From Corynebacterium aquatimens (GTDB taxonomy: Bacteria; Actinomycetota; Actinomycetes; Mycobacteriales; Mycobacteriaceae): 64,000 nt of DNA. A model generated the notes under the pieces. The model was not told the DNA's origin. It made no database searches and saw only the letters and a list, made by a program, of their open reading frames with translations. Position 1 is the stretch's first letter. Every line of letters begins with the position of its first letter. The position numbers and the translations under genes are program-made. This document shows positions 1 to 64,000 of the stretch, piece by piece. The stretch covers positions 1,302,001-1,366,000 of the forward strand of contig NZ_CP046980.1 of NCBI RefSeq assembly GCF_030408395.1. The letters run 5' to 3'.

Positions 1-299
1 ACATTCGGGCGGCCCACAATAGCTACCGTTGGCAGAATCTCTTCAACGTGGTGCTCACCAGCAAAGCCATAGGAGCGCTCAATGCTCTCCCATTCCTCTT
101 CAGTCAGTTCCTCCAGCAGGATGTTGTCGTCGAAGTCGGCTTCTTCAAAGTCCGCTTCGACGAACTCAGTCTCGTCGAAATCCGCTTCGTCGAAGTCCGA
201 TTCATCAAATTCATCATCGCCGAAATCTGCTTCGACGAACTTGGTTTCGTCGAAGCCTGATACACCATTGCTCTCTTCGTCGAAGTCACGCGTGCTCAT
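1..299 (-). CDS. der: Ribosome-biogenesis GTPase Der (EngA), N-terminal part; runs off the window
   Basis: Only the first 99 codons are inside the window. The last residues visible are VAIVGRPNV, the start of the first G1/P-loop of the double-GTPase Der, which acts in 50S subunit assembly. Before the G-domain lies a strongly acidic extension of about 75 residues, with repeated phrases such as FDE, EADF and FDETEFVEADF, not found in the short E. coli-type protein. The ATG start overlaps the cmk stop codon in an ATGA arrangement, so translation is probably coupled. The identification rests on the P-loop and the cmk-der order usual in actinobacteria. Confidence 0.9.
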   Translation of the reverse strand, partial: MSTRDFDEESNGVSGFDETKFVEADFGDDEFDESDFDEADFDETEFVEADFEEADFDDNILLEELTEEEWESIERSYGFAGEHHVEEILPTVAIVGRPN

Positions 300-997
300 C
301 GTGCGCTCCTTTCGATCAGTTGAATCAAGGCCTCGAGGACCTGGTCTTTGGCCATGTCGGAGGTATCGATGATTTCGGCATCCTCAGCGGGGCGCAGGGG
401 GCTTGTCGCGCGGGATGAATCGAGTTCATCGCGGCGCACGACGTCCGCTAGAACGGTCTCATAGTCCGCGTCGCGGCCGGCGGCGACGTCCTGGTCGAAG
501 CGGCGCTGGGCGCGGACTTCAGGGGATGCGGTGAGGAATGCCTTCGCTGGGGCGTCAATCAGCACGACGGTGCCAATGTCACGACCCTCAACGATCGCGC
601 GGTGCGCGTCGGACGCGAGGCTGCGCTGCAGGGCCACGAGATTTTCGCGGACCTCTGGGATCGCAGAAACAGCAGAAACATTCTGTGTGACCTCGCGGCC
701 GCGGATTTCCGCAGAGACGTCTTCCCCATCCAGAATCACGGACTTTGAATCCGGGTCATCGGATACCTCAAGTGGAAGCTCGCGGGTCGCGGCTATCACG
801 GCGGCGGTGTCGTTAGGATCAACGCCGGCGCGCAGGACTGCAAGCGTGGCTACGCGATACATCGCGCCGGTATCCACATACTTCGCGTCGAGCTTCTTTG
901 CTAGCGCGCGGCACGTGGTGGACTTGCCGGTGCCGGAAGGACCATCGACGGCAAGGATCAGGCCGTCATTCGGCATGTTCGAAATAGGGGTGCCCAT
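296..997 (-). CDS. cmk: Cytidylate kinase
   Basis: Phosphorylates CMP and dCMP with ATP in the cytoplasm, for pyrimidine nucleotide salvage and supply. The protein of about 233 residues begins with a P-loop (AVDGPSGTGKST) and then the NMP-binding stretch DTGAMYR, both typical of bacterial Cmk. VEGRDIGTVV and RRFDQD match the CMP-binding and lid regions. Two overlapping starts exist, GTG at 1000 and ATG at 997; the ATG gives a TGATG junction with rluB. It lies between rluB and der, as in mycobacteria and corynebacteria. Confidence 0.95.
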   Translation of the reverse strand: MGTPISNMPNDGLILAVDGPSGTGKSTTCRALAKKLDAKYVDTGAMYRVATLAVLRAGVDPNDTAAVIAATRELPLEVSDDPDSKSVILDGEDVSAEIRGREVTQNVSAVSAIPEVRENLVALQRSLASDAHRAIVEGRDIGTVVLIDAPAKAFLTASPEVRAQRRFDQDVAAGRDADYETVLADVVRRDELDSSRATSPLRPAEDAEIIDTSDMAKDQVLEALIQLIERSAR

Positions 998-2010
998 CAC
1001 ATTTCCACCACCTTGTACAGGGAGGTCAGTTCCGAATCATTCAGCGCGCGCAATGTGCCGGGCTTTTGCTCGCCCAAACGCACGGTGTGGATCTTTGTGC
1101 GCACCAAACGCTGGACCGGGAAGCCCGCCGCCTTCAACATGCGGCGCACGATGTGCTTGCGGCCTTCGTGGAGTTCGACCAAGATCAGCGACTCACCCTG
1201 GTGGGTGTCCACAATGTTGACGTAATCGGCTTTTGCCATCCCGTCTTCCAACTCAATACCCGCGCGCAGCTGCTTGACCAGACCTGGTTTTGCTTCGCCC
1301 TTCACGGTGGCCAGATACGTCTTCGGGACCTCGTACTTGGGGTGCATGAGACGGTTAGCCAACTCGCCATCGTTGGTCAGAATCAGAAGACCTTCAGTAT
1401 CCGCGTCAAGGCGTCCAACGTGGAACAAGCGTTGACCGGCCGTGACACGATCGGCCACGATGTCGCCTACGCAGGGGCGACCGAGCTCATCTTCCATGGT
1501 GGTGTGCATTCCGCGCGGCTTGTTCAAAACGAAGTACTGCAAATCTTCATTCACGTTCACGCGCACGCCGTCAACGCGGATGATGTCCACGTTTGGATCC
1601 ACGCGCACACCCTGTTCGCGCACGATCGTGCCGTTGACCTCGACGCGGCCCTCATCAATCATCAATTCCGCGTGACGACGGGAGGCCACGCCTGCTTGGG
1701 CGAGGGCTTTTTGCAAACGCACGTCGGCGTTCGGGGATTTGGATAGGCCCTTCTTTGCGGGTTGGCCACCGGTTGGGGCATCCCACCAGTTATCGGCCAA
1801 GGGGTGATCGGCTGGCAGTGTGGCCTGTGAGGCACCATCACTATTGCCAGCCTGGGCAGCGCGCTGGCGTTGGGACAGGGAAACGTGTTGCTTCTTGGCC
1901 GGCTTTGCGTTGGAAAGCCGCAGCTTCTCATCCGGTGTTTTCTTCGTGGGGCGCGCTTGCTTATCAGCGCCCCTATCCGGTGTGCCTTCTCGGCGAGCGG
2001 GAGGAGTCAT
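997..2010 (-). CDS. rluB: rRNA pseudouridine synthase, RluB/RsuA family
   Basis: Converts a uridine in rRNA to pseudouridine. The protein is about 337 residues. The first 95 or so are a basic, low-complexity extension rich in K, A and Q. An S4 RNA-binding domain follows (VRLQKALAQAGVASRRHAE...). The catalytic domain carries GRLDADTEGLLILTNDG, which holds the catalytic Asp, and ends with the HEGRKHIVRRML motif. ATG at 2010 is preferred over an in-frame TTG at 2028. It sits downstream of scpB and overlaps cmk, in the conserved parA-scpA-scpB-rluB-cmk-der cluster. The modified rRNA position is inferred only from the family. Confidence 0.9.
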   Translation of the reverse strand: MTPPARREGTPDRGADKQARPTKKTPDEKLRLSNAKPAKKQHVSLSQRQRAAQAGNSDGASQATLPADHPLADNWWDAPTGGQPAKKGLSKSPNADVRLQKALAQAGVASRRHAELMIDEGRVEVNGTIVREQGVRVDPNVDIIRVDGVRVNVNEDLQYFVLNKPRGMHTTMEDELGRPCVGDIVADRVTAGQRLFHVGRLDADTEGLLILTNDGELANRLMHPKYEVPKTYLATVKGEAKPGLVKQLRAGIELEDGMAKADYVNIVDTHQGESLILVELHEGRKHIVRRMLKAAGFPVQRLVRTKIHTVRLGEQKPGTLRALNDSELTSLYKVVEM

Positions 2011-2021
2011 GGTCCCCGATG

Positions 2022-2585
2022 CTACCAAGCATCCTCGATGGAATCGACTTCCGGAAGCAGCGGTGCAAGCTCCGGAAGGCGTTCGAGGGAATCTATTCCA
2101 AGCTGTTCCAAAAACAACTCTGTTGTCACGTATCGGTGGGCACCAGTCGAGGGATCAGGTTCCGCTTCCGCAATCAGGCCGCGGAGGTTCAAGGTGCGCA
2201 TCACCCCGTCCACATTGACGCCGCGCACCGCGGCGACTTGGGCACGCGTCACCGGCTGGCGGTATGCCACCACCGCGAGGGTTTCTAGCGCAGCACGGGA
2301 AAGCTTCGTCGACGATCCGTCGAGAAGAAAAGCCTCCACGGCGTGTGCATTGGCGGGCCGGGTGTAAAGACGCCAGCCCTCGGCGGTTTCACGCACATCG
2401 ATGCCGGAACCGCGGGAGTCACACTCGTTCTTCCACGCTAAAAGTTCACTGCGCACGTCTGCTGGCGACGCACCTAGCGCGCCGGCAAGATCTTCCGTCG
2501 TCGCTGGAGTGTCCAAAATTAACAGCACGGACTCTAACTGCGAGCGCAGTTGGCTCACCATCTGCGTGGAGTAATCAGCATCCAT
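2022..2585 (-). CDS. scpB: Segregation and condensation protein B
   Basis: Winged-helix partner of ScpA and Smc in the bacterial condensin complex, which compacts and segregates the chromosome. The 187-residue product has tandem winged-helix signatures. The stretch SRAALETLAVVAYRQPVTRAQVAAVRGV is nearly diagnostic of ScpB. The ATG is 6 bases from the end of scpA, so the two are probably co-translated. Smc is not in this window. The length is normal for the family. Confidence 0.95.
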   Translation of the reverse strand: MDADYSTQMVSQLRSQLESVLLILDTPATTEDLAGALGASPADVRSELLAWKNECDSRGSGIDVRETAEGWRLYTRPANAHAVEAFLLDGSSTKLSRAALETLAVVAYRQPVTRAQVAAVRGVNVDGVMRTLNLRGLIAEAEPDPSTGAHRYVTTELFLEQLGIDSLERLPELAPLLPEVDSIEDAW

Positions 2586-2591
2586 GGACAG

Positions 2592-3410
2592 CTAGCTCCA
2601 GTTCGCTGCGGCCACCACCGCGGGGTCTACGTCTTTGCCCGTCCACGACAAGTCCAGTGGACCAAGCGATTCCTCTTGGCGCGCATCGACGGCTTGGGCT
2701 TTGTAGAGCTCCAAGATGGCCAGGAACCTCCCGACGATTTCCATCGACCGCGCGCAGTCTTTCGTCACCGTGCTAAAGCTCAGCCAGCTGTGGGCGCCAG
2801 CTAGTTTGAGCTGATCAAGAACTCTGCCAGCTTGTTCCGGAACAGACACAGCCTGGGCGTGCAGGTGGTCCACGCGGACTTCCTCCGGAGGAGTCGGCCG
2901 GAAGACACTTGCCGCGAGCTGCGCGAACGAGTCAGCGGTGTGCCCAAGACTGACGGGTGGAAGAAGCTCACCGTAACGCTCCTCCATCGCGACGGCACGC
3001 GGGTAGCGTCGCTGGGCGCTGAGCTGCCACTGGGCAAACTGACGGGCTACTTCTTGGTACGCGCGGTACTGCAACAAACGCGCGAACAGTAAGTCGCGCG
3101 ATGACAGCAACTCCAGGTCCTCAGCATCCTCATCTTCCTGATTGGGAAGCAATCGGCGTGCTTTCAGGCTCAGCAAGGTGGCGGCGGTAACCAAAAAGTC
3201 AGTCACTTCATCCAAATCCGCGTGATCCCCCAGCATGCGCACGTAGGAGATGAACTCATCGGTGACCTCAGCCAGTGCGACTTCAGTGACGTCCAGCTTG
3301 CGGGCGCTGATCAGGTTCAGCAGAAGATCGTAGGGGCCCTCGAAGTTACCCAGCGCCAGCGTGAAACCGGTGATCTCCGGTTGATACCCGACCCCGTCGG
3401 CCAGCGTCAC
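2592..3410 (-). CDS. scpA: Segregation and condensation protein A (kleisin)
   Basis: Kleisin subunit that bridges Smc heads and binds ScpB. The N-terminal stretch FTLALGNFEGPYDLLLNLISARKLDVTEVAL is the typical ScpA opening, and ATLLSLKARRLLP follows. I chose the GTG at 3410 because it overlaps the parA stop codon in a GTGA junction and gives about 272 residues. An ATG at 3482 would add 24 residues and overlap parA by about 75 bases, which is less likely. The C-terminal winged-helix half is present. Confidence 0.94.
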   Translation of the reverse strand: MTLADGVGYQPEITGFTLALGNFEGPYDLLLNLISARKLDVTEVALAEVTDEFISYVRMLGDHADLDEVTDFLVTAATLLSLKARRLLPNQEDEDAEDLELLSSRDLLFARLLQYRAYQEVARQFAQWQLSAQRRYPRAVAMEERYGELLPPVSLGHTADSFAQLAASVFRPTPPEEVRVDHLHAQAVSVPEQAGRVLDQLKLAGAHSWLSFSTVTKDCARSMEIVGRFLAILELYKAQAVDARQEESLGPLDLSWTGKDVDPAVVAAANWS

Positions 3411-4303
3411 CGGCCGGTCCTCTCCAAAACTTCCAAGGCCAGGTTGCGGTACTGCTCTGCGCCCTGGGAATTCGGTGCCCACGTAATAATCGGCTCCCCG
3501 GCAACAGAGGTCTCGGGGAAACGGACCGTGCGGGTGATCACGGTGTCAAAGACTCGGTCCCCAAAGACCTCAACCACGCGATCCATGACCTCGCGCGCGT
3601 GGGTGGTGCGCCGGTCAAACATGGTCACCAAGATGCCGACGATTTCCAGGTCAAAGTTAATGCGGTCACGCACCTTCTCCACGGTGTCCGTCAGTAGGGC
3701 CAGGCCGCGCAGCGAAAAGTATTCGCACTCCATAGGGATGATCACGCCTTGGGAGCACGCGAGGGCATTGACGGTCAGCAGACCAAGCGAGGGTTGGCAA
3801 TCAATAATGATCACGTCATACTCGCCACGCACCGGCCGCAGCGCGCGGCCCAGAGTCTGCTCCCGACCCACCTCATTGACCAACTGGATCTCAGCGGCGG
3901 AGAGGTCAATGTTGGCCGGCACGAGGTCTAAGCCTGAGACATTCGTGTGCTTGATCGCTGAGTGGATAGACGCCGTGTTATCCAGCATCAAGTCATAGAC
4001 CGTCACCTGGTCTTCGTCGTGGGTGACACCAAGACCGGCAGACAACGCTCCTTGCGGATCAAGGTCCACGAGGAGCACTTTGCGGCCCACTTCCGCAAGG
4101 CACGCACCCAGGTTGATCGAGGACGTGGTCTTCCCCACCCCGCCCTTCTGATTCACCATGGAGATGATCACGGCAGGGCCATGCCGGTCCAGCGGCTTCG
4201 GCTGCGGGAGTTCACGCACCGGGCGCCCTGTAAGGCCAACAGTAGGTTCCGGCAGCAACGACTCCTGCGTTGCGCCTGCACCCGTTTCCGTCGTCCCGGC
4301 CAT
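3407..4303 (-). CDS. parA: ParA-family chromosome-partitioning ATPase
   Basis: A Walker-type ATPase of the ParA/Soj family acting in DNA segregation or positioning. The deviant Walker A motif VNQKGGVGKTTSSINLG is near residue 50. DVIIIDCQPSLGLLTVNAL holds the Walker B and switch II residues. The start at ATG 4303 is supported by an upstream AGGTGG and gives 298 residues; the longer reading frame to 4396 would run into xerD. This is the scpAB-linked ParA paralogue of actinobacteria (like Rv1708), probably distinct from the origin-proximal parAB pair. No parB or parS is visible here. Confidence 0.92.
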   Translation of the reverse strand: MAGTTETGAGATQESLLPEPTVGLTGRPVRELPQPKPLDRHGPAVIISMVNQKGGVGKTTSSINLGACLAEVGRKVLLVDLDPQGALSAGLGVTHDEDQVTVYDLMLDNTASIHSAIKHTNVSGLDLVPANIDLSAAEIQLVNEVGREQTLGRALRPVRGEYDVIIIDCQPSLGLLTVNALACSQGVIIPMECEYFSLRGLALLTDTVEKVRDRINFDLEIVGILVTMFDRRTTHAREVMDRVVEVFGDRVFDTVITRTVRFPETSVAGEPIITWAPNSQGAEQYRNLALEVLERTGR

Positions 4304-4335
4304 CGCGCCACCACCTATCCTTTCCAGCTCACACG

Positions 4336-5331
4336 TTATCTTACACTCTTGTAATTCGTAACTGTGGCCTTTGCGCGGGGGTGACTTGTAGCCCACACGT
4401 CGCGGAGATTCTCCGGACTCACGTGCGTGTAGATCTGAGTGGTGGTCACCGACGAATGGCCAAGGAGCTCCTGGACCGTACGCACGTCCGCACCGCCTTC
4501 GAGCAAGTGCGTGGCAAAAGAATGCCGCAGCGTGTGCGGGGAGATTTTCTTATCTATCCCCGCGCGTTTCGCCGCGTCTTGGATGATCGCCCACGCGCTT
4601 TGGCGCGATAGTGCCTTGCCGCGGGTGTTTAAGAACAGTGCGTGAGACGCCCCCGTCGATAAGCATGGGCGCCCGCGGACAAGATACTCGGCGAGCGCGC
4701 CGCGCGCGGCACCGCCCAAGGGCACGATGCGCTGCTTATCGCCTTTTCCCGTCACGCGCAGGAACGCCGCGTCAAGACCAGCTTGGCCGTCACTGCCGCC
4801 CACGTCATCGCTACTGCCAGCGGCGACGAGCTCGCTGACGTCATCAACGCTGAGCGCTAGCGCCTCAGAGACGCGTGTGCCGGTGGCGTAGAGAGTTTCC
4901 AACAGAGCCTTGTCCCGGATCCCGGTTGGAGTGTCCTCGCTGCACGACTCAATCAGTGCCGCGACCTCGTTGATACTCAAGGTGTCGGGAAGCTTCTCCC
5001 CCGCGCTCGGTGGCGACACGCTGGCTGCGACGTCGGCGGGCACGAGGCCTTCGACGGCAGCGAACTTGTGCAGACCCCGGGCGACCACGAGTGCGCGCCC
5101 AGCCGAGGACGCTGCGAGCGGTGATCTGGTTTTCGATCCCCGCCGTAAATCAGCGACGTAGTCTTCCACATCCGTCGTCGTCACCGCGGCAAGGTCGTCT
5201 TTGCCGCAAGATTCGAGCCATTCCACGTAGCGGTTCGCGTCACGCCGGTAGTTGCTCAGCGTGTGCTGGGACGCGCCCCGTTCCACGGCGAGGTGCTCAA
5301 GCCACAGTTGCGCCACCACCCGGGGTGTCAC
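4336..5331 (-). CDS. xerD: Site-specific tyrosine recombinase XerD
   Basis: Works with XerC at dif to resolve chromosome dimers. The SAM-like core-binding domain is N-terminal (about residues 1-100). The catalytic residues of tyrosine recombinases can be read: R in [10 protein letters not shown] in [22 protein letters not shown], then [15 protein letters not shown] with the H and the nucleophile Y. The GTG start overlaps the nudix stop (GTGA). It has 331 residues, somewhat longer than E. coli XerD, mainly through a Gly/Asp-rich insertion near residue 175. Position next to the nudix gene and upstream of parA matches Rv1701. Confidence 0.95.
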
Positions 5332-5993
5332 GTCGTCCGCTTCTTCATGTCCGGGGTAAAGCCTTCCGCACGGCGTCGGCTAGCCATCGCCGTGGGACGA
5401 AGATCAAAGGGGTCGGTCACGGGACGAGGCTCCGCGCGCTTATCCACGACCTCACACGCCGCGAGGATGCCAGAGATCGCGATCGAATTGATGATCTCAC
5501 CGCGCAGAGTCATCGCGCGCGCCTGATCAAGCGACACCCACGCCAGTTCCATGTCCGCTTCCTCTTCTTCGCCTTCTGGCTTATCGACGATCGTAAGGTC
5601 AGTGGCATAAAACACCCGAACCGCTTCTTCCGCGAAACCTGGTGAGGTGATCAGATCAACTAGGACGTGCCAGTTCGATGCGGTAACGCCTGCTTCTTCC
5701 ACCAGCTCACGCTGGGCAGCGATGAGTTCAGATTCACCATCTATATCAAGCAGGCCGGCGGGCAATTCCCACAAACGGCGCCCTACGGTATGGCGGTATT
5801 GCTCCACCATGGCGATCTCATTGTCCGCGTTCACGGCCACGACGGCGACAGCGCCGAAGTGTTCGACGATTTCGCGCTTGGCGGTACCGCCGCCTGGCAT
5901 CGTGACGGTGTCGCGTCGGACAGCGAGAATCGGTGCGTCGATAAGCAACTGCGAATCGAGCGTCTCAAATCTGTGGCGGGGCGTTTCGCTCAT
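5328..5993 (-). CDS. Nudix hydrolase, ADP-ribose pyrophosphatase type
   Basis: Probably hydrolyses ADP-ribose to AMP and ribose 5-phosphate, inferred from similarity to the Rv1700 type. The Nudix box reads [24 protein letters not shown]; six residues instead of five lie between the first Gly and Glu, a variant I associate with the actinobacterial ADPRase. The 221-residue protein has the usual N-terminal beta domain ([28 protein letters not shown]). It is translationally coupled to xerD. In related genomes pyrG lies directly upstream; here it is replaced by a 22-base gap to the steB-type gene. Confidence 0.88.
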
Positions 5994-6015
5994 GCCACAA
6001 GCCTAGCTGTGTCGC

Positions 6016-6978
6016 TTAGGGCTTTTTCGGTGCGGGCGCAACGGCCGTGGAGGCCGAACCATAGGCGCCGACGCCGCCCCGGATCTGTTCTGCGAGCGCT
6101 AAGACTGTGGAGATGCGGCCCGTTTCCGTGTCCGTGGAATCAACGGTGGAAACGTCTTTCTTAGCAATGTCGTTGCCGCGGATCAGACCGAGCGCACCCT
6201 TTGGTTCCGCCGCTGGGAGTCGACCTGCCAGCACCGCAGAACCACCCGCGTCCTGGACGCCCCACGCGAAGTCAGAAGTGATCACCGCGCCAAAGTCACC
6301 ATCTGCGCGGTTGCCTCCTTGCTCCTTGCCGCCCGTGACCACGATGACCCCGTGCGCGGGTTTGATCGTGCCATCTTCGAACGTTAAGAACCCTTTGTCG
6401 CGCAGAGTGCCCAACGTCAGGGCGCGATCTTCCTCAGTGGCGATCGGCTCACGCGACATCGGATCAATCATGACCGCAGCGCCCACTGCCTCACCGGCGT
6501 GGAAACCGGGTGCTTGGTACTCCTTCGCCAACTGCGCGCCCGCCGGAAGGGACGCCGCGACAACAGCTTGGAGTTCATCCGTTGCTTTAGAGTCCATGAA
6601 TTTATCCGTGAGCGCGATGGTTCCGGCGTTGATACCGCCAGCCTGTTCCGCGAGCCAGCGGATCGTGTCCACGTCTTTCGGATCAGCGTCCGGGGTACTG
6701 ATGATGAGAAAGCCTTTGTCGATCAGCGTGCCTGCAACCAGCTCAGTGGAGACCTGGGAGAGCAGCTCATTCGCGGAATCCGCGGACTTGTTCGCCTCCG
6801 CTTCGCCGCCATCGCTTTTCGACGACGAGGCGCCGCCACCGACGTTGTCATAGCCCAAGTTGGTGATCGGTGCCATCGCTGGAGCGATCACGAGCGTGCC
6901 TGCAGCCAAGCCAATGGCGGTACCCCACGCGAGGCCAGAAATCATCCATCCCGCTTTGCCGGAAGAGCGTTTAGACAT
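6016..6978 (-). CDS. MctB/SteB-type envelope protein (Rv1698-like)
   Basis: 320 residues with an N-terminal hydrophobic segment (about residues 11-35: GWMISGLAWGTAIGLAAGTLVIAP), then a domain exported or facing the periplasm. Position and sequence style match Rv1698, called MctB (copper homeostasis, outer-membrane channel) in M. tuberculosis and SteB (cell separation with SteA) in C. glutamicum. Both roles are from the literature as I recall it; the sequence alone does not decide between them. It follows the steA-like gene with a 30-base gap, which suggests that the two act together. A Ser/Ala/Glu-rich linker is near residues 45-70. Confidence 0.8.
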   Translation of the reverse strand: MSKRSSGKAGWMISGLAWGTAIGLAAGTLVIAPAMAPITNLGYDNVGGGASSSKSDGGEAEANKSADSANELLSQVSTELVAGTLIDKGFLIISTPDADPKDVDTIRWLAEQAGGINAGTIALTDKFMDSKATDELQAVVAASLPAGAQLAKEYQAPGFHAGEAVGAAVMIDPMSREPIATEEDRALTLGTLRDKGFLTFEDGTIKPAHGVIVVTGGKEQGGNRADGDFGAVITSDFAWGVQDAGGSAVLAGRLPAAEPKGALGLIRGNDIAKKDVSTVDSTDTETGRISTVLALAEQIRGGVGAYGSASTAVAPAPKKP

Positions 6979-7008
6979 TGATGCGCCTACTTTCTAACCG
7001 GGTGCCGG

Positions 7009-8220
7009 CTATCGGGACGGGTTGAACCAGCCCTGCACGTGGAGGGCGAAGTTATTCCAGGTGTCAATGAGGTTATCGTTGAAGCTGCCGTTACCGGTCA
7101 GCCCCACGACTAGGATGACGGTCGCGAGCGCCACCAAAATGCCCAGGATTGCCCATGCCCATGCGAATCCACCCGCGTTGGACGGGCGGTACAGGGACTC
7201 AATGACCGCAGCGTCCACGATGCGGTAACCGCCCTTGAGGCGAGTGAGTGCCGCGGCCGGGGTTGCGGACTCTTCCAGCGCGAAGATGCTGTCTAGATCC
7301 AGCTCATCGCCAACGGTGACGATGATTTCGGAGTTGTGGAACACGGCGAGCAAGATCGCCAGGTCAGTCGCAGAATCTGTTGCGGCCGGGAAAGTTCGCG
7401 CGCCAACGCCTAGGTCTTGGATGCGCTCCAGACCAGCCGCGTGCCCGTCAGGGTCAGCGGGCAAGATCACCTTCGCATCGCCGCGGAGGTTGTCGGCGGA
7501 GATCTCCGCCGGGTCACCCACGATGAGATCGCAGGAGTAGCCCAGGTCCAACAGCGTGTCCGCAGCAGCGCCAACACCAATGATCACGGGCTGGAACTCG
7601 CGGATAAAGTGGCGCAGGTTGCCAATTTTCTCGCGCGTGTCCACCGCGGGGCTGACCACTAAGACCTTGCGGCCGTCCATCATGTCGCCGAGGTCGGGCA
7701 CGCCCACGCCGTCGACAAGCAATGGCGATTCAGCGTGAATGAACTCGGTGGTGTTGCCGAAGAACGCCTCCATGTTCTCCACGAGGTTACGCTGCGCAAC
7801 GTCGTACGCATCATCCGCAACATCACGCTCCACCGGCGCTGCTTCGGCTACGAGCTTCTTGCCCACGTAAATGTCGCCGCTGGGGTGCACCGCACCCTTC
7901 TTGCCATCGCGGAACGCGCCGCGCAGCTCCGTGCTGGCGTTTTCAAACAGCGGGATGTCCGCGTCCATTAGCAGCAGAGGACCGTAATTAGGCATCTTGC
8001 CCGTGGAGAACTGCGCGAAGTTAATCACCGCGGCCGGACGGGCGTCGGCCAAGAACTGCGCCTCGCGGCGGCTCATATCCGGCGAGTCAACAACGGCGAT
8101 GTCCCCCGCGCCGAGCTTGCGTAGGCCCCTGCCCTTGCCCTGCGGAGTGCAGTCACGAAGGTTGCCCCCGCGCACGCCGGTACGGCCTTCGGTGTCGGAA
8201 GATGGTGAAAAGACGCTCAT
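7009..8220 (-). CDS. SteA-like membrane protein with thiamin-pyrophosphokinase-like fold
   Basis: 403 residues. The central part (about 170-340) resembles the catalytic region of thiamin pyrophosphokinases (VIIGVGAAADTLLDLGYSCDLIVGDPAEIS), and a single transmembrane helix lies near the C-terminus (about 350-375, AWAWAILGILVALATVILVVGL). Homologues (Rv1697, C. glutamicum SteA) lie beside the MctB/SteB gene, and SteA has been linked to the RipC/FtsEX cell-separation pathway. Enzyme activity is not implied by the fold. The short extension after the helix probably faces the outside. Confidence 0.82.
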   Translation of the reverse strand: MSVFSPSSDTEGRTGVRGGNLRDCTPQGKGRGLRKLGAGDIAVVDSPDMSRREAQFLADARPAAVINFAQFSTGKMPNYGPLLLMDADIPLFENASTELRGAFRDGKKGAVHPSGDIYVGKKLVAEAAPVERDVADDAYDVAQRNLVENMEAFFGNTTEFIHAESPLLVDGVGVPDLGDMMDGRKVLVVSPAVDTREKIGNLRHFIREFQPVIIGVGAAADTLLDLGYSCDLIVGDPAEISADNLRGDAKVILPADPDGHAAGLERIQDLGVGARTFPAATDSATDLAILLAVFHNSEIIVTVGDELDLDSIFALEESATPAAALTRLKGGYRIVDAAVIESLYRPSNAGGFAWAWAILGILVALATVILVVGLTGNGSFNDNLIDTWNNFALHVQGWFNPSR

Positions 8221-8272
8221 GCGCGCAATTCTTACCGACGACGTGGCGAAATTAAGGGAGGCGCGCCGTCAC

Positions 8273-10018
8273 TTAACCCTTCGGATTCTCAGCAGCTTCC
8301 GTCTCCCGCACGTCAACGCGCGCCTTTTCCAACAGTTCCTTCGCGTGCGCGCGCCCCGTCTCCGAATCCTCCATGCCCGCCAGCATGCGGGCCAGTTCCT
8401 CTACCCGTTCCTCATCGCTCAGTTGCACGACCCCCGATGTGACCGAGGAGTCGCCTACGTTCTTTGACACGTGAAGGTGCGCGTCAGCGTACGCCGCTAC
8501 CTGCGGTAAGTGAGTGACCACGATGACTTGGTTGCGGCGCGCAAGGCGTGCGAGCCGTTTCCCGATCTCCACCGCGGCGCGGCCACCCACGCCTGCGTCG
8601 ACCTCATCAAAGACCATCGTGTGGCCACTGCGGTGCGTGGAAAGCACCACCTCAAGAGCCAGCATGACGCGCGAAAGCTCACCGCCCGAGGCACTCGTTG
8701 CCAGCGGCTGCGGCTCCGCCGTCGCATTGGGCGCGAGCCGCAGTTCCACCACGTCCGCCCCATCCGGGCCTGGCTCCCGCGGTTCAACAACCACAGCGAT
8801 GCGGGCCTTCGGCATAGCCAAACCACGCAATTCCGCAGTCACGGCTTTTTCCAGATCGTTCGCCGCACGGGTCCGCGCCGCAGTGAGTTTCTTCGCCCGC
8901 GCGGCCATCTGCTTCTCCGCATCACGCACGGCAGCAGCAAGCTTTTCGACGGCTTCCGCGGACGTATCGATTTTGTCCAGTCGCGCCAAGGCCTTGTCCC
9001 GCCATGCAAGAACCCCGTCGATATCGGGGGCGTACTTACGCGTCAGGGTTTTCAACTCCTGCTGGCGGGTCAGCAACGTATCCAGCTCCCCTGGATCACT
9101 GGGCAGCCCAGCGAGGTAGCGGCCAAGCTCGCCGGAAATATCCGATAGCTCCGACGCCACCTCGCTTAGCCGTTCGCCGAGCTCTTTGAGGGCTTCATCG
9201 CTTGACGACGACAGCGCGCCACTAGCGTGGCCGATCAAAGTTGATGCCGGTTCTTCTTCCCCATAGCCGCCACCGGAGGGATCCCCGTCGAGCGCGGTCA
9301 GCGCTAGAGTCGCTGCGTCATGCAGTGCATCCACGTCTTGGAGCCGCTTAATCGTTGCAATGAGTTCTTCGTCTTCACCGGCGACAGGTTCCACGGCGTT
9401 AATCTCATCCACCGCAAAGCGAAGACGATCGACCTCCTGCTCCAACTCCCGGCGTTGCTCCGTGCGCTGGCGCAGATCCTTGGCCAGCTCGCGCCACGTT
9501 GACCACGCCGAAACATAGCCGTCACGGATTGCTTCAATCTCCGGGGCGAACGCATCTAAGGCACCCAACTGCTCCGCCGGTGCAAGCAAGCGCAGCTGGT
9601 CGTTCTGGCCATGAATGGTGAGCAACCGGGACGTGATCTCCCCCAAAGTTCCCGCCGGCACCGTTCTGCCCCCGAGGTGCGCGCGGGAACGCCCCGTCGC
9701 TTTCACCGATCTGGCCGCCACATATTCGCGATGGTGACCGTCACCGGAATCATCCGCTTGTGCGCCGGTTTCCGCGATCGCCGACATGAGCGCGGTGTCG
9801 TCTTCATCAACAGCGAAGACTCCCTCAACGACAGCCTGGTCAGAACCAGTTCTTACTTTCGAGGAATCCGCCTTGCCGCCGGACAACAACCGCAAGCCCG
9901 TGACCACCATGGTCTTACCAGCACCCGTCTCACCAGTGAGCACGGTCAGCCCAGGAGAGAACTCCACCTGCGCGTGCGGAATGACTCCCAAGTTGGTGAT
10001 AGATATATCGAGAAGCAT
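8273..10018 (-). CDS. recN: DNA repair protein RecN
   Basis: SMC-like ATPase acting in double-strand-break repair. The N-terminal Walker A is LTGETGAGKTMVVTGL. Long coiled-coil arms fill about residues 170-390. The C-terminal half has the ABC signature ATSASGGELSRVMLALEVVL and Walker B MVFDEVDAGVGGRAA, then VIVVTHLPQVAAYAD. 581 residues, normal for RecN. It is downstream of nadK and tlyA as in mycobacteria. I saw no clear LexA box in the 24 bases separating it from nadK, so SOS control, if any, acts further upstream. Confidence 0.95.
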   Translation of the reverse strand: MLLDISITNLGVIPHAQVEFSPGLTVLTGETGAGKTMVVTGLRLLSGGKADSSKVRTGSDQAVVEGVFAVDEDDTALMSAIAETGAQADDSGDGHHREYVAARSVKATGRSRAHLGGRTVPAGTLGEITSRLLTIHGQNDQLRLLAPAEQLGALDAFAPEIEAIRDGYVSAWSTWRELAKDLRQRTEQRRELEQEVDRLRFAVDEINAVEPVAGEDEELIATIKRLQDVDALHDAATLALTALDGDPSGGGYGEEEPASTLIGHASGALSSSSDEALKELGERLSEVASELSDISGELGRYLAGLPSDPGELDTLLTRQQELKTLTRKYAPDIDGVLAWRDKALARLDKIDTSAEAVEKLAAAVRDAEKQMAARAKKLTAARTRAANDLEKAVTAELRGLAMPKARIAVVVEPREPGPDGADVVELRLAPNATAEPQPLATSASGGELSRVMLALEVVLSTHRSGHTMVFDEVDAGVGGRAAVEIGKRLARLARRNQVIVVTHLPQVAAYADAHLHVSKNVGDSSVTSGVVQLSDEERVEELARMLAGMEDSETGRAHAKELLEKARVDVRETEAAENPKG

Positions 10019-10042
10019 CTGTCTTTAAGCTGTCCGCGCTGC

Positions 10043-10966
10043 TTAGGCTCCGGGCCCGCGCCACCCGTACACAGGCAGCCGCAGCTTGTTCACTAACCGG
10101 TCCGTAAACGGCGAGTCATCCAACCGCACCAAACGCACGGGCTTGCTGCCGCGCACAACCTCCAAGCGCGACCCGGGCGGCATGGGGATATGACGAAAAC
10201 CGTCGAGGATGACGTCTGCCGGGCTCGTTGTCACCAATGACTCCACCGCGACAGTGGAACTGGGCGATACCACCAACGGCTTAGTAAACAGCGCGTGAGC
10301 GTTGTTGGGAACCACCAAGATCGCATCCAACTCCGGCCACAACACCGGCCCTCCCGCGGAGAAGGCGTACGCCGTGGATCCGGTCGGCGTAGAAATCAAC
10401 ACGCCATCGCACCCAAACGAGGACACCGGGCGGAAGTCAACCTCCAAAATCGCGTCCAAGACGCCGCGCCGGTCCTGATTTTCCAAGCTTGCCTCGTTGA
10501 GCGCCCAGCCTTCACCGAGCAGCCTGCCGTATCCGTCATGCACCGTGACATCAATGGTCATTCGAGCCGCCACGCTGTACGACCGCTCAATCACGCGCCG
10601 AATCGCTGATTCCAAGCTATCGGCTTCCCACTCCGCCAGAAATCCAATGTGCCCCAAGTTGATACCCAGCACCGGAACGTCCTGGGCGCGGGCCACATCC
10701 GCGGCGCGGAGGAACGTACCATCACCGCCCAGCACCAACACGAGCTCACACCCAGTCGCTGCGGTATCACTCGGCTTCACTGTCTCAAGCCTCTGCAAAA
10801 CCGGGTAGTTGTGCAAAAACGGTAATTCTTTCTCCGCCATGAGGCGGACCTCAATACCGGCCTTGATCATCAGCTCGGAAGCACGCGCGGCGGAGGCAAT
10901 GTTGCCCTCACGGCGGGCATGCGGAACCAGCAGAACGCGGCGATTGAGGTTATCCACGCTATCCAT
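10043..10966 (-). CDS. nadK: NAD kinase
   Basis: Phosphorylates NAD to NADP with ATP or polyphosphate. The GGDGT motif (LVLGGDGTFLRAADVA) and the NE/D-type region INLGHIGFLAE are present. The nucleotide-binding stretch STPTGSTAYAFSAGGPVLWPELDAI is typical. 307 residues. The start ATG shares one base with the tlyA stop codon (TGATG), showing tight coupling. The tlyA-nadK-recN order is conserved in actinobacteria. Confidence 0.96.
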   Translation of the reverse strand: MDSVDNLNRRVLLVPHARREGNIASAARASELMIKAGIEVRLMAEKELPFLHNYPVLQRLETVKPSDTAATGCELVLVLGGDGTFLRAADVARAQDVPVLGINLGHIGFLAEWEADSLESAIRRVIERSYSVAARMTIDVTVHDGYGRLLGEGWALNEASLENQDRRGVLDAILEVDFRPVSSFGCDGVLISTPTGSTAYAFSAGGPVLWPELDAILVVPNNAHALFTKPLVVSPSSTVAVESLVTTSPADVILDGFRHIPMPPGSRLEVVRGSKPVRLVRLDDSPFTDRLVNKLRLPVYGWRGPGA

Positions 10967-11793
10967 CAGTTCTGCGGTCCTTCCTTTACTGCACGCGCCA
11001 CCATGTCAACCAGTTCTTCGTTGCTGGGCGCACTGGCACCACCATCCTTGGTGAGCCACAGAAAGTATTCTACGTTGCCGCTCGGACCGGGAAGCGGCGA
11101 CGCTGTCACTGCACGCGTACTCAGCCCCAAAGACTTGGCAAAAAGCGCAACGGAAGCGGTCACTTCCTGGCGCAGTTCCGCAGACCGCACCACGCCCCCG
11201 CTGCCCAATCGGTCTTTGCCAACCTCAAACTGCGGCTTGACCATTGGCAGCAACTGCGCGCCTTCAGCCATGCACGACGCGATGGCCGGAAGCACGAGTT
11301 CTAATGAGATGAAGGAGAGGTCCCCGACCATGAGATCCGCGGACCCTCCGATCAGCTCCGGGGTGAGGTGCCGGACGTTCGTGCGATCAAGCACGGTGAC
11401 GCGGGGATCATTCTGCAAACGCCACACGAGCTGGCCATAGCCAACATCCACAGCCACTACTTCCGAAGCTCCACGCGCAAGAAGCACGTCAGTGAACCCG
11501 CCTGTTGATGCACCCGCATCAAGGGCGCGGCACCCCGTAATGTCTAGTCCCAGTGGCTCGAAGACGTCGAGCGCACCCAACAGCTTGTGTGCGCCACGTG
11601 ATGCCCATTCATCAGCATCCTCAAGGTTCACCTTGATTGATGCATCCGGCGCCACCACCGTTGCCGGCTTGGTAGCAGCGAAACCACCAACCTCAACGCG
11701 TCCCTCTTTGATCCACTCCACCGCTTGCTCGCGGGAACGCGCAATCTTCCTACGCACTAACTCCGCATCAAGGCGCCGACGTGCAGGCGGCAT
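10966..11793 (-). CDS. tlyA: TlyA-family 16S/23S rRNA (cytidine-2'-O)-methyltransferase
   Basis: 2'-O-methylates cytidines in 16S and 23S rRNA; loss in mycobacteria gives capreomycin resistance. The N-terminal S4 domain (RLDAELVRRKIARSREQAVEWIKEGRVEVGG) is followed by an FtsJ-like Rossmann methyltransferase domain with DAGASTGGFTDVLLARGA as the SAM-binding motif. 275 residues, the family norm. It overlaps nadK by one base. The small gene at 11860-12021 lies just upstream, as in M. tuberculosis (Rv1693-Rv1694). Confidence 0.93.
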   Translation of the reverse strand: MPPARRRLDAELVRRKIARSREQAVEWIKEGRVEVGGFAATKPATVVAPDASIKVNLEDADEWASRGAHKLLGALDVFEPLGLDITGCRALDAGASTGGFTDVLLARGASEVVAVDVGYGQLVWRLQNDPRVTVLDRTNVRHLTPELIGGSADLMVGDLSFISLELVLPAIASCMAEGAQLLPMVKPQFEVGKDRLGSGGVVRSAELRQEVTASVALFAKSLGLSTRAVTASPLPGPSGNVEYFLWLTKDGGASAPSNEELVDMVARAVKEGPQN

Positions 11794-11859
11794 AGCATCT
11801 CCTCCATCCGAAAACTCCCGGCTACTGTTCGCATTCCTGGGCAGTAAGGTGCGTTGTGC

Positions 11860-12021
11860 TCAGCTGTCTTCAACACTAAGGGCTTCGCGCAACACCTCGT
11901 GTGCTGCGGCGCATTGAGCTAATTCGCCCTCCAGCTCATGCGGTTCTTCCGCAAAGGCTTCGGCAAATCGCGCAGTGATGCGCTCCGGTGTCGCTAGCGC
12001 ACCACCATCCGTATCTACCAC
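11860..12021 (-). CDS. Small conserved protein between the HAD phosphatase and tlyA (Rv1693-like)
   Basis: A 53-codon frame that starts with GTG inside the last codons of the upstream HAD gene and stops at TGA 11862-11860. It reads VVDTDGGALATPERITARFA and ends ...HEVLREALSVEDS; it is acidic, Ala/Glu-rich and probably helical. M. tuberculosis has a small protein of unknown function (Rv1693) at the same place between the Rv1692 phosphatase and tlyA, so this is probably its orthologue. The overlap suggests translational coupling. No function is known to me. Confidence 0.72.
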   Translation of the reverse strand: MVDTDGGALATPERITARFAEAFAEEPHELEGELAQCAAAHEVLREALSVEDS

Positions 12022-13091
12022 CAGGATTCAACCGCCTTGCGTGCGGAAGGCGATTGCGCCTCCACCGTGAACTCCGGGGTGGGATCGCCACTCCCATCAG
12101 CCGTATCCTCCGCCCACGCCGCGGCTAGAACCGTCCGCAATGCCTGGATCGGCGTGGAATCACCATCACCACCAGCTAACACAACGGTGCGCTGCGTGGT
12201 TCCAGACGACGCTGGATTTACTGACGCGGTGAACCCGCCTTGCGGTTGCGGTGCAAGATCAGCAGCCGACTCGCTCAACGCCGTCATGTTCTCTGCAATG
12301 AACGTGGGCCGCTGGGATACCGGTGCGTTAAGCAGTGCCCACGGTCCAGACACTCCGGTGAGTACATGCAGCGTATCCATCCCGGCAGCAACCCCGCCAG
12401 CGATGTCCGTATCCAACCGATCACCAACAACAAGGGGGCGCTGGCTACCAAGCGTCTGCTGCGCAATCTCAAACATTGCCGGACCAGGTTTGCCCGCGGC
12501 CTGCGGAACCACGCCAGTAGCGTTGGTCACTGCAGCGACCATAGACCCGTTGCCCAGCGCCATGCCACGGGCAGTCGGAAGCGTGGAATCAAGGTTCGAT
12601 GCAAGATAACGCGCACCAGCATTGATTGCTAGAACAGCTTCGGCGAGCGTACGCCACCCGTTATCAGGATGATGGCCGTGCAGCACCACGATTGGCTTGT
12701 CATCCGCGGATTCAACCACCCGGAAACCCGCGCCGGCCACCAGTTCTTTAAACGACGGCGCACCCACTACGTAGACGGGGTCACCAGGCTGAAGGTACTG
12801 TTCCGCGAGCTTCACTGCCGCTTGCGCGGACGTCATCACGTTTTCCGCTGCCACGTCCAATCCAATACCGCGCAATGCACCCGCAACCTCCTCAGGGCCT
12901 TTGGAGGCATTGTTAGTGACGTACATCGCTGGCAGCGCCGCCGCGTTAATGGCCTCTACCGCATACGGAATAGGGTTGTGCCCTGCCCATACCGTGCCAT
13001 CGAGGTCAAGCAGCAGCGCGTCATACTCCGCGACGAGCGAGCTGCGCGACGAAGCCGGGGATGAGTTGCGGGAAGAATCGGGTGCAGTCAC
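12015..13091 (-). CDS. HAD-superfamily phosphatase (Rv1692-like)
   Basis: The motif I nucleophile region is LLLDLDGTVWAGHNPIP, with motif II MYVTNNASKG and motif III/IV VVGDRLDTDIAGGVAAGMDT, which place it in the NagD/PGP subfamily (HAD-IIA). The M. tuberculosis homologue Rv1692 is reported as a glycerol-3-phosphate phosphatase; the substrate here is inferred. GTG start at 13091 is preceded by GAAGGAG. 358 residues; about the last 70 (ASVNPASSGTT...) are a variable tail. A cap domain lies between motifs II and III. Confidence 0.88.
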   Translation of the reverse strand: MTAPDSSRNSSPASSRSSLVAEYDALLLDLDGTVWAGHNPIPYAVEAINAAALPAMYVTNNASKGPEEVAGALRGIGLDVAAENVMTSAQAAVKLAEQYLQPGDPVYVVGAPSFKELVAGAGFRVVESADDKPIVVLHGHHPDNGWRTLAEAVLAINAGARYLASNLDSTLPTARGMALGNGSMVAAVTNATGVVPQAAGKPGPAMFEIAQQTLGSQRPLVVGDRLDTDIAGGVAAGMDTLHVLTGVSGPWALLNAPVSQRPTFIAENMTALSESAADLAPQPQGGFTASVNPASSGTTQRTVVLAGGDGDSTPIQALRTVLAAAWAEDTADGSGDPTPEFTVEAQSPSARKAVESWW

Positions 13092-13118
13092 GTCAAAACT
13101 CCTTCACGAACCTCGCGT

Positions 13119-13997
13119 CTAGTTCTCGCCGCCGTTGAGTTCGGCAAGGCGCTCGCGCGCATCCGTCGTCTCATCAACGTCGATGTCAGCGGCATGAGCA
13201 AACCACTGCGCTGCTTCATCCTTGCGTCCTGCTGCCAACAATGCGTCTGCGTAGGCATAAGAAAGACGCGCATGCGCCAGTCCCGTTGACCGCAACGACG
13301 GGTTGAGGCGCTGCAAGGTCACCACGGCCGAATCCGCTTGCCCAAGATCCAACCGCGCGCCGGCCAGGACAATGCCCAACTCAATCTGGGACTCGGGATC
13401 AAGATCCGCCGCCTCCGGACTACGCCCGATCTCCAGTGCCTTATCTGGACGACCCAGCCCGCGTTCCGCATCAGCCATTACCGCAAGCAATCCTGGGCCA
13501 CCGCTGATTCGACGCGCAGCACGCAATTCAGACAGTGCTTCCTTCCACTCCCCCGCTTGATACGCAGCAATACCCGCGGATTCACGCACAACACCAACCC
13601 GTCCAGCGCGGTTCTTCGCCGCCCGGGCGTGCTCAAGCGCCAACTGCGGATCGTCCGCCATCAACGTCGCGGCCATAATCATGTGCTTGGCCACACGGTC
13701 AGCATTGTCCTTCGATAGAACCTTGAGGTCCTGCAACACCGAGCGGTCAAGATCATTCGGATCGATATCATCCGGCAAATGGGGCTCGTTCTCTTTCTGC
13801 GACATCCGCTCTTCACGGTAGCCCTCACGGCGCGGGTTCGAACGATCATGCCTCACCCGGTCGTCGCGCCCTCCATCCCTGCGATTACCGCCCTGGCGAG
13901 GACCACCACCGCTGCGTCCGCCATGTCCATTACGGCCGCCGGGGCGTCCGCCGCCTTTACCGTAGTTGCCGCGGGAAGGCCTGCTGTGCTCACTCAC
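13119..13997 (-). CDS. TPR-like repeat protein with RG-rich N-terminus (Rv1691-like)
   Basis: The first 70 or so residues are rich in Gly and Arg (GGGRPGGRNGHGGRSGG...), like RNA-binding RGG tails. The rest is helical with tetratricopeptide-like pairs (AGIAAYQAGEWKEALSELRAARRIS, DALLAAGRKDEAAQWFAHAADID). It starts with GTG two bases after the tyrS stop codon. The position next to tyrS matches Rv1691. The function is not known; the basic tail and translation-gene context suggest, but do not show, an RNA or ribosome link. Confidence 0.82.
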   Translation of the reverse strand: MSEHSRPSRGNYGKGGGRPGGRNGHGGRSGGGPRQGGNRRDGGRDDRVRHDRSNPRREGYREERMSQKENEPHLPDDIDPNDLDRSVLQDLKVLSKDNADRVAKHMIMAATLMADDPQLALEHARAAKNRAGRVGVVRESAGIAAYQAGEWKEALSELRAARRISGGPGLLAVMADAERGLGRPDKALEIGRSPEAADLDPESQIELGIVLAGARLDLGQADSAVVTLQRLNPSLRSTGLAHARLSYAYADALLAAGRKDEAAQWFAHAADIDVDETTDARERLAELNGGEN

Positions 13998-13999
13998 GA

Positions 14000-15265
14000 T
14001 TAACCACCAATCACTTTCACACCGGCGAAGTTCTTCTTGCCGCGGCGCAGGACAATCCAGGATCCATGAAGAAGATCCTCGGCACCCGGCTCCCAGTCCT
14101 CGGCATCGATGCGCTGGTTATTGGCGTACGCTCCGCCCTCTTTCACGGCACGACGGGCAGCACCCTTCGAGTCTGCTAGACCCGATGCAACAAGAAGATC
14201 GACGATAGTCCTTGGCGCGCCGGGCTCAATTTCAGCAACCGTGGTTTCGCTGACCGATGCCGCGAGCGTGGCCTCATCCAAATCGGTCAGCTCCGCGCGA
14301 CCGAACAGCGCCTGGGATGCGAGCTCCACCGCCTTCGTTGCCTCTGGCCCGTGGACTAGGTCCGTCATTTCTTGAGCAAGACGTTTCTGGGCTGTTCGCT
14401 TGAACGGCGCTTCCGCGACCACGGTTTCCAGTTCAGCGAGTTCCTCCTTGTTCAGGAACGTGAACCAGCGGAGGTAGCGGATGACATCGGCGTCGGCGGT
14501 GTTGACGAAGTACTGGTACCAGCGGTACGGGCTCGTCATGTCCGGGTCGAGCCACAGCGACCCGCCACCGGTGGATTTACCAAACTTCTTACCTTCGGAA
14601 TCCGTGACCAGCGGCACGGTCAGGGCATGAACGGATGCGCCGTCCGTACGGCGGTTCAAGTCCACACCCGCAACAAGGTTGCCCCACTGGTCGCTTCCAC
14701 CGATTTGCAGGATGCAGTCATAGTTGCGGCGCAACTGTACGAAGTCATTCGCTTGAAGAAGCATGTAGGAAAACTCCGTGTAGGAGATTCCATCGTTTTC
14801 CAAGCGTCGCTTCACCGTGTCACGCGAGAGCATCGTCGACAAAGAGAAGTGCTTGCCAATGTCGCGCAGGAACGTAATGACGGACATGTCGTTGGTCCAG
14901 TCAGCGTTGTTGACCAACAACGCTGCGTTGTCACCATCGAAGGACACGAATCGGCTCAACTGGCCGGAGATGCGCTCCGCCCAATCAGCAACCGTATCGG
15001 TGGAGTTCATCGAACGCTCACCAACATCGCGTGGATCACCGATCATGCCAGTCGCACCGCCGGCAACGATGATCGGACGGTGACCAGCTTCTTGGAAGCG
15101 GCGCAACATCAAAAGCGGCACGAGGTGCCCCGCGTGCAACGACGGACCCGTCGGATCAAAACCCGCGTAGAGAGTGATCGGGGCCTTCGTTGCCTCCGCC
15201 AGTGCATCAATATCGGTTGACTGGTTAATCAACCCACGCCACTGAAGTTCATCGATGATGTTCAT
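14000..15265 (-). CDS. tyrS: Tyrosyl-tRNA synthetase
   Basis: Charges tRNA-Tyr in the cytoplasm. The class I signatures are the HIGH-like [19 protein letters not shown] and KFGKSTGG. The tyrosine-binding region [12 protein letters not shown] and the C-terminal S4 domain ([29 protein letters not shown]) are intact. 421 residues, normal for bacterial TyrRS. I saw no T-box leader upstream, only a 9-base gap from the Trm112-like gene. Confidence 0.97.
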
Positions 15266-15273
15266 CGCGTTTC

Positions 15274-15471
15274 TTATTCACCCTTCTTCTCGTACGGCTG
15301 CGCCTCATCAATAAGCAGCACTGGAATTCCGTCATCTATCCGGTAAGCGATGTTCTTCCGCGGGTTCACGAGGAGTTGCTCCTCCGCGTGGTAGTCCAAG
15401 GGCCCCTTATCCTGAGGGCACGCGAGGACTTCGAGCAATCGTGGATCAAGCGACGGTGAGTTCGACGTCAT
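15274..15471 (-). CDS. Trm112/YcaR-family small protein
   Basis: 65 residues with the family core [16 protein letters not shown] and [15 protein letters not shown]. In eukaryotes and archaea Trm112 is a zinc-binding activator of several methyltransferases. Here only one of the usual zinc cysteines (CP) remains, common in actinobacterial members, so metal binding is doubtful. It lies 9 bases upstream of tyrS, as in many actinobacteria, and is probably co-transcribed. Its partner enzyme is unknown. Confidence 0.85.
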
Positions 15472-15489
15472 GATCGTTCATGCTACCCG

Positions 15490-16173
15490 TCAGGGGTGAC
15501 GGCCGTTTTCAGTGCCGTCAGTGGCACCTTGCTGATAACCCGTGTCAAGGCCCGGGAGGTTCCCAAACGTTTCCCGCAACATTCGCGCCTGAGAATCCAT
15601 CGCGCGCAGGTTGTCGTCCAAGATCCCATCTTTCACCCGCCGCGCCGCACCCGTCAGAGTCTGCAGCGAGTCGGTCACAACGGCCACTGCTTCAGCTGAT
15701 TGGTACTGCGGGGCGTCGATGTAGGTGTTTACGACTTCCGGCAGATAGATGTCGATGATGTTCCACACCGTCTGCTGGTGTTCCGGGGTGGAATCGATGT
15801 GATCCCACTCGCTTAAGACGAAACGCAAGGTTGTGTCCAGCTCATACATGCGGTCCAGGACGGGTTGCGGTGGCGCCGCGCGGCGCAGGTTCTTCGCAAC
15901 TGCCGTGAGTTTTTCTTCCAACAACACTGGGGCAGGAACGTATCTGCGCGGGGGTTTCGCGCTGGCACTAGAACCTGGGCCGAGAGCTTTCTGCTGGGGC
16001 TGCTTCGGTGGCGGCGTGAGCAAGACGCCTGCGCCCCACGCTGCGGCGCCGGCCAGCAAGACCATCGGAGTAGTAATCGGGGCTAGTGCAGCACCGACGA
16101 GCGTGACCGCCGATAGCCCCATTCCCACCAGGTTTTTCCTGGAGAAGAAAAAATTCTGGTTACTGGTATCCAC
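15490..16173 (-). CDS. XpaC-like membrane-associated protein of the VWA cassette
   Basis: 227 residues starting at GTG 16173, chosen because an AAGGAG lies 6 bases upstream; a longer frame to 16203 lacks such a site. Two adjacent hydrophobic stretches at about residues 17-55 suggest a membrane hairpin. The remainder is soluble and helical (LDRMYELDTTLRFVLSEWDHI, IIDIYLPEVVNTYIDAP). The layout resembles the XpaC family (5-bromo-4-chloroindolyl phosphate hydrolysis proteins), often paired with TelA-type toxic-anion proteins; no TelA is nearby. It overlaps the preceding VWA gene by 14 bases. Function unknown. Confidence 0.7.
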   Translation of the reverse strand: MDTSNQNFFFSRKNLVGMGLSAVTLVGAALAPITTPMVLLAGAAAWGAGVLLTPPPKQPQQKALGPGSSASAKPPRRYVPAPVLLEEKLTAVAKNLRRAAPPQPVLDRMYELDTTLRFVLSEWDHIDSTPEHQQTVWNIIDIYLPEVVNTYIDAPQYQSAEAVAVVTDSLQTLTGAARRVKDGILDDNLRAMDSQARMLRETFGNLPGLDTGYQQGATDGTENGRHP

Positions 16174-17758
16174 GGATCTCCTTGAATGCTTCAGCCAAGT
16201 CACCGTTCAATGCGTCGAATACTTTACCACCCGTGAGCTCCGCCAACGCGTTCATTTCGCTCTCACTAGCTTCGCCGTAAAGGATCACAAAGACGGGGAT
16301 CTTCCTCTTTTCCACGGACAGGTCACGGTACGCCCTTTCGAACGCGTGGTAGTCCATACCGTTGGTCACTTCACCATCAGTCAGAAGCACTATCGACGGG
16401 ATCCCGGAGTCCGCATCGGTGCGTTCGATGGTCTGCATCAACGTGTCATAGATCGCGGTCTTTCCATCTGGGCGCAGGTCGTTGATGTAGTTGTGCAAAG
16501 AGCCCTTGACCTCAGCACTGTTGCGGTCAAACTCCTCTGTCACTGATGGAAGCGGAGTCGTAGAGAAGGCCTGCAAAGTCACCTTCTCATGGTTCCGGAG
16601 GCCCACATTTCCGATCGCCGTATTCGCAGTCCCGTCGATTAGGGAATTCATGATCTGCTTCAGCGAGACCATGCGCTCCCCTTCCATGGAGCCAGACGTG
16701 TCCATGATGAAGGTCGTGGCACCTGCGGCACGGTACTCATTGTTGTAGGCGTCCAACAGGGAGTTCAGGACATCAAGGTTTGCCGGGAACGGCAACTCAA
16801 TCACCGTCTGAGAGCTGAGCTCAGCCGGCAAGTTGTCAACGTCCTTAACCGGGCGACGGGACGTGTCCGCAATATCTTGCTGGTGGTCGAGCAACCATTC
16901 ACTCAGGGCTTGAACCTTTTCCTTCGCACCATCATTCGTCGGCGCAGCTAGGGCTGACAGCGGGTAATCCGCGCTAATCACACCATCAGACGGCACAACC
17001 ACGGTCATCTTGCGGCCATTTGTCGCACCGTTTTTGTTCATCTCCAACAGCACGGACTCGTAATTGATGATCGCATCGGCTTTATCCGGATCGTCCACGA
17101 AGGCCTCAACCAACCAGCCGGAGGAACCAGAGACCATGGTTTGCGCCTGGAACAAATCCGGCAAACGATCCTCCAGCATCGAGATGTCCTGCTGGGACAA
17201 TGCCTCACCGGTATCGGCCATCGCTGTAGCGACGGATACCAACGCAGAGAAGCCGGAGTTTGATGTGGCCGGGTCAGTCATTCCGAAGGTGAACTTGCCG
17301 TCTTTGGCAGCTTGGGCGAACTCATCCCAGGTCGGCTGCTTCTTATCCCACCCGAGCTCGCGCGCCTTGTCGGACCACACGCCGAACGCTACAGGAGATT
17401 TAGCAATCTCCGTGCTGCTGGACAATTTATCGCTAGCGCTGAACAGGTCGACATAGCGGTTGGTAGCAAACCACGTCGCATCCACCCCTTCAATGCCGCC
17501 GTCCGCGAGCCTGCGTGAGTTCTCGATCGTGCCGCCCGGGAAGGACATGGTGATGTCGAACCCCAGGTCTGACGACGCTTCCTCCATTAAGGGCTCGAGG
17601 TCGCGCAGCTCCGTGGCTGCGATGATATCGAGCGACCCTCCCTTAGCACTTGGCTTCGTGTCACTAGAACAGCTCACCAACGCGGCACCCAGTGCGACGG
17701 CTACGAGGAGCGCCAGCACCGCCCGGACATTCAGGCTCATGACTTTCACTGCATTCAT
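16160..17758 (-). CDS. Lipoprotein with solute-binding domain fused to a VWA domain
   Basis: 532 residues from ATG 17758, with an AAGGGG upstream. The signal peptide ends in the lipobox LVSC, so it is a lipoprotein on the outer face of the membrane. Residues about 40-310 resemble a type-2 periplasmic solute-binding protein (LDIIAATELRDLEPLMEEAS..., DATWFATNRYVDLF, TFGMTDPATSNSGFSALVSV). From about 345 a von Willebrand A domain follows, with the MIDAS motif DTSGSME and IVLLTDGEVTNG intact, so a divalent metal should bind. It is the middle gene of a three-gene operon. The ligand is unknown; the solute-binding fold may act as a sensor, since no permease is adjacent. Confidence 0.85.
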   Translation of the reverse strand: MNAVKVMSLNVRAVLALLVAVALGAALVSCSSDTKPSAKGGSLDIIAATELRDLEPLMEEASSDLGFDITMSFPGGTIENSRRLADGGIEGVDATWFATNRYVDLFSASDKLSSSTEIAKSPVAFGVWSDKARELGWDKKQPTWDEFAQAAKDGKFTFGMTDPATSNSGFSALVSVATAMADTGEALSQQDISMLEDRLPDLFQAQTMVSGSSGWLVEAFVDDPDKADAIINYESVLLEMNKNGATNGRKMTVVVPSDGVISADYPLSALAAPTNDGAKEKVQALSEWLLDHQQDIADTSRRPVKDVDNLPAELSSQTVIELPFPANLDVLNSLLDAYNNEYRAAGATTFIMDTSGSMEGERMVSLKQIMNSLIDGTANTAIGNVGLRNHEKVTLQAFSTTPLPSVTEEFDRNSAEVKGSLHNYINDLRPDGKTAIYDTLMQTIERTDADSGIPSIVLLTDGEVTNGMDYHAFERAYRDLSVEKRKIPVFVILYGEASESEMNALAELTGGKVFDALNGDLAEAFKEIRGYQ

Positions 17759-17792
17759 GTGTCGCGGTTCCCCTTCTTTTTTAATCCTTGGC

Positions 17793-18962
17793 TTACTCAA
17801 GTGGGCCGTCGGGCAGCTTGCCGTAGCGCGCAATGACACCCTCGATGAGCTTTTCTAGGCGGTCAAAGTTCGGCGGATCAACGGAATTCACCAAGTTCGG
17901 CGGCGCGGATAGTCCCCGCTTTTCCATTACTTCATCCAGGTAGTTTCCACTCGTCGTCCTAAAACCATGGCGTGCGGCGAGTTTTTGGAGTTCTTCGTCT
18001 TCTTCCAGCAGCTTGCCAAAGTTCTTTCCCTCGTCAGAGATTCCAACAAGACCGTGCTTTGCCAACACCGTGGGGTCGAGCTGAACGAGCACCATGTCGT
18101 CCTTGATGCGGGATTTGTCTTTCAGCTGCTCCCCGAAGAACTGGGCCTCATACACCATGACCATCGGTGCAGAGCCCATGCCTTGGCTCAAGTAATCAGC
18201 GAACGGTCCAGCCGAAGAGGACTCGGTGTAACCCTGTCCAGTGAAGAACGGGGTGATCTGATCGGTCAACCACGCGACGTCATCTGCTTTTTCAGGCTCA
18301 CGCTGTTGGAACTGCCACGCCAGAATCGACAAGTACATCGCGGCGGAATTCGAGCTCTTGATGTTCGTGGTGGAAATCTGCACTTTGCGTGGCGACGGGA
18401 ATTCGGACCCAAGGTCGCGCCATCGTTTATTCGACCTGGCTAGGTCGATGTACTTATCCACGTTGAGTATGTAACCGCCATTGGCTTGTTCAACGACTCC
18501 TTCGCGCTGCAGGATCTCAACGATCGGCTGGAAGGTTGCCACAGCCATGGGGCTGAAGAACGGGTAGTTGACCGAACTCCCGGACAGGTTATCCCGGATC
18601 TTTTGCGCGGCCGGAGCAGACGACGGCAAGGCGAAGTCTTTGTTTTTCAGATCGGCATCATCAGCGATCTCACGCGAGCCTGCGGTGGTGAATTCGACCG
18701 TGTATCCGAGTTTGGATAAACGCTTCACCACGTCTGGGTCTTCAAAGAAATCGCGCTTCTCAGACCCGATGACGCCCTTAACTACCGTCTCGCCGCTACC
18801 TGAGCGACTAAGTATGTCTTCGCCATCACCGGGCAGAATGCTTCTTCCGAACACGGCCCAAAGCGCCACCACTAACAAGATGACGCCGACGATGATGGAA
18901 AGCCCTCTTCCTTTCCTTCCACTCTTCGTGTTGGTACTGCTCTGCGGGGCCTGGTAGCTCAT
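17793..18962 (-). CDS. Membrane-anchored solute-binding-like protein
   Basis: 389 residues. A Ser/Gly/Lys-rich head is followed by one transmembrane helix (about residues 20-42, LSIIVGVILLVVALWAVFG), then a large extracellular domain. That domain opens with SGETVVKGVIGSEKRDFFEDPDVVKRLSKLGYTVEFTTAGSREIAD, which looks like a solute-binding fold. It lies 9 bases downstream of argH and 34 bases upstream of the VWA lipoprotein gene, so it may be read through from the arginine operon as well as from its own promoter. The pairing of two solute-binding-like proteins without a transporter is the odd point. Confidence 0.78.
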   Translation of the reverse strand: MSYQAPQSSTNTKSGRKGRGLSIIVGVILLVVALWAVFGRSILPGDGEDILSRSGSGETVVKGVIGSEKRDFFEDPDVVKRLSKLGYTVEFTTAGSREIADDADLKNKDFALPSSAPAAQKIRDNLSGSSVNYPFFSPMAVATFQPIVEILQREGVVEQANGGYILNVDKYIDLARSNKRWRDLGSEFPSPRKVQISTTNIKSSNSAAMYLSILAWQFQQREPEKADDVAWLTDQITPFFTGQGYTESSSAGPFADYLSQGMGSAPMVMVYEAQFFGEQLKDKSRIKDDMVLVQLDPTVLAKHGLVGISDEGKNFGKLLEEDEELQKLAARHGFRTTSGNYLDEVMEKRGLSAPPNLVNSVDPPNFDRLEKLIEGVIARYGKLPDGPLE

Positions 18963-18971
18963 GCAGCCAGT

Positions 18972-20420
<1,449 letters not shown>

Positions 20421-20448
20421 TTATTTTCCGTCGACCTCACTTCGTGAA

Positions 20449-20492
20449 GTTGGCTTTAGGCCAGCTTCACGTTGGCTTTAGTCCAGCGTCAC
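20449..20492. repeat. 22-bp tandem duplication covering the argG stop codon
   Basis: Two adjacent 22-base units (20449-20470 and 20471-20492) share GTTGGCTTTAG followed by kCCAGCkTCAC, with two mismatches. On the coding strand one unit carries the last four argG codons and its TAA; the other repeats the same layout (Val-Lys-Leu-Ala-stop) just downstream. It looks like a slippage duplication of the 3' end of argG. Confidence 0.8.
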
Positions 20493-21689
20493 GCCCGCTT
20501 CGCGATCGCGCTTGTTTGCAATCTCGCTGGACAGGCCGTGGAGTTTGACAAAGCCCTTGGCGTGGGACTGGTCGAAGGTGTCGCCGGTGTCGTACGTTGC
20601 CAGGTTGAAGTCGTACAGCGAGTGGTCGGAGCGGCGGCCGTTGACGGTCGCGGTGCCGGCGTGGAGAACCATGCGGATGTCACCGGTGACGTGCTCCTGG
20701 GTGGACTCGATGAAGGCATCAAGGGAGCGCTTGAGCGGAGCAAACCACAGACCGTCGTAGACTTCCTCGCTCCACCGGGCGTCGATAAGCCTCTTGTAGC
20801 GCGCGAGCTCGCGCTCGATCGTGACGTCCTCGAGTGCCTCGTGGGCGGTGATCAAAGCGATAGCGCCCGGGGCCTCGTAGACCTCGCGGGACTTGATGCC
20901 CACCAGGCGGTCTTCCACCATGTCCAAACGGCCGATGCCCTGGGCACCAGCGCGGCGGTTCATTTCCTCGATGGCTTCGAGCACGGTGACCTTGCGGCCG
21001 TCGATTGCGGTAGGCACACCGGATTCGAAGGAAATGATGACCTCATCGGGAGCATTACCAATCGACGGCTCGTCGGTGTATGCGTACAGGTCCTTTGTGG
21101 GCGGGTTCCACAGGTCCTCCAAGAAACCGGTTTCCACCGCGCGGCCCCAGACGTTCTGGTCAATGGAGAACGGAGAGGACTTCGACTGCTCAATCGGCAG
21201 GTCCTTGCCCTCCGCGTAGGCGATAGCCTTGTCGCGCGTCCACGCGTAGTCGCGGGCCGGGGCGATGATCTTCAGGTTCGGGTCCTGGTTGACAAAGCCA
21301 ACTTCAAAACGAACCTGGTCGTTGCCCTTACCAGTGCATCCGTGGGCGACGTGCGTGCCGCCGAATTCCTTGGCTGCCTCAACGAGGTGCTTGACAATGA
21401 GGGGACGGGAAATCGCAGACACCAGCGGGTACTGCTTCATGTACATGCCGTTGGCTTTGATGGTGGGCAGGCAGTACTCGTTAGCAAATTCATCGCGGGC
21501 ATCAACGACGATGGACTCGACAGCGCCACACTCCAGCGCGCGTTTGCGAACGGACTCCATGTCTTCGCCGCCCTGGCCGAGGTCCAGAGAAACAGCAACG
21601 ACTTCGCCTTCAGTCATTTCGGCGAGGTACGGAATGGCGACAGACGTGTCTAGGCCGCCCGAGTATGCGAGAACAACGCGATTAGTCAT
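20478..21689 (-). CDS. argG: Argininosuccinate synthase
   Basis: Joins citrulline and aspartate using ATP. The N-terminal PP-loop [18 protein letters not shown] and the signature [13 protein letters not shown] are intact. 403 residues, normal. It follows argR by 11 bases and precedes argH. The C-terminal codons are covered by a 22-base tandem duplication that does not change the reading frame. Confidence 0.97.
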
Positions 21690-21700
21690 GATGTGGAAAT

Positions 21701-23211
<1,511 letters not shown>

Positions 23212-24477
23212 TTATTCAGTCTCCTTCGCACTGGTGCCCTGGATCGCGTCCGCCAAAGCTCTAGCGAACCCTTCCACTCCACGCTTAAGTTCCTCATCAG
23301 TGATCGTCAGCGGCGGCGTGAGGCGCACTACTTCATCAGACGGCGCGTTGAGGATCACCCCATGTTCGTACCCCAGCTCCACGCATTTCTTAGCGACGGG
23401 CTGGTCCAGCACGACACCTACCATGAGCCCGGATCCACGTACATGGTCAACACCGTCAATCTTTTCCAGCGTCGCGGATAATTCCTCACCGCGGCGGGCG
23501 ACGGTACGGCAGAATCCATCGTCGATAATGCTCAGCACAGCTGTTGCCGCCGCGCACGCGATGGGATTGCCGCCGAACGTGGTTCCGTGCGACCCCGGGG
23601 TGAACAGCTTCGCGGCCTCCCCGCGAGCGATGACCGCACCGATCGGCAGACCGCCGCCGAGGCCCTTCGCCATGGTGACCACGTCGGGCACGATAGGAGA
23701 AGATTCGCTCGACCCGTTTTCATCGGTCGTGGACCCCAGAATCGCCGGGTGCTGGTGCGCGAAGAAGGCGCCCGTGCGCCCCACGCCTGTCTGCACCTCA
23801 TCAACAATCATGAGGATCCCGTGCTCATCGCACAGCTCGCGGACCTTCCGCAGAAAACCCTCGGGGGCTGGGATGACGCCCGTTTCGCCTTGGATCGGTT
23901 CAAGGAAAATCGCGGCTACTGATTCCGGGCCGCCCTCACCGAGCTGAAGAAGTTCCGTGAGGTGATCGATGTCGCCGTAGCGGTAGAACTGCACGCCCGG
24001 AATGAGTGGTTCAAACGGCGCGCGTTTGGACGGCTGACCGGTGATTGAGAGCGCACCCATTGTCCGGCCATGAAAGCCATTCTCCGCGGCGAGAATCCGC
24101 GGCCGTCCCGTCAAGCGCGCGATCTTCACCGCCGCCTCATTGGCCTCACCGCCAGAGTTGCAGAAGTACACCCGCGCGCTGTCATCACCGAAACGTTTGA
24201 TCAGCTCAGCTCCCACCTCAAGGCAGGGGTCGGAAGCAAACAAGTTGGAAACGTGACCAAGCGTTGCTGCCTGCTGCGCAACAGCATCCACCAGTGCCGG
24301 GTGGGCATGGCCCAGTGAGTTCACCGCGATACCAGCGAGCAGATCAATGTAGTCCTTGCCCTGCTCATCAGTCACGGCCGCCCCGTGTCCGCTCACCAGC
24401 TTCAGCGGCGGCTCAGGATAGGTCTGCAACAGCACCTCGTGGGTGGACGCCCCGGATGCGGAAACGTCATTGCTCAC
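23212..24477 (-). CDS. argD: Acetylornithine aminotransferase
   Basis: PLP-dependent class III aminotransferase that converts N-acetylglutamate semialdehyde to acetylornithine. [20 protein letters not shown] and [21 protein letters not shown] precede the PLP lysine in [18 protein letters not shown]. 421 residues, somewhat longer than usual because of a Ser/Glu insertion before that lysine ([16 protein letters not shown]). The ATG overlaps the argB stop (ATGA). Confidence 0.96.
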
Positions 24478-25412
24478 TGAAGATCATCCTTTCTAAACAC
24501 CGTTCCGTCCGGGTAGTGCGCCCGCTCATAATCATCCGGCAGCACCATCGTGCCAATGCCACCCATGGTAAACAGCTCCAACAGGACGGAGTGTGGAATC
24601 CGGCCGTCGATAACGTGCGCCGCCTTGACTCCCCCACGCACCGCCGTCATGCAGGCTTCCATCTTGGGGATCATGCCTGAATCCAGATCCGGCAAGATCT
24701 CATTCAATTCCTCGATCTCAATCTTGGACACCAGCGAATCCTTGTTCGGCCAGTCCGTGTAGAGCCCCTCGACGTTGGTCAGGACCACGAGGCGCTCCGC
24801 ACCAATCGCTGCGGCCAGGGCGCCCGCTGCGGAATCAGCGTTGATGTTGTAGACGTCTCCATCAAGCCCAGGCGCAATACTTGAGACAACCGGGATCCGC
24901 CCCGCGTCGATAATGTCCATCACGGCTGAAGGATCAACATCGACGATTGTGCCCACTAGGCCAATGTCTTGCAGCTCACCTTCAACGTCCACGTAGCGCT
25001 TCTCCGCGGTGAATAGACCAGCGTCTTCACCTGACGTGCCCACTGCGTACGGGCCGTGGGAGTTAATCCGGCCAAGCAGATCACGGCCGACCTGGCCGAA
25101 GAGCACCATCCGCACGACTTCGAGGATCTCCGGGGTGGTTTTGCGGAAGCCGCCAACGAAGTCTCCCCCGTCAAGCCCCAACCGCTTCAGCATCGCCGAG
25201 ATCTGCGGGCCGCCGCCGTGAACGACAACAGGCTTGGCGCCAACGGTGCGTAAGAACACCATGTCGGCTGCAAATGCGGACTTCAAGTCCTCATCGATCA
25301 TGGCGTTGCCGCCGTATTTGACCACGACGATCTTGTCGCGGAAATGCTGCAACCACGGCAAAGCCTCTGCTAGGACGTGGGCGCGTTGTTCATTAGTCAG
25401 GTGTGAATGCAT
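24474..25412 (-). CDS. argB: Acetylglutamate kinase
   Basis: Phosphorylates N-acetylglutamate and is the usual target of arginine feedback. Motifs [27 protein letters not shown] and [30 protein letters not shown] are intact. I chose ATG 25412 (312 residues), because the N-terminus then aligns with corynebacterial ArgB; an in-frame TTG at 25439 would add nine residues. The N-terminal helix that characterises arginine-inhibited hexameric enzymes ([20 protein letters not shown]) is present. Confidence 0.95.
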
Positions 25413-25447
25413 GTGTTCTCTAATCGTTTCGTGTGCCAACTCATGGC

Positions 25448-26608
25448 TTATGTGGAGTACGCCGAGTTAATCTCCACGTAGGCGTGAGACAGGTCCGTGG
25501 TGCGAACCGTCGCGCGTCCCTGCCCACCGGTTCCAAGGTCCACGCGAACGTCTACGTCAATCCCCGACAGATCCACCTCACGCGCACCCGGCGCACCGGT
25601 GGAAGCGAGACACACAGCTTGGCCGTTGAAGTAGACCGAAATGTTGTCAGGGTCCATATCTGCCTCCGCCATACCCACGGCGGCGAGCACCCGGCCCCAG
25701 TTCGGATCAGAACCGAACATTGCACACTTTACAAGGCTGTCGCGGCCGATCGTCCGCGCCGCATTTAGGGCTTGCTCATCAGTCGACGTGCCTTCGACAC
25801 TGATGCTCACGCGCTTAGTCACGCCTTCCGCATCAGCCTGCAGTTGGGACATCAGGTCCAAGCAGACCTCATAGAGGACGGCGGCAAATTCATCTTCGTT
25901 AGGCTCCACGCCGGACGCGCCGGACGCCATCACGATCACCGTGTCGTTGGTGGATGTGGCACCGTCAATGTCGAGAGTATTGAAGGTGGTTGCGGCGGCA
26001 CTGCGCAATGCTGCATCCAGTACCGACGCCGGGACGATCGCATCAGTAGTGATCAACACCAGCATCGTGGCAAGTGACGGCGCCATCATGCCCACGCCCT
26101 TGGCCATCCCGCCGACAGACCAGCCGCTGCCCATGACGTGTGCTTCTTTCGGGACCGTATCCGTGGTCATAATCGCCCGGGCAGCAGCCGACCCGTGATC
26201 ACCCAACTGACCGGCAACGTCAGTGATTCCTGCACGGACCTTGTCCATGGGCATGAGTTCCCCGATCAGTCCCGTGGAGCACACAGCAACGGAATCGGCA
26301 CTGAGCCCCAGCGCCTCCGCCGCGCGCGCCTGCATCTCTACAGCGTCAGCATCGCCCTGCGCTCCGTTGCACGCATTAGCGTTACCAGCGTTGAACAGGA
26401 CGGCCCGCAAACGCGAATCACCAACCGCAGCGCGGGTTACCTTCACCGGCGCCGCGACAACGCGGTTGCGCGTGAACACCGCTGCCGCATCATCACGCGG
26501 CCCGTTGTTAACAACGAGCGCCATGTCGGGGTTGCCCGATGGCTTAATTCCCGCTGTGACAGCCGCAGCGCTAAATCCTTCTGGCGCGGTTACACCAGTT
26601 GTAGCCAT
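25448..26608 (-). CDS. argJ: Bifunctional ornithine acetyltransferase/N-acetylglutamate synthase
   Basis: Recycles the acetyl group from acetylornithine to glutamate; whether it also uses acetyl-CoA cannot be read from the sequence. The self-cleavage site is in [18 protein letters not shown], between Ala and Thr, so the 386-residue precursor should give alpha and beta chains. It stands between argC and argB. No separate argA or argE is seen in the window, consistent with the cyclic pathway. Confidence 0.96.
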
Positions 26609-26625
26609 TAACGTACCTTTCCCTG

Positions 26626-27669
26626 CTACGGAGCCACAGCTGCCTGGGGCAGCCCTTCGGTCTCATCAAAACCCATTGCGATATTCATGCACTGAACAGC
26701 CGCACCACCAGTGCCCTTGGTCAGGTTGTCAATGGCGGACGTGATCAGCACTTTGCCCGCTCGTTGATCAACCTCCACTTGGATGTGGCACATGTTCGAA
26801 CCCACAACGTTCTGAGTCTGCGGCTGGCTGCCAAGCGGAAGCAGGTGGAGGAATGGCTCGTCTGCACAGAAGCGCTCGTAGACCTCGCGCACATACGATT
26901 CCGTCACGCCGTCGACCACCGCAGCGGTAACGGTGGTGAGAATTCCGCGCGGCAGCGGCGCGAGAATCGGCGTGAAACTCAAATTCACCCTCGTGCCGGT
27001 TACGCTGGCAATATTCTGGATCATCTCCGGAATATGGCGGTGCTTACCAGCGGTGTTGTAGGCCTTGAGCGAGCCCATGGTCTCCGATCCGAGCATCCCC
27101 ACGGAGGCTTTCTTTCCCGCGCCGGATACCCCCGTCACGGACACGACGTTCAAATCAGGTTCAACCAAATTCTCGATCAGCGCCGGTAGCGCCGCCAATG
27201 TGGCACCAGTGGGGAAACACCCGGGCACAGCGATCCGCGTGGACCCCGCCAGTTGTTCCCGCCGACCGGGTATCTCCGGAATCCCGTACGGCCATGACCC
27301 CGCGTGATCCGACCCGTAGTAGTCCTCCCAATCACTCTTGGATTCCAGTCGGAAATCCGCAGCGCAATCCAGTACCACAACGTCGTCCGGCAAAGCAGCC
27401 CCAATTGCACCGGAAAAACCATGCGGAAGTCCCAGGAACACCACATCGTGCCCGCTGAGAACCTCCACGGTGGTCGGCTCGATGACACGATCCGCCAACT
27501 GCGGCAAGTGCGGCATCAGCTCAGCGACCGGCTGACCTGCATTGGAGTTTCCAGTCAGCGCGCCGATAGTGAGTTCGCCTGAAAGGTACCGCGGGTGGCC
27601 CAACAGCAACCGGAGAATCTCCCCACCCGCGTAACCGGTGGCGCCAGCTACCGCAACAGATAAAGACAT
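26626..27669 (-). CDS. argC: N-acetyl-gamma-glutamyl-phosphate reductase
   Basis: NADPH-dependent reductase, first gene of the arginine cluster. The N-terminal Rossmann motif is [20 protein letters not shown], and the catalytic cysteine is in [20 protein letters not shown]. 347 residues. The 110 bases upstream hold the likely operon promoter and ArgR operator. Confidence 0.96.
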
Positions 27670-27682
27670 GCACCTAGCCTAA

Positions 27683-27713
27683 CTGATTATGCATTAAAGC
27701 GAAAATTATTCAG
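27683..27713 (-). promoter_or_regulatory. Putative ArgR operator upstream of argC
   Basis: An AT-rich, partly dyad-symmetric stretch in an otherwise GC-rich region, 14-44 bases before the argC ATG. It begins CTGATTATGCAT and ends AAAATTATTCAG on the plus strand, with matching CTGA/TCAG ends. ARG boxes are AT-rich imperfect palindromes of about 18 bases containing TGAAT or TGCAT half sites, which fits. A TATAAA that may serve as the -10 element lies just upstream (about 27721-27726). No -35 element is convincing. Confidence 0.45.
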
Positions 27714-27728
27714 AACCTGTTTTATAGC

Positions 27729-27762
27729 GGCGGTCGCGGCGCACGGTACGCGGCGGACCGCC
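27729..27762. repeat. GC-rich inverted repeat between pheT and argC
   Basis: GGCGGTC (27729-27735) and GACCGCC (27756-27762) form a 7-bp stem with a 20-base GC-rich loop. It lies just after the pheT stop codon, but is not followed by a T-run in the direction of pheT transcription. It may be a weak transcription barrier. Confidence 0.4.
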
Positions 27763-27779
27763 CCTTAAAAAGACGCGGT

Positions 27780-30323
27780 CTACGCACGCATCTCAGCGCC
27801 GAAACGCTCCTTAGCAACCGACGCCGCCGCAAGGCGCGCCTCCGATGCTTCCTCATCAGTCAATGTGCGATCCGGTGCGCGGAACACCAGGCCAAACGCA
27901 AGCGACTTCTTGCCGTCGCCCAGCGCTTCAGATCGGTAGACGTCAAAGAGTTCAACGCTTTCAAGGAGCTCCCCAGCCCCCTCAGCAACAGCGCGGCGAA
28001 CCGCCTCCGCCGGTTGGTCTTCATCAACGACGAGCGCCAAGTCTTGGTGCAGGGACGGGAACGCGGACAGGACTGGCGCCGGGAAGCGCTCCTGCAGTGG
28101 CAACGCAGTCAGGTCAATTTCCATCGCGCACGTGCGTTCTGGCAGCCCCAGCTTTTCCAGGACCTGTGGGTGCAATTCGCCGGCGTAACCAACGACTTGC
28201 TTAGAAGTTTCATCTTCACCATCTGCAACCACCACCGATAGCTCGGCGCATCGGCCCGGGTGCCACGGCAGGTACTCAGCGTTAGCTACTTCAAGCTCGA
28301 TTCCACACGATGCTGCGACAATCTGAGCGGATTCAATCGCATCCTCCCATGAGTAGCCACGGCCCTCGCCCCATGGTCCAGCCAACACCTTGTTTCCAGA
28401 CGCAACGGTGGCCGCGTGCAGCTGCTGGCGCGGCAGTGACTCAAGCAGTTCAGTGAGAACCTCTTGGGTCGGGCGTTGGGCTACGGAAGGCATGGGCGAC
28501 TGATCGGCGGTTGTGAACGCCACCTGCGCCACGGAGTACAGCGCCACATCATTTCGACCGCGCGCGACGTTTCGGCCAACCGCCTCCAGCATGGAGGGCA
28601 GCAGCGTTGTAGCCAACACCCCGTAGTCCGCGTCCAGCGGGTTTTGAACCTTCACCACGGCACGTCGCGGATCAGAGTCTTCCAGACCCCAAACATCAAA
28701 AGCATCGTTCTTCATAAACGGCGTCGGGATGATCTCCACGTAGCCGGAATATGCAAGCGCGTGCGTTACGGCCCGGCGACGGCGTTGCACAGGCGACAGC
28801 CCACGACCGCCGCGCGGCGTAGGGAGCTCGAGCGGAATCTCGTCGAGGCCTTCAAGGCGAACGATCTCCTCAATCAGCTCAATCGGCTCATTCAGATCAG
28901 TCCGCCATGTCGGCGGCGTGACGGAAAAGACACCGGATTCTTCCCCGTCAGTCACGGCACAACCGACTTCTTCCAAACGGCGAACGATCGTCTCTGCGGA
29001 GTAGTCCACGCCAATGATTTCTGTAGGACGCGACTGGCGCAGGGAAATGGTCTCTCGCACCGGGGTATCCCCCACAAGGGTTCGCTCGACGGCAATTTCT
29101 CCCCCGGCGATCTGCTGAAGCAGCGCGCACGCGATGTCCAAGGATACTTCGACGATGGCCGGGTCAACACCACGCTCAAAGCGGCGGGAAGCCTCGGAAC
29201 TGAGCTTGTGGTGGCGTGCGGAACGCGCAACGGTCAGCGGATCCCACGTCGCCGCTTCGAAGTACACGTCGGTGGTGGAATCGGAAATTTCGGACGTGGT
29301 TCCACCCATGATCGCTGCAAGCGATTGGATACCGCTGTCATCAGAAATCACCACGTCGTTAGGCGTCAAAGTGCGCTTGACGTGATCAAGCGTTTCAAAT
29401 TGCTCTCCACCCGAAGCATTGTGAACGCGAAGGCCACCAGAAATTTTCTCTGCGTCGAAGGCATGCATCGGCTGACCGGTCAGAATCATGACGTAGTTGG
29501 TCACGTCAGTCGCGGCGTTGACGGAACGGATGCCGGACAGCATCAATTCACGCTGCATCCAATACGGCGATTCAACATTGGGATCAATGCCGGTGACCTT
29601 ACGCAGACCAAATCGCTGCGCCTTTGTTTCCGGTTCCAGCGTGATCGGAATAAGATCCCCGCTCGGCTGCGGAACCGCACTGACATCGATGCCAGCGATA
29701 GAAGGATCTGCTGCAAGGTCCGCGTATTTCACGTTGAATGCTGAGGCTACCTCGCGTGTCAGACCACGAGCGGACAGTGCGTAGCCGCGGTCAGGAGTGA
29801 TGTTCACGTCGAAGACAGTGTCTGCCAGCCCCAGGCCTTCGCGGGCGTCCTCACCGGGCTCGCCGAAACCGTCGGGAAGCGTGATGATGCCGCTCGTCTG
29901 CTTGTCCGCCAACCCCAGTTCCGCTGCTGAGCAAATCATGCCCTCGGAGACGTGGTCATAAGTTTCGCGCGCCGCGATCGCAAAACCACCAGGCAGCACA
30001 GCGCCGGGCAACGAGACGACAACGAGATCGCCTTCTTTAAAGTTGCGCGCACCGCAGACAATGCCCTGGGGCTCACCGGTGCCATTGGCCTGGCCGACGT
30101 CGACCTTGCAGTAGCGGATCGGCTTCTTAAAACCGGTGAGTTCCTCGATGTTCAGCACGCGGCCGTAGACCAGCGGGCCGGTGGTTTCCTCAATCGGCTC
30201 ATACCCCTCGGTCTCAAAACCAACGCGCACGAAGCCCGCGTCGAATTCTTCAGCCGTAACGTTCCATCCGTCGTTGCCCGCCGCCTGCAGAAGGCGAGTA
30301 ATCCATTCCTGGGAAATCAGCAT
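27780..30323 (-). CDS. pheT: Phenylalanyl-tRNA synthetase beta subunit
   Basis: Large subunit of the alpha2-beta2 PheRS. The N-terminal tRNA-binding (EMAP-like) domain spans about residues 40-150 (KVDVGQANGTGEPQGIVCGARNF). The B3/B4 editing region and B5 domain follow, and the C-terminal anticodon-binding ferredoxin-like domain begins near 750 (FPSLHQDLALVVDEDQPAEAVRRAV). 847 residues, the normal size. Separated from pheS by 43 bases, same operon. Confidence 0.97.
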   Translation of the reverse strand: MLISQEWITRLLQAAGNDGWNVTAEEFDAGFVRVGFETEGYEPIEETTGPLVYGRVLNIEELTGFKKPIRYCKVDVGQANGTGEPQGIVCGARNFKEGDLVVVSLPGAVLPGGFAIAARETYDHVSEGMICSAAELGLADKQTSGIITLPDGFGEPGEDAREGLGLADTVFDVNITPDRGYALSARGLTREVASAFNVKYADLAADPSIAGIDVSAVPQPSGDLIPITLEPETKAQRFGLRKVTGIDPNVESPYWMQRELMLSGIRSVNAATDVTNYVMILTGQPMHAFDAEKISGGLRVHNASGGEQFETLDHVKRTLTPNDVVISDDSGIQSLAAIMGGTTSEISDSTTDVYFEAATWDPLTVARSARHHKLSSEASRRFERGVDPAIVEVSLDIACALLQQIAGGEIAVERTLVGDTPVRETISLRQSRPTEIIGVDYSAETIVRRLEEVGCAVTDGEESGVFSVTPPTWRTDLNEPIELIEEIVRLEGLDEIPLELPTPRGGRGLSPVQRRRRAVTHALAYSGYVEIIPTPFMKNDAFDVWGLEDSDPRRAVVKVQNPLDADYGVLATTLLPSMLEAVGRNVARGRNDVALYSVAQVAFTTADQSPMPSVAQRPTQEVLTELLESLPRQQLHAATVASGNKVLAGPWGEGRGYSWEDAIESAQIVAASCGIELEVANAEYLPWHPGRCAELSVVVADGEDETSKQVVGYAGELHPQVLEKLGLPERTCAMEIDLTALPLQERFPAPVLSAFPSLHQDLALVVDEDQPAEAVRRAVAEGAGELLESVELFDVYRSEALGDGKKSLAFGLVFRAPDRTLTDEEASEARLAAASVAKERFGAEMRA

Positions 30324-30366
30324 TGTAAAATCCTTTGCCCTTGTCCTCTACCCTGTTGCCTTCTGC

Positions 30367-31458
<1,092 letters not shown>

Positions 31459-31591
31459 TCACAAGCATACCCGCGGGCATTCGACTGTCGCTTAGGAGGA
31501 TAAGTTGTGCCCCACATCTATACGGTGCGGACTCCGGGTGCACGCCGAATCTCGAGCTGTTTGCGGTCATGAGCGTGACAAATACCCGTTT

Positions 31592-31771
31592 TTAAACCGC
31601 CGTAGGACGGTTCAACATATACAGCACCACGTTGACCCCCTCGGCACGCAGGATCTTGGTCGATGTGGTCGAGTTTGGGGAGTACTCAACATGCTCCGCC
31701 ATATTTTCTATGTAACCAAGCATGGCTTCTGGCACGTGGTCGTGTCCGCTGATGAATCCAATTCCCTTCTT
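31592..31771 (-). pseudogene. Coding-like 59-codon remnant directly after the methyltransferase stop
   Basis: Starting right after the TAG of the methyltransferase gene and in the same frame, 59 sense codons follow before a TAA. They begin KKGIGFISGHDHVPEAMLGY and end GVNVVLYMLNRPTAV. Composition and codon use look like protein-coding DNA. No good start codon with a ribosome site exists (the first ATG would give 43 residues), so it is probably the 3' remnant of a lost or fused gene. I do not recognise the family. Confidence 0.45.
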
Positions 31772-32587
31772 CTACCCGCTGACATCGGGTTTTCGAGCGA
31801 TGATAGCGATGCCGGTGAGATTGTCTCGATATTCATTAAAGGTTCTACGCATCTCCAGTACACGGTGACGCAAATCCCTATCCTTCGCTACGTTACGCAA
31901 AATCCGCAAAACTCCGCCAAAACCTTCATCTGCAAGATTGCGGCGCATTGACAGTAGGGCCATCGGCTCAGTTCCAACCCATTCAATGTCAAAACCCGCC
32001 TCCTCCAACAACCCACACCATTCTCGGCGCGTAAGTGGGCGAGCATTCACGCGGATCGTTTTCGCTAGGCGCTTCCGCAACTGATCAGCGAGTTCTGCAT
32101 CAATTGTGTCGGGGGTAAGTCCCAGCTCATGGATCGCATACAAACCACCTGGCTCCAGCAAACGGAACGCTTCAGCAATAATTGCGCGCTTGCCTTTCTC
32201 ACCTTGCATTGTCAGCATCGCCTCACCGACCACCGCCTGGGCAGAATCGCTTTCAAGACCGGTGGATTCGGCACTAGCATTGACCACTGTGCCACGCGAT
32301 CCCACCACGGACTGCACACGTGTCACTGCATCCACATCTTGGTCTACACCGACATAGGACGCGATGTCCCGTTCAAGCATGTTGGCGGCAGTTCGCCCCA
32401 ACCCAGGCGCGAATTCCACCACCCTTTTGTCCTGCAGTTCTGCTGCATCCAACAAACGATTCGTCAGCTTCAAACCACCAGGACGCAAAACGCGCTTCCC
32501 AGCTCGAGCGAGCACCCAATGGCCTGCAGCAACGTTGGTCGATCTGTCGCTCTGCGGTAGTGGCGGTTGACTTCCTTTAGTTCCCAT
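31772..32587 (-). CDS. SAM-dependent methyltransferase of unknown substrate
   Basis: 271 residues. A class I Rossmann methyltransferase: motif I VVEFAPGLGRTAANMLER, then YVGVDQDVDAV (acidic ribose-binding residue), and ESDSAQAVVGEAMLTMQ as the motif IV region. The C-terminal third (RRNLADEGFGGVLRILRNVAKDRDLRHRVLEMRRTFNEYRDNL) is helical and probably forms the substrate cap. The substrate cannot be told. It begins a scarred accessory interval between pheS and trmH, which suggests horizontal gain or local rearrangement. The frame stays open after its stop codon. Confidence 0.82.
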   Translation of the reverse strand: MGTKGSQPPLPQSDRSTNVAAGHWVLARAGKRVLRPGGLKLTNRLLDAAELQDKRVVEFAPGLGRTAANMLERDIASYVGVDQDVDAVTRVQSVVGSRGTVVNASAESTGLESDSAQAVVGEAMLTMQGEKGKRAIIAEAFRLLEPGGLYAIHELGLTPDTIDAELADQLRKRLAKTIRVNARPLTRREWCGLLEEAGFDIEWVGTEPMALLSMRRNLADEGFGGVLRILRNVAKDRDLRHRVLEMRRTFNEYRDNLTGIAIIARKPDVSG

Positions 32588-32653
32588 GAGGCCAACCCTA
32601 CAGCAGACAATTAGGCTTGCCTACCCTTATGTTGATGCGATGATGATCACGTT

Positions 32654-32848
32654 TCACGCAACGCTTTTGCTGCCAAACGGCCACGCGGTGGGCGTATTCA
32701 GAGCCTCACCGGGTTCGGCGAGGTTGAGGGCGCCGTTGGGGGTTGTCGCCAGCGTCGATAAGCCTGAAGCCCTGAGCTGACCGAGAACTCGGCGAATGTC
32801 GCGGTCGCGGGCAACGGGGACATGAAAGAGCGAACCAGCGGGGCTCGT
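32654..32848 (-). pseudogene. Fragment of a second TrmH/SpoU-family rRNA methyltransferase
   Basis: Translating the minus strand gives AGSLFHVPVARDRDIRRVLG and onward to NTPTAWPFGSKS, ending at a TGA. The intact gene at 34234-35049 reads AGSLFHVPVVRDRDIRRALG, and later KPTAWLFGNEA. About 60 residues align without gaps, so this is a diverged fragment of the middle of a paralogue. Its upstream edge runs into the dioxygenase pseudogene on the other strand. There is no start codon or C-terminal SAM-knot region, so it is not functional. Confidence 0.88.
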
Positions 32849-33832
32849 CTCTGGCCTCAGGGGCTCACTTTCGACATCGCCACGATTGACAACCGTCTAT
32901 CGCGCCGCAAGCTCTTGGGCTTTCTCGGCATCGGAGCTGGTTCAGCAGCGCTCGCCGCGTGCGCGCCGGGCATGTCAGCTAACTCACCGTCCGCCTCATC
33001 AAGCGGGACAAGCACAGGCTTATCGACGATCGGTTCAGGCACCGCCACTGAAAACACTGTCCCATCGGAGACGATGACGGAGACAAAAACCGAAACCGGC
33101 GGCCCGTACCCGGGCGACGGGTCCAACGGCCCGGATGTGCTGGAGAAGGTCGGTGTGCAACGCCGCGACATTCGCTCCTCTATCGGCGGCAGCGCCACGG
33201 CAAGCGGCATCCCGATGACCCTGCGGATGAACGTCATCGACATGGTCAATGGCAACGCTTCGATGGTAGGCGCGGCGGTCTACATCTGGCATTGCGATGC
33301 TGCCGGCGGGTACTCGATGTATTCCGAGGGTCTTGAGGATGAGACGTATCTGCGCGGCGTTCAGGTCACCCGCGACGACGGTTCGGTGGAGTTCACCACG
33401 ATCGTGCCCGGCTGCTACCCGCACATCCACTTCGAGGTTTTCCCGGACGTCAACTAGATTACGGACGCGTCAAACGCGATTCTCACATCTCAGATCGCCA
33501 TCCCGGCCGAGGTCTGCGATGCCACCTTCAAGACCGACAATTACGAAAACTCGGTGGCACCCTATTCACGAACATCGCTGGAGTCAGACAGCATTTTCAG
33601 CGACGGCTGGGACGACCAACTCCCAGAATTCACCGGCACCATCCAGTCCGGTTATGACATGACGCTCGACGTGGCCATCGACACCTCCACCCCCAACACC
33701 GGCGGCGGTATGGGTGGCCCCGGTGGCCAACCACCGCAGGGCGGGCCTGGCGGCACTCCGCCGACTGGTGCCCCGCCGGCGGGTAAGCGGCCCAGCGGTA
33801 GTCCGCCGACCGGGATGCCTGCCCCGCGGTAG
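32822..33832 (+). pseudogene. Intradiol ring-cleavage dioxygenase-like lipoprotein, broken by an in-frame stop
   Basis: The frame opens MKERTSGARLWPQGLTFDIA, then a Tat/lipoprotein signal (SRRKLLGFLGIGAGSAALAAC). The intradiol core follows: VGAAVYIWHCDAAGGYSMYS, YLRGVQVTRDDGSVEFTTIVPG and HIHFEVFPD. A TAG at 33455-33457 stops it, but the same frame continues at once with ITDASNAILTSQIAIPAEVC to a Gly/Pro-rich tail ending at 33832. Between PGCY and PHIHF the short GRW-type loop usual in the family is missing. The first 10 codons overlap the trmH fragment, so the native 5' end is probably lost as well. Unless the stop is read through, the enzyme is inactive. Confidence 0.85.
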
Positions 33833-33849
33833 CTTACCTAACTGCGCAT

Positions 33850-34101
33850 TTACCGCGCCTTGACTAGTTGCTGGCTTGCCGGGTCGTAGGAGTAGTCGAC
33901 GATCTCGCCAGACATAATAAGTTCGATGGCTCGGTTAATCACGTCCAACGGGACTAGGAACCACTCGTTGGCAGCAACCGAGCCACCCGCCTCGTCCACG
34001 ATTGACGCATCCAATCGGACAGCGGCGAAGAGCCGGTGGAGTAGGTGCTCAAGAGCAGACGGGCGAAGGTTGTAGGCGCGATAGACGGCAGCCTTTTCCA
34101 C
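33850..34101 (-). pseudogene. C-terminal fragment of a GIY-YIG (T5orf172/Mug113-type) protein
   Basis: 83 residues including AYNLRPSALEHLLHRLFAAV, NEWFLVPLDVINRAIELI and YDPASQQLVKAR, which match the C-terminal half of bacterial GIY-YIG nuclease-family proteins as I know them. The GIY-YIG catalytic half is absent. The only start is a GTG buried in the out-of-frame end of the preceding small gene, which suggests a truncated import or a frameshifted fusion. Confidence 0.6.
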
Positions 34102-34234
34102 CCTTAAGTGCCTCTTGGCGTTGCTGGTAGGTGGGCCTGTACTCGCCCTGCTTCACCAGGGCATCACGCAGCGATGCCTCCAAAAGGTCCCAGCTGGTCT
34201 CCGCCGGGGCGTGCTTTCCGTAGCGCCTGGCCAT
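34049..34234 (-). CDS. Small protein translationally coupled to trmH; C-terminus possibly replaced
   Basis: 61 codons starting at an ATG that shares one base with the trmH-type stop codon (TAATG). It reads MARRYGKHAPAETSWDLLEA and LVKQGEYRPTYQQRQEALKG, a basic helical stretch that looks real. The last 17 residues (GKGCRLSRLQPSPVCS) overlap the GIY-YIG fragment in another frame and look like out-of-frame sequence. The native gene has therefore probably been cut near codon 45. Function unknown. Confidence 0.5.
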   Translation of the reverse strand: MARRYGKHAPAETSWDLLEASLRDALVKQGEYRPTYQQRQEALKGGKGCRLSRLQPSPVCS

Positions 34235-35049
34235 TACGCCTCCTCCCCCAGGTTCCGGCAGGACTCCCACAGGCAGATCGCGGCGGCGGTGGAGAGGTTC
34301 AGCGATTCCGCGGAGCCCCGGATAGGGATGGAGATTCTGTGGTCGGCGAGCTGCGCCACCTCGTCGCTCAGCCCGTGCGCCTCGTTTCCGAACAGCCACG
34401 CGGTGGGTTTTTCCAGGATCTCGTCGGCCTCGTCGAGGTACACCTCGCCGTTCATCGTGGTGGCGGCGAGCTGGAGGCCCGCGTCGCGCAGCTGCCCAAG
34501 GGCGCGGCGGATGTCCCGGTCGCGCACCACGGGCACGTGGAACAGCGATCCCGCAGTGGAACGCACCACCTTCGGGGATTCAGGGTCTACCGTATCGCCG
34601 GCGAATAGCACGGCGTCGGCACCCAAAGCGTCGGCAAGCCTGATGATCGTGCCCGCGTTGCCCGGGTCGGCGGCCTCAACGCACACCGCGATGAGCTTTG
34701 GTTTGCCCTTAATGATTGACGGCAGGGTCCATAGCGCGGGTCTGCAAACGGCAAAGATTCCAGTCGTTGTCACGGTATCCGACAAGTATTCGGCAGCCTT
34801 GTCCGTGATCGCGTGCGTGTAGACGTCCATGTAGTCGGCGGTGGTCACTATCTCCGCGAACTCAGTGGCGGCTGATTCGGTGACAAACAGATCGGTAGCA
34901 GCGCCCGTCGCAACCGCGGCGTCGACTGCATTGAACCCTTCCGCGAGGAACCGGTCTGCTTTCTTACGTCCGGCGGCGCGCTTCAATTTCGCCGCATTGA
35001 CCACACGCGGGGTGCGTTCGGTGAACGGTTCAGCAAAATCAAGCGCCAT
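34234..35049 (-). CDS. TrmH/SpoU-family RNA 2'-O-methyltransferase
   Basis: 271 residues. The N-terminal substrate-binding part (RFLAEGFNAVDAAVATG) is followed by the knotted SPOUT domain: CVEAADPGNAGTIIRLADALGADAVLFA (motif 1), TAWLFGNEAHGLSDE (motif 2) and IPIRGSAESLNLSTAAAICLWE (motif 3). Such genes next to pheS-rplT methylate 23S rRNA or tRNA; the target is not known here. A diverged fragment of a paralogue lies 1.4 kb away on the same strand. Confidence 0.92.
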   Translation of the reverse strand: MALDFAEPFTERTPRVVNAAKLKRAAGRKKADRFLAEGFNAVDAAVATGAATDLFVTESAATEFAEIVTTADYMDVYTHAITDKAAEYLSDTVTTTGIFAVCRPALWTLPSIIKGKPKLIAVCVEAADPGNAGTIIRLADALGADAVLFAGDTVDPESPKVVRSTAGSLFHVPVVRDRDIRRALGQLRDAGLQLAATTMNGEVYLDEADEILEKPTAWLFGNEAHGLSDEVAQLADHRISIPIRGSAESLNLSTAAAICLWESCRNLGEEA

Positions 35050-35129
35050 GTGGAAAAGCCCTCCAAAACAACGGTCGGAATCGCCCCAATACTAAGTGAG
35101 AAGCTAGCTCCCGCGCTGCTGACATACGC

Positions 35130-36131
35130 TCACAGGCTGCGCAACAAGCTCACTGCGGCATCAAATTCGGCAACGACCAGCGACCCGTCTTTCAGCGGAA
35201 CTGTGATTGAACCGCCGTCGACAACTCCCCCGTCGATGATCAGAAGCGCCAGCGGATTGTCGGCGTCGATTGCACGCGAGGCTGCGATGAGCGTGTTCAC
35301 AGATTCTGCGCGTAGACGCACGACGTCTACCGGGTTTTCCTCGCACTCGAAAAGCTTTCCTTTGCTGCCCGGCCGGAATCGTCCACCCCATGTGCGTAGA
35401 GCAACTGCCACCGATCGCTTGCCAATGGTAATGACGTGATCTACCCGCACCGTGTTGTGAGGCGCTTCTGAATTGAACAGGCACTCGAGGAATGCGCGCG
35501 ATACCACCGAAGAATCAGCGGTAGCAGACGCACGGCCGGGGCCAAGGGCATAGAACTCGTCCTTGCAGGACACACCGCCAGTCAGCTGGTTAAGCGCCAC
35601 GTCAACGTCGTGCTCAATCACCACGCATGAATCGAGGCTTTCTTCCAGCTGTAGGGCTCTGACCTCTTTTCGGCGCAGAATGTCGGAGATCTCTACCGCG
35701 ACCGGAACCGTGTGAATGCCACTGACATCACCGTGACGCGCGCGAGAGACCAAATGACGCCGCGAAGCTCTTCTTCCCTCGCGGAGAGTCTCTTCAGGAT
35801 CAACAGGACCCTTTTTAACCTTGTCCCACGAGTGCTTGGACGCCCACGCCCCGAGAACCGCGAAGAAACCAAAAAATCCTAGGGGGAATACGTATTCCAT
35901 CGTCGGTTCAAAAAATGTCAGAATGCTCAGGACGATGATGGCCATGACGGTTGTCGCGAACGTCAACTCAATGGCTTTCAAGCGCAACGAGTGATCAGTC
36001 TCCCGCTGCATGTGCTCGGTCAGTTTTCGTTCACGGCCATCAGAATGACGCGGAGTCATAGCAGCATCAAGTGCGCGCCCAAAAGCGTCCCAGCCCCGTT
36101 CCCCAGGTGCTCGACCTATCCGCCGCGCCAT
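35130..36131 (-). CDS. Two-helix membrane protein of unknown function
   Basis: 333 residues. The basic N-terminal half is followed by two adjacent transmembrane helices (about residues 56-95: FATTVMAIIVLSILTFF and YVFPLGFFGFFAVLGAW). A soluble domain of about 230 residues follows, containing VIEHDVDVALNQLTGG, HNTVRVDHVITIGKRSVAVALRTWGG and LLIIDGGVVDGGSITVPL. The VITIG-KRSVAVALRTWGG segment faintly recalls nuclease-related (NERD-like) cores, too weak to call. It lies between rplT and trmH and transcribes the same way. I do not recognise the family. Confidence 0.7.
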   Translation of the reverse strand: MARRIGRAPGERGWDAFGRALDAAMTPRHSDGRERKLTEHMQRETDHSLRLKAIELTFATTVMAIIVLSILTFFEPTMEYVFPLGFFGFFAVLGAWASKHSWDKVKKGPVDPEETLREGRRASRRHLVSRARHGDVSGIHTVPVAVEISDILRRKEVRALQLEESLDSCVVIEHDVDVALNQLTGGVSCKDEFYALGPGRASATADSSVVSRAFLECLFNSEAPHNTVRVDHVITIGKRSVAVALRTWGGRFRPGSKGKLFECEENPVDVVRLRAESVNTLIAASRAIDADNPLALLIIDGGVVDGGSITVPLKDGSLVVAEFDAAVSLLRSL

Positions 36132-36218
36132 GTTGTGCCTCTTCCCGCGCTGCCCGCCGATCGTTTCCGGCAGTGTAATGCGCCATGAACTCTGATTAGT
36201 CCCAACTGAAGCAAGAAT

Positions 36219-36256
36219 AGAAAAATCCCGCAGCCGACAGGTATGTCGACAGCGGG
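36219..36256 (-). terminator. Rho-independent terminator after rplT
   Basis: On the minus strand CCCGCTGTCGACA and TGTCGGCTGCGGG pair around a 4-base loop and are followed by ATTTTTCT. It ends the infC-rpmI-rplT transcript. A second perfect hairpin (GACGCCT/AGGCGTC, 36262-36278) sits between the stop codon and this terminator. Confidence 0.88.
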
Positions 36257-36291
36257 ACAGGGACGCCTAAGAGGCGTCTATGCGGGCTGTA

Positions 36292-36678
36292 CTAGGCAGC
36301 CTTGACCGGTGCGTTAACGTCTTCCGGCAGAGCGTTCTTTGCTACCTCGCAGATAGCGGAGAAAGCGGCGAAGTCGTTCACGGCGAGCTCAGCCAGGATC
36401 TTGCGGTCAACCTCAACCTCGGCCAGCTTCAGGCCGTGGATCAGGCGGTTGTAGGTGATGTCGTTCATGCGAGCTGCAGCGTTGATGCGCTGGATCCACA
36501 GCTTGCGGAACTCGCTCTTGCGCTTACGACGGTCGCGGTAAGCGTAGGTCTGGGAGTGTACCCACTGCTCCTTAGCCTTGCGGTACAGGCGGGAGCGCTG
36601 GCCGCGGTAGCCCTTGGCGGACTTGAGGATTGCGCGGCGCTTCTTCTTGGCGTTAACGGAACGCTTCACACGTGCCAT
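36292..36678 (-). CDS. rplT: Large-subunit ribosomal protein bL20
   Basis: 128 residues, strongly basic, with the family opening [18 protein letters not shown] and the segments [19 protein letters not shown] and [19 protein letters not shown]. An early assembler that binds 23S rRNA. In many bacteria it also represses its own infC-rpmI-rplT operon by binding the leader mRNA; the leader seen at 37619-37682 would be a candidate target. Slightly long for the family owing to a C-terminal tail. Confidence 0.97.
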
Positions 36679-36753
36679 GGTGATACTTCCTTAAAAGTCT
36701 GTTCGTATAAGTAAGTGCTTGATCAGCGATAGCTCGCTGGTGGGGCAGGCAGT

Positions 36754-36948
36754 TTATGCCTGGCCAAGGAGGCGCTTGGTGCGCTTAACGTCTGCCGGAG
36801 CAACGTCGGTGGCGCCGGACAGCTTGCGGCGGCGCTTGGAGGTCATCTTCTCGTTGAGGTGGCGCTTGCCGGCCTGCTCGCGGCGCAGCTTGCCGGAGCC
36901 GGTAGCCTTGATGCGCTTCGCGGTGCCCTTGTGGGTCTTCTGCTTCAT
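36754..36948 (-). CDS. rpmI: Large-subunit ribosomal protein bL35
   Basis: 64 residues beginning MKQKTHKGTAKRIKATGSGK, the typical bL35 start; the longer frame to 36975 adds nine residues with no support. RREQAGKRHLNEKMTSKRRRKLSG is characteristic. AAGGGTG lies about 10 bases before the ATG. Second gene of the infC operon. Confidence 0.97.
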   Translation of the reverse strand: MKQKTHKGTAKRIKATGSGKLRREQAGKRHLNEKMTSKRRRKLSGATDVAPADVKRTKRLLGQA

Positions 36949-37001
36949 GTCTGTAACACCCTTGTCGTTGTTCATTCCACTGGCTTTAAGCCGGTAGAAC
37001 T

Positions 37002-37523
37002 TTACTTCTTACCCTTGCGAACAGGACCGATAACCATCGTCATGTTGCGTCCGTCCTGCTTCGGACGGGACTCAACCTGGCCCACCTCAGAAATATCTTC
37101 GGCGAGGCGCTCTAGGAGGCGGTACCCCAACTCCGGACGCGATTGCTCGCGGCCACGGAACATGATGGTCACCTTAACTTTGTTGCCCTTCTCCAAGAAG
37201 CGTTCAACGTTAGCCTTCTTGGTCTGGTAGTCGTGCTCATCAATCTTCGGCCGGAACTTCTGTTCCTTGACCACGGTTTGCTGCTGGTTCTTGCGTGCCT
37301 CGCGGGCTTTCTGGGCCTGCTCGTACTTGTACTTGCCGTAGTCCATGATCTTGGCCACGGGCGGTTTCGCGTTCGGCGCAACCTCAACCAAGTCAAGGTC
37401 GGCTTCGTATGCCAGCTTGCGGGCATCATCTGTGCGGACAATGCCTACCTGCTCGCCGGACGGGCCGACGAGACGGACTTCTGGGACACGGATTCGTTCA
37501 TTGATCCGAGCTTCAGCGCTGAT
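37002..37523 (-). CDS. infC: Translation initiation factor IF-3, with a probable AUC start
   Basis: Prevents subunit joining and checks the start codon. The conserved region begins [20 protein letters not shown] and ends [13 protein letters not shown]; 173 residues from the chosen start. No ATG, GTG or TTG lies in frame near this point. ATC at 37523-37521 has an AGGAG five bases upstream. AUU/AUC starts are a known trait of infC genes in other bacteria, where IF-3 discriminates against its own start codon. The frame stays open to 37646, but that part shows no family similarity. Confidence 0.93.
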
Positions 37524-37618
37524 GAGAACTCCTAGAGACGTGAAATAAAGGCGATGGTCATGTTCGCTACCAACATCGCGTTCGCGTCTTATCCCCAAAT
37601 TCACAAACCCGCGAAGTG

Positions 37619-37682
37619 AAAAACACATCGCGGGAAATTCATCCACCGCGACAGAACCAGCCGTGCTGTCCCGCGATGGGAC
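37619..37682 (-). promoter_or_regulatory. Attenuator-like alternative hairpins in the infC leader
   Basis: On the minus strand GTCCC-ATCGC-GGGAC (37682-37668) can form a small hairpin. Its CATCGCGGGA part can instead pair over 10 bp with TCCCGCGATG (37635-37626), which is followed by TGTTTTT. The second form looks like an intrinsic terminator about 100 bases before the infC start. The two structures exclude each other, as in leader-controlled ribosomal-protein operons. The 435 bases between infC and the divergent gene hold nothing else that I can call a gene; TAGATT near 37792 could be a -10 element. Confidence 0.5.
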
Positions 37683-37894
37683 CCACTAACGTGGTCTGCC
37701 GCTAGTCAACCCTTAGCCTTCCACTATGTGGCGGCATCAGGTGGGAGAAAATCCACTTGCGACCTGTGCGCCAATGACGCACGAGGCGGTAGTGCTGAAG
37801 AATCTAGCACAACCGACCCACAGCCCCAAATCGCCACTCATACTTACCGAGTTTTTAGGGTAAAACAGAATCCGACAGTAGTTCACGCACAGAG

Positions 37895-37943
37895 GACCAT
37901 TCTTTAAAGACCATTCTTTGTGGTCCATACTGTGCATTCTTTC
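37895..37943 (+). repeat. Direct repeats before the DUF2339 gene
   Basis: GACCATTCTTT occurs at 37895-37905 and 37909-37919, a 14-base period. CATTCTTTC recurs at 37935-37943, just before the AGGGAG ribosome site of the gene starting at 37959. The repeats are 15-65 bases from the start codon, so they could be a protein-binding site or part of the 5' leader. Confidence 0.55.
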
Positions 37944-37958
37944 AGGGAGTGAAGATTC

Positions 37959-40151
37959 ATGACTCAACCACCATTGCCTGGTGGACGCTCACCGGGGGGA
38001 CCGGAAGATGAAGCTCTACTTGCTCGTGCTCACGCCGCCACGCACAACCTCAAGCTAGCTGTGAGCGAAGCCTCTGCGCTTATCGACGATCTGAGTAAAC
38101 GCATCTCGGAAGCACACGCTTCAGTTCCTTCCACGGTGCCAGCGCAGGAACAACCAGGACCTGCGAAGGAACGACCTGCGCAGGAACGAGCTGTACCAAC
38201 GCCGGCCGCTGCAGTGGGCGCCCCGCAGCCTCCGCACGAGCCAGTGCCGGCGCACGCTGCTGCCCCTGTGCCTGAACCAGCTATGCAGCCGCAGCACCCC
38301 CAGTACCCCGGTGCTCCGATGATGATGCCGGCGCCGAAACCGAAAAAGCAGCTCACCACTGAGCAGAAGGTGTTGCGCACCCTGGCGGTGCTGGGATCGT
38401 TGATCACGCTCATTGGTGTCGGCTACGCGGTGGCTCTGGCTATCCAGTCCGGCCTGATCGGCCCGCAGATGAGGGCTATCCTGCTGGCCCTGTTTGCCTT
38501 CGCGCTGCTCGGCATCGGAATCTGGGTGGACAGATCCAAGGGTTCCTCGGTAGGCGTTACCGCCTTGTACATCACCTCATTCTTCGTTGGTGTTGCGGAC
38601 ATCGCCTACATGACTACCGATGAGGTGGGATGGTTCAACATCACCGGCGCCGCGATAGCTCACGCAGTGTGGTGGTTACTGCACCTGGCAGTGGCTATGT
38701 GGAGGAAGAACACAGCCGTCATTTTGTTGATGGTGTGCGGGCTCATTTTCTACTTCTACGGTTTCATGATTCCGTCGGCTTCCGATGTGAAGACGCACTT
38801 CGTCTCACAGATCATCACCGTCTTGCTCATTCCACTGACGGTTGGAGCAACCTGGCTCGTTCCGGCAGACCAACGCAAACTCGATGTCGGCAGGATCCGT
38901 ACTGCAGCTGGTGTCATTTTCTTCTTCATGGTGGTAATCCCCAGGTGGACCACGAGGGAAGGGATTTTCTCCTACTTCGTTGTGCTCGGCACCATGCTGC
39001 TTTTGATCGCATTGCTGTTCGTGATCACCGAACTTTATGCCCCGATCGATGAAACGTTGGATGGCTCGGCCGACGCCAAGTCTGCGCCTAACCCGCCGGA
39101 CGATGGTTCAAGGAACCGCCCGCAACAGCTCCATCCTGGAGCTAGTGTTCACCGCGCCGTGTCCATCATCATCGTTCCTGCGCTCCTTGCCCTCGCGGTG
39201 ACGACGCATTCAAGGAATTGGGAACACTGGATGATCCCTGTCTTCGCGGCAGTCACGCTGGCGTTGATCTACTTCGCGTCGAACGGCGGCACGAACGATA
39301 CCAGCGATGGTTCCCCCGAAAACAGCAGTGGTTCCCCCGAACGCGGCTCCCGGAGCGGATCCGGCAACCGATTCCTCATGCCAGCAGTCCTGCTGTTCGG
39401 CTCATCCTTCTTGACGCCGTACTTTGGTTTCGCATTAGGAGAAACAAACCGCACGGTTGCACAAGATGGCTCCAGTTTGATCAAGTCATATCTGGTTCTG
39501 GTCATCTTTGCGCTGGCATTCGCGCCGGTCGCGGCGATCATGGCAAAGCGTGAACTCAACCGAGGCGCGGTCATCGTTTGGTGGGGAGCCATGCTGGCCA
39601 TCCTCACTATTGACCTTCTGCCCGTGGTGCTCGTTGGCCCAGAGACATCCAAGGCGGTCATCCCGATCCTGATCCGCGCGGTCATTCTCTTTGCAATCAT
39701 CTTCGCGGTGCTGAGCCAAAGCTGGTTGTGGCGCAACCAATCAACAGGGGTGACCACAGTCATGGGCGCGGGCTTCCTTTACTTCAGCACGCTCGCGATG
39801 GTCAACCTGTCTATCTCCCTGGCGGGTCTCGTAGACGTGGATGCTAAGAGGACTGGCTTCATCATCGGCCACGCCGTGGTGTCGGTGTCGTGGATCCTCA
39901 TCGCGTCGTGGTTGTTGCTCACGCGCAAGCCGCCGATTGCGGAGAACGCGGCCCTGACGCTTGGCTTGATCCTCACCATCGCGGCGTCGGTCAAGCTCGT
40001 GTTCTTCGATCTAGCGTCGCTCAGCGGCATTACCCGTGTGCTCGCGTTCATCGTTTCCGGTTTGCTGCTGCTAGCAGTCTCCGTGATTAGAGCCCAGCGC
40101 AACAACGAACCGCAAGAGCCAGCTCCTGCCGCGCCGGGGCCGCAGCTCTAA
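37959..40151 (+). CDS. DUF2339-family polytopic membrane protein
   Basis: 730 residues. A soluble N-terminus with a helical segment (LLARAHAATHNLKLAVSEASALIDDLSKRISEAH) is followed by a Pro/Ala/Gln-rich linker (about 60-125). From about residue 140 the protein is a near-continuous series of hydrophobic helices, I estimate about 18 (e.g. LAVLGSLITLIGVGYAVALAI, AILLALFAFALLGIGIWV). The pattern and the GIGIWVDR-type turn after helix 2 fit the DUF2339 family. A Ser/Gly/Asn-rich cytoplasmic or outer loop lies near 440-475. AGGGAG precedes the ATG. Function unknown. Confidence 0.82.
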   Translation: MTQPPLPGGRSPGGPEDEALLARAHAATHNLKLAVSEASALIDDLSKRISEAHASVPSTVPAQEQPGPAKERPAQERAVPTPAAAVGAPQPPHEPVPAHAAAPVPEPAMQPQHPQYPGAPMMMPAPKPKKQLTTEQKVLRTLAVLGSLITLIGVGYAVALAIQSGLIGPQMRAILLALFAFALLGIGIWVDRSKGSSVGVTALYITSFFVGVADIAYMTTDEVGWFNITGAAIAHAVWWLLHLAVAMWRKNTAVILLMVCGLIFYFYGFMIPSASDVKTHFVSQIITVLLIPLTVGATWLVPADQRKLDVGRIRTAAGVIFFFMVVIPRWTTREGIFSYFVVLGTMLLLIALLFVITELYAPIDETLDGSADAKSAPNPPDDGSRNRPQQLHPGASVHRAVSIIIVPALLALAVTTHSRNWEHWMIPVFAAVTLALIYFASNGGTNDTSDGSPENSSGSPERGSRSGSGNRFLMPAVLLFGSSFLTPYFGFALGETNRTVAQDGSSLIKSYLVLVIFALAFAPVAAIMAKRELNRGAVIVWWGAMLAILTIDLLPVVLVGPETSKAVIPILIRAVILFAIIFAVLSQSWLWRNQSTGVTTVMGAGFLYFSTLAMVNLSISLAGLVDVDAKRTGFIIGHAVVSVSWILIASWLLLTRKPPIAENAALTLGLILTIAASVKLVFFDLASLSGITRVLAFIVSGLLLLAVSVIRAQRNNEPQEPAPAAPGPQL

Positions 40152-40197
40152 CCGCCCTCACACGCTTGCGCCCTTAGACGCTCACACCCTTAGATCC

Positions 40198-43047
40198 TTA
40201 GACAATGTCGGCGAGGAACTGGCCGGTGAAGGATCCGTCCACCTTCGCAACATCCTCCGGGGTTCCGGTAGCCACAACGGTTCCGCCGCCGGCGCCGCCT
40301 TCAGGCCCCATGTCAATGATCCAGTCCGAGCACTTGATCACATCCAAGTTGTGCTCGATGACCACCACCGAGTTGCCTTTGTCCACGAGCCCGTCGAGCA
40401 CCATCATCAGCTTGCGGATGTCTTCAAAGTGAAGACCCGTGGTTGGCTCGTCAAGGATGTAGATCGTGCGGCCGTTGGAGCGCTTCTGCAGTTCCGCTGC
40501 GAGTTTCACGCGCTGCGCCTCACCACCGGACAAGGTGGTGGCGGACTGACCAAGCCGGACGTAGCCCAACCCCACGTCGACAAGCGTGCTCAAGTACCTG
40601 TGGATTGAGCTGATGGGCTCAAAGAACTCAGCCGCTTCTGCAATCGGCATGTCCAGAACCTCTGCGATGTTCTTGCCTTTGTAACGAACCTCGAGGGTCT
40701 CGCGGTTGTAGCGCGCACCATGGCACACTTCGCACGGCACGTAGACGTCCGGCAGGAAGTTCATCTCAATCTTGATCGTGCCGTCACCATGGCACGCCTC
40801 GCAGCGTCCTCCCTTGACGTTGAAGGAGAAGCGCCCGGCCTTGTACCCGCGGACTTTCGCTTCCTGCGTCTCAGCGAAGAGGTTGCGGATCTTGTCGAAC
40901 ACGCCCGTGTACGTCGCCGGGTTTGAGCGCGGCGTGCGACCGATCGGGCTTTGGTCCACCTGAACGAGTTTGTCCAAGTGCTCAAGGCCGCCAACATTCT
41001 TCACGCGGCCCGGCACTTGGCGCGCACCATTGAGGCGGTTTTGCAGCGTGCGCGCCAGGATCTGGTTCACCAGAGTCGATTTACCAGAGCCCGAAACGCC
41101 AGTCACCGACACCAGTACACCAAGCGGAATATCCACGGACACGTTGTCCAGATTGTTCTCACGCGCACCGTTGATGCGGAGCATTCGCTGCTTATCGACG
41201 GGCCGACGCGTCTCCGGAACCGCAATCTCCTTGCGGCCGGCGAGGTAGTCCCCGGTCAGTGAGTTCTTTGCTTTCTTGATGCCAGCCGGTGTTCCTTGGT
41301 ACACCACTTCCCCGCCGTATTCACCGGCCAGCGGCCCGATGTCGATCAGCCAGTCGGCTTCCCTAATCGTGTCTTCATCGTGCTCCACAACAACGAGCGT
41401 GTTGCCAATGTCGCGCAGTTTCTTCAGCGTAGCGATCAGGCGCTGGTTATCCCGCTGGTGCAGACCAATGGAAGGTTCATCGAGAACGTAGAGCACGCCA
41501 GCCAGACCGGAACCAATCTGCGTCGCCAAGCGGATGCGCTGGGCCTCACCGCCAGAGAGCGTTCCCGCAGAACGCGACAGGGTCAGGTAGTTCAACCCCA
41601 CGTCGATGAGGAAGCGCAGGCGCGCCTGAATCTCACGCAGAACAGCACCGGCGATCATTTCCTCGCGGTAGCCAAGAACGAGGTTGTCCAGATACTCGCT
41701 GGCGTCTTCCACGCTTAGCGCCGCCAGACCCGCGATGGATTTCTCCCCGTGCGTAGATGAATCAAGCCGCACGGCAAGAATCTCCGGTTTGAGACGAGCC
41801 CCACCGCACGTGGGACACGGCACGTCGCGGGTATACGCCAGGAACCGTTCCTTGACGCGCTCGGAGTCGGTTTGCTCAATCTTGCGGTTGAGGTAGCCGA
41901 TCACTCCCTCATACGCAGCGGAGAACGTGCGCTGGCGGCCATACCGGTTGCGGTAACGCACCGTCACCTTCGTCGACGAACCATGAATAAGGTGGTCGCG
42001 GTCTTTCTTGCGCAGCGAGGAAAACGGCGCGTGCGGATCAAAGCCCTCCGCTTCACCGAGAGCGACGATGAGTTTGGTGAAGTACCCCTTGTTCGGGCTG
42101 GAGTTCCACGGCTGGAACGCGTCAACCGCAGGAGCATCCGGGTCCGGGATCACCAGGTCCGTATCAATCTCCTTCCTCATCCCCAGACCGTCGCAGGCTG
42201 GGCAGGCACCAAACGGCGAGTTGAAGGAGAACGCACGCGGCTCGTATTCCTCGATGTTCAGGGTGTGCCCATTCGGGCACGCCATTTTCTCGGAGAAAAT
42301 CACGTACCGGTCATCGTCGTCCTGATCACGTTCGACGAATTCGAACGCAACCAGGCCGTCGGCAAGCTTAAGCGCCGTCTCCACGGAATCCGTGAGCCGC
42401 TGCTTCTGGCTTTCCTTGACCGTGAGGCGGTCCACCACGACGTCGATCGTGTGCTTGATCTGTTTTTGCAGCTTCGGTGGGTCGGTGAGCTGGTATGTTT
42501 CCCCGTCCACGTTGACGCGCGCGAAGCCTTGCGCCGCCAGGTCCTTGAACAGGTCCACGAACTCGCCCTTGCGGCCACGCACAATCGGAGCAAGCACCTG
42601 GAATTTCGTGCGCTCAGGCTGCTCCATCACCTGGTCAACGATCTGCTGCGGCGTTTGACGCTCAATCACCGCGTCACACTCAGGGCAGTGCGGCGTGCCC
42701 GCGCGGGCGAACAGCAAACGCAGGTAGTCATAGATCTCTGTAATCGTTCCCACCGTGGAGCGCGGGTTGCGGTTGGTGGATTTTTGGTCAATGGACACCG
42801 CGGGCGACAGGCCATCAATGTATTCAACATCAGGCTTATCCATCTGCCCCAAGAACATGCGCGCATAAGAGGAGAGGGATTCGACGTAGCGACGCTGTCC
42901 CTCGGCGAAGATCGTGTCGAAGGCTAAAGAGGATTTACCGGACCCCGAAAGCCCAGTAAACACCGTCATTTTGTCGCGCGGCAGCTCTACATCAATTCCT
43001 TTGAGATTGTGTTCGCGCGCGCCGCGTACGGTTAGCTTATCTGCCAC
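40198..43047 (-). CDS. uvrA: Excinuclease ABC subunit A
   Basis: DNA-damage sensor of nucleotide excision repair. Two ABC modules: Walker [18 protein letters not shown] near residue 35 and [17 protein letters not shown] near 640; signatures [19 protein letters not shown] and [19 protein letters not shown]. Zinc-site cysteines are seen in [15 protein letters not shown] and the CEACHGDG...[10 protein letters not shown] pair. 949 residues, full length. It is convergent with the DUF2339 gene and divergent from the metallo-hydrolase gene. I saw no SOS box in the 68-base divergent region. Confidence 0.97.
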
Positions 43048-43102
43048 GTTTCATTCCCGCCGTAAAGTTGATAGGTCCTCTAGCGATGCTACCGAAGACA
43101 AC

Positions 43103-43116
43103 TATCGTGGGACCCA
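43103..43116 (+). promoter_or_regulatory. -10 element placing the transcript start at the ATG (leaderless)
   Basis: TATCGT at 43103-43108 is followed after 7 bases by the ATG at 43116, and no Shine-Dalgarno sequence precedes that ATG. This is the layout of leaderless mRNAs, frequent in corynebacteria. No clear -35 element is visible. Confidence 0.5.
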
Positions 43117-43727
43117 TGGCTACCAACACCTCCCCGCTTACTCTCGCGCGCACGAGCGTCTCAAGCATGGACAACAATTGCTACCTGTTGTGCTGTGGTA
43201 CGCAGGGCTTGCTTATCGACGCCGCGGATGACGCCCCAGCCCTACTTGCCCTGGCGCGTGACAACGGCGTAGAAATCACCGATGTTTTGACCACGCACCG
43301 GCACTACGACCACGTACGCGCGCTCGCCGACATCCTTAAAGAAACCGGTGCAACGCACTGGGCCTCTCATCTGGATGCACCCGCCCTGCCGGTTGCTCCG
43401 GATCACGAGCTCACCGAAGGCGACTCGGTCAACTTCGCCGGTCATGAGTTCCCCGTCCACATTCTTCGTGGCCACACCCCCGGCGGCGTCGCCCTCGTCG
43501 CTGAGATTGATGGCACAGTCAATCTCTTCGTTGGCGATTCCCTTTTCCCCGGCGGCCTAGGCAAAACCGCTTCCGACGGTGACTTCCTGCGCCTGTTCAA
43601 AGACGTCACCGCGCGGCTTTTCGACGCATACCCTGACGACGTCATCGTGTGGCCCGGCCACGGAGAACCGACCACGTTGGGTGACGAACGCCCGAAACTA
43701 CCCGAATGGCTCGAGCGTCGGTGGTAG
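43116..43727 (+). CDS. Metallo-beta-lactamase-fold hydrolase, glyoxalase-II type
   Basis: 203 residues. The metal-binding motif HxHxDH is [12 protein letters not shown], then [24 protein letters not shown] (bridging Asp) and GHGEPTTLG, the set seen in glyoxalase II-like thioester hydrolases. The N-terminal [30 protein letters not shown] fits the small MBL-fold hydrolases found beside uvrA in actinobacteria. The substrate is unknown. The start is chosen on a probable leaderless promoter; the frame opens at 43068. Confidence 0.88.
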
Positions 43728-43883
43728 TCCACCAACAGTAATTCACCACAGAAAAGTAACACTTAGACAACAACACCGCAGGTAGAGAAAATATCCGCCC
43801 GCCAGCAACCGAAACGTGTCTAAAGTGGACTGGGTACATTCGGTACATCCGATCATCAAATGGATTGAAGGAATAGCACGATT

Positions 43884-45116
43884 ATGATCCGCAAATTCGC
43901 ACGTCCGATGCTCGCTTCGGCGTACATCGCCGATGGCGTAAGCAGCTTCACCAAGGCGTCTGAGCACGCCGGCGGCGCAGAGAACGCCCTGAGCCAGATC
44001 AAGGGCCTGCTTCCTAGCCAGTACGCGAAGTTCATCCCGTCTGACCCGGAGACCGCCGTCAAAATCAACAGCGGTGTCAAGGTCGGCGCCGGTACCGCGT
44101 TTGCCCTTGGCAAGATGCCGCGGCTGGCTTCCGGTCTTCTGGCAGCGTCGTCCGTTGCCACAATGATGGGCCGTAACGCATTCTGGAACGCCTCCGACGC
44201 TGATGAGAAGGCTCGCCAGCGCAACGGTGCACTGACCAACGTTGCCCTCCTCGGCGGCGTTCTTATCGCCTCCCAGGACACCGCTGGTAAGCCGGGCCTG
44301 GCATGGCGCGCCCAGGACGCATCCAAGCGCGCTAAGAAGAACATCCAGCAGGCTCTGCCTGGCCAGACTGAAACCGAGAAGGCTCTGGGCAAGGCAAGCG
44401 ACTGGTTCTCTGACACCGCTGAGACCGTTTCCGAGCGCGCTCAGGAAGCTGCAAAGCAGGCAGCTGATTACTACGACGACAACAAGGACGACTGGAAGAA
44501 GACCGCTTCCAAGTGGGCCGACAAGGCTTCTGACAGGGCACAGTCTTTCGCTGAGGACGCAAGCGACTGGGCAAACGATAAGTACGGTGACCTCAAGCCC
44601 AGCAAGTTTGAACAGTACAAGGCGAAGCGCCAGGTCAAGGGCTTCATCGGCGACCTGCAGGACAACCTCGAAGACACCTACAAGGACGTCAAGCCCTCCA
44701 AGCTGGAGAAGGCGAAGGCCAAGCACAAGGCTAAGGGCCTGATCTCCGACGTGCGTGGCAGCGTTGAGGACTGGGCTGATGACGCAAAAGACCAGTTCGA
44801 GGACCTCAAGCCTTCCAAGGTTGACAAGTTCAAGGCAAAGCACAAGGCCAAGAGCGTTGCCAATGACCTGCAGAACTCCCTCGACGACTTGGGCCCCTCC
44901 GACTGGGAGAAGTTCAAGACCAAGCGCAAGGTCAACAAGAAGGTCTCCAAGCTTCAGGACCGCGCTCAGGATGCCGTAGACAACCTGCAGCACGCACGGG
45001 ATGAACTGGACGCTTCCCCGTCCTGGTGGCAGAAGCGCAAGTGGAAGAAGCGCGTCAACAAGGCTGAGAAGAACGCTCAGAAGGCAGTGAAGAAAGTTGA
45101 GAAGAAGCTGAAGTAG
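43884..45116 (+). CDS. DoxX-family membrane protein with a long charged repeat tail
   Basis: 410 residues. The first 150 are DoxX-like: MIRKFARPMLASAYIADGVSSF, ETAVKINSGVKVGAGTAFALGKMPRLAS and a third hydrophobic helix NVALLGGVLIAS. After about residue 155 the sequence is hydrophilic and helical. From about 235 it has imperfect repeats starting at 236, 268, 307, 335 and 376, each with D-L/V-K-P-S-K then a Lys/Ala-rich block (DLKPSKFEQYKAKRQVKG; DVKPSKLEKAKAKHKAKG; DLKPSKVDKFKAKHKAKS). The tail is Lys-rich at the end (KKVEKKLK), so it may contact nucleic acid or phospholipid. AAGGA lies 11 bases before the ATG. Confidence 0.85.
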   Translation: MIRKFARPMLASAYIADGVSSFTKASEHAGGAENALSQIKGLLPSQYAKFIPSDPETAVKINSGVKVGAGTAFALGKMPRLASGLLAASSVATMMGRNAFWNASDADEKARQRNGALTNVALLGGVLIASQDTAGKPGLAWRAQDASKRAKKNIQQALPGQTETEKALGKASDWFSDTAETVSERAQEAAKQAADYYDDNKDDWKKTASKWADKASDRAQSFAEDASDWANDKYGDLKPSKFEQYKAKRQVKGFIGDLQDNLEDTYKDVKPSKLEKAKAKHKAKGLISDVRGSVEDWADDAKDQFEDLKPSKVDKFKAKHKAKSVANDLQNSLDDLGPSDWEKFKTKRKVNKKVSKLQDRAQDAVDNLQHARDELDASPSWWQKRKWKKRVNKAEKNAQKAVKKVEKKLK

Positions 45117-45143
45117 CTTCCGCTCCCCTCTTAACTCACACCG

Positions 45144-45180
45144 CAACCCCACACCGGGAATTTTCCCCGGCGTGGGGTTG
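45144..45180 (+). terminator. Strong hairpin terminator after the DoxX-repeat gene
   Basis: CAACCCCACACCGGG and CCCGGCGTGGGGTTG pair around AATTTTC with only minor mismatch, followed by TTCGCTTCTT. It lies 28 bases after the stop codon and separates this gene from the helicase gene. Confidence 0.85.
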
Positions 45181-45230
45181 TTCGCTTCTTAGGTAGAATT
45201 TCCCGCGCTTAGGTTAAGGAGGCATGCTTG

Positions 45231-47603
45231 GTGGGACACCACGAACACGACGAAGACTTCTCTTCCACGACGTCGAAGCCCGTTAAGCGCATGAGCGCCA
45301 ACGACAACGCCATCATCGATGAGGAGCAGCGCTACGTCGATACCCTGTTCGCCCACCTCGATCAGGAAGTCGCACACGCACAAAAGCGCCTCGCCGACGT
45401 GCAACGCGACGTCGACCCAGAAAACCCCGACGCCGACGCCCTCGTGCGCCGCGAAACCGAATACCACGGTCTCAACGCCAAACTCGACGACCTCAACGTC
45501 GCCGAAACCGGCCTCGTATTCGGCCGCATCGACGTCGAGGACCCAGACCCCGAAAACCCCGTCGCAGCGCCTGGCGGCGCTGCGACGAACGACGAAAAGA
45601 GCGGCGCTGCGACGACAAACGAACTCGCGGGCGGCGCTGTCGATCGGCGCTACATCGGCCGCATGGGCCTCGACGACCGGGCTGACAACTACCGGACACT
45701 GCTCCTCGACTGGCGGGCACCCATGGCACGGCCCTACTACCTAGCCACCACGGCACACCCCGAAGGCGTGCTGTCGCGCCGGAACATCCGGATGAAGGGC
45801 CGGACTGTCACAGCCGTGGACGATGAGCGGTTGTCGGGAAAAGAGGTTGTGGGGGAATCGTCGATAAGCGAAAGCTCTGATGTAAGCAGCGAAGCGGCGC
45901 TGCGGCGGGCGATGAATGCGCCGCGCACGGGGTACATGCAATCGATCGTGGAAACCATCCAGCGTGAGCAAGATGAGATAATCCGCGAGCCTTCGCGCGG
46001 CGTCGTGGTCGTTGGCGGTGGCCCGGGAACCGGTAAAACTGCGGTTGCGCTTCATCGCGTGGCGTACCTTATGTACACGTGGCGGGAGCAGCTGACGCGC
46101 ACCGGCGTGTTGATCGTAGGACCGAACCGGACGTTTCTTGACTACATTTCGCGGGTTCTGCCTGAACTCGGTGAAACAGGCGTAGTGCTGTCCACCGTGC
46201 AGGATCTTGTTCCTGGCTTTAGGCCGCTGCGGACGGAATCGCTGGTCGCGCGGGAGGTCAAGGGGTCGGGTGAGATGGTGGCCATTTTGAAGCGGGCGGT
46301 GCAGAACCTTCAAACTGTTCCTGCGGCAGCGACGACCGTGACCATCGATGGCATTGAGCTGGACGTGACCCCAGCGATGATTAAGCAGGCGCGGACGCGC
46401 GCGCGGCGATCGCGGAAGCCGCACAACCTCGCGCGGCCCTACTTTGCTGAGGCGCTAACGGAGTCGATCGCGCAGGCACTCGCTGCGCGCATCGGTGAAG
46501 ATCCGCTGGGCGGAACCAACTTGTTGTCGCGGGCGGACGTGGATCAGCTCCACGATGACCTAGCCGACGACCCGCAGATCCTCGCCCTGGTTGATGAGCA
46601 TTTTCCGCAGCTCACACCCGTCGATGTGCTCGCTGGCCTGCTGGGCAGCCGTGAGGCAATCGCCGCCGCAGCCTTTGATTACGACGACATCACCCAAGAC
46701 GCGCTGTACCGCGAAGACGCCACCGCATGGACACCATCGGACACTGCGCTTATCGACGAACTTTATACCCTAATCGGGCTCACCAGCTCTGCCGAGGAAA
46801 AGGACAAACAGGAACAGCAATGGCGCGAACTCGTGGCCGAAGCCGAGGACGCACTGGACATCCTGGCATCCTCTGAGAACACCGACAACGACGACGAATT
46901 TGAAGCTGAGATCCTATCTGCCCACGACATCATCGATGCGGAAACGCTGGCGTCCCGCCAGCGGGAAACCGACGTGCGCTCCACCGCGCAACGCGCCCAA
47001 TCCGACATGACCTGGGCATACGGGCACGTGATCGTGGATGAAGCCCAAGAGCTCTCCCCGATGGAATGGCGCATGGTCTTCCGTCGCTGCCCCGCCCGGT
47101 GGATGACCCTCGTTGGCGACCCTGCCCAGACGTCCTCCCCCGCCGGCGTCGACTCCTGGGACGATGCCCTAGAACCCTTCGTTTCTGGCCGGTTCACCTA
47201 CCACGAGCTGAGCGTGAACTACCGCACTCCCGCCGAGATCATGGAACTCGCCGACCGGATCCTTGCCGTCATCGAAGCCGCCGGTTCGTTTGACCAGCCG
47301 CAGCTAGCCGAATCCCCGCACGGCACCGTGACCGTCCGCTCCACCGGGGAGCCGGTACATTTCCTTCCCTCCGGCACCGACATCGATGCTGTCCGCACCG
47401 AACTCGAAGCCCGCGGCGGCCTCGTCGCGGTCGTTACCGCAGACAACGTCCACGACGTGAAGGGACTCGAGTACGACCACGTCATCGTCGACTCCCCCGA
47501 AAACATCGTCGATGCCTCACCCCAAGGCTGGCAGGATCTCTACGTCGCCGTGACCCGCGCAACCCAATCACTCACCGTGATCGGCCCGCTCGACCTGCCC
47601 TAG
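45231..47603 (+). CDS. UvrD/Rep-type helicase-like ATPase of the HelD/HelR group
   Basis: About 790 residues from GTG 45231, with AAGGAGG eight bases upstream; a TTG one codon earlier is also possible. The N-terminal coiled coil (DEEQRYVDTLFAHLDQEVAHAQKRL) is the arm seen in HelD. Motifs: Walker A VVGGGPGTGKTAVALHR, Walker B VIVDEAQELSPMEWRM, motif III TLVGDPAQTSSPAG, motif IV VNYRTPAEIMELA, and KGLEYDHVIV...LYVAVTRATQSLTVIG. Members remove stalled RNA polymerase from DNA, and some give rifampicin tolerance (HelR). RNA-polymerase recycling is an inference here. An Ala/Gly insertion is near residues 110-135. Confidence 0.88.
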   Translation: MGHHEHDEDFSSTTSKPVKRMSANDNAIIDEEQRYVDTLFAHLDQEVAHAQKRLADVQRDVDPENPDADALVRRETEYHGLNAKLDDLNVAETGLVFGRIDVEDPDPENPVAAPGGAATNDEKSGAATTNELAGGAVDRRYIGRMGLDDRADNYRTLLLDWRAPMARPYYLATTAHPEGVLSRRNIRMKGRTVTAVDDERLSGKEVVGESSISESSDVSSEAALRRAMNAPRTGYMQSIVETIQREQDEIIREPSRGVVVVGGGPGTGKTAVALHRVAYLMYTWREQLTRTGVLIVGPNRTFLDYISRVLPELGETGVVLSTVQDLVPGFRPLRTESLVAREVKGSGEMVAILKRAVQNLQTVPAAATTVTIDGIELDVTPAMIKQARTRARRSRKPHNLARPYFAEALTESIAQALAARIGEDPLGGTNLLSRADVDQLHDDLADDPQILALVDEHFPQLTPVDVLAGLLGSREAIAAAAFDYDDITQDALYREDATAWTPSDTALIDELYTLIGLTSSAEEKDKQEQQWRELVAEAEDALDILASSENTDNDDEFEAEILSAHDIIDAETLASRQRETDVRSTAQRAQSDMTWAYGHVIVDEAQELSPMEWRMVFRRCPARWMTLVGDPAQTSSPAGVDSWDDALEPFVSGRFTYHELSVNYRTPAEIMELADRILAVIEAAGSFDQPQLAESPHGTVTVRSTGEPVHFLPSGTDIDAVRTELEARGGLVAVVTADNVHDVKGLEYDHVIVDSPENIVDASPQGWQDLYVAVTRATQSLTVIGPLDLP

Positions 47604-47622
47604 CCATCCCCTTCCCGGTCCT

Positions 47623-47687
47623 CCTTCCCTCCCCGGCCCTCCTTCCCTCCCCGGCCCCCCTTCCCCAGACGCCTTCCCTCCCCGGCC
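47623..47687. repeat. Three copies of a 16-mer, pyrimidine-rich
   Basis: CCTTCCCTCCCCGGCC occurs at 47623-47638, 47641-47656 and 47672-47687. It lies between two convergent genes, directly before the first palindromic repeat. It looks like slippage-prone GC-rich DNA. Confidence 0.75.
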
Positions 47688-47695
47688 AGTCAGCG

Positions 47696-47776
47696 TCCTG
47701 ACGATGTTGACACTTCCGAAAAGCCGACCTGGTGATTTAGCGCCGGAACCGGCGAAAAGTGTCACCATCGTCAGGA
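47696..47776. repeat. 81-bp palindromic intergenic repeat, copy 1
   Basis: The ends TCCTGACGATG-T-TGACACTT and AAGTGTCA-C-CATCGTCAGGA pair over about 19 bp. A second hairpin, CGCCGGAACCGGCG (47741-47754), lies in the interior. It is nearly identical to copy 2, 208 bases downstream. Shape and place (between convergent helicase and uspA genes) suggest a REP- or MITE-like element, possibly also a bidirectional terminator. The 454 bases between the genes hold only these repeats. Confidence 0.82.
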
Positions 47777-47903
47777 TCCATCCCCGGCGACCCCACAACG
47801 GGCGGCCAAGGCAAGCAGACACCCCGCACCATCCCAGTTTCGGCCCCCCCACAGGCCGGGCCACAGGCCGGGCCGCGGCTTAACACCCACAGGCCAGACG
47901 GCG

Positions 47904-47984
47904 TCCTGACGATGCTGACACTTTCGAAAAGCCGACCTGGGGTTTTAGCGCCGGAACCGGCGAAAAGTGTCACCATCGTCAGGA
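47904..47984. repeat. 81-bp palindromic intergenic repeat, copy 2
   Basis: Same structure as copy 1: TCCTGACGATG...TGACACTT at one end and AAGTGTCA...CATCGTCAGGA at the other, with the same inner CGCCGGAACCGGCG. Similarity to copy 1 extends beyond the palindrome (GGATCCAyCCCCGGCGA), so the duplicated unit is longer than the hairpin. Only a few positions differ, mostly in the loop. Confidence 0.82.
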
Positions 47985-48057
47985 TCCACCCCCGGCGAAC
48001 CCACAAAAAGGGCCCAGCCGCGGGCCGGGGCTGGGAGAAAGGGTAAGGAGAAGGCGG

Positions 48058-48534
48058 CTAGGACACGGTGTGGACGATCATGACGTCGCAGTCGGACTGG
48101 CGGGCGATGTCGGCGGGTACGGAGCCGAGTAGTCTCCCAGTCAGTGTGTTGATCCCGCGGTTGCCTACTACTAGTAGGTCGGCATTGTGCTCGTTCACGA
48201 TTGCCATGAGGGCTTGGACTGGGGTGCCGCTTTGCACGACGGTTTCCACTTTGGTGGCGCCGGCGGAGCGGGCGTGTTCGGCGGCGGCGTCGAGGTTTTT
48301 GCGGGCGGTCTCATCGCCGAGGACCGGGACGGAATCACGGCGGACGGCGCTGGATTGCGCGACCTCGTCCTCACTGTCGTAGTAGGCGCAGCCGATAACC
48401 AGCGTTGCATCGAATGCGGCGGCGATGCTTGCGGCCCGCTCAACTGCAAGGAAGGATGACGGCGAGCCGTCGGACCCGACCACGATGGTGTCGTAGTCGG
48501 TGCTGCTCGTGGTACCCGTGCTGCCTGTGCTCAT
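48058..48534 (-). CDS. Universal stress protein, UspA family
   Basis: 158 residues from ATG 48534 (a GTG three codons upstream is also possible). The fold reads YDTIVVGSDGSPSSFLAVERAASIAAAF at the N-terminus and GNRGINTLTGRLLGSVPADIARQSDCDVMIV at the C-terminus, the G-2x-G-9x-G-S ATP-binding pattern. Such proteins bind ATP and respond to starvation or redox stress; the specific role is unknown. It lies 11 bases downstream of uvrB and is probably co-transcribed with it. Confidence 0.92.
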   Translation of the reverse strand: MSTGSTGTTSSTDYDTIVVGSDGSPSSFLAVERAASIAAAFDATLVIGCAYYDSEDEVAQSSAVRRDSVPVLGDETARKNLDAAAEHARSAGATKVETVVQSGTPVQALMAIVNEHNADLLVVGNRGINTLTGRLLGSVPADIARQSDCDVMIVHTVS

Positions 48535-48545
48535 AATGCCCACAA

Positions 48546-50657
48546 CTATATACCGGCCTCTTTTACGCCGCGAAGCTCCTTGCGCAGGTCCACGATTTCG
48601 TCGCGGAGTCGCCCGGCGAGCTCAAACTTCAGTTCGGCGGCGGCTGCTGTCATTTGCCCAGTGAGTTTGTCAATCAGGGCTTGGATTTCATCGCTCGCCA
48701 TCGTGGAGGTGTCACGGGATTCCAGCATGGCCTCCTCACCGGAGCCAGCGTTTTTGGAACTGTCCGCGGATTCGGTGCCCTCGTTCTCATAGACCTCGTC
48801 GAGGATGTCTGCGATCTTCTTGCGCAGCGGCTGCGGGTCGATGCCGTGTTCTTTGTTGTAGGCGATCTGCTTTTCGCGGCGGCGCTCGGTCTCATCGATG
48901 GCTTCCTGCATGGAGTCGGTGACGTTGTCCGCGTACATGATGACTTCGCCGGAGACGTTACGGGCGGCACGACCAATGGTCTGAATGAGTGATTTCGTGG
49001 AGCGGAGGAAACCTTCCTTGTCCGCATCCAGAATCGCAACGAGGGATACTTCGGGCAGGTCAAGGCCCTCACGCAGCAGGTTAATTCCCACGAGCACGTC
49101 GTACTCGCCAAGGCGCAGCTGGCGGAGAAGCTCGACTCGTTGCAAGGTGTCAATGTCAGAGTGCAGGTAGCGCACCTTGATCCCGTGATCGAGCAAGTAG
49201 TCCGTCAGGTCCTCGGCCATCCGCTTCGTCAGCGTTGTCACCAGAACGCGTTCGTCCTTGTCCACTCTCTGCCTGATTTCGTCGATAAGATCGTCGATCT
49301 GTCCCTTCGTGGGCTTGACCGTGACCTTGGGATCAACCAGGCCGGTCGGGCGAATCACCTGTTCGACGAATTCCCCGCCCGAGGCGGCAAGTTCGTAATC
49401 GCCCGGCGTCGCGGACATGTAGACCGTTTGTCCCACGCGGTCCTCGAATTCGTCGAAGGTCAGCGGGCGATTATCGACGGCCGATGGCAAGCGGAACCCA
49501 AATTCCACGAGGTTGCGCTTGCGGGACATATCGCCTTCGTACATGCCACCGATCTGCGGAACGGTGACGTGGGACTCGTCGATGATGGTGAGGAAGTCCT
49601 CCGGGAAGTAATCAATCAGTGTCGCCGGCGCCGAACCGGGTCCGCGCCCATCGATATGCCGCGAATAGTTCTCAATGCCGGAGCAGAACCCGACCTGTTG
49701 GATCATCTCTAGGTCGTACTCCGTGCGCATGCGCAGGCGCTGCGCCTCGAGCAGTTTGCCGCGGTTTTCCAGTTCCTCGAGCCGATCCGCAAGCTCCGCT
49801 TTGATGTCTTCTACGGCGCGTTCCATGCGGTCGTCGGTGGCCACGTAGTGCGTGGCGGGGAAGATCCGCAGCTCTTCGCGCTTGTTCAAAACGTTGCCGG
49901 TCAGCGGGTGGATGTAATACAGCGAGTCGATCTCGTCGCCGAAAAACTCCACGCGCACCGCGACCTCTTCATAGGCTGGGATGATGTCCACCGTGTCGCC
50001 TTTGACGCGGAAGGTTCCGCGCTTGAAGTCAACGTCGTTGCGTTCGTACTGGATGTCAACGAGCAACCGCAGGAAACGATCGCGTTCAACCTCTTCGCCC
50101 TCACGCAGCACCACGGAGCGATCAAGGTAGCTCTGCGGCGTTCCCAGACCATAGATACAGGACACCGACGACACCACAACGACATCACGGCGCGACAGCA
50201 ACGCCGATGTCGCCGAGTGGCGCAGTCGCTCCACGTCGTCATTGATCGACGAGTCCTTTTCAATGTAGGTATCCGTCTGCGCGATGTACGCCTCTGGCTG
50301 GTAGTAGTCGTAGTAAGACACGAAGTACTCGACCGCGTTGTTCGGCAGTAGCTCCCGCAGCTCCGTCGCCAGCTGCGCCGCCAGCGTTTTGTTCGGCGCC
50401 ATCACGAGCGTCGGTCGCTGCTGCTGCTCAATGAGCCACGCCGCGGTCGCCGATTTACCGGTACCCGTAGCACCCATGAGCACCACGTCCGGCTCCCCCG
50501 CCCGAAGCCTGCGGTCAAGCTCCGCGATTGCAGTCGGCTGGTCACCGGAGGGCTGAAACTCACTGACGACCTCAAAGAGTTTCTCACTACGCTCCACCTC
50601 ACCCACAGGGCGGAACTCAGAGTGCGACAGGACCGGATGTTCAGCAGCAAAAGCCAT
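48546..50657 (-). CDS. uvrB: Excinuclease ABC subunit B
   Basis: DNA-loading helicase-like subunit of excision repair. Walker [20 protein letters not shown], beta-hairpin region [25 protein letters not shown], the DEAD-like [17 protein letters not shown], motif [11 protein letters not shown] and the C-terminal UvrC-binding UVR motif ([26 protein letters not shown]) are intact. 703 residues. It has the rpsA-coaE-uvrB neighbourhood of corynebacteria, here interrupted by about 9 kb of transporter and envelope genes. Confidence 0.97.
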
Positions 50658-50696
50658 GCGCTTCAGTCTATCTACACGCGCAAATCACGCATTCTC

Positions 50697-50707
50697 GCTT
50701 ATCGACG
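50697..50707 (+). repeat. Intergenic copy of an over-represented 11-mer (GCTTATCGACG)
   Basis: This 11-mer occurs 13 times that I could find. As GCTTATCGACG on the plus strand: 5579, 33018, 38078, 41190, 43211, 46748 and 50697. As CGTCGATAAGC: 4654, 5936, 20780, 32753, 45859 and 53930. This copy lies in the divergent region between uvrB and the secreted-protein gene, so it is not explained by codon choice. By chance 0.03 copies would be expected in 64 kb on two strands at equal base use. Confidence 0.75.
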
Positions 50708-50854
50708 ACCCCCACCACCCCCGAACCCTCAGCCACTTCCAAGGTTTCTGGGGGCTATACCCCAGTTTCATTTACTTTCCGCGTAAAACCTTTTACTGTG
50801 CTCCCCAGCGCCACCCCGCGCCATGTCCACACTTTCACCCAGAAAGGACCCTCC

Positions 50855-51589
50855 ATGCGCAAGCACTTCATCGCCGCGGCCACCGCGGCGGCACTCGTCA
50901 CCGGCGTTGCAGCCGCTCCGGCAGAGGCAAAGGTCGAACCAGACGTAGAAATTTTTAACCTTCAGGTTGGCCCGGGAATCTGCTATGCAGTTACTAAGTC
51001 AGACAACATGGACAATCTGTTCAAGGACGCCTTTAAAGAGGTTGGTCTCAGTGAAACAGACTACAAGGATTTCAAGGCGGAAACCCTCGATGATGTAGAT
51101 ACCAGCATTCTTGAAGGGATTCAGAACACCTTCGATTTCGTTCCATTTGAAATGCGGTACAAGGACGATGAATCCCTCCAAGATTGGAAAACACGGCTCA
51201 GCGAACTAAAGAAAGACAGTGCCACCGCAGAAGAGGAGCTCAAAGAAGCTGAGAAATCAGGAGACTCCAAAGAGATTGTGGAAGCAAAGCAGAATCTCGC
51301 TGGAGCACGCGCTATCGAAAGGCTGTTCAACGCTGCCGACGAGGAAATGACTAAGTGCATCAAGAGCAAGACCGGCCAGAGCCTGAGTTCTTTGCTCTCC
51401 AGCGTTGGCAGCTCGAAGGGAGCCGACAAAAGCGGTTCAGCAGAAAAAGGCGAGAACAAGGAGCTAAGCACCGGAGCCAAGGTGGCTATCGGAATTATCG
51501 TTCCCTTAGCGCTCATCGGACTGATTGGAGCGGCTCTGCCGACACTCAAGAAGGTGCTTCCCCCGCAGATTGCAAAGATGCTTCCGTAA
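50855..51589 (+). CDS. Secreted, C-terminally anchored protein, paralogue 1
   Basis: 244 residues from ATG 50855 with AGAAAGGA upstream. A Sec signal peptide (MRKHFIAAATAAALVTGVAAAPAEA) is followed by a soluble domain with one Cys near residue 45 (GICYAVTKSDN) and another near 167 (MTKCIKSK), well placed for a disulfide. A Lys/Glu coiled-coil-like stretch is between. A Ser/Gly/Lys linker leads to a transmembrane helix (VAIGIIVPLALIGLIGAALP) and a short tail ending LPPQIAKMLP. The next gene has the same plan. No known domain recognised. Confidence 0.8.
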   Translation: MRKHFIAAATAAALVTGVAAAPAEAKVEPDVEIFNLQVGPGICYAVTKSDNMDNLFKDAFKEVGLSETDYKDFKAETLDDVDTSILEGIQNTFDFVPFEMRYKDDESLQDWKTRLSELKKDSATAEEELKEAEKSGDSKEIVEAKQNLAGARAIERLFNAADEEMTKCIKSKTGQSLSSLLSSVGSSKGADKSGSAEKGENKELSTGAKVAIGIIVPLALIGLIGAALPTLKKVLPPQIAKMLP

Positions 51590-51616
51590 GGAACTAGCGC
51601 TCAGGCGCACAACTTT

Positions 51617-51648
51617 CCCGGTCGTCCACTGGTCGTCCGGGATTTTTT
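51617..51648 (+). terminator. Rho-independent terminator between the two secreted-protein genes
   Basis: CCCGG (51617-51621) and CCGGG (51637-51641) close a stem that contains a direct repeat GGTCGTCC, followed by ATTTTTT. The stem is short, but the T-run is good. It suggests that the two paralogues are transcribed separately. Confidence 0.7.
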
Positions 51649-51752
51649 GCATAAGTTCCTCTCAGCTATGGCGTCATCTAAGCGAACGCGATAATTTGGT
51701 ACGCAAAGATCTAGATAACTAATCACGTGGCCTACCAAGGAAGGAAGTCACA

Positions 51753-52547
51753 ATGCGTAAGTACAGAATTTCTGCGGTCACTGCGGTAGCGCTGTCCACG
51801 AGCTTGGTCGTTGCACCGGCGTACGCACAGCGCGATGTGGTTGACCCAATCTCTGATCCCGTCGAGGCAGAGGATCCTCGGGAAACTAGCCCTACCGATA
51901 CCGTCGCTGCTACCGCGACTGTTCATGCACAGGGGGATCTCTGCTTCGCGGAGGTTAAACCAGAAAACTTTAAGCTAGCCTTCAAATCCCGGCTGGTCAA
52001 GGAAGGTTTTGACAATACGAAAGCCGAAAAGTATGCCTCGGACTCGAAGTACCCGGTAGACCCCGACCCAGCAATTACCTCTGCTGCCCGATCGGTGATC
52101 GTTGCATTTGCAAAGAAGGAATCTGTTCAGACAGGTCACTGGGAAAATCAGAAGGCAGACATCCAGAAACAGTACAAAGACTATAAGGAACAACTGACGT
52201 TTTCTAAAGGCGCCGGCGCGAATCAAGATGCAGAAGCCGCACGACCCGGTACTCCGGAGCAAGCCGATGAGCAGAACGCGAAGCTCCACATACTCAAGTT
52301 TGCAGTTGATCTGCACGATCAAGTCGATGCAGACATGAAGAAGTGCGTAAATTCTGCAGCGCAGGGCACACCTTCCACCGGTACGCCGGAGTCGCCTTCC
52401 ACCGGTACGCCGAGCCAGGGAGAGACGAGTTCCTTACCGAAGAGCGCTCAGATTGCGTTAGGCGTGATTGCTGCGCTGGTAGCTCTGCTTGGGATTGGCG
52501 CCTTGCTGCTGCCGCAGATTAAGCACATGCTCCCGTTCAATATCTAA
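51753..52547 (+). CDS. Secreted, C-terminally anchored protein, paralogue 2
   Basis: 264 residues with signal peptide MRKYRISAVTAVALSTSLVVAPAYA and AAGGAAGG before the ATG. The first Cys is in LCFAEVKPENFKLAF and the second in DADMKKCVNSA, matching those of paralogue 1. A linker has two copies of STGTP, encoded by a DNA tandem repeat. The transmembrane helix IALGVIAALVALLGIGALLLP and tail QIKHMLPFNI match the end of paralogue 1. The middle is longer and more acidic. Probably from a tandem duplication followed by strong divergence; function unknown. Confidence 0.8.
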   Translation: MRKYRISAVTAVALSTSLVVAPAYAQRDVVDPISDPVEAEDPRETSPTDTVAATATVHAQGDLCFAEVKPENFKLAFKSRLVKEGFDNTKAEKYASDSKYPVDPDPAITSAARSVIVAFAKKESVQTGHWENQKADIQKQYKDYKEQLTFSKGAGANQDAEAARPGTPEQADEQNAKLHILKFAVDLHDQVDADMKKCVNSAAQGTPSTGTPESPSTGTPSQGETSSLPKSAQIALGVIAALVALLGIGALLLPQIKHMLPFNI

Positions 52548-52634
52548 GCCATCATCCAGCAGCCCCCATTTTTGGGGAGACGTTAGCGCAGTACAGTGAT
52601 GGTTTCTTTGCGCTGACGGAGGTGGCGCGCGCGG

Positions 52635-52648
52635 TTATTCTGAATCCG
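52635..52648 (+). promoter_or_regulatory. -10 element for a leaderless GTG start
   Basis: TTATTCT ends six bases before the GTG at 52648, and the nearest purine-rich ribosome site (GGAGGTGG, about 52617) is too far away. The transcript therefore probably starts at or next to the start codon. Confidence 0.4.
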
Positions 52649-53634
52649 TGAAAACTCGTTGTATTGCTTTTGGCCTGTGTGCCTCGCTACTTCTGTCCCC
52701 TTTGAGTGCTCCGGTTGCTGGGGCGGAGCCTGCTGCGGCGGAGAGGCAGTCGTCGGCGTACCCGGGGTCCTCCTACATTGAGAACGCGGAGAACTCTAGT
52801 TCCCCGTTTAGTTCGGAGTTATTTGCTGGCGGTACTCCGCCCGTAGGATCGTCGGATTTTGTGCCGCATGGATCGAGTGTGATTCCGCCGGACATCTTCC
52901 CGGTTGGGGCGTCGGGTCCCACGAAACCGCGGACGGTGGATGACTTCCTTGCAGGTTTTGCAATCCTGTCGGATCTCATTGGGGATGAGTTCTCCAAGGG
53001 CAATTGGCTCACCATGATGTCGCCAGCAAAACGGGCTGAGGTCCAGGCTGTGATTGCGCAGCTCAACTCGCCGGTGAAGGCACCGCCGGCGGATGGCGGC
53101 GGGCTGATCGTGGTCTTGGGTGGCGGTTTGAACCCGGATGGGACAGTGCCGCCCGCGGTAGAGATGAGGCTCGAGGCGGGACTGAAACTGGCTCAGGATC
53201 GTCCCGACGCGCAGATTCTTATGTCGGGTGGGCGCACGCCGTCCGGTCATGTTGAGGCGGAATCCATGAAGGCGTGGTTTGTGGACCACGGCATCAGTGC
53301 TGAGCGTGTTATCGCCGAACCACTGAGCTGGTCGACGGTCTCCAACGCGTGGCAGACGAAGCGGATCGCCGACGAGGTTGGTGCGGACTACTCCGGCGGC
53401 GTCACGGTTGTTACCAATGACTTCCATCTGCACCGCGGCGTGGTGGATTACACAATCACTTTCGGGCCCGACGTTCCTATTTACGGCGTGGAAGGCGGTT
53501 CCCCCATGGAGTGGTCTAAGGACGAGCAGTTGCAGAAGGCCTACCGGGATGCGCTGGTAAGCTACTTCGCGCCGTTCGCGCTGATCGCAGATGGTTTCAC
53601 AGCTTTCGGACTGAGCAAAGCGCGGCCCTTCTAA
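52648..53634 (+). CDS. Exported DUF218 (YdcF/ElyC/SanA-type) protein
   Basis: 328 residues. A signal peptide (KTRCIAFGLCASLLLSPLSAPVAGA) and a Ser/Pro-rich spacer precede a DUF218 domain from about 150: LIVVLGGGLNPDGTVPPAVEMRLEAGLKL, ILMSGGRTPSGHVEAESMKAWFVDHGISAERVIAE, TVVTNDFHLHRGV. Family members affect peptidoglycan or envelope steps in other bacteria; no activity is assigned here. It follows the two anchored proteins and precedes the double-HTH regulator, probably as its own transcription unit. Confidence 0.87.
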   Translation: MKTRCIAFGLCASLLLSPLSAPVAGAEPAAAERQSSAYPGSSYIENAENSSSPFSSELFAGGTPPVGSSDFVPHGSSVIPPDIFPVGASGPTKPRTVDDFLAGFAILSDLIGDEFSKGNWLTMMSPAKRAEVQAVIAQLNSPVKAPPADGGGLIVVLGGGLNPDGTVPPAVEMRLEAGLKLAQDRPDAQILMSGGRTPSGHVEAESMKAWFVDHGISAERVIAEPLSWSTVSNAWQTKRIADEVGADYSGGVTVVTNDFHLHRGVVDYTITFGPDVPIYGVEGGSPMEWSKDEQLQKAYRDALVSYFAPFALIADGFTAFGLSKARPF

Positions 53635-53661
53635 CCCACCGCGCGTGTACCCCCAGAGGAG

Positions 53662-53685
53662 GGTATGGTTCCCCCAGAACATACC
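53662..53685 (+). promoter_or_regulatory. Near-palindrome upstream of the double-HTH regulator gene
   Basis: GGTATGGTTC-CCCCA-GAACATACC is an inverted repeat lacking one base in the right arm, 66-89 bases before the regulator start. A direct repeat TCGTTCA follows at 53702-53708 and 53721-53727. Either could be the operator for the regulator itself; the palindrome could also be a terminator for the preceding gene, though no T-run follows. Confidence 0.4.
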
Positions 53686-53713
53686 GCAACAGAATTGAAT
53701 CTCGTTCAAAACG

Positions 53714-53751
53714 TTGCGATTCGTTCACAGGTTTCAATAAGCTTGCAAGCA
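53714..53751 (+). promoter_or_regulatory. Promoter giving a leaderless regulator mRNA
   Basis: TTGCGA (53714-53719) and TAAGCT (53738-53743) are 18 bases apart. The ATG at 53751 begins 7 bases after the -10, with no ribosome site between. One copy of the TCGTTCA repeat lies between the -35 and -10, where a bound repressor would block RNA polymerase. Confidence 0.5.
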
Positions 53752-54560
53752 TGACTGTCGCAAGCCCCTACCCCGCCGCGCGCGAGGCGATTCGGGCTGC
53801 CGGTCTAAAACACCGTGAGGTGGCTGCGCAGATGGGCCTGGACCCATCGAAGCTATCCAAGTCGCTCTCAGGGATTCGCAAGTTCAATTCCCAGGAATGG
53901 CAGCGTCTCTCGGAGATCACGGGAGTGACCGTCGATAAGCTGCAAAGCTCTGAAGTTCCGCGCGAGGTTGCGATGAACCGTAAGGACTTTGCGGCGCGGC
54001 GGCGAGCGATTGTGGATGCCGCGTGGCCGATGTTTGCGCAGTACGGGTACACCCCCGTCACCATCGCGGACATCGCGCAGGCGACGGGCATGTCCACCGC
54101 AGCGGTGCTGTATTACTTCCCCTCAAAAAACGCGATCTTCTTGGCCACGCTTGCCGTGTGCTCCGAAGAAGCAGCCGCACGGCGAACGTTCATCGACGCC
54201 ATCGATGACCCCGCCGAGCGGCTGTTGGCGTTTGCGGCCGTCGTCCTCGACGGGTCGGATGAATCGAAGCGCGAGTGGGCGACGTGGGCGCAATTCTGGT
54301 CCTCCTCCCCTGCTTTTGAAGACGCGAAGCACGCGACCGCGATCGCGTATGACCGGTGGCAAGAGCAGCTGCGCAGCATCGTGAAAGAGGGGTATGAACG
54401 TGGTCGTTTTGATACGGCCAATCCGGAAGACATGGTCAACGCGGTCACCGCGATGATCGACGGGCTGGGGGTGCGCCTGCTGGCAGGTGTGCTCACGCCG
54501 CAAGCCGCGCACGACGCTGTGACGGCCTACCTGAACACGTGGATTAAGGAGAACATATAG
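53751..54560 (+). CDS. Transcriptional regulator with an XRE-type HTH fused to a TetR-type HTH
   Basis: 269 residues. Residues about 8-68 look like an XRE/lambda-repressor helix-turn-helix (AIRAAGLKHREVAAQMGLDPSKLSKSLSG...WQRLSEITGVTVDKL). Residues about 80-130 are a canonical TetR HTH (RRRAIVDAAWPMFAQYGYTPVTIADIAQATGMSTAAVLYYFPSKNAIF). The C-terminal ligand/dimer domain (WAQFWSSSPAFEDAKHA, RGRFDTANPEDMVNAVTAMIDGLGVRLLAG) fits BetI/KstR-like TetR proteins. It precedes the ABC transporter genes by 2 bases and should control that operon and itself. Confidence 0.88.
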   Translation: MTVASPYPAAREAIRAAGLKHREVAAQMGLDPSKLSKSLSGIRKFNSQEWQRLSEITGVTVDKLQSSEVPREVAMNRKDFAARRRAIVDAAWPMFAQYGYTPVTIADIAQATGMSTAAVLYYFPSKNAIFLATLAVCSEEAAARRTFIDAIDDPAERLLAFAAVVLDGSDESKREWATWAQFWSSSPAFEDAKHATAIAYDRWQEQLRSIVKEGYERGRFDTANPEDMVNAVTAMIDGLGVRLLAGVLTPQAAHDAVTAYLNTWIKENI

Positions 54561-54562
54561 CC

Positions 54563-56113
54563 ATGGTTCAATTGACCCGCCGAGAATTACTCGGCGCAAC
54601 GGTGGTGGGAGGTGCTGCGACTGCACTCGCGGCATGTGGCTCCTCCGCCCCGGTGAAGGAGATCGACCCTTCGACTCCTCCCCGCAAGGGCGGCCGACTG
54701 CGAGTAGGACTCGTTGGTGGTTCCGCGAGCGACAAGCTGGATGCGCACATTCCTTCATCCACCTCGGATGCGGCGCGCGTGATCAACCTCTACGAAACTC
54801 TGGTGCGACGCGGTTACGACTACGAGTTGGAAAACCGGCTCGCGGAGTCCTTCGAGCCGAATGAGGACGCCACGGAGTGGACAATTGTGCTGCGCGAGGG
54901 GGTGAAATTCTCCGACGGGCGGCCGATTCGACCGCAGGACGTGATCGCAACACTTAAGCGTATCGGCGATCCGGATGACCCCAAGAGTGGTGCGGGCTCG
55001 ATCGCCCACATCGAGGAAATGGTTCCTGAAGGCGACCGGAAGCTTGTTCTGAAACTAACCCAGCCGGACGCGGAGCTTTACGACGTGTTCTGTGAGTACC
55101 AGATGGGAATCGTTCCAGAGGACTATGACCCGGAGAACCCGATCGGTGCCGGCCCGTTCAAGCTGGTTGACTTCACGCCAGGCCGCGCGACGACGTTGGC
55201 GCGCAACGAGCACTACTTCCTCGGCCCGGCAAACCTCGACGAAGTGACGATCATTGACTTCCAGCAGGATGACGCAATGCTCAACGCGTTGATGTCCTCC
55301 CAGGTCGACGCCATCGGCGCATTGAACCACTCGCTGGTGCGCGGCATTGAGTCGAACCCGCGCCTCAAGGTGGTGAGCTCCGAAACGGGCATGTGGTTGC
55401 CGTTCACGATGCGCATCGACGCTGAGCCGTTTGACGACGAGAGGGTGCGCCAAGCATTCCGCGTAGCCGCTGACCGCCCGGGAATGATCCGCCAAGTGTT
55501 CTCCGATGAAGGCCAGCTGGGCAACGACATGTTTGCACTGTACGACCCGAACTACCCGCACGAATTTGCACAGCGGGAGCAAAACATCGAAGAGGCCAAG
55601 CGTCTTCTGGCTGAAGCGGGTTACCCCGATGGCATCTCGGTCACGCTGGATACTGCGGAGCTGGCCTCCGGCGCGCTGCGCTCCGCGCAGGTCTTCGTCG
55701 AGCAGGTCAAGCCCGCCGGCATTGACATCACCATCAACCAGATCGAACTGTCCAGCTACTGGGATGGGTACCTGGAGTACCCATTCAGCCAGACCTTCTA
55801 CTACACCCGAAACTTCTTTGAGCAGGTCAACCGCTGCGCCACAGCGGACGCACCGTTCAACGAGACTCACTGGGTGGACGAAGACTTTACGAAGCGCCTC
55901 ATGGAGGCCCGCGCGGTTCTCGACGATTCTGAGCGCGGTAAGAAGATCAAGGAACTGCAAAAGGAGTTCTACGATCGCGGCGGTTACCTGATTTGGGGAT
56001 TCCCAAACCAGATCGACGCGTACCACCACTACGTCATGGGCGCCCGCCCGCACCCGAGCGGTATCGCGCTGAGCCAGGCATTGTTCTACGACATGTGGAT
56101 TGCGGAGGCATAA
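54563..56113 (+). CDS. Oligopeptide-type ABC transporter substrate-binding lipoprotein
   Basis: 516 residues. The twin-arginine, lipobox signal is TRRELLGATVVGGAATALAAC, so the protein is probably exported folded and lipid-anchored. The family-5 solute-binding domain shows TEWTIVLREGVKFSDGRPIRPQDVIATLKRI, GAGPFKLVDFTPGRATTLARNEHYF and DERVRQAFRVAADR. AAGGAG precedes the ATG. First transporter gene after the regulator. Substrate could be di- or oligopeptides or nickel-like ligands; the sequence does not decide. Confidence 0.92.
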   Translation: MVQLTRRELLGATVVGGAATALAACGSSAPVKEIDPSTPPRKGGRLRVGLVGGSASDKLDAHIPSSTSDAARVINLYETLVRRGYDYELENRLAESFEPNEDATEWTIVLREGVKFSDGRPIRPQDVIATLKRIGDPDDPKSGAGSIAHIEEMVPEGDRKLVLKLTQPDAELYDVFCEYQMGIVPEDYDPENPIGAGPFKLVDFTPGRATTLARNEHYFLGPANLDEVTIIDFQQDDAMLNALMSSQVDAIGALNHSLVRGIESNPRLKVVSSETGMWLPFTMRIDAEPFDDERVRQAFRVAADRPGMIRQVFSDEGQLGNDMFALYDPNYPHEFAQREQNIEEAKRLLAEAGYPDGISVTLDTAELASGALRSAQVFVEQVKPAGIDITINQIELSSYWDGYLEYPFSQTFYYTRNFFEQVNRCATADAPFNETHWVDEDFTKRLMEARAVLDDSERGKKIKELQKEFYDRGGYLIWGFPNQIDAYHHYVMGARPHPSGIALSQALFYDMWIAEA

Positions 56114-56116
56114 ACC

Positions 56117-57064
56117 ATGGGCAAAATGATCATTCGGCGCTTGGCGCTTAGTATCTTCATTCTCTTGGCAGTGTCCATCATCATCTTCTGCGCGACGCTG
56201 CTTCTCCCCGGTGATCCCGCTACCGCCATCCTTGGCCAGCAAGCGACACCGGAACGCGTCGAGGCTCTGCGCCGCGACATGGACTTGGATAAGCCCCCGA
56301 TTGAACGCTACTTCCTGTGGCTTGGCGGCGTTCTGACCGGTGACTTTGGTATCTCTACGACAACGGGCGGCCCGGTTGCTGATCTACTTGGCGGCCCACT
56401 GGTGAACTCACTGGTCCTGATGGTCCTGTCCGCGCTCATCGCCGTGCCGCTGGGCATCTTGATTGGTGTCTACGCCGCATGGTGGCGTGGTTTCCGCCGC
56501 GACCAGGCGATCACCTGGGTCACCCTGATCCTGGCCGCGATGCCCGAGTTCGTCGTGGGTATTTTGCTGATCACCCTGTTTGCAACGTCGGTCTTCCCGA
56601 TCCTGCCGTCGGTCACCATGACCCCGGCCGGCACCCCGGTGTGGTCGTACCCAGAGCAGCTCGTTCTACCGACGCTGACGTTGGCGCTCGTCGTTGCACC
56701 ATACATTGCGCGTATGACCCGCGCGACGATGATCGAAACACTGGACTCCGGCTACGTCGAAATGGCGCGCCTGAAAGGTGTGCCTGAGCGACGCGTTATC
56801 TTCCGGCATGCTCTCCCGCACGCCGTCGGCCCGATCGCGCAGGTCGTTGCCATCCAGCTGGCGTGGCTCGCCGGCGGCATCGTGGTCGTTGAGTACCTCT
56901 TCCGCTACCCCGGCCTGGGTGTGGCCATGATTGACGCCGTGAACTACCGCGATGTCCTCGTGGTCCAAGCAGTCACCCTGCTCATCGCCGCCGTCTACGT
57001 GGTGGTGAACCTGCTCGCCGACGTTGTGAGCATCCTGGCCAACCCGAAGCTAAGGACGAACTAA
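56117..57064 (+). CDS. ABC transporter permease, DppB/OppB type
   Basis: 315 residues with six predicted membrane helices. The start MIIRRLALSIFILLAVSIIIFCATLLLPGDPA is typical of DppB. The EAA loop is EMARLKGVPERRVIFRHALPHAVGPIAQ, which couples to the ATPase, and GGIVVVEYLFRYPGLGVAMIDA follows. Its TAA shares a base with the next ATG (TAATG). Confidence 0.93.
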   Translation: MGKMIIRRLALSIFILLAVSIIIFCATLLLPGDPATAILGQQATPERVEALRRDMDLDKPPIERYFLWLGGVLTGDFGISTTTGGPVADLLGGPLVNSLVLMVLSALIAVPLGILIGVYAAWWRGFRRDQAITWVTLILAAMPEFVVGILLITLFATSVFPILPSVTMTPAGTPVWSYPEQLVLPTLTLALVVAPYIARMTRATMIETLDSGYVEMARLKGVPERRVIFRHALPHAVGPIAQVVAIQLAWLAGGIVVVEYLFRYPGLGVAMIDAVNYRDVLVVQAVTLLIAAVYVVVNLLADVVSILANPKLRTN

Positions 57065-58293
57065 TGGCTAACAACAACACCACCACTAATTCGAACACCC
57101 CCGCTTCGGTGAAGGAGACCCAAGCTCTAAACGAAGCACCGCCGCAGGCACAGGCGGCGACAACCCCTGACACCGCCAATGACACCGGCGACACCGCACT
57201 GAAGACATCGCACTCTAAACCCAAACCGCTCTACCAGCGCGTGTGGGCGCAGCCTGAGGGCAAGGTCGGCGCGATCCTCACCGGCATCATCCTTCTAATC
57301 ACGGTGATCGGCTTCCTCTTCGCGGAACAAATCACCGGCTACTCCACAACGGAATTCGTCGGTCTCCCGTTCGTGTCCCAAGGCCTCTTCGGCACCGATC
57401 TGCTTGGTCGATCCGTGCTCTCGCGCTTCCTCGCCGGCGGCCTCATCCTGATCGTGACCGCCTTCCTCGCCACCCTGCTCGGCATGGTGGTGGGCACCAT
57501 CATCGGCATGATCGCCGGTTACGTCGGTGGCCGCACGGACGCGATCATCATGCGCATCAACGACGTCTTCCTGGCGTTCCCGCAGCTGATCTTCGCCATG
57601 CTGGCCATCGTGATCTTCGGCGAATCCGCGACCGTTCTGGTTCTAGTCATCGGTTTGACCCACGCACCACGCATCGCCCGCGTTGCCCGCGCCGCGACCC
57701 AGTCCGTGACCAACGAAGACTACATCCGCGCCGCGCAAATGTACTCCGTGCCGCACTGGAAGATCCTCAACCGGGAGGTCATGCCCAACATCACCGGCCC
57801 ACTCGCCGTGGAAGCAGGCCTACGCCTCACCTACTCCATCGGCTCAATCGCATCACTGTCCTTCTTGGGCATGGGTATCCAGCCGCCTACCGCGGACTGG
57901 GGCCTGATGATCAACGAAAACCGCATCGCCTTGCCGATCCAACCCTGGGGCGTCGTCCTCCCCGTCATCGCGATCGCCATCCTCACCATCGGCACGAACA
58001 TGCTTGCCGACGCCACAGCGCGCGCCACCGCCACCACCGCCATGCCCATCAAGCGCACCGGCCCCAAGGCGGAAAGCAACAAACAGCCGAAGACGGAGCC
58101 GATCCACAACGTTTCGGGGTCCAAGGACCCCGAAACGAATAAGAGTGGAGCTCCCGAAACGATTGGAAGAGGAGCTCCCGAAACGGATCAGAGTGGAGAC
58201 CCCGGAACTGGCGGCTCCACGGTGGTGACGCGCACTGTATCTACCAGTGGTAAATCGACAGACGAAGAACCAGAGAAAGAGACAAGGGGTTAA
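57064..58293 (+). CDS. ABC transporter permease, DppC/OppC type, with long N- and C-terminal tails
   Basis: 409 residues, about 100 more than usual. A Thr/Asn/Ala-rich N-terminal tail (about 1-55) and a hydrophilic C-terminal tail (about 335-409) enclose a normal DppC core: FGTDLLGRSVLSRFLAGG, EDYIRAAQMYSVPHWKILNREVMPNITGPL (EAA loop) and LSFLGMGIQPPTADWGLMINENR. The C-terminal tail holds tandem G-x-PET/PGT repeats encoded by a roughly 30-base DNA repeat near 58110-58210. Both tails are expected on the cytoplasmic side. Confidence 0.92.
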   Translation: MANNNTTTNSNTPASVKETQALNEAPPQAQAATTPDTANDTGDTALKTSHSKPKPLYQRVWAQPEGKVGAILTGIILLITVIGFLFAEQITGYSTTEFVGLPFVSQGLFGTDLLGRSVLSRFLAGGLILIVTAFLATLLGMVVGTIIGMIAGYVGGRTDAIIMRINDVFLAFPQLIFAMLAIVIFGESATVLVLVIGLTHAPRIARVARAATQSVTNEDYIRAAQMYSVPHWKILNREVMPNITGPLAVEAGLRLTYSIGSIASLSFLGMGIQPPTADWGLMINENRIALPIQPWGVVLPVIAIAILTIGTNMLADATARATATTAMPIKRTGPKAESNKQPKTEPIHNVSGSKDPETNKSGAPETIGRGAPETDQSGDPGTGGSTVVTRTVSTSGKSTDEEPEKETRG

Positions 58294-58296
58294 ACC

Positions 58297-59970
58297 ATGA
58301 CTAACAGAACTGATGACCGCCTTGTCCTGCGCGTCCGCGATCTGCGGCTGGCAACCTACGACGGCAATGAGATCCTCCACGGAGTCGACTTCGACCTCTA
58401 CCGCGGCGAAATCGTTGGCCTGGTGGGTGAATCCGGTTCCGGTAAAACCACCGCTGGTTTGGCCGCGTTGGGTCACTTCCGTACCGGGCTGATGAACACC
58501 GACGGTGAGATCACGCTCTACCCGCGCAACGCTGAGAAGATCGATGTGCTGTCCCTCAACGAGGATCAGCTGCGCGACATGCGTGGTGCCCGCGTTGCCT
58601 ACATCCCGCAGGACCCGGCGCTATCGCTCAACCCCGCCATGCGTGTAGGTGACCAGATCCGTGAGGTTCTAGACATTCACGGCTACGGGAAATCCGCCAG
58701 CGAGCGTGCGGACCGCGTCCGCGAAGTGATGCGCGACGTTGACCTGCCGGACACCGATGAGTACCTGGCGCGCTGGCCGCACCAGCTCTCCGGTGGTCAG
58801 CAGCAGCGCGTGGGTATCGCAATGGCTTTCGCCATGTACCCGGACGTTCTCATCCTTGACGAGCCGACGACGGGTCTGGACGTGACCACCCAGAACCACG
58901 TCCTGCAAACAATCCGCAACATGACGTTGCAAAACGACGTGGCGTCGCTTTACATCACCCACGACCTTGCCGTGGTTGCGGAACTGGCAGACCGCGTCGT
59001 GGTCATGCTGCGCGGCGACATCGTCGAAGAAGGCGACTACAGCTCCGTCCTCTACTCCCCGCAGCACCCGTACACCAAGAAGCTGCTCGCAGCCATCCCC
59101 GACCTTGAAGGCCGGAAGGATATCGCTGGCAACGACCGCTGGGGAGACACATGGAGCGCCAACAACGTTTCCAGCGCGGACGCAGCGGCGGCACCTGGTG
59201 GCGAAAGTGCGTCGTCAAGCAATGCCTTGCTTGAAATCCGTAACCTTGAGATGGCCTATGGCTCCAACAAGGTTCTCCACGGCATCAACCTGGCGCTTGA
59301 AGCGGGCGAGTCGACACTGCTGCTCGGCGAGTCTGGCTCCGGTAAGACGACTCTGGCGCGCTCTGTCGCTGGGCTGAACCCGGGGTACACGGGCGACGTG
59401 GTTCTCAATGGGCAAGTCCTTGCTCACGGCAGCCGCGAGCGAACCGTGGAACAGCGCCAGGACGTCCAGTACATTTTCCAGTCGCCGTTCAGCTCGCTCA
59501 ACCCCCGCCGCACCATCGGCGAATCCTTGAGCGTGCCGCTGGAGATGTCCGGCAAGCTCTCGCGCGCGGACCAGCGGAAGCTCGTTGAGGAGACCCTCGA
59601 GGCCGTCCAGCTGGACAAGAGCTTCTACGACCGCCGCCCGGGTGATCTGTCGGGTGGTGAGCGTCAGCGCGCCGCGATTGGTCGAGCGCTTGTCAACGCG
59701 CCGCACGTTCTGGTGTGCGACGAGGTGACCTCGGCTCTGGACGTGTCGGTGCAAGCATCGATCCTCCAGCTCCTCGCTGAGCTACGGCACGAGCGCGGCC
59801 TGTCGCTGCTGTTTGTGACGCACAACATCGCGCTTGCGCGCCACATTGCCACGCGCATCGCGGTCTTGAACAAGGGTGTGATCGTGGACGAAGGAACCGT
59901 CGACGAGGTTCTGGAAAACCCGAAGCACGAATACACGCAGCAGCTGCTGGCGAACATTCCTTCGCTGTAG
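58297..59970 (+). CDS. Fused double ATPase of the oligopeptide ABC transporter (DppD-DppF type)
   Basis: 557 residues with two nucleotide-binding domains. Domain 1 (about 1-270): [45 protein letters not shown] and the C-terminal PQHPYTKKLLAAIPDLEG typical of oligopeptide ATPases. Domain 2 (about 310-557): GESGSGKTTLARSVAG, LSGGERQRAAIGRAL and VLVCDEVTSALDV, then PKHEYTQQLLANIPSL. Walker B of the second domain has DEVT instead of DEPT. It ends the operon, before a terminator-like hairpin. Confidence 0.93.
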   Translation: MTNRTDDRLVLRVRDLRLATYDGNEILHGVDFDLYRGEIVGLVGESGSGKTTAGLAALGHFRTGLMNTDGEITLYPRNAEKIDVLSLNEDQLRDMRGARVAYIPQDPALSLNPAMRVGDQIREVLDIHGYGKSASERADRVREVMRDVDLPDTDEYLARWPHQLSGGQQQRVGIAMAFAMYPDVLILDEPTTGLDVTTQNHVLQTIRNMTLQNDVASLYITHDLAVVAELADRVVVMLRGDIVEEGDYSSVLYSPQHPYTKKLLAAIPDLEGRKDIAGNDRWGDTWSANNVSSADAAAAPGGESASSSNALLEIRNLEMAYGSNKVLHGINLALEAGESTLLLGESGSGKTTLARSVAGLNPGYTGDVVLNGQVLAHGSRERTVEQRQDVQYIFQSPFSSLNPRRTIGESLSVPLEMSGKLSRADQRKLVEETLEAVQLDKSFYDRRPGDLSGGERQRAAIGRALVNAPHVLVCDEVTSALDVSVQASILQLLAELRHERGLSLLFVTHNIALARHIATRIAVLNKGVIVDEGTVDEVLENPKHEYTQQLLANIPSL

Positions 59971-59987
59971 CCGAACCGCCTGGCCAG

Positions 59988-60029
59988 AGCCCCCGCTTCC
60001 CTGCACCGCATGGAGGGGCGGGGGCTTTA
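59988..60029 (+). terminator. Hairpin terminator after the ABC transporter operon
   Basis: AGCCCCCGC (59988-59996) and GCGGGGGCT (60018-60026) form a 9-bp GC-rich stem, with an inner CCCT/AGGG extension, followed only by TTTAG. The stem is strong but the T-run is short. Confidence 0.65.
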
Positions 60030-60115
60030 GCGCGCTTTGTGCACCAGTGAAATGCACTGCTTTCGCCGGTAGACTCGGGCACGGTAAACCACAAGAAATC
60101 AAGGAGGCTTTCGCC

Positions 60116-61966
60116 GTGTCCAACGCCAAGTTCGCTATCGCCCCTGAGCCCACAACAACTGACCTCAAGCCGCTGCCGGTGCCGGAGCTTGACTCTACGC
60201 TTGACGCATATTCCCACGCGCTCACCGCTGTGTTGAGTGGGGAAAAGCTAGAGTCCGCACAGAAAATCGTCGAAGACTTCAGGTCTGGCCAAGGCCCGCA
60301 GCTCGACGCAAAGCTGCGTGAGCGCGCGGCCGAGCGCGAGGCGGAGGGCACGAACTGGCTTCACGACGAATGGTATGCGGGCTACCTGACCGTCCGCGAG
60401 CCGCTCCCGCTGTCCACGAACGTGGGCTTCCAGCTGGCCCTGGATCCATCGTCTGAGACCACCGGTGTTGACCGCGTGGTTGAGTTCACGCAGCGTGCAG
60501 CGGCAATTCACCTTCAGGCCGCGGGCAAGACGCTGCCGGAGGATGTAGACGGCCGCGGCAACCGTATTACGGACAACCAGTGGTTCGTCTACGCCGGCTC
60601 TATCCGCCACCCGGAAGCTGACGGTGACTCCATTGTGAAGAACGAGTCTGGCGCCGCCAACCGTGAAATCGGCGTGTTCTTTAACGGCCGTCTTTTTGCC
60701 GTTCCGATCAGTGACGCTGAGGGTAACGCGGTCTCCGCTCACGCGATCAAGGCTGCTTTTGAAGCTATCCGTGCCAAGGACAAGAAGGAAAAGACCTCCC
60801 CGGTTGACTTCAACGCGCCGTCCCTGCTCGGCTCCGGCGTACTCGCTGATCTGCTCCCCCAGATCCTTGAGCAAGACGGCAACGCCGACGTGTACTCCCG
60901 CCTGAGCGATTTCCTGTTCACGATTGAGCTGCTAGACGACGAAGGGGTCTCGGCCACCAAGCGGATCCGCAAGGCGACCTTCTCCCCGCGCGGCGCGTGG
61001 GTGTACAAGCCGTTGAGCTACCAAGCCTCGCTGCACGACAAGTGGATCGCGGTACACGTTGAGCACTCCTGCATGGACGGCGCCACTCTGGTGACCTCGG
61101 TGCAGCGTCTGCAAAACGTCGAGCTGCCAGCGGCCGACGATTCTGAGGCTGCCACCGAGCAGGCCGCTCCCGAAGAGCTGACATGGACCCTTACCGAGGA
61201 CCTGGTTTCCGTCATCCGCAAGAAGCTGGCGTCCTTCCAGTCCAAGGCCGAGTCCTTTGACACCCAGATCATCACCGTGCCGAATGAGCAGCCGGCGGAA
61301 ATGCCGTTCAAGGTCTCCCGCGACGCATCAGCTCAGCTGATCATGTCCATCGCTCAGCAGATGACCTTCGGCCGCGTGCGCGCTGTCTACGAGGCAGTGG
61401 ACATGCGCGAATTCCGCGCCGGCCGCACCGAGTGCCTGCGCGCCGCAACCCCGGAGGCCGTCACCTTCGCCCGCAAGCTTGTCGACGGCGAGGCGACCCA
61501 GGACGACCTCGAAGCCGCAGTGAATGCCCACCGCGGGTGGGTGAAGCGCTGCAAGTCCGGCAACGGCTTTGACCGCCACATCCAGATGCTGGAGACCATC
61601 GCGTCCGCTGAGATTGATGCCGCGAACCCAAGCTCCGGCACGACCGAGGGCTCGGATTCTTCCGCCGCCGGCGCTACTGGGTCTGACCACTCCGCGGAGC
61701 TGCACCCGTTCTTCACCGACCGCAACGCCACGGCTGCACGCCGCGACTTTTTGTCCACCACCTCCATCGGTGGCGCGCAGCAGGTTGTGCGCTACTGCTT
61801 CGCGCAGACCATCCCCGCTGGCTTCGGCATCTCCTACACCCCGCTGCCGGAGGACGGCGAGTACTGCGTCTCCTGGAACAAGGACACCACCGAGAACTCC
61901 GTTGAGTTCCGCGAGAACCTGTCCGCGGCGTCCAAGAAGTTCTGGGCGTTCGTCGCGCAGATGTAA
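60116..61966 (+). CDS. Choline/carnitine O-acyltransferase-family enzyme
   Basis: 616 residues from GTG 60116, which has AAGGAGG nine bases upstream. The layout follows eukaryotic carnitine acetyltransferase: LPVPELDSTLDAYSHALTAVL and NWLHDEWYAGYLTVREPLPL at the N-terminus; catalytic His in VHVEHSCMDGATL (near residue 316); YEAVDMREFRAGRTECLRAAT; and FLSTTS...IPAGFGISYTPLPEDGEYCVSW at the C-terminus. Members move acyl groups between CoA and carnitine or choline. The substrate here is inferred from the family only. No signal peptide, so cytoplasmic. A Ser/Gly-rich insertion is near residue 510. Unusual in bacteria. Confidence 0.88.
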   Translation: MSNAKFAIAPEPTTTDLKPLPVPELDSTLDAYSHALTAVLSGEKLESAQKIVEDFRSGQGPQLDAKLRERAAEREAEGTNWLHDEWYAGYLTVREPLPLSTNVGFQLALDPSSETTGVDRVVEFTQRAAAIHLQAAGKTLPEDVDGRGNRITDNQWFVYAGSIRHPEADGDSIVKNESGAANREIGVFFNGRLFAVPISDAEGNAVSAHAIKAAFEAIRAKDKKEKTSPVDFNAPSLLGSGVLADLLPQILEQDGNADVYSRLSDFLFTIELLDDEGVSATKRIRKATFSPRGAWVYKPLSYQASLHDKWIAVHVEHSCMDGATLVTSVQRLQNVELPAADDSEAATEQAAPEELTWTLTEDLVSVIRKKLASFQSKAESFDTQIITVPNEQPAEMPFKVSRDASAQLIMSIAQQMTFGRVRAVYEAVDMREFRAGRTECLRAATPEAVTFARKLVDGEATQDDLEAAVNAHRGWVKRCKSGNGFDRHIQMLETIASAEIDAANPSSGTTEGSDSSAAGATGSDHSAELHPFFTDRNATAARRDFLSTTSIGGAQQVVRYCFAQTIPAGFGISYTPLPEDGEYCVSWNKDTTENSVEFRENLSAASKKFWAFVAQM

Positions 61967-62059
61967 AAAGGTGTAAAAAAGGGCGGCTGCGCTCGAGGCT
62001 CCTGGCGGGGCCTTGGGCGTAGCCGCTTGCTGGGCGCTTGCTGGGCGCTTGCCGGGGTT

Positions 62060-62434
62060 CTACGACGCCGCCGGCGTCGCCTTCAGCATGGCGGCGTTGA
62101 CGGCGCTGAGCCACTGCTCAAGTTCACCGGTGTTTTCCCAGTGCTCGTACAGCGCCGAGCCGTCCGGCTGCAACGCTGCGGCAACTCGTTCGCGCACCCA
62201 CCACCGGTCATCACCCGTGAACGGGTACGCGACGCGATCTGGGGACAGGCCCTGGGGCACAAAGCCGTTCATGATGGCAGCAACGGCGATAATCGCTTCG
62301 AACTGTTCGACCGATAACGCCTTGTCACCGCAATCGAAGCGGAATTGGTCCATGCGGAACGTGCCAGCGGTCAGAGAGTCAATCACCTCTACCGCTGGAT
62401 CATTATCAAAAGGCCCTACGTCCCACGTTCCCAT
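62060..62434 (-). CDS. DUF4259-family protein
   Basis: 124 residues starting MGTWDVGPFDNDPAVEVID, close to the family signature MGTWGxGPFDND. VAAIMNGFVPQGL and ALYEHWENTGELEQWLSAVNAA are also typical. ATG 62434 is chosen because it gives the conserved N-terminus; a TTG at 62452 adds six residues. A cytoplasmic protein of unknown role, related in architecture to immunity-like proteins in some genomes, which is not evidence of such a role here. Confidence 0.85.
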   Translation of the reverse strand: MGTWDVGPFDNDPAVEVIDSLTAGTFRMDQFRFDCGDKALSVEQFEAIIAVAAIMNGFVPQGLSPDRVAYPFTGDDRWWVRERVAAALQPDGSALYEHWENTGELEQWLSAVNAAMLKATPAAS

Positions 62435-62544
62435 GGCGTTGAATGTATCCAACGGAAGTTAAATGTTTCTGACGCGACACTAAACACAACCAGACCTTTA
62501 CTTAACGCTTCGGTGTGATCTGGCACGCAAAATGATATTTTCTG

Positions 62545-63144
62545 TTAACTTTCCGTCCGGATGCGGGCCACCAAGTCGTTCACCTGCGGCTCAAGCGCGT
62601 CCACATCACCGTTGTTATCGATGACAACGTCGGCTGCCGCCCGCCGCTGCTCGTCTGTCGCTTGCTGCGCGATGCGGGCGCGCGCATCAGACTCATCAAG
62701 CCCACGGGAAGCCACCAGCCGTCGGACACGTTCTTCCACATCCACATCAACGACGACGACTAGGTCCATCTCCTTATCCAGACCCAGCTCCACCAACAAC
62801 GGCATGTCGTAGACAACCGCTGCCTGACCCGCGGCGGCGTACTCTGCGAACCTTCGCCGCGATTCCGCCTTAATCGCCGGGTGCGTAATGCCATTCAACT
62901 TCGCGGTCGATTCCTTCGTCGAAAAGGCGCGTTGCGCTAAAAGTGCGCGGTTCAACGACCCATCGTCGTCAAGCACATCGCTTCCGAACTCCGCAGCAAC
63001 CTCATCGAGGACCGGCGAACCTGGCTCCATGATCTCCCGTGCTATGAGGTCAGCGTCGACGACGGGGAACCCTTCATGAGCAAGCAGCTTCGCGACGGTC
63101 GATTTTCCACTGCCAATACCACCCGTGAGCCCAATTTTGATCAT
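62545..63144 (-). CDS. coaE: Dephospho-CoA kinase
   Basis: Last step of coenzyme A synthesis. P-loop KIGLTGGIGSGKSTVAKLL, then DADLIAREIMEPGSP and PLLVELGLDKEMDLVVVVDVD, all typical. 199 residues from ATG 63144; the longer frame to 63213 would cross the rpsA terminator and lacks support. It lies directly downstream of rpsA as in other corynebacteria and mycobacteria. Confidence 0.96.
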   Translation of the reverse strand: MIKIGLTGGIGSGKSTVAKLLAHEGFPVVDADLIAREIMEPGSPVLDEVAAEFGSDVLDDDGSLNRALLAQRAFSTKESTAKLNGITHPAIKAESRRRFAEYAAAGQAAVVYDMPLLVELGLDKEMDLVVVVDVDVEERVRRLVASRGLDESDARARIAQQATDEQRRAAADVVIDNNGDVDALEPQVNDLVARIRTES

Positions 63145-63167
63145 GAACGCCACGGTAGCAGCAACAG

Positions 63168-63235
63168 CAAAAGGCCCGCACCCGGCGTTGTCTACGTCAT
63201 AGCGTAAAAACAACGCTCAAAGTGCGGGCCTTTGT
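63168..63235 (-). terminator. Long-stem terminator after rpsA
   Basis: AAAGGCCCGCAC (63170-63181) and GTGCGGGCCTTT (63222-63233) form a perfect 12-bp stem, with an inner GCGTTG/CAACGC stem (63185-63190 and 63211-63216). The TTTTGCTG that follows on the minus strand is a weak T-run. The symmetric stem may also work in the other direction. Confidence 0.85.
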
Positions 63236-63265
63236 CTAGCCCGTTAGGGCGTGAGCTGTGAAGGC

Positions 63266-64000
63266 TTAGTTGCCAGCGAGCTTCTCGCGCAGAGCTGCGA
63301 GCTGCTCGTCGGAAGCCAGGGAGCCGCCGACCTCTTCCGGAGCCTCGGAAGAAACAGACGGTGCAGCCGCGGAAGACTCAGAGGAGTAGTTCGACGGAGC
63401 CTCATCTGCGTTCTCTGCAGCCTCTGCGGCAGCGGCGCGGTCGCGCTCGATCTGTGCGGTGTGGGCGTTGAAGAGACGCTCTGCCTCTGCGTAGCGTGCT
63501 TCCCACTCCTGGCGAGCCTCGTCGAAGCCCTCCATCCACTCGTTGGTCTCCGGGTCGAAGCCCTCCGGGAAGATGTAGTTGCCCTGCTCATCGTAGGAGT
63601 CAGCCATACCGTAGCGGGACGGATCGAACTCTTCGGTGTAGTCCTCGTCTGCCTGCTTGAGCGACAGGGAGATGCGGCGGCGGTCCAGGTCGATGTCGAT
63701 GACCTTGACCATGACCTCGGAGCCAACCTCGACGACCTGGTCCGGCACCTCAACGTGGCGCTGAGCCAGCTCGGAAATGTGAACGAGACCCTCGATGCCC
63801 TCTTCGACGCGAACGAACGCACCGAACGGAACGAGCTTGGTGACCTTGCCCGGGACGATCTGGCCCACGGCGTGGGTACGGGCGAACACGCGCCACGGAT
63901 CTTCCTGCGTTGCCTTCAGGGACAGCGAAACGCGCTCGCGGTCCAGATCAACGTCGAGAACCTCAACGGTGACCTCATCGCCGACGGTCACAACCTCGCT
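63266..64000 (-). CDS. rpsA: Small-subunit ribosomal protein bS1, C-terminal part; runs off the window
   Basis: The 244 codons inside the window contain the end of one S1 RNA-binding domain (VTVGDEVTVEVLDVDLDRERVSLSLKATQEDPW) and a complete second one (GQIVPGKVTKLVPFGAFVRVEEGIEGLVHISELA...RRISLSLKQADED). A low-complexity tail of Glu/Ala/Ser about 120 residues long (YDEQGNYIFPEGFDPETNEWMEGFDEAR...) then follows, as in other actinobacterial bS1 proteins. The frame is open to the window edge. Confidence 0.95.
   Translation of the reverse strand, partial: SEVVTVGDEVTVEVLDVDLDRERVSLSLKATQEDPWRVFARTHAVGQIVPGKVTKLVPFGAFVRVEEGIEGLVHISELAQRHVEVPDQVVEVGSEVMVKVIDIDLDRRRISLSLKQADEDYTEEFDPSRYGMADSYDEQGNYIFPEGFDPETNEWMEGFDEARQEWEARYAEAERLFNAHTAQIERDRAAAAEAAENADEAPSNYSSESSAAAPSVSSEAPEEVGGSLASDEQLAALREKLAGN

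Follow-up and report, generated by a model that had tools for sequence, protein, structure and literature searches.

A split word, GCTTNNCGACG, is a real unit in the genome of Corynebacterium and probably acts like a DNA uptake (self-recognition) sequence with dialects, here in a Gram-positive genus. An earlier sequence-only reading of the window, the whole 64-kb stretch of DNA analyzed here, had named three candidates for the repeated 11-mer that it contains. The DNA-uptake-like sequence fits best because of the density of the word, its dialects, its even strand use and its absence from mobile DNA, whereas a HIP1-like repeat fits poorly and a site for a chromosome-structuring protein fits less well.

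The exact 11-mer, GCTTATCGACG, was matched 13 times on the two strands of the window, and a recount confirmed every coordinate given previously as well as the 7:6 split between orientations. Dinucleotide shuffles yielded a mean of 0.03 copies (maximum 1), the same as the chance expectation of about 0.03 quoted before. The genome-wide count that had been proposed gave 515 exact copies (258 on the plus strand and 257 on the minus strand) in the 2.52 Mb Corynebacterium genome, and the word read backwards, which served as a control, gave 0 + 0. Agreement with a Markov model had been set beforehand as grounds for abandoning the excess; in 464 kb, 99 copies were observed vs 0.4 expected, and the excess stands. 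The near-copies with other bases that had been noticed belong to a wider set in which positions 5–6 vary. This set, GCTTNNCGACG, comprises 33 sites in the window and 1,447 genome-wide, vs 48 for the reversed control, which corresponds to a density of approximately 1 site per 1.7 kb; AT is preferred at NN in the source genome. Hundreds to thousands of copies, far above expectation, are likewise a property of the known uptake words, DUS of Neisseriaceae and USS of Pasteurellaceae.

The window sites were assigned to genes using a hand-made gene list, which placed 19 of the 33 in sense and 10 in antisense and left four unassigned (32753, 43211, 43616, and 50697). Among the 19 sense sites, 16 are in the Leu-x-Asp phase and three are in the phase that gives TTA where the word is exact. 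Exact copies of GCTTATCGACG encode Leu-Ile-Asp in sense at 5936..5946 (−), 20780..20790 (−), 38078..38088 (+), and 46748..46758 (+), are in the TTA sense phase at 4654..4664 (−, in a gene) and 33018..33028 (+), and are antisense at 5579..5589 (+, in a gene), 41190..41200 (+, in uvrA), 45859..45869 (−), and 53930..53940 (−). The other three lie between called genes (32753..32763, −), inside an ORF at 43068-43727 that is absent from the called genes (43211..43221, +), and 40 bases upstream of uvrB (50697..50707, +), the last being the intergenic copy already recognized as such. The rare codons ascribed to the word fit at 4654 and 33018 (TTA) and at 45859 (ATA), but the TTA-Leu codon claimed at 32753 is unsupported by the hand-made gene list, which places this copy between genes. 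The wider set adds GCTTTTCGACG at 6814..6824 (+), 8941..8951 (+, in recN), 31176..31186 (+), and 43616..43626 (+, inside the same uncalled ORF); GCTTGTCGACG at 7710..7720 (−, in a steA-like gene), 40575..40585 (−, in uvrA), and 61477..61487 (+); GCTTGACGACG at 9200..9210 (+, in recN), 59210..59220 (−), and 62964..62974 (−); GCTTGCCGACG at 34629..34639 (−), 42357..42367 (−, in uvrA), and 58002..58012 (+); and single sites of GCTTACCGACG at 20225..20235 (−), GCTTCTCGACG at 22105..22115 (−), GCTTCCCGACG at 29870..29880 (−, in pheT), GCTTGGCGACG at 41521..41531 (−, in uvrA), GCTTTACGACG at 55075..55085 (+), GCTTCACGACG at 60358..60368 (+), and GCTTCGCGACG at 63087..63097 (+).

These assignments bear on whether a codon or protein bias (Leu-x-Asp, Val-Asp-Lys) creates the excess, as the Leu-x-Asp phase of 16 of the 29 genic window sites might suggest. 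The 10 antisense sites, the three in another sense phase and the four unassigned sites argue against it, and it is refuted by the near-zero reversed control, the Markov expectation (99 vs 0.4) and the lack of a comparable excess in 30 related genera. We therefore regard this explanation as virtually excluded, in line with the previous view that codon bias is an insufficient cause.

Single-base variants in 464 kb showed that positions 7–11 of the word (CGACG) are almost invariant, with ≤1 copy of each variant, whereas variants at positions 5–6 reached 10–24 copies per base. The same end of the word is strict in two dialects as well (0–2 copies per variant). This substitution profile is that of a putative binding site, and the strict positions beside two free positions look like protein recognition, which would not be expected of a HIP1-like repeat that mutation or methylation maintains and that plays no part in uptake. 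The very large number of copies in a single genus and the location of most sites inside genes would suit such a repeat. However, HIP1 is a palindrome, and GCTTATCGACG is neither palindromic nor an octamer of that kind; moreover, the strand-specific spacing described below is not expected of mutation bias, making this origin very unlikely.

The first word showed an at least fivefold excess in 167 of 242 Corynebacterium genomes, with 1,183 copies in C. glutamicum. A second version, GCTTGCCGATG, reached at least 133 copies in 14 of the 242, 13 of which were at background for the first word, and 49 had neither. A comparable excess was absent in 113 genomes from 30 other genera of the family, where the top ratio to the control was approximately 2.6; among the 31 genera sampled, the word is restricted to Corynebacterium. 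The dialects, GCTTNNCGACG with AT or with GA/TG/TA at NN, plus GCTTGCCGATG, are lineage-specific and built round a fixed core, as are those of DUS and USS. In 17 low-copy genomes, a scan for cryptic dialects (40 kb, binned 10-mer scores) found GCTTGCCGATG in two (G001 and G106), while G053 and G070 were rich in GCTTNNCGACG with another NN and G011 had an unrelated word, ATGACGYCGCG. The 40-kb scan revealed no clear substitute word in the other 12 (G007, G008, G010, G020, G027, G028, G042, G112, G120, G123, G127, and G131), whose best 10-mer scores were 6 to 27 vs 56 to 115 in G011, G070, and G000; these negatives are weak, since the scan also missed the 532-copy split word of G053. The comparison of orthologous positions that had been suggested agrees with the uptake reading: in 50 comparisons at approximately 72% identity, 14 places were intact, five had one mismatch and 31 had two or more, against a background of approximately 6% intact and 19% with one mismatch.

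In the regions looked at, horizontally acquired DNA has few or no copies of the word, as is the case for DUS and USS. A prophage region of C. glutamicum contained 0 copies in 60 kb vs 69 in 160 kb elsewhere, an IS cluster of 20 kb contained 0, a 20 kb stretch consisting mostly of a DISARM-like island contained one, and a phage of 43 kb contained one, with a chance expectation of 0.68.

Both orientations are used without replication bias, again as for DUS and USS. The strand totals over 167 genomes were 91,291 : 91,381, and no significant orientation bias by chromosome half was found in the five species sampled, with the origin assumed at the contig start (G000, 76:70 and 63:63; G021, 23:24 and 17:15; G035, 25:19 and 16:24; G055, 20:24 and 17:21; G064, 16:13 and 21:19). 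The balanced orientation had been contrasted with FtsK-guiding motifs (KOPS), and the absence of an orientation difference between halves upholds that contrast; KOPS are polar with replication, and as the word shows no orientation switch at the terminus, a motif of this type was rejected. Spacing depends on the strand: same-strand copies avoid one another within approximately 1.5 kb and opposite-strand copies do not. In G000, spacing taken over both strands together is nearly random (CV 1.07), and it becomes regular only when one strand is considered at a time. Among 360 control 7-mers of similar count, 8 reached the alternation fraction of the word and 0 reached its same/opposite ratio, although alternation is weak in some single species (38 to 34 in G021). 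Same-strand spacing offers a quantitative clue to the mode of action of such words. Close inverted pairs are rare in G000 (4 of 271 neighbor pairs under 60 bp), and inverted pairs at gene ends, which are typical but not defining of DUS and USS, are not a feature of this genome.

Chi, KOPS, and HIP1 are also short over-represented words of the core genome, but the first two are polar with replication and the last is palindromic, and the Corynebacterium word is neither. A Chi-like recombination or repair signal would be recognized from one side by an enzyme moving along the DNA, so that only same-strand copies would be redundant, which is consistent with the same-strand exclusion. Chi sites, too, are enriched in the core genome and depleted in mobile DNA, as is the word. 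However, Chi sites favor one strand with respect to replication, whereas the halves of G000 and the strand totals given above display no such bias, and dialects within one genus would require a new enzyme specificity and roughly a thousand sites exchanged with nothing to drive the change; we consider a Chi-like signal unlikely. A nucleoid or chromosome-segregation protein whose binding sites are evenly spread to organize the chromosome also seems unlikely. Even strand use, a strict core, a site roughly every 1.7 kb and sparser sites in foreign DNA would agree with it, and Karlin et al., as cited in an excerpt of PMC1939737, saw chromosome organization behind the evenly spaced copies of the Haemophilus word. 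On the other hand, orientation is the same in both chromosome halves, the near-random overall spacing in G000 gives way to regularity only within a strand, neither word is present in 49 of the 242 genomes, lineages differ in their version of the word, and it is missing from mobile DNA.

In the favored explanation, biased uptake, a candidate surface receptor of a natural-transformation machine would prefer DNA with the word. Biased uptake would drive accumulation of the word and, together with recombination, would spread it through the core genome and maintain it, so that it would mark DNA of the same lineage; slightly different receptor preferences between lineages would produce the dialects. 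The word would be read during uptake, perhaps by a Tad pilus with ComEA/ComEC, and its orientation may set the direction of DNA entry; redundancy confined to copies on the same strand would then follow. We give about even chances to a more specific proposal: that Corynebacterium, including C. glutamicum, is naturally competent, and that its uptake is strand-polar, sequence-specific with dialects, run by a Tad rather than a type IVa pilus and evolved independently of Neisseriaceae and Pasteurellaceae. Each word would then direct entry to one side, and each strand would therefore have its own regularly spaced series.

DUS (10–12 bp, ComP receptor) resembles the Corynebacterium word in length, in being non-palindromic and in its thousands of copies. 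Its dialects likewise have a rigid short core common to all and are characteristic of each species, and it is thin in genomic islands as the present word is in mobile DNA; these features are described in excerpts of PMC3630211 and PMC7371117, and the density reported for DUS is one per 400–1,100 bp vs approximately one per 1.7 kb here. The Corynebacterium word differs from DUS in its sequence, its strand-specific spacing and its host, which is Gram-positive with a mycolate outer layer; in addition, each genome yielded a single pilus ATPase, which belongs to the Tad type where this was determined. USS is AAGTGCGGT, with PpdA/ComN as the proposed receptor; according to excerpts of PMC1939737, PMC12616744, and PMC5217627, it has 1,471 copies in Haemophilus (vs 1,447 for GCTTNNCGACG here), two dialects and no orientation bias round the chromosome, as found for the Corynebacterium word. 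Close inverted pairs of USS are used as terminators in Haemophilus, in contrast to the few such pairs in Corynebacterium. Uptake in Haemophilus is reported to be orientation-independent (PMC1939737, excerpt) and thus does not predict strand-specific spacing, which counts against the uptake reading.

DNA uptake that strongly prefers particular sequences has been described in two Gram-negative families (PMC7811141, 2020, excerpt). Among the literature matches listed, none reported natural transformation in Corynebacterium, and none of the open-access papers listed described a Corynebacterium uptake word; a 569-genome scan for spaced pentamer pairs mentions three Corynebacterium species in connection with CRISPR-related patterns (PMC5217627). 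If biased uptake is the explanation, this would be a third case, Gram-positive and with another pilus type, indicating repeated origins of DNA self-tagging. Natural competence would also be predicted in the industrial workhorse C. glutamicum, together with a means of improving DNA delivery into this species, the missing word would mark foreign DNA in more than 160 genomes, and dialects would be barriers to exchange between species.

As in hosts of DUS and USS, a competence machine is encoded, but its presence is non-discriminating, as wordless species have com, tad, and dprA too. ComEC was found in 241 and DprA in 242 of 242 Corynebacterium genomes, and one T2SSE-family pilus/secretion ATPase was above the cut-off in each of the 42 genomes examined; all three were rejected as the discriminating gene because they are near universal. 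Since genomes that lack both words also encode ComEC and DprA, having the machinery is no predictor of the word. G028, G162, and G112, the genomes with the three weakest DprA matches, all have neither word. The ATPase matches fall into two classes, stronger and weaker, the weaker being present in 18 of 24 wordless genomes; four weaker-class loci were read (G007, G048, G065, and G142) and had tadA, tadC, flp, and at least one minor-pilin-like ORF, with ssd not found in the G065 tad locus, and as these four genomes are one clade, the weaker class is confounded with ancestry. Flp/Tad pilus transformation is a feature of Micrococcus luteus, like Corynebacterium an actinobacterium with tad genes, which are a candidate machine here; we are aware of no uptake word in M. 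luteus. Its transformation needs the tad genes (PMC4322843, excerpt). A dedicated minor pilin that binds the word would be a further trait of a DUS or USS system. In each of the 19 tad loci read, flp is followed by minor-pilin-like ORFs, whether the word is present or not: two in most, one in G142, and a single long ORF containing Ns in G112. In G000, the ATPase is TadA by family, the first minor-pilin-like ORF has a weak TadE_Rv3655c match below the cut-off, and the second matches the Rv3654c-type TIGR03816.

The sequence-only reading had listed 13 copies of the 11-mer GCTTATCGACG in the window, seven on the plus and six on the minus strand, and every position was confirmed; the chance count from shuffles was 0.03. 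In the 2,524,396-base contig of the same genome (G000), 258 and 257 copies were found on the two strands, and the reversed word, used as a control, had 0. In 464 kb of G000, made up of the window and twenty 20 kb stretches, every single-base variant was counted alongside the 99 exact copies. Changes at positions 5 and 6 were frequent (10–24 copies each vs <1 expected), those at positions 1–4 were sporadic (0–10 copies), and those at positions 7–11 were nearly absent (0 or 1 copy). Because positions 5 and 6 are free and positions 7–11 strict, we take the unit to be the split word GCTTNNCGACG, whose variable positions (NN) were preferentially AT (109 of 293 sites). Base 12 was T in 0 of the 99 exact copies and in 11 of the 293 split sites. 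The split word occurred at 33 sites in the window (1.2 by chance), which were mainly genic, with a Leu-x-Asp frame at 16 of 29 genic sites and the remainder across three other frames; genome-wide it numbered 728 plus and 719 minus copies (control, 48).

All 28 relatives collected via a SteA-like protein, every one recorded as Corynebacterium, carried GCTTATCGACG (5–686 copies), including C. glaucum (499), C. urinipleomorphum (529), C. tuscaniense (407), and C. minutissimum ATCC 23348 (161). Among 242 Corynebacterium genomes, the split word reached at least five times the reversed control in 167 (195–1,964 copies, median 1,094) and 1.75–5 times in 13, and was at background level in 62; no comparable excess was found in 113 genomes from 30 other genera of the family, where the top ratio to control was about 2.6. 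The aspartokinase of genome G064 matches PDB 3aaw across all 421 residues and its OdhA matches 8p5t over residues 37–1257; as we take both entries to be C. glutamicum proteins, we assigned G064, with 306 exact and 1,183 split copies, to that species.

A second version, GCTTGCCGATG, was first seen in G001 and G106, two of the sampled low-copy genomes. Genus-wide, it occurred at 133–478 copies in 14 Corynebacterium genomes and at most 37 in any other; the first version was at background in 13 of these 14, and the remaining one, G023, held some of each. Substitution tables showed position 6 free and position 5 mainly G in the second version, and both positions loose in G070 and G055, which favor GA, TG, or TA as NN; positions 7–11 were strict in either case (0–2 copies per variant). 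A at base 12 was favored in G021 (72/79) and G035 (59/84). Neither main version was found in 49 of the 242 genomes, including G011, which has another abundant word, ATGACGYCGCG. No clear substitute word emerged from a scan of 12 sampled low-copy genomes, a weak negative, as such scanning also missed the 532-copy split word of another genome, G053. The G011 word, as [AT]TGACG[CT]CGCG, is strict at most positions, ATGACGCCGCG occurring 30 times in 155 kb (stretches L056, L057, L076–L079, L129, and L137), and is possibly an independent uptake word. GCTTGCCGATG was weakly in excess in G127, G027, G031, G156, and G185 (29–37 copies; control 0–6), perhaps as a decaying dialect; G127 clusters with second-dialect genomes in a TadA tree.

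The proposed check of orientation against origin and terminus, made on chromosome halves with the contig start taken as origin, revealed no consistent strand bias in G000 (76:70 and 63:63), G021 (23:24 and 17:15), G035 (25:19 and 16:24), G055 (20:24 and 17:21), or G064 (16:13 and 21:19). Split-word strand totals over the 167 genomes were 91,291 and 91,381, and the per-genome imbalance was below coin-toss level (sd of z 0.79; lower-tail p 4e-5, nominal as the species are related), seemingly because of a local effect: adjacent sites tend to alternate strands. Alternating and same-strand neighbor pairs numbered 171:100 in G000, 38:34 in G021, 44:33 in G035, 46:30 in G055, 51:35 in G070, and 52:30 in eight named relatives (pooled 402:262, nominal p 6e-8). 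The second version showed the same trend (33 vs 25), non-significant alone. In a larger 1.5 Mb set, whose named-relative stretches are mutually orthologous and therefore not independent, the ratio was 470:308. Over all pairs in this set, same-strand pairs were too few at 100–300 bp (23 vs 48.5 expected), 300–600 bp (45 vs 71.9), 600–1,000 bp (69 vs 94.2), and 1,000–1,500 bp (91 vs 115.1), and opposite-strand pairs below 1.5 kb were at the expected level or slightly higher in both geometries (ratios 0.95–1.24). The same/opposite ratio of the word was 0.58; 360 control 7-mers of similar count had a mean of 1.26 and a minimum of 0.91, none being as low, and eight of the 360 reached its alternation fraction. 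On this spacing result, redundancy between copies is confined to a single strand and to distances of up to about 1.5 kb.

The foreign DNA sampled had few or no copies of the split word. In C. glutamicum, eight 20 kb stretches held 69 split-word sites (6–11 each), and three 20 kb stretches of a region of lower G+C, presumably prophage CGP3, held none. L044 of G000 (1,920,001–1,940,000) had 0 sites, and all six of its proteins tested were transposases (two each Mutator, IS3-like, and Mu/IS21-like). L041 of G000 had one site; its first 12.7 kb (L041:144-12724; G000 1,560,144–1,572,724) looks like a DISARM-like defense island, with DrmB above cut-off, DrmA at 881 bits (cut-off 950), a C5 methylase, and helicases. 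Phage BFK20 carried one site in 43 kb (0.68 by chance). Drastic DUS loss is described for Neisseria genomic islands (PMC7371117).

At orthologous positions, sites are kept whole or lost, loss being commoner, in small numbers of non-independent comparisons: aligned blocks of window positions 1–24,000 against ten named relatives (about 72% nucleotide identity) gave 50 comparisons, with 14 intact, 5 with one mismatch, and 31 with more (random places, about 6% intact and 19% with one mismatch).

By analogy, the Corynebacterium word resembles the DNA uptake sequences (DUS/USS) of Neisseriaceae and Pasteurellaceae (PMC3630211, PMC1939737, PMC7811141, and PMC7371117) in combining a strict core and free positions with balanced use of the two strands, mostly mutually exclusive dialects, loss from mobile DNA, and a density of one per 1.7 kb. 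A word spread by biased uptake could be replaced genome-wide once the receptor changes, an easier explanation of the dialects than selection acting site by site on about a thousand copies. Uptake in Haemophilus is reported not to depend on orientation (PMC1939737), though DNA transport there has reportedly been described as directional (Barany, 1983). If word orientation set the direction of DNA entry, both strands would have to carry a separate series of words.

The uptake interpretation has two weak points: among the literature matches listed, no report of DNA uptake in Corynebacterium was found, and machinery genes do not separate word-bearing from word-less species. ComEC was present in 241 and DprA in all 242 Corynebacterium genomes. 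ComEA (SLBB plus helix-hairpin-helix) lies directly upstream of comEC in G000, and each of the eight loci read has a comEA homologue, including two loci in word-less species. Each of 42 genomes examined had one T2SSE-family ATPase above cut-off (TadA in G000), whose match was strong in all 18 word-bearing genomes (17 plus G011) and, among the 24 word-less ones, strong in 6 and weaker in 18. As the weaker class forms a separate clade in a small TadA tree (4/4 read) and retains tad genes where read, this split was not treated as a functional link. DprA matches were unusually weak, the weakest of all, in G028, G162, and G112, three genomes with neither word (chance about 0.008, ancestry ignored).

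Two other repeats were observed: in a segment of about 275 bp of G000 (L045:7931-8205; about 2,047,930–2,048,205), CAAATGCTCGT appears seven times, in both orientations, and G028 (L060:2594-3360) has an array CRISPR-like by eye, in which a unit with GTATACCAGGG recurs every 64–65 bp in 12 copies.
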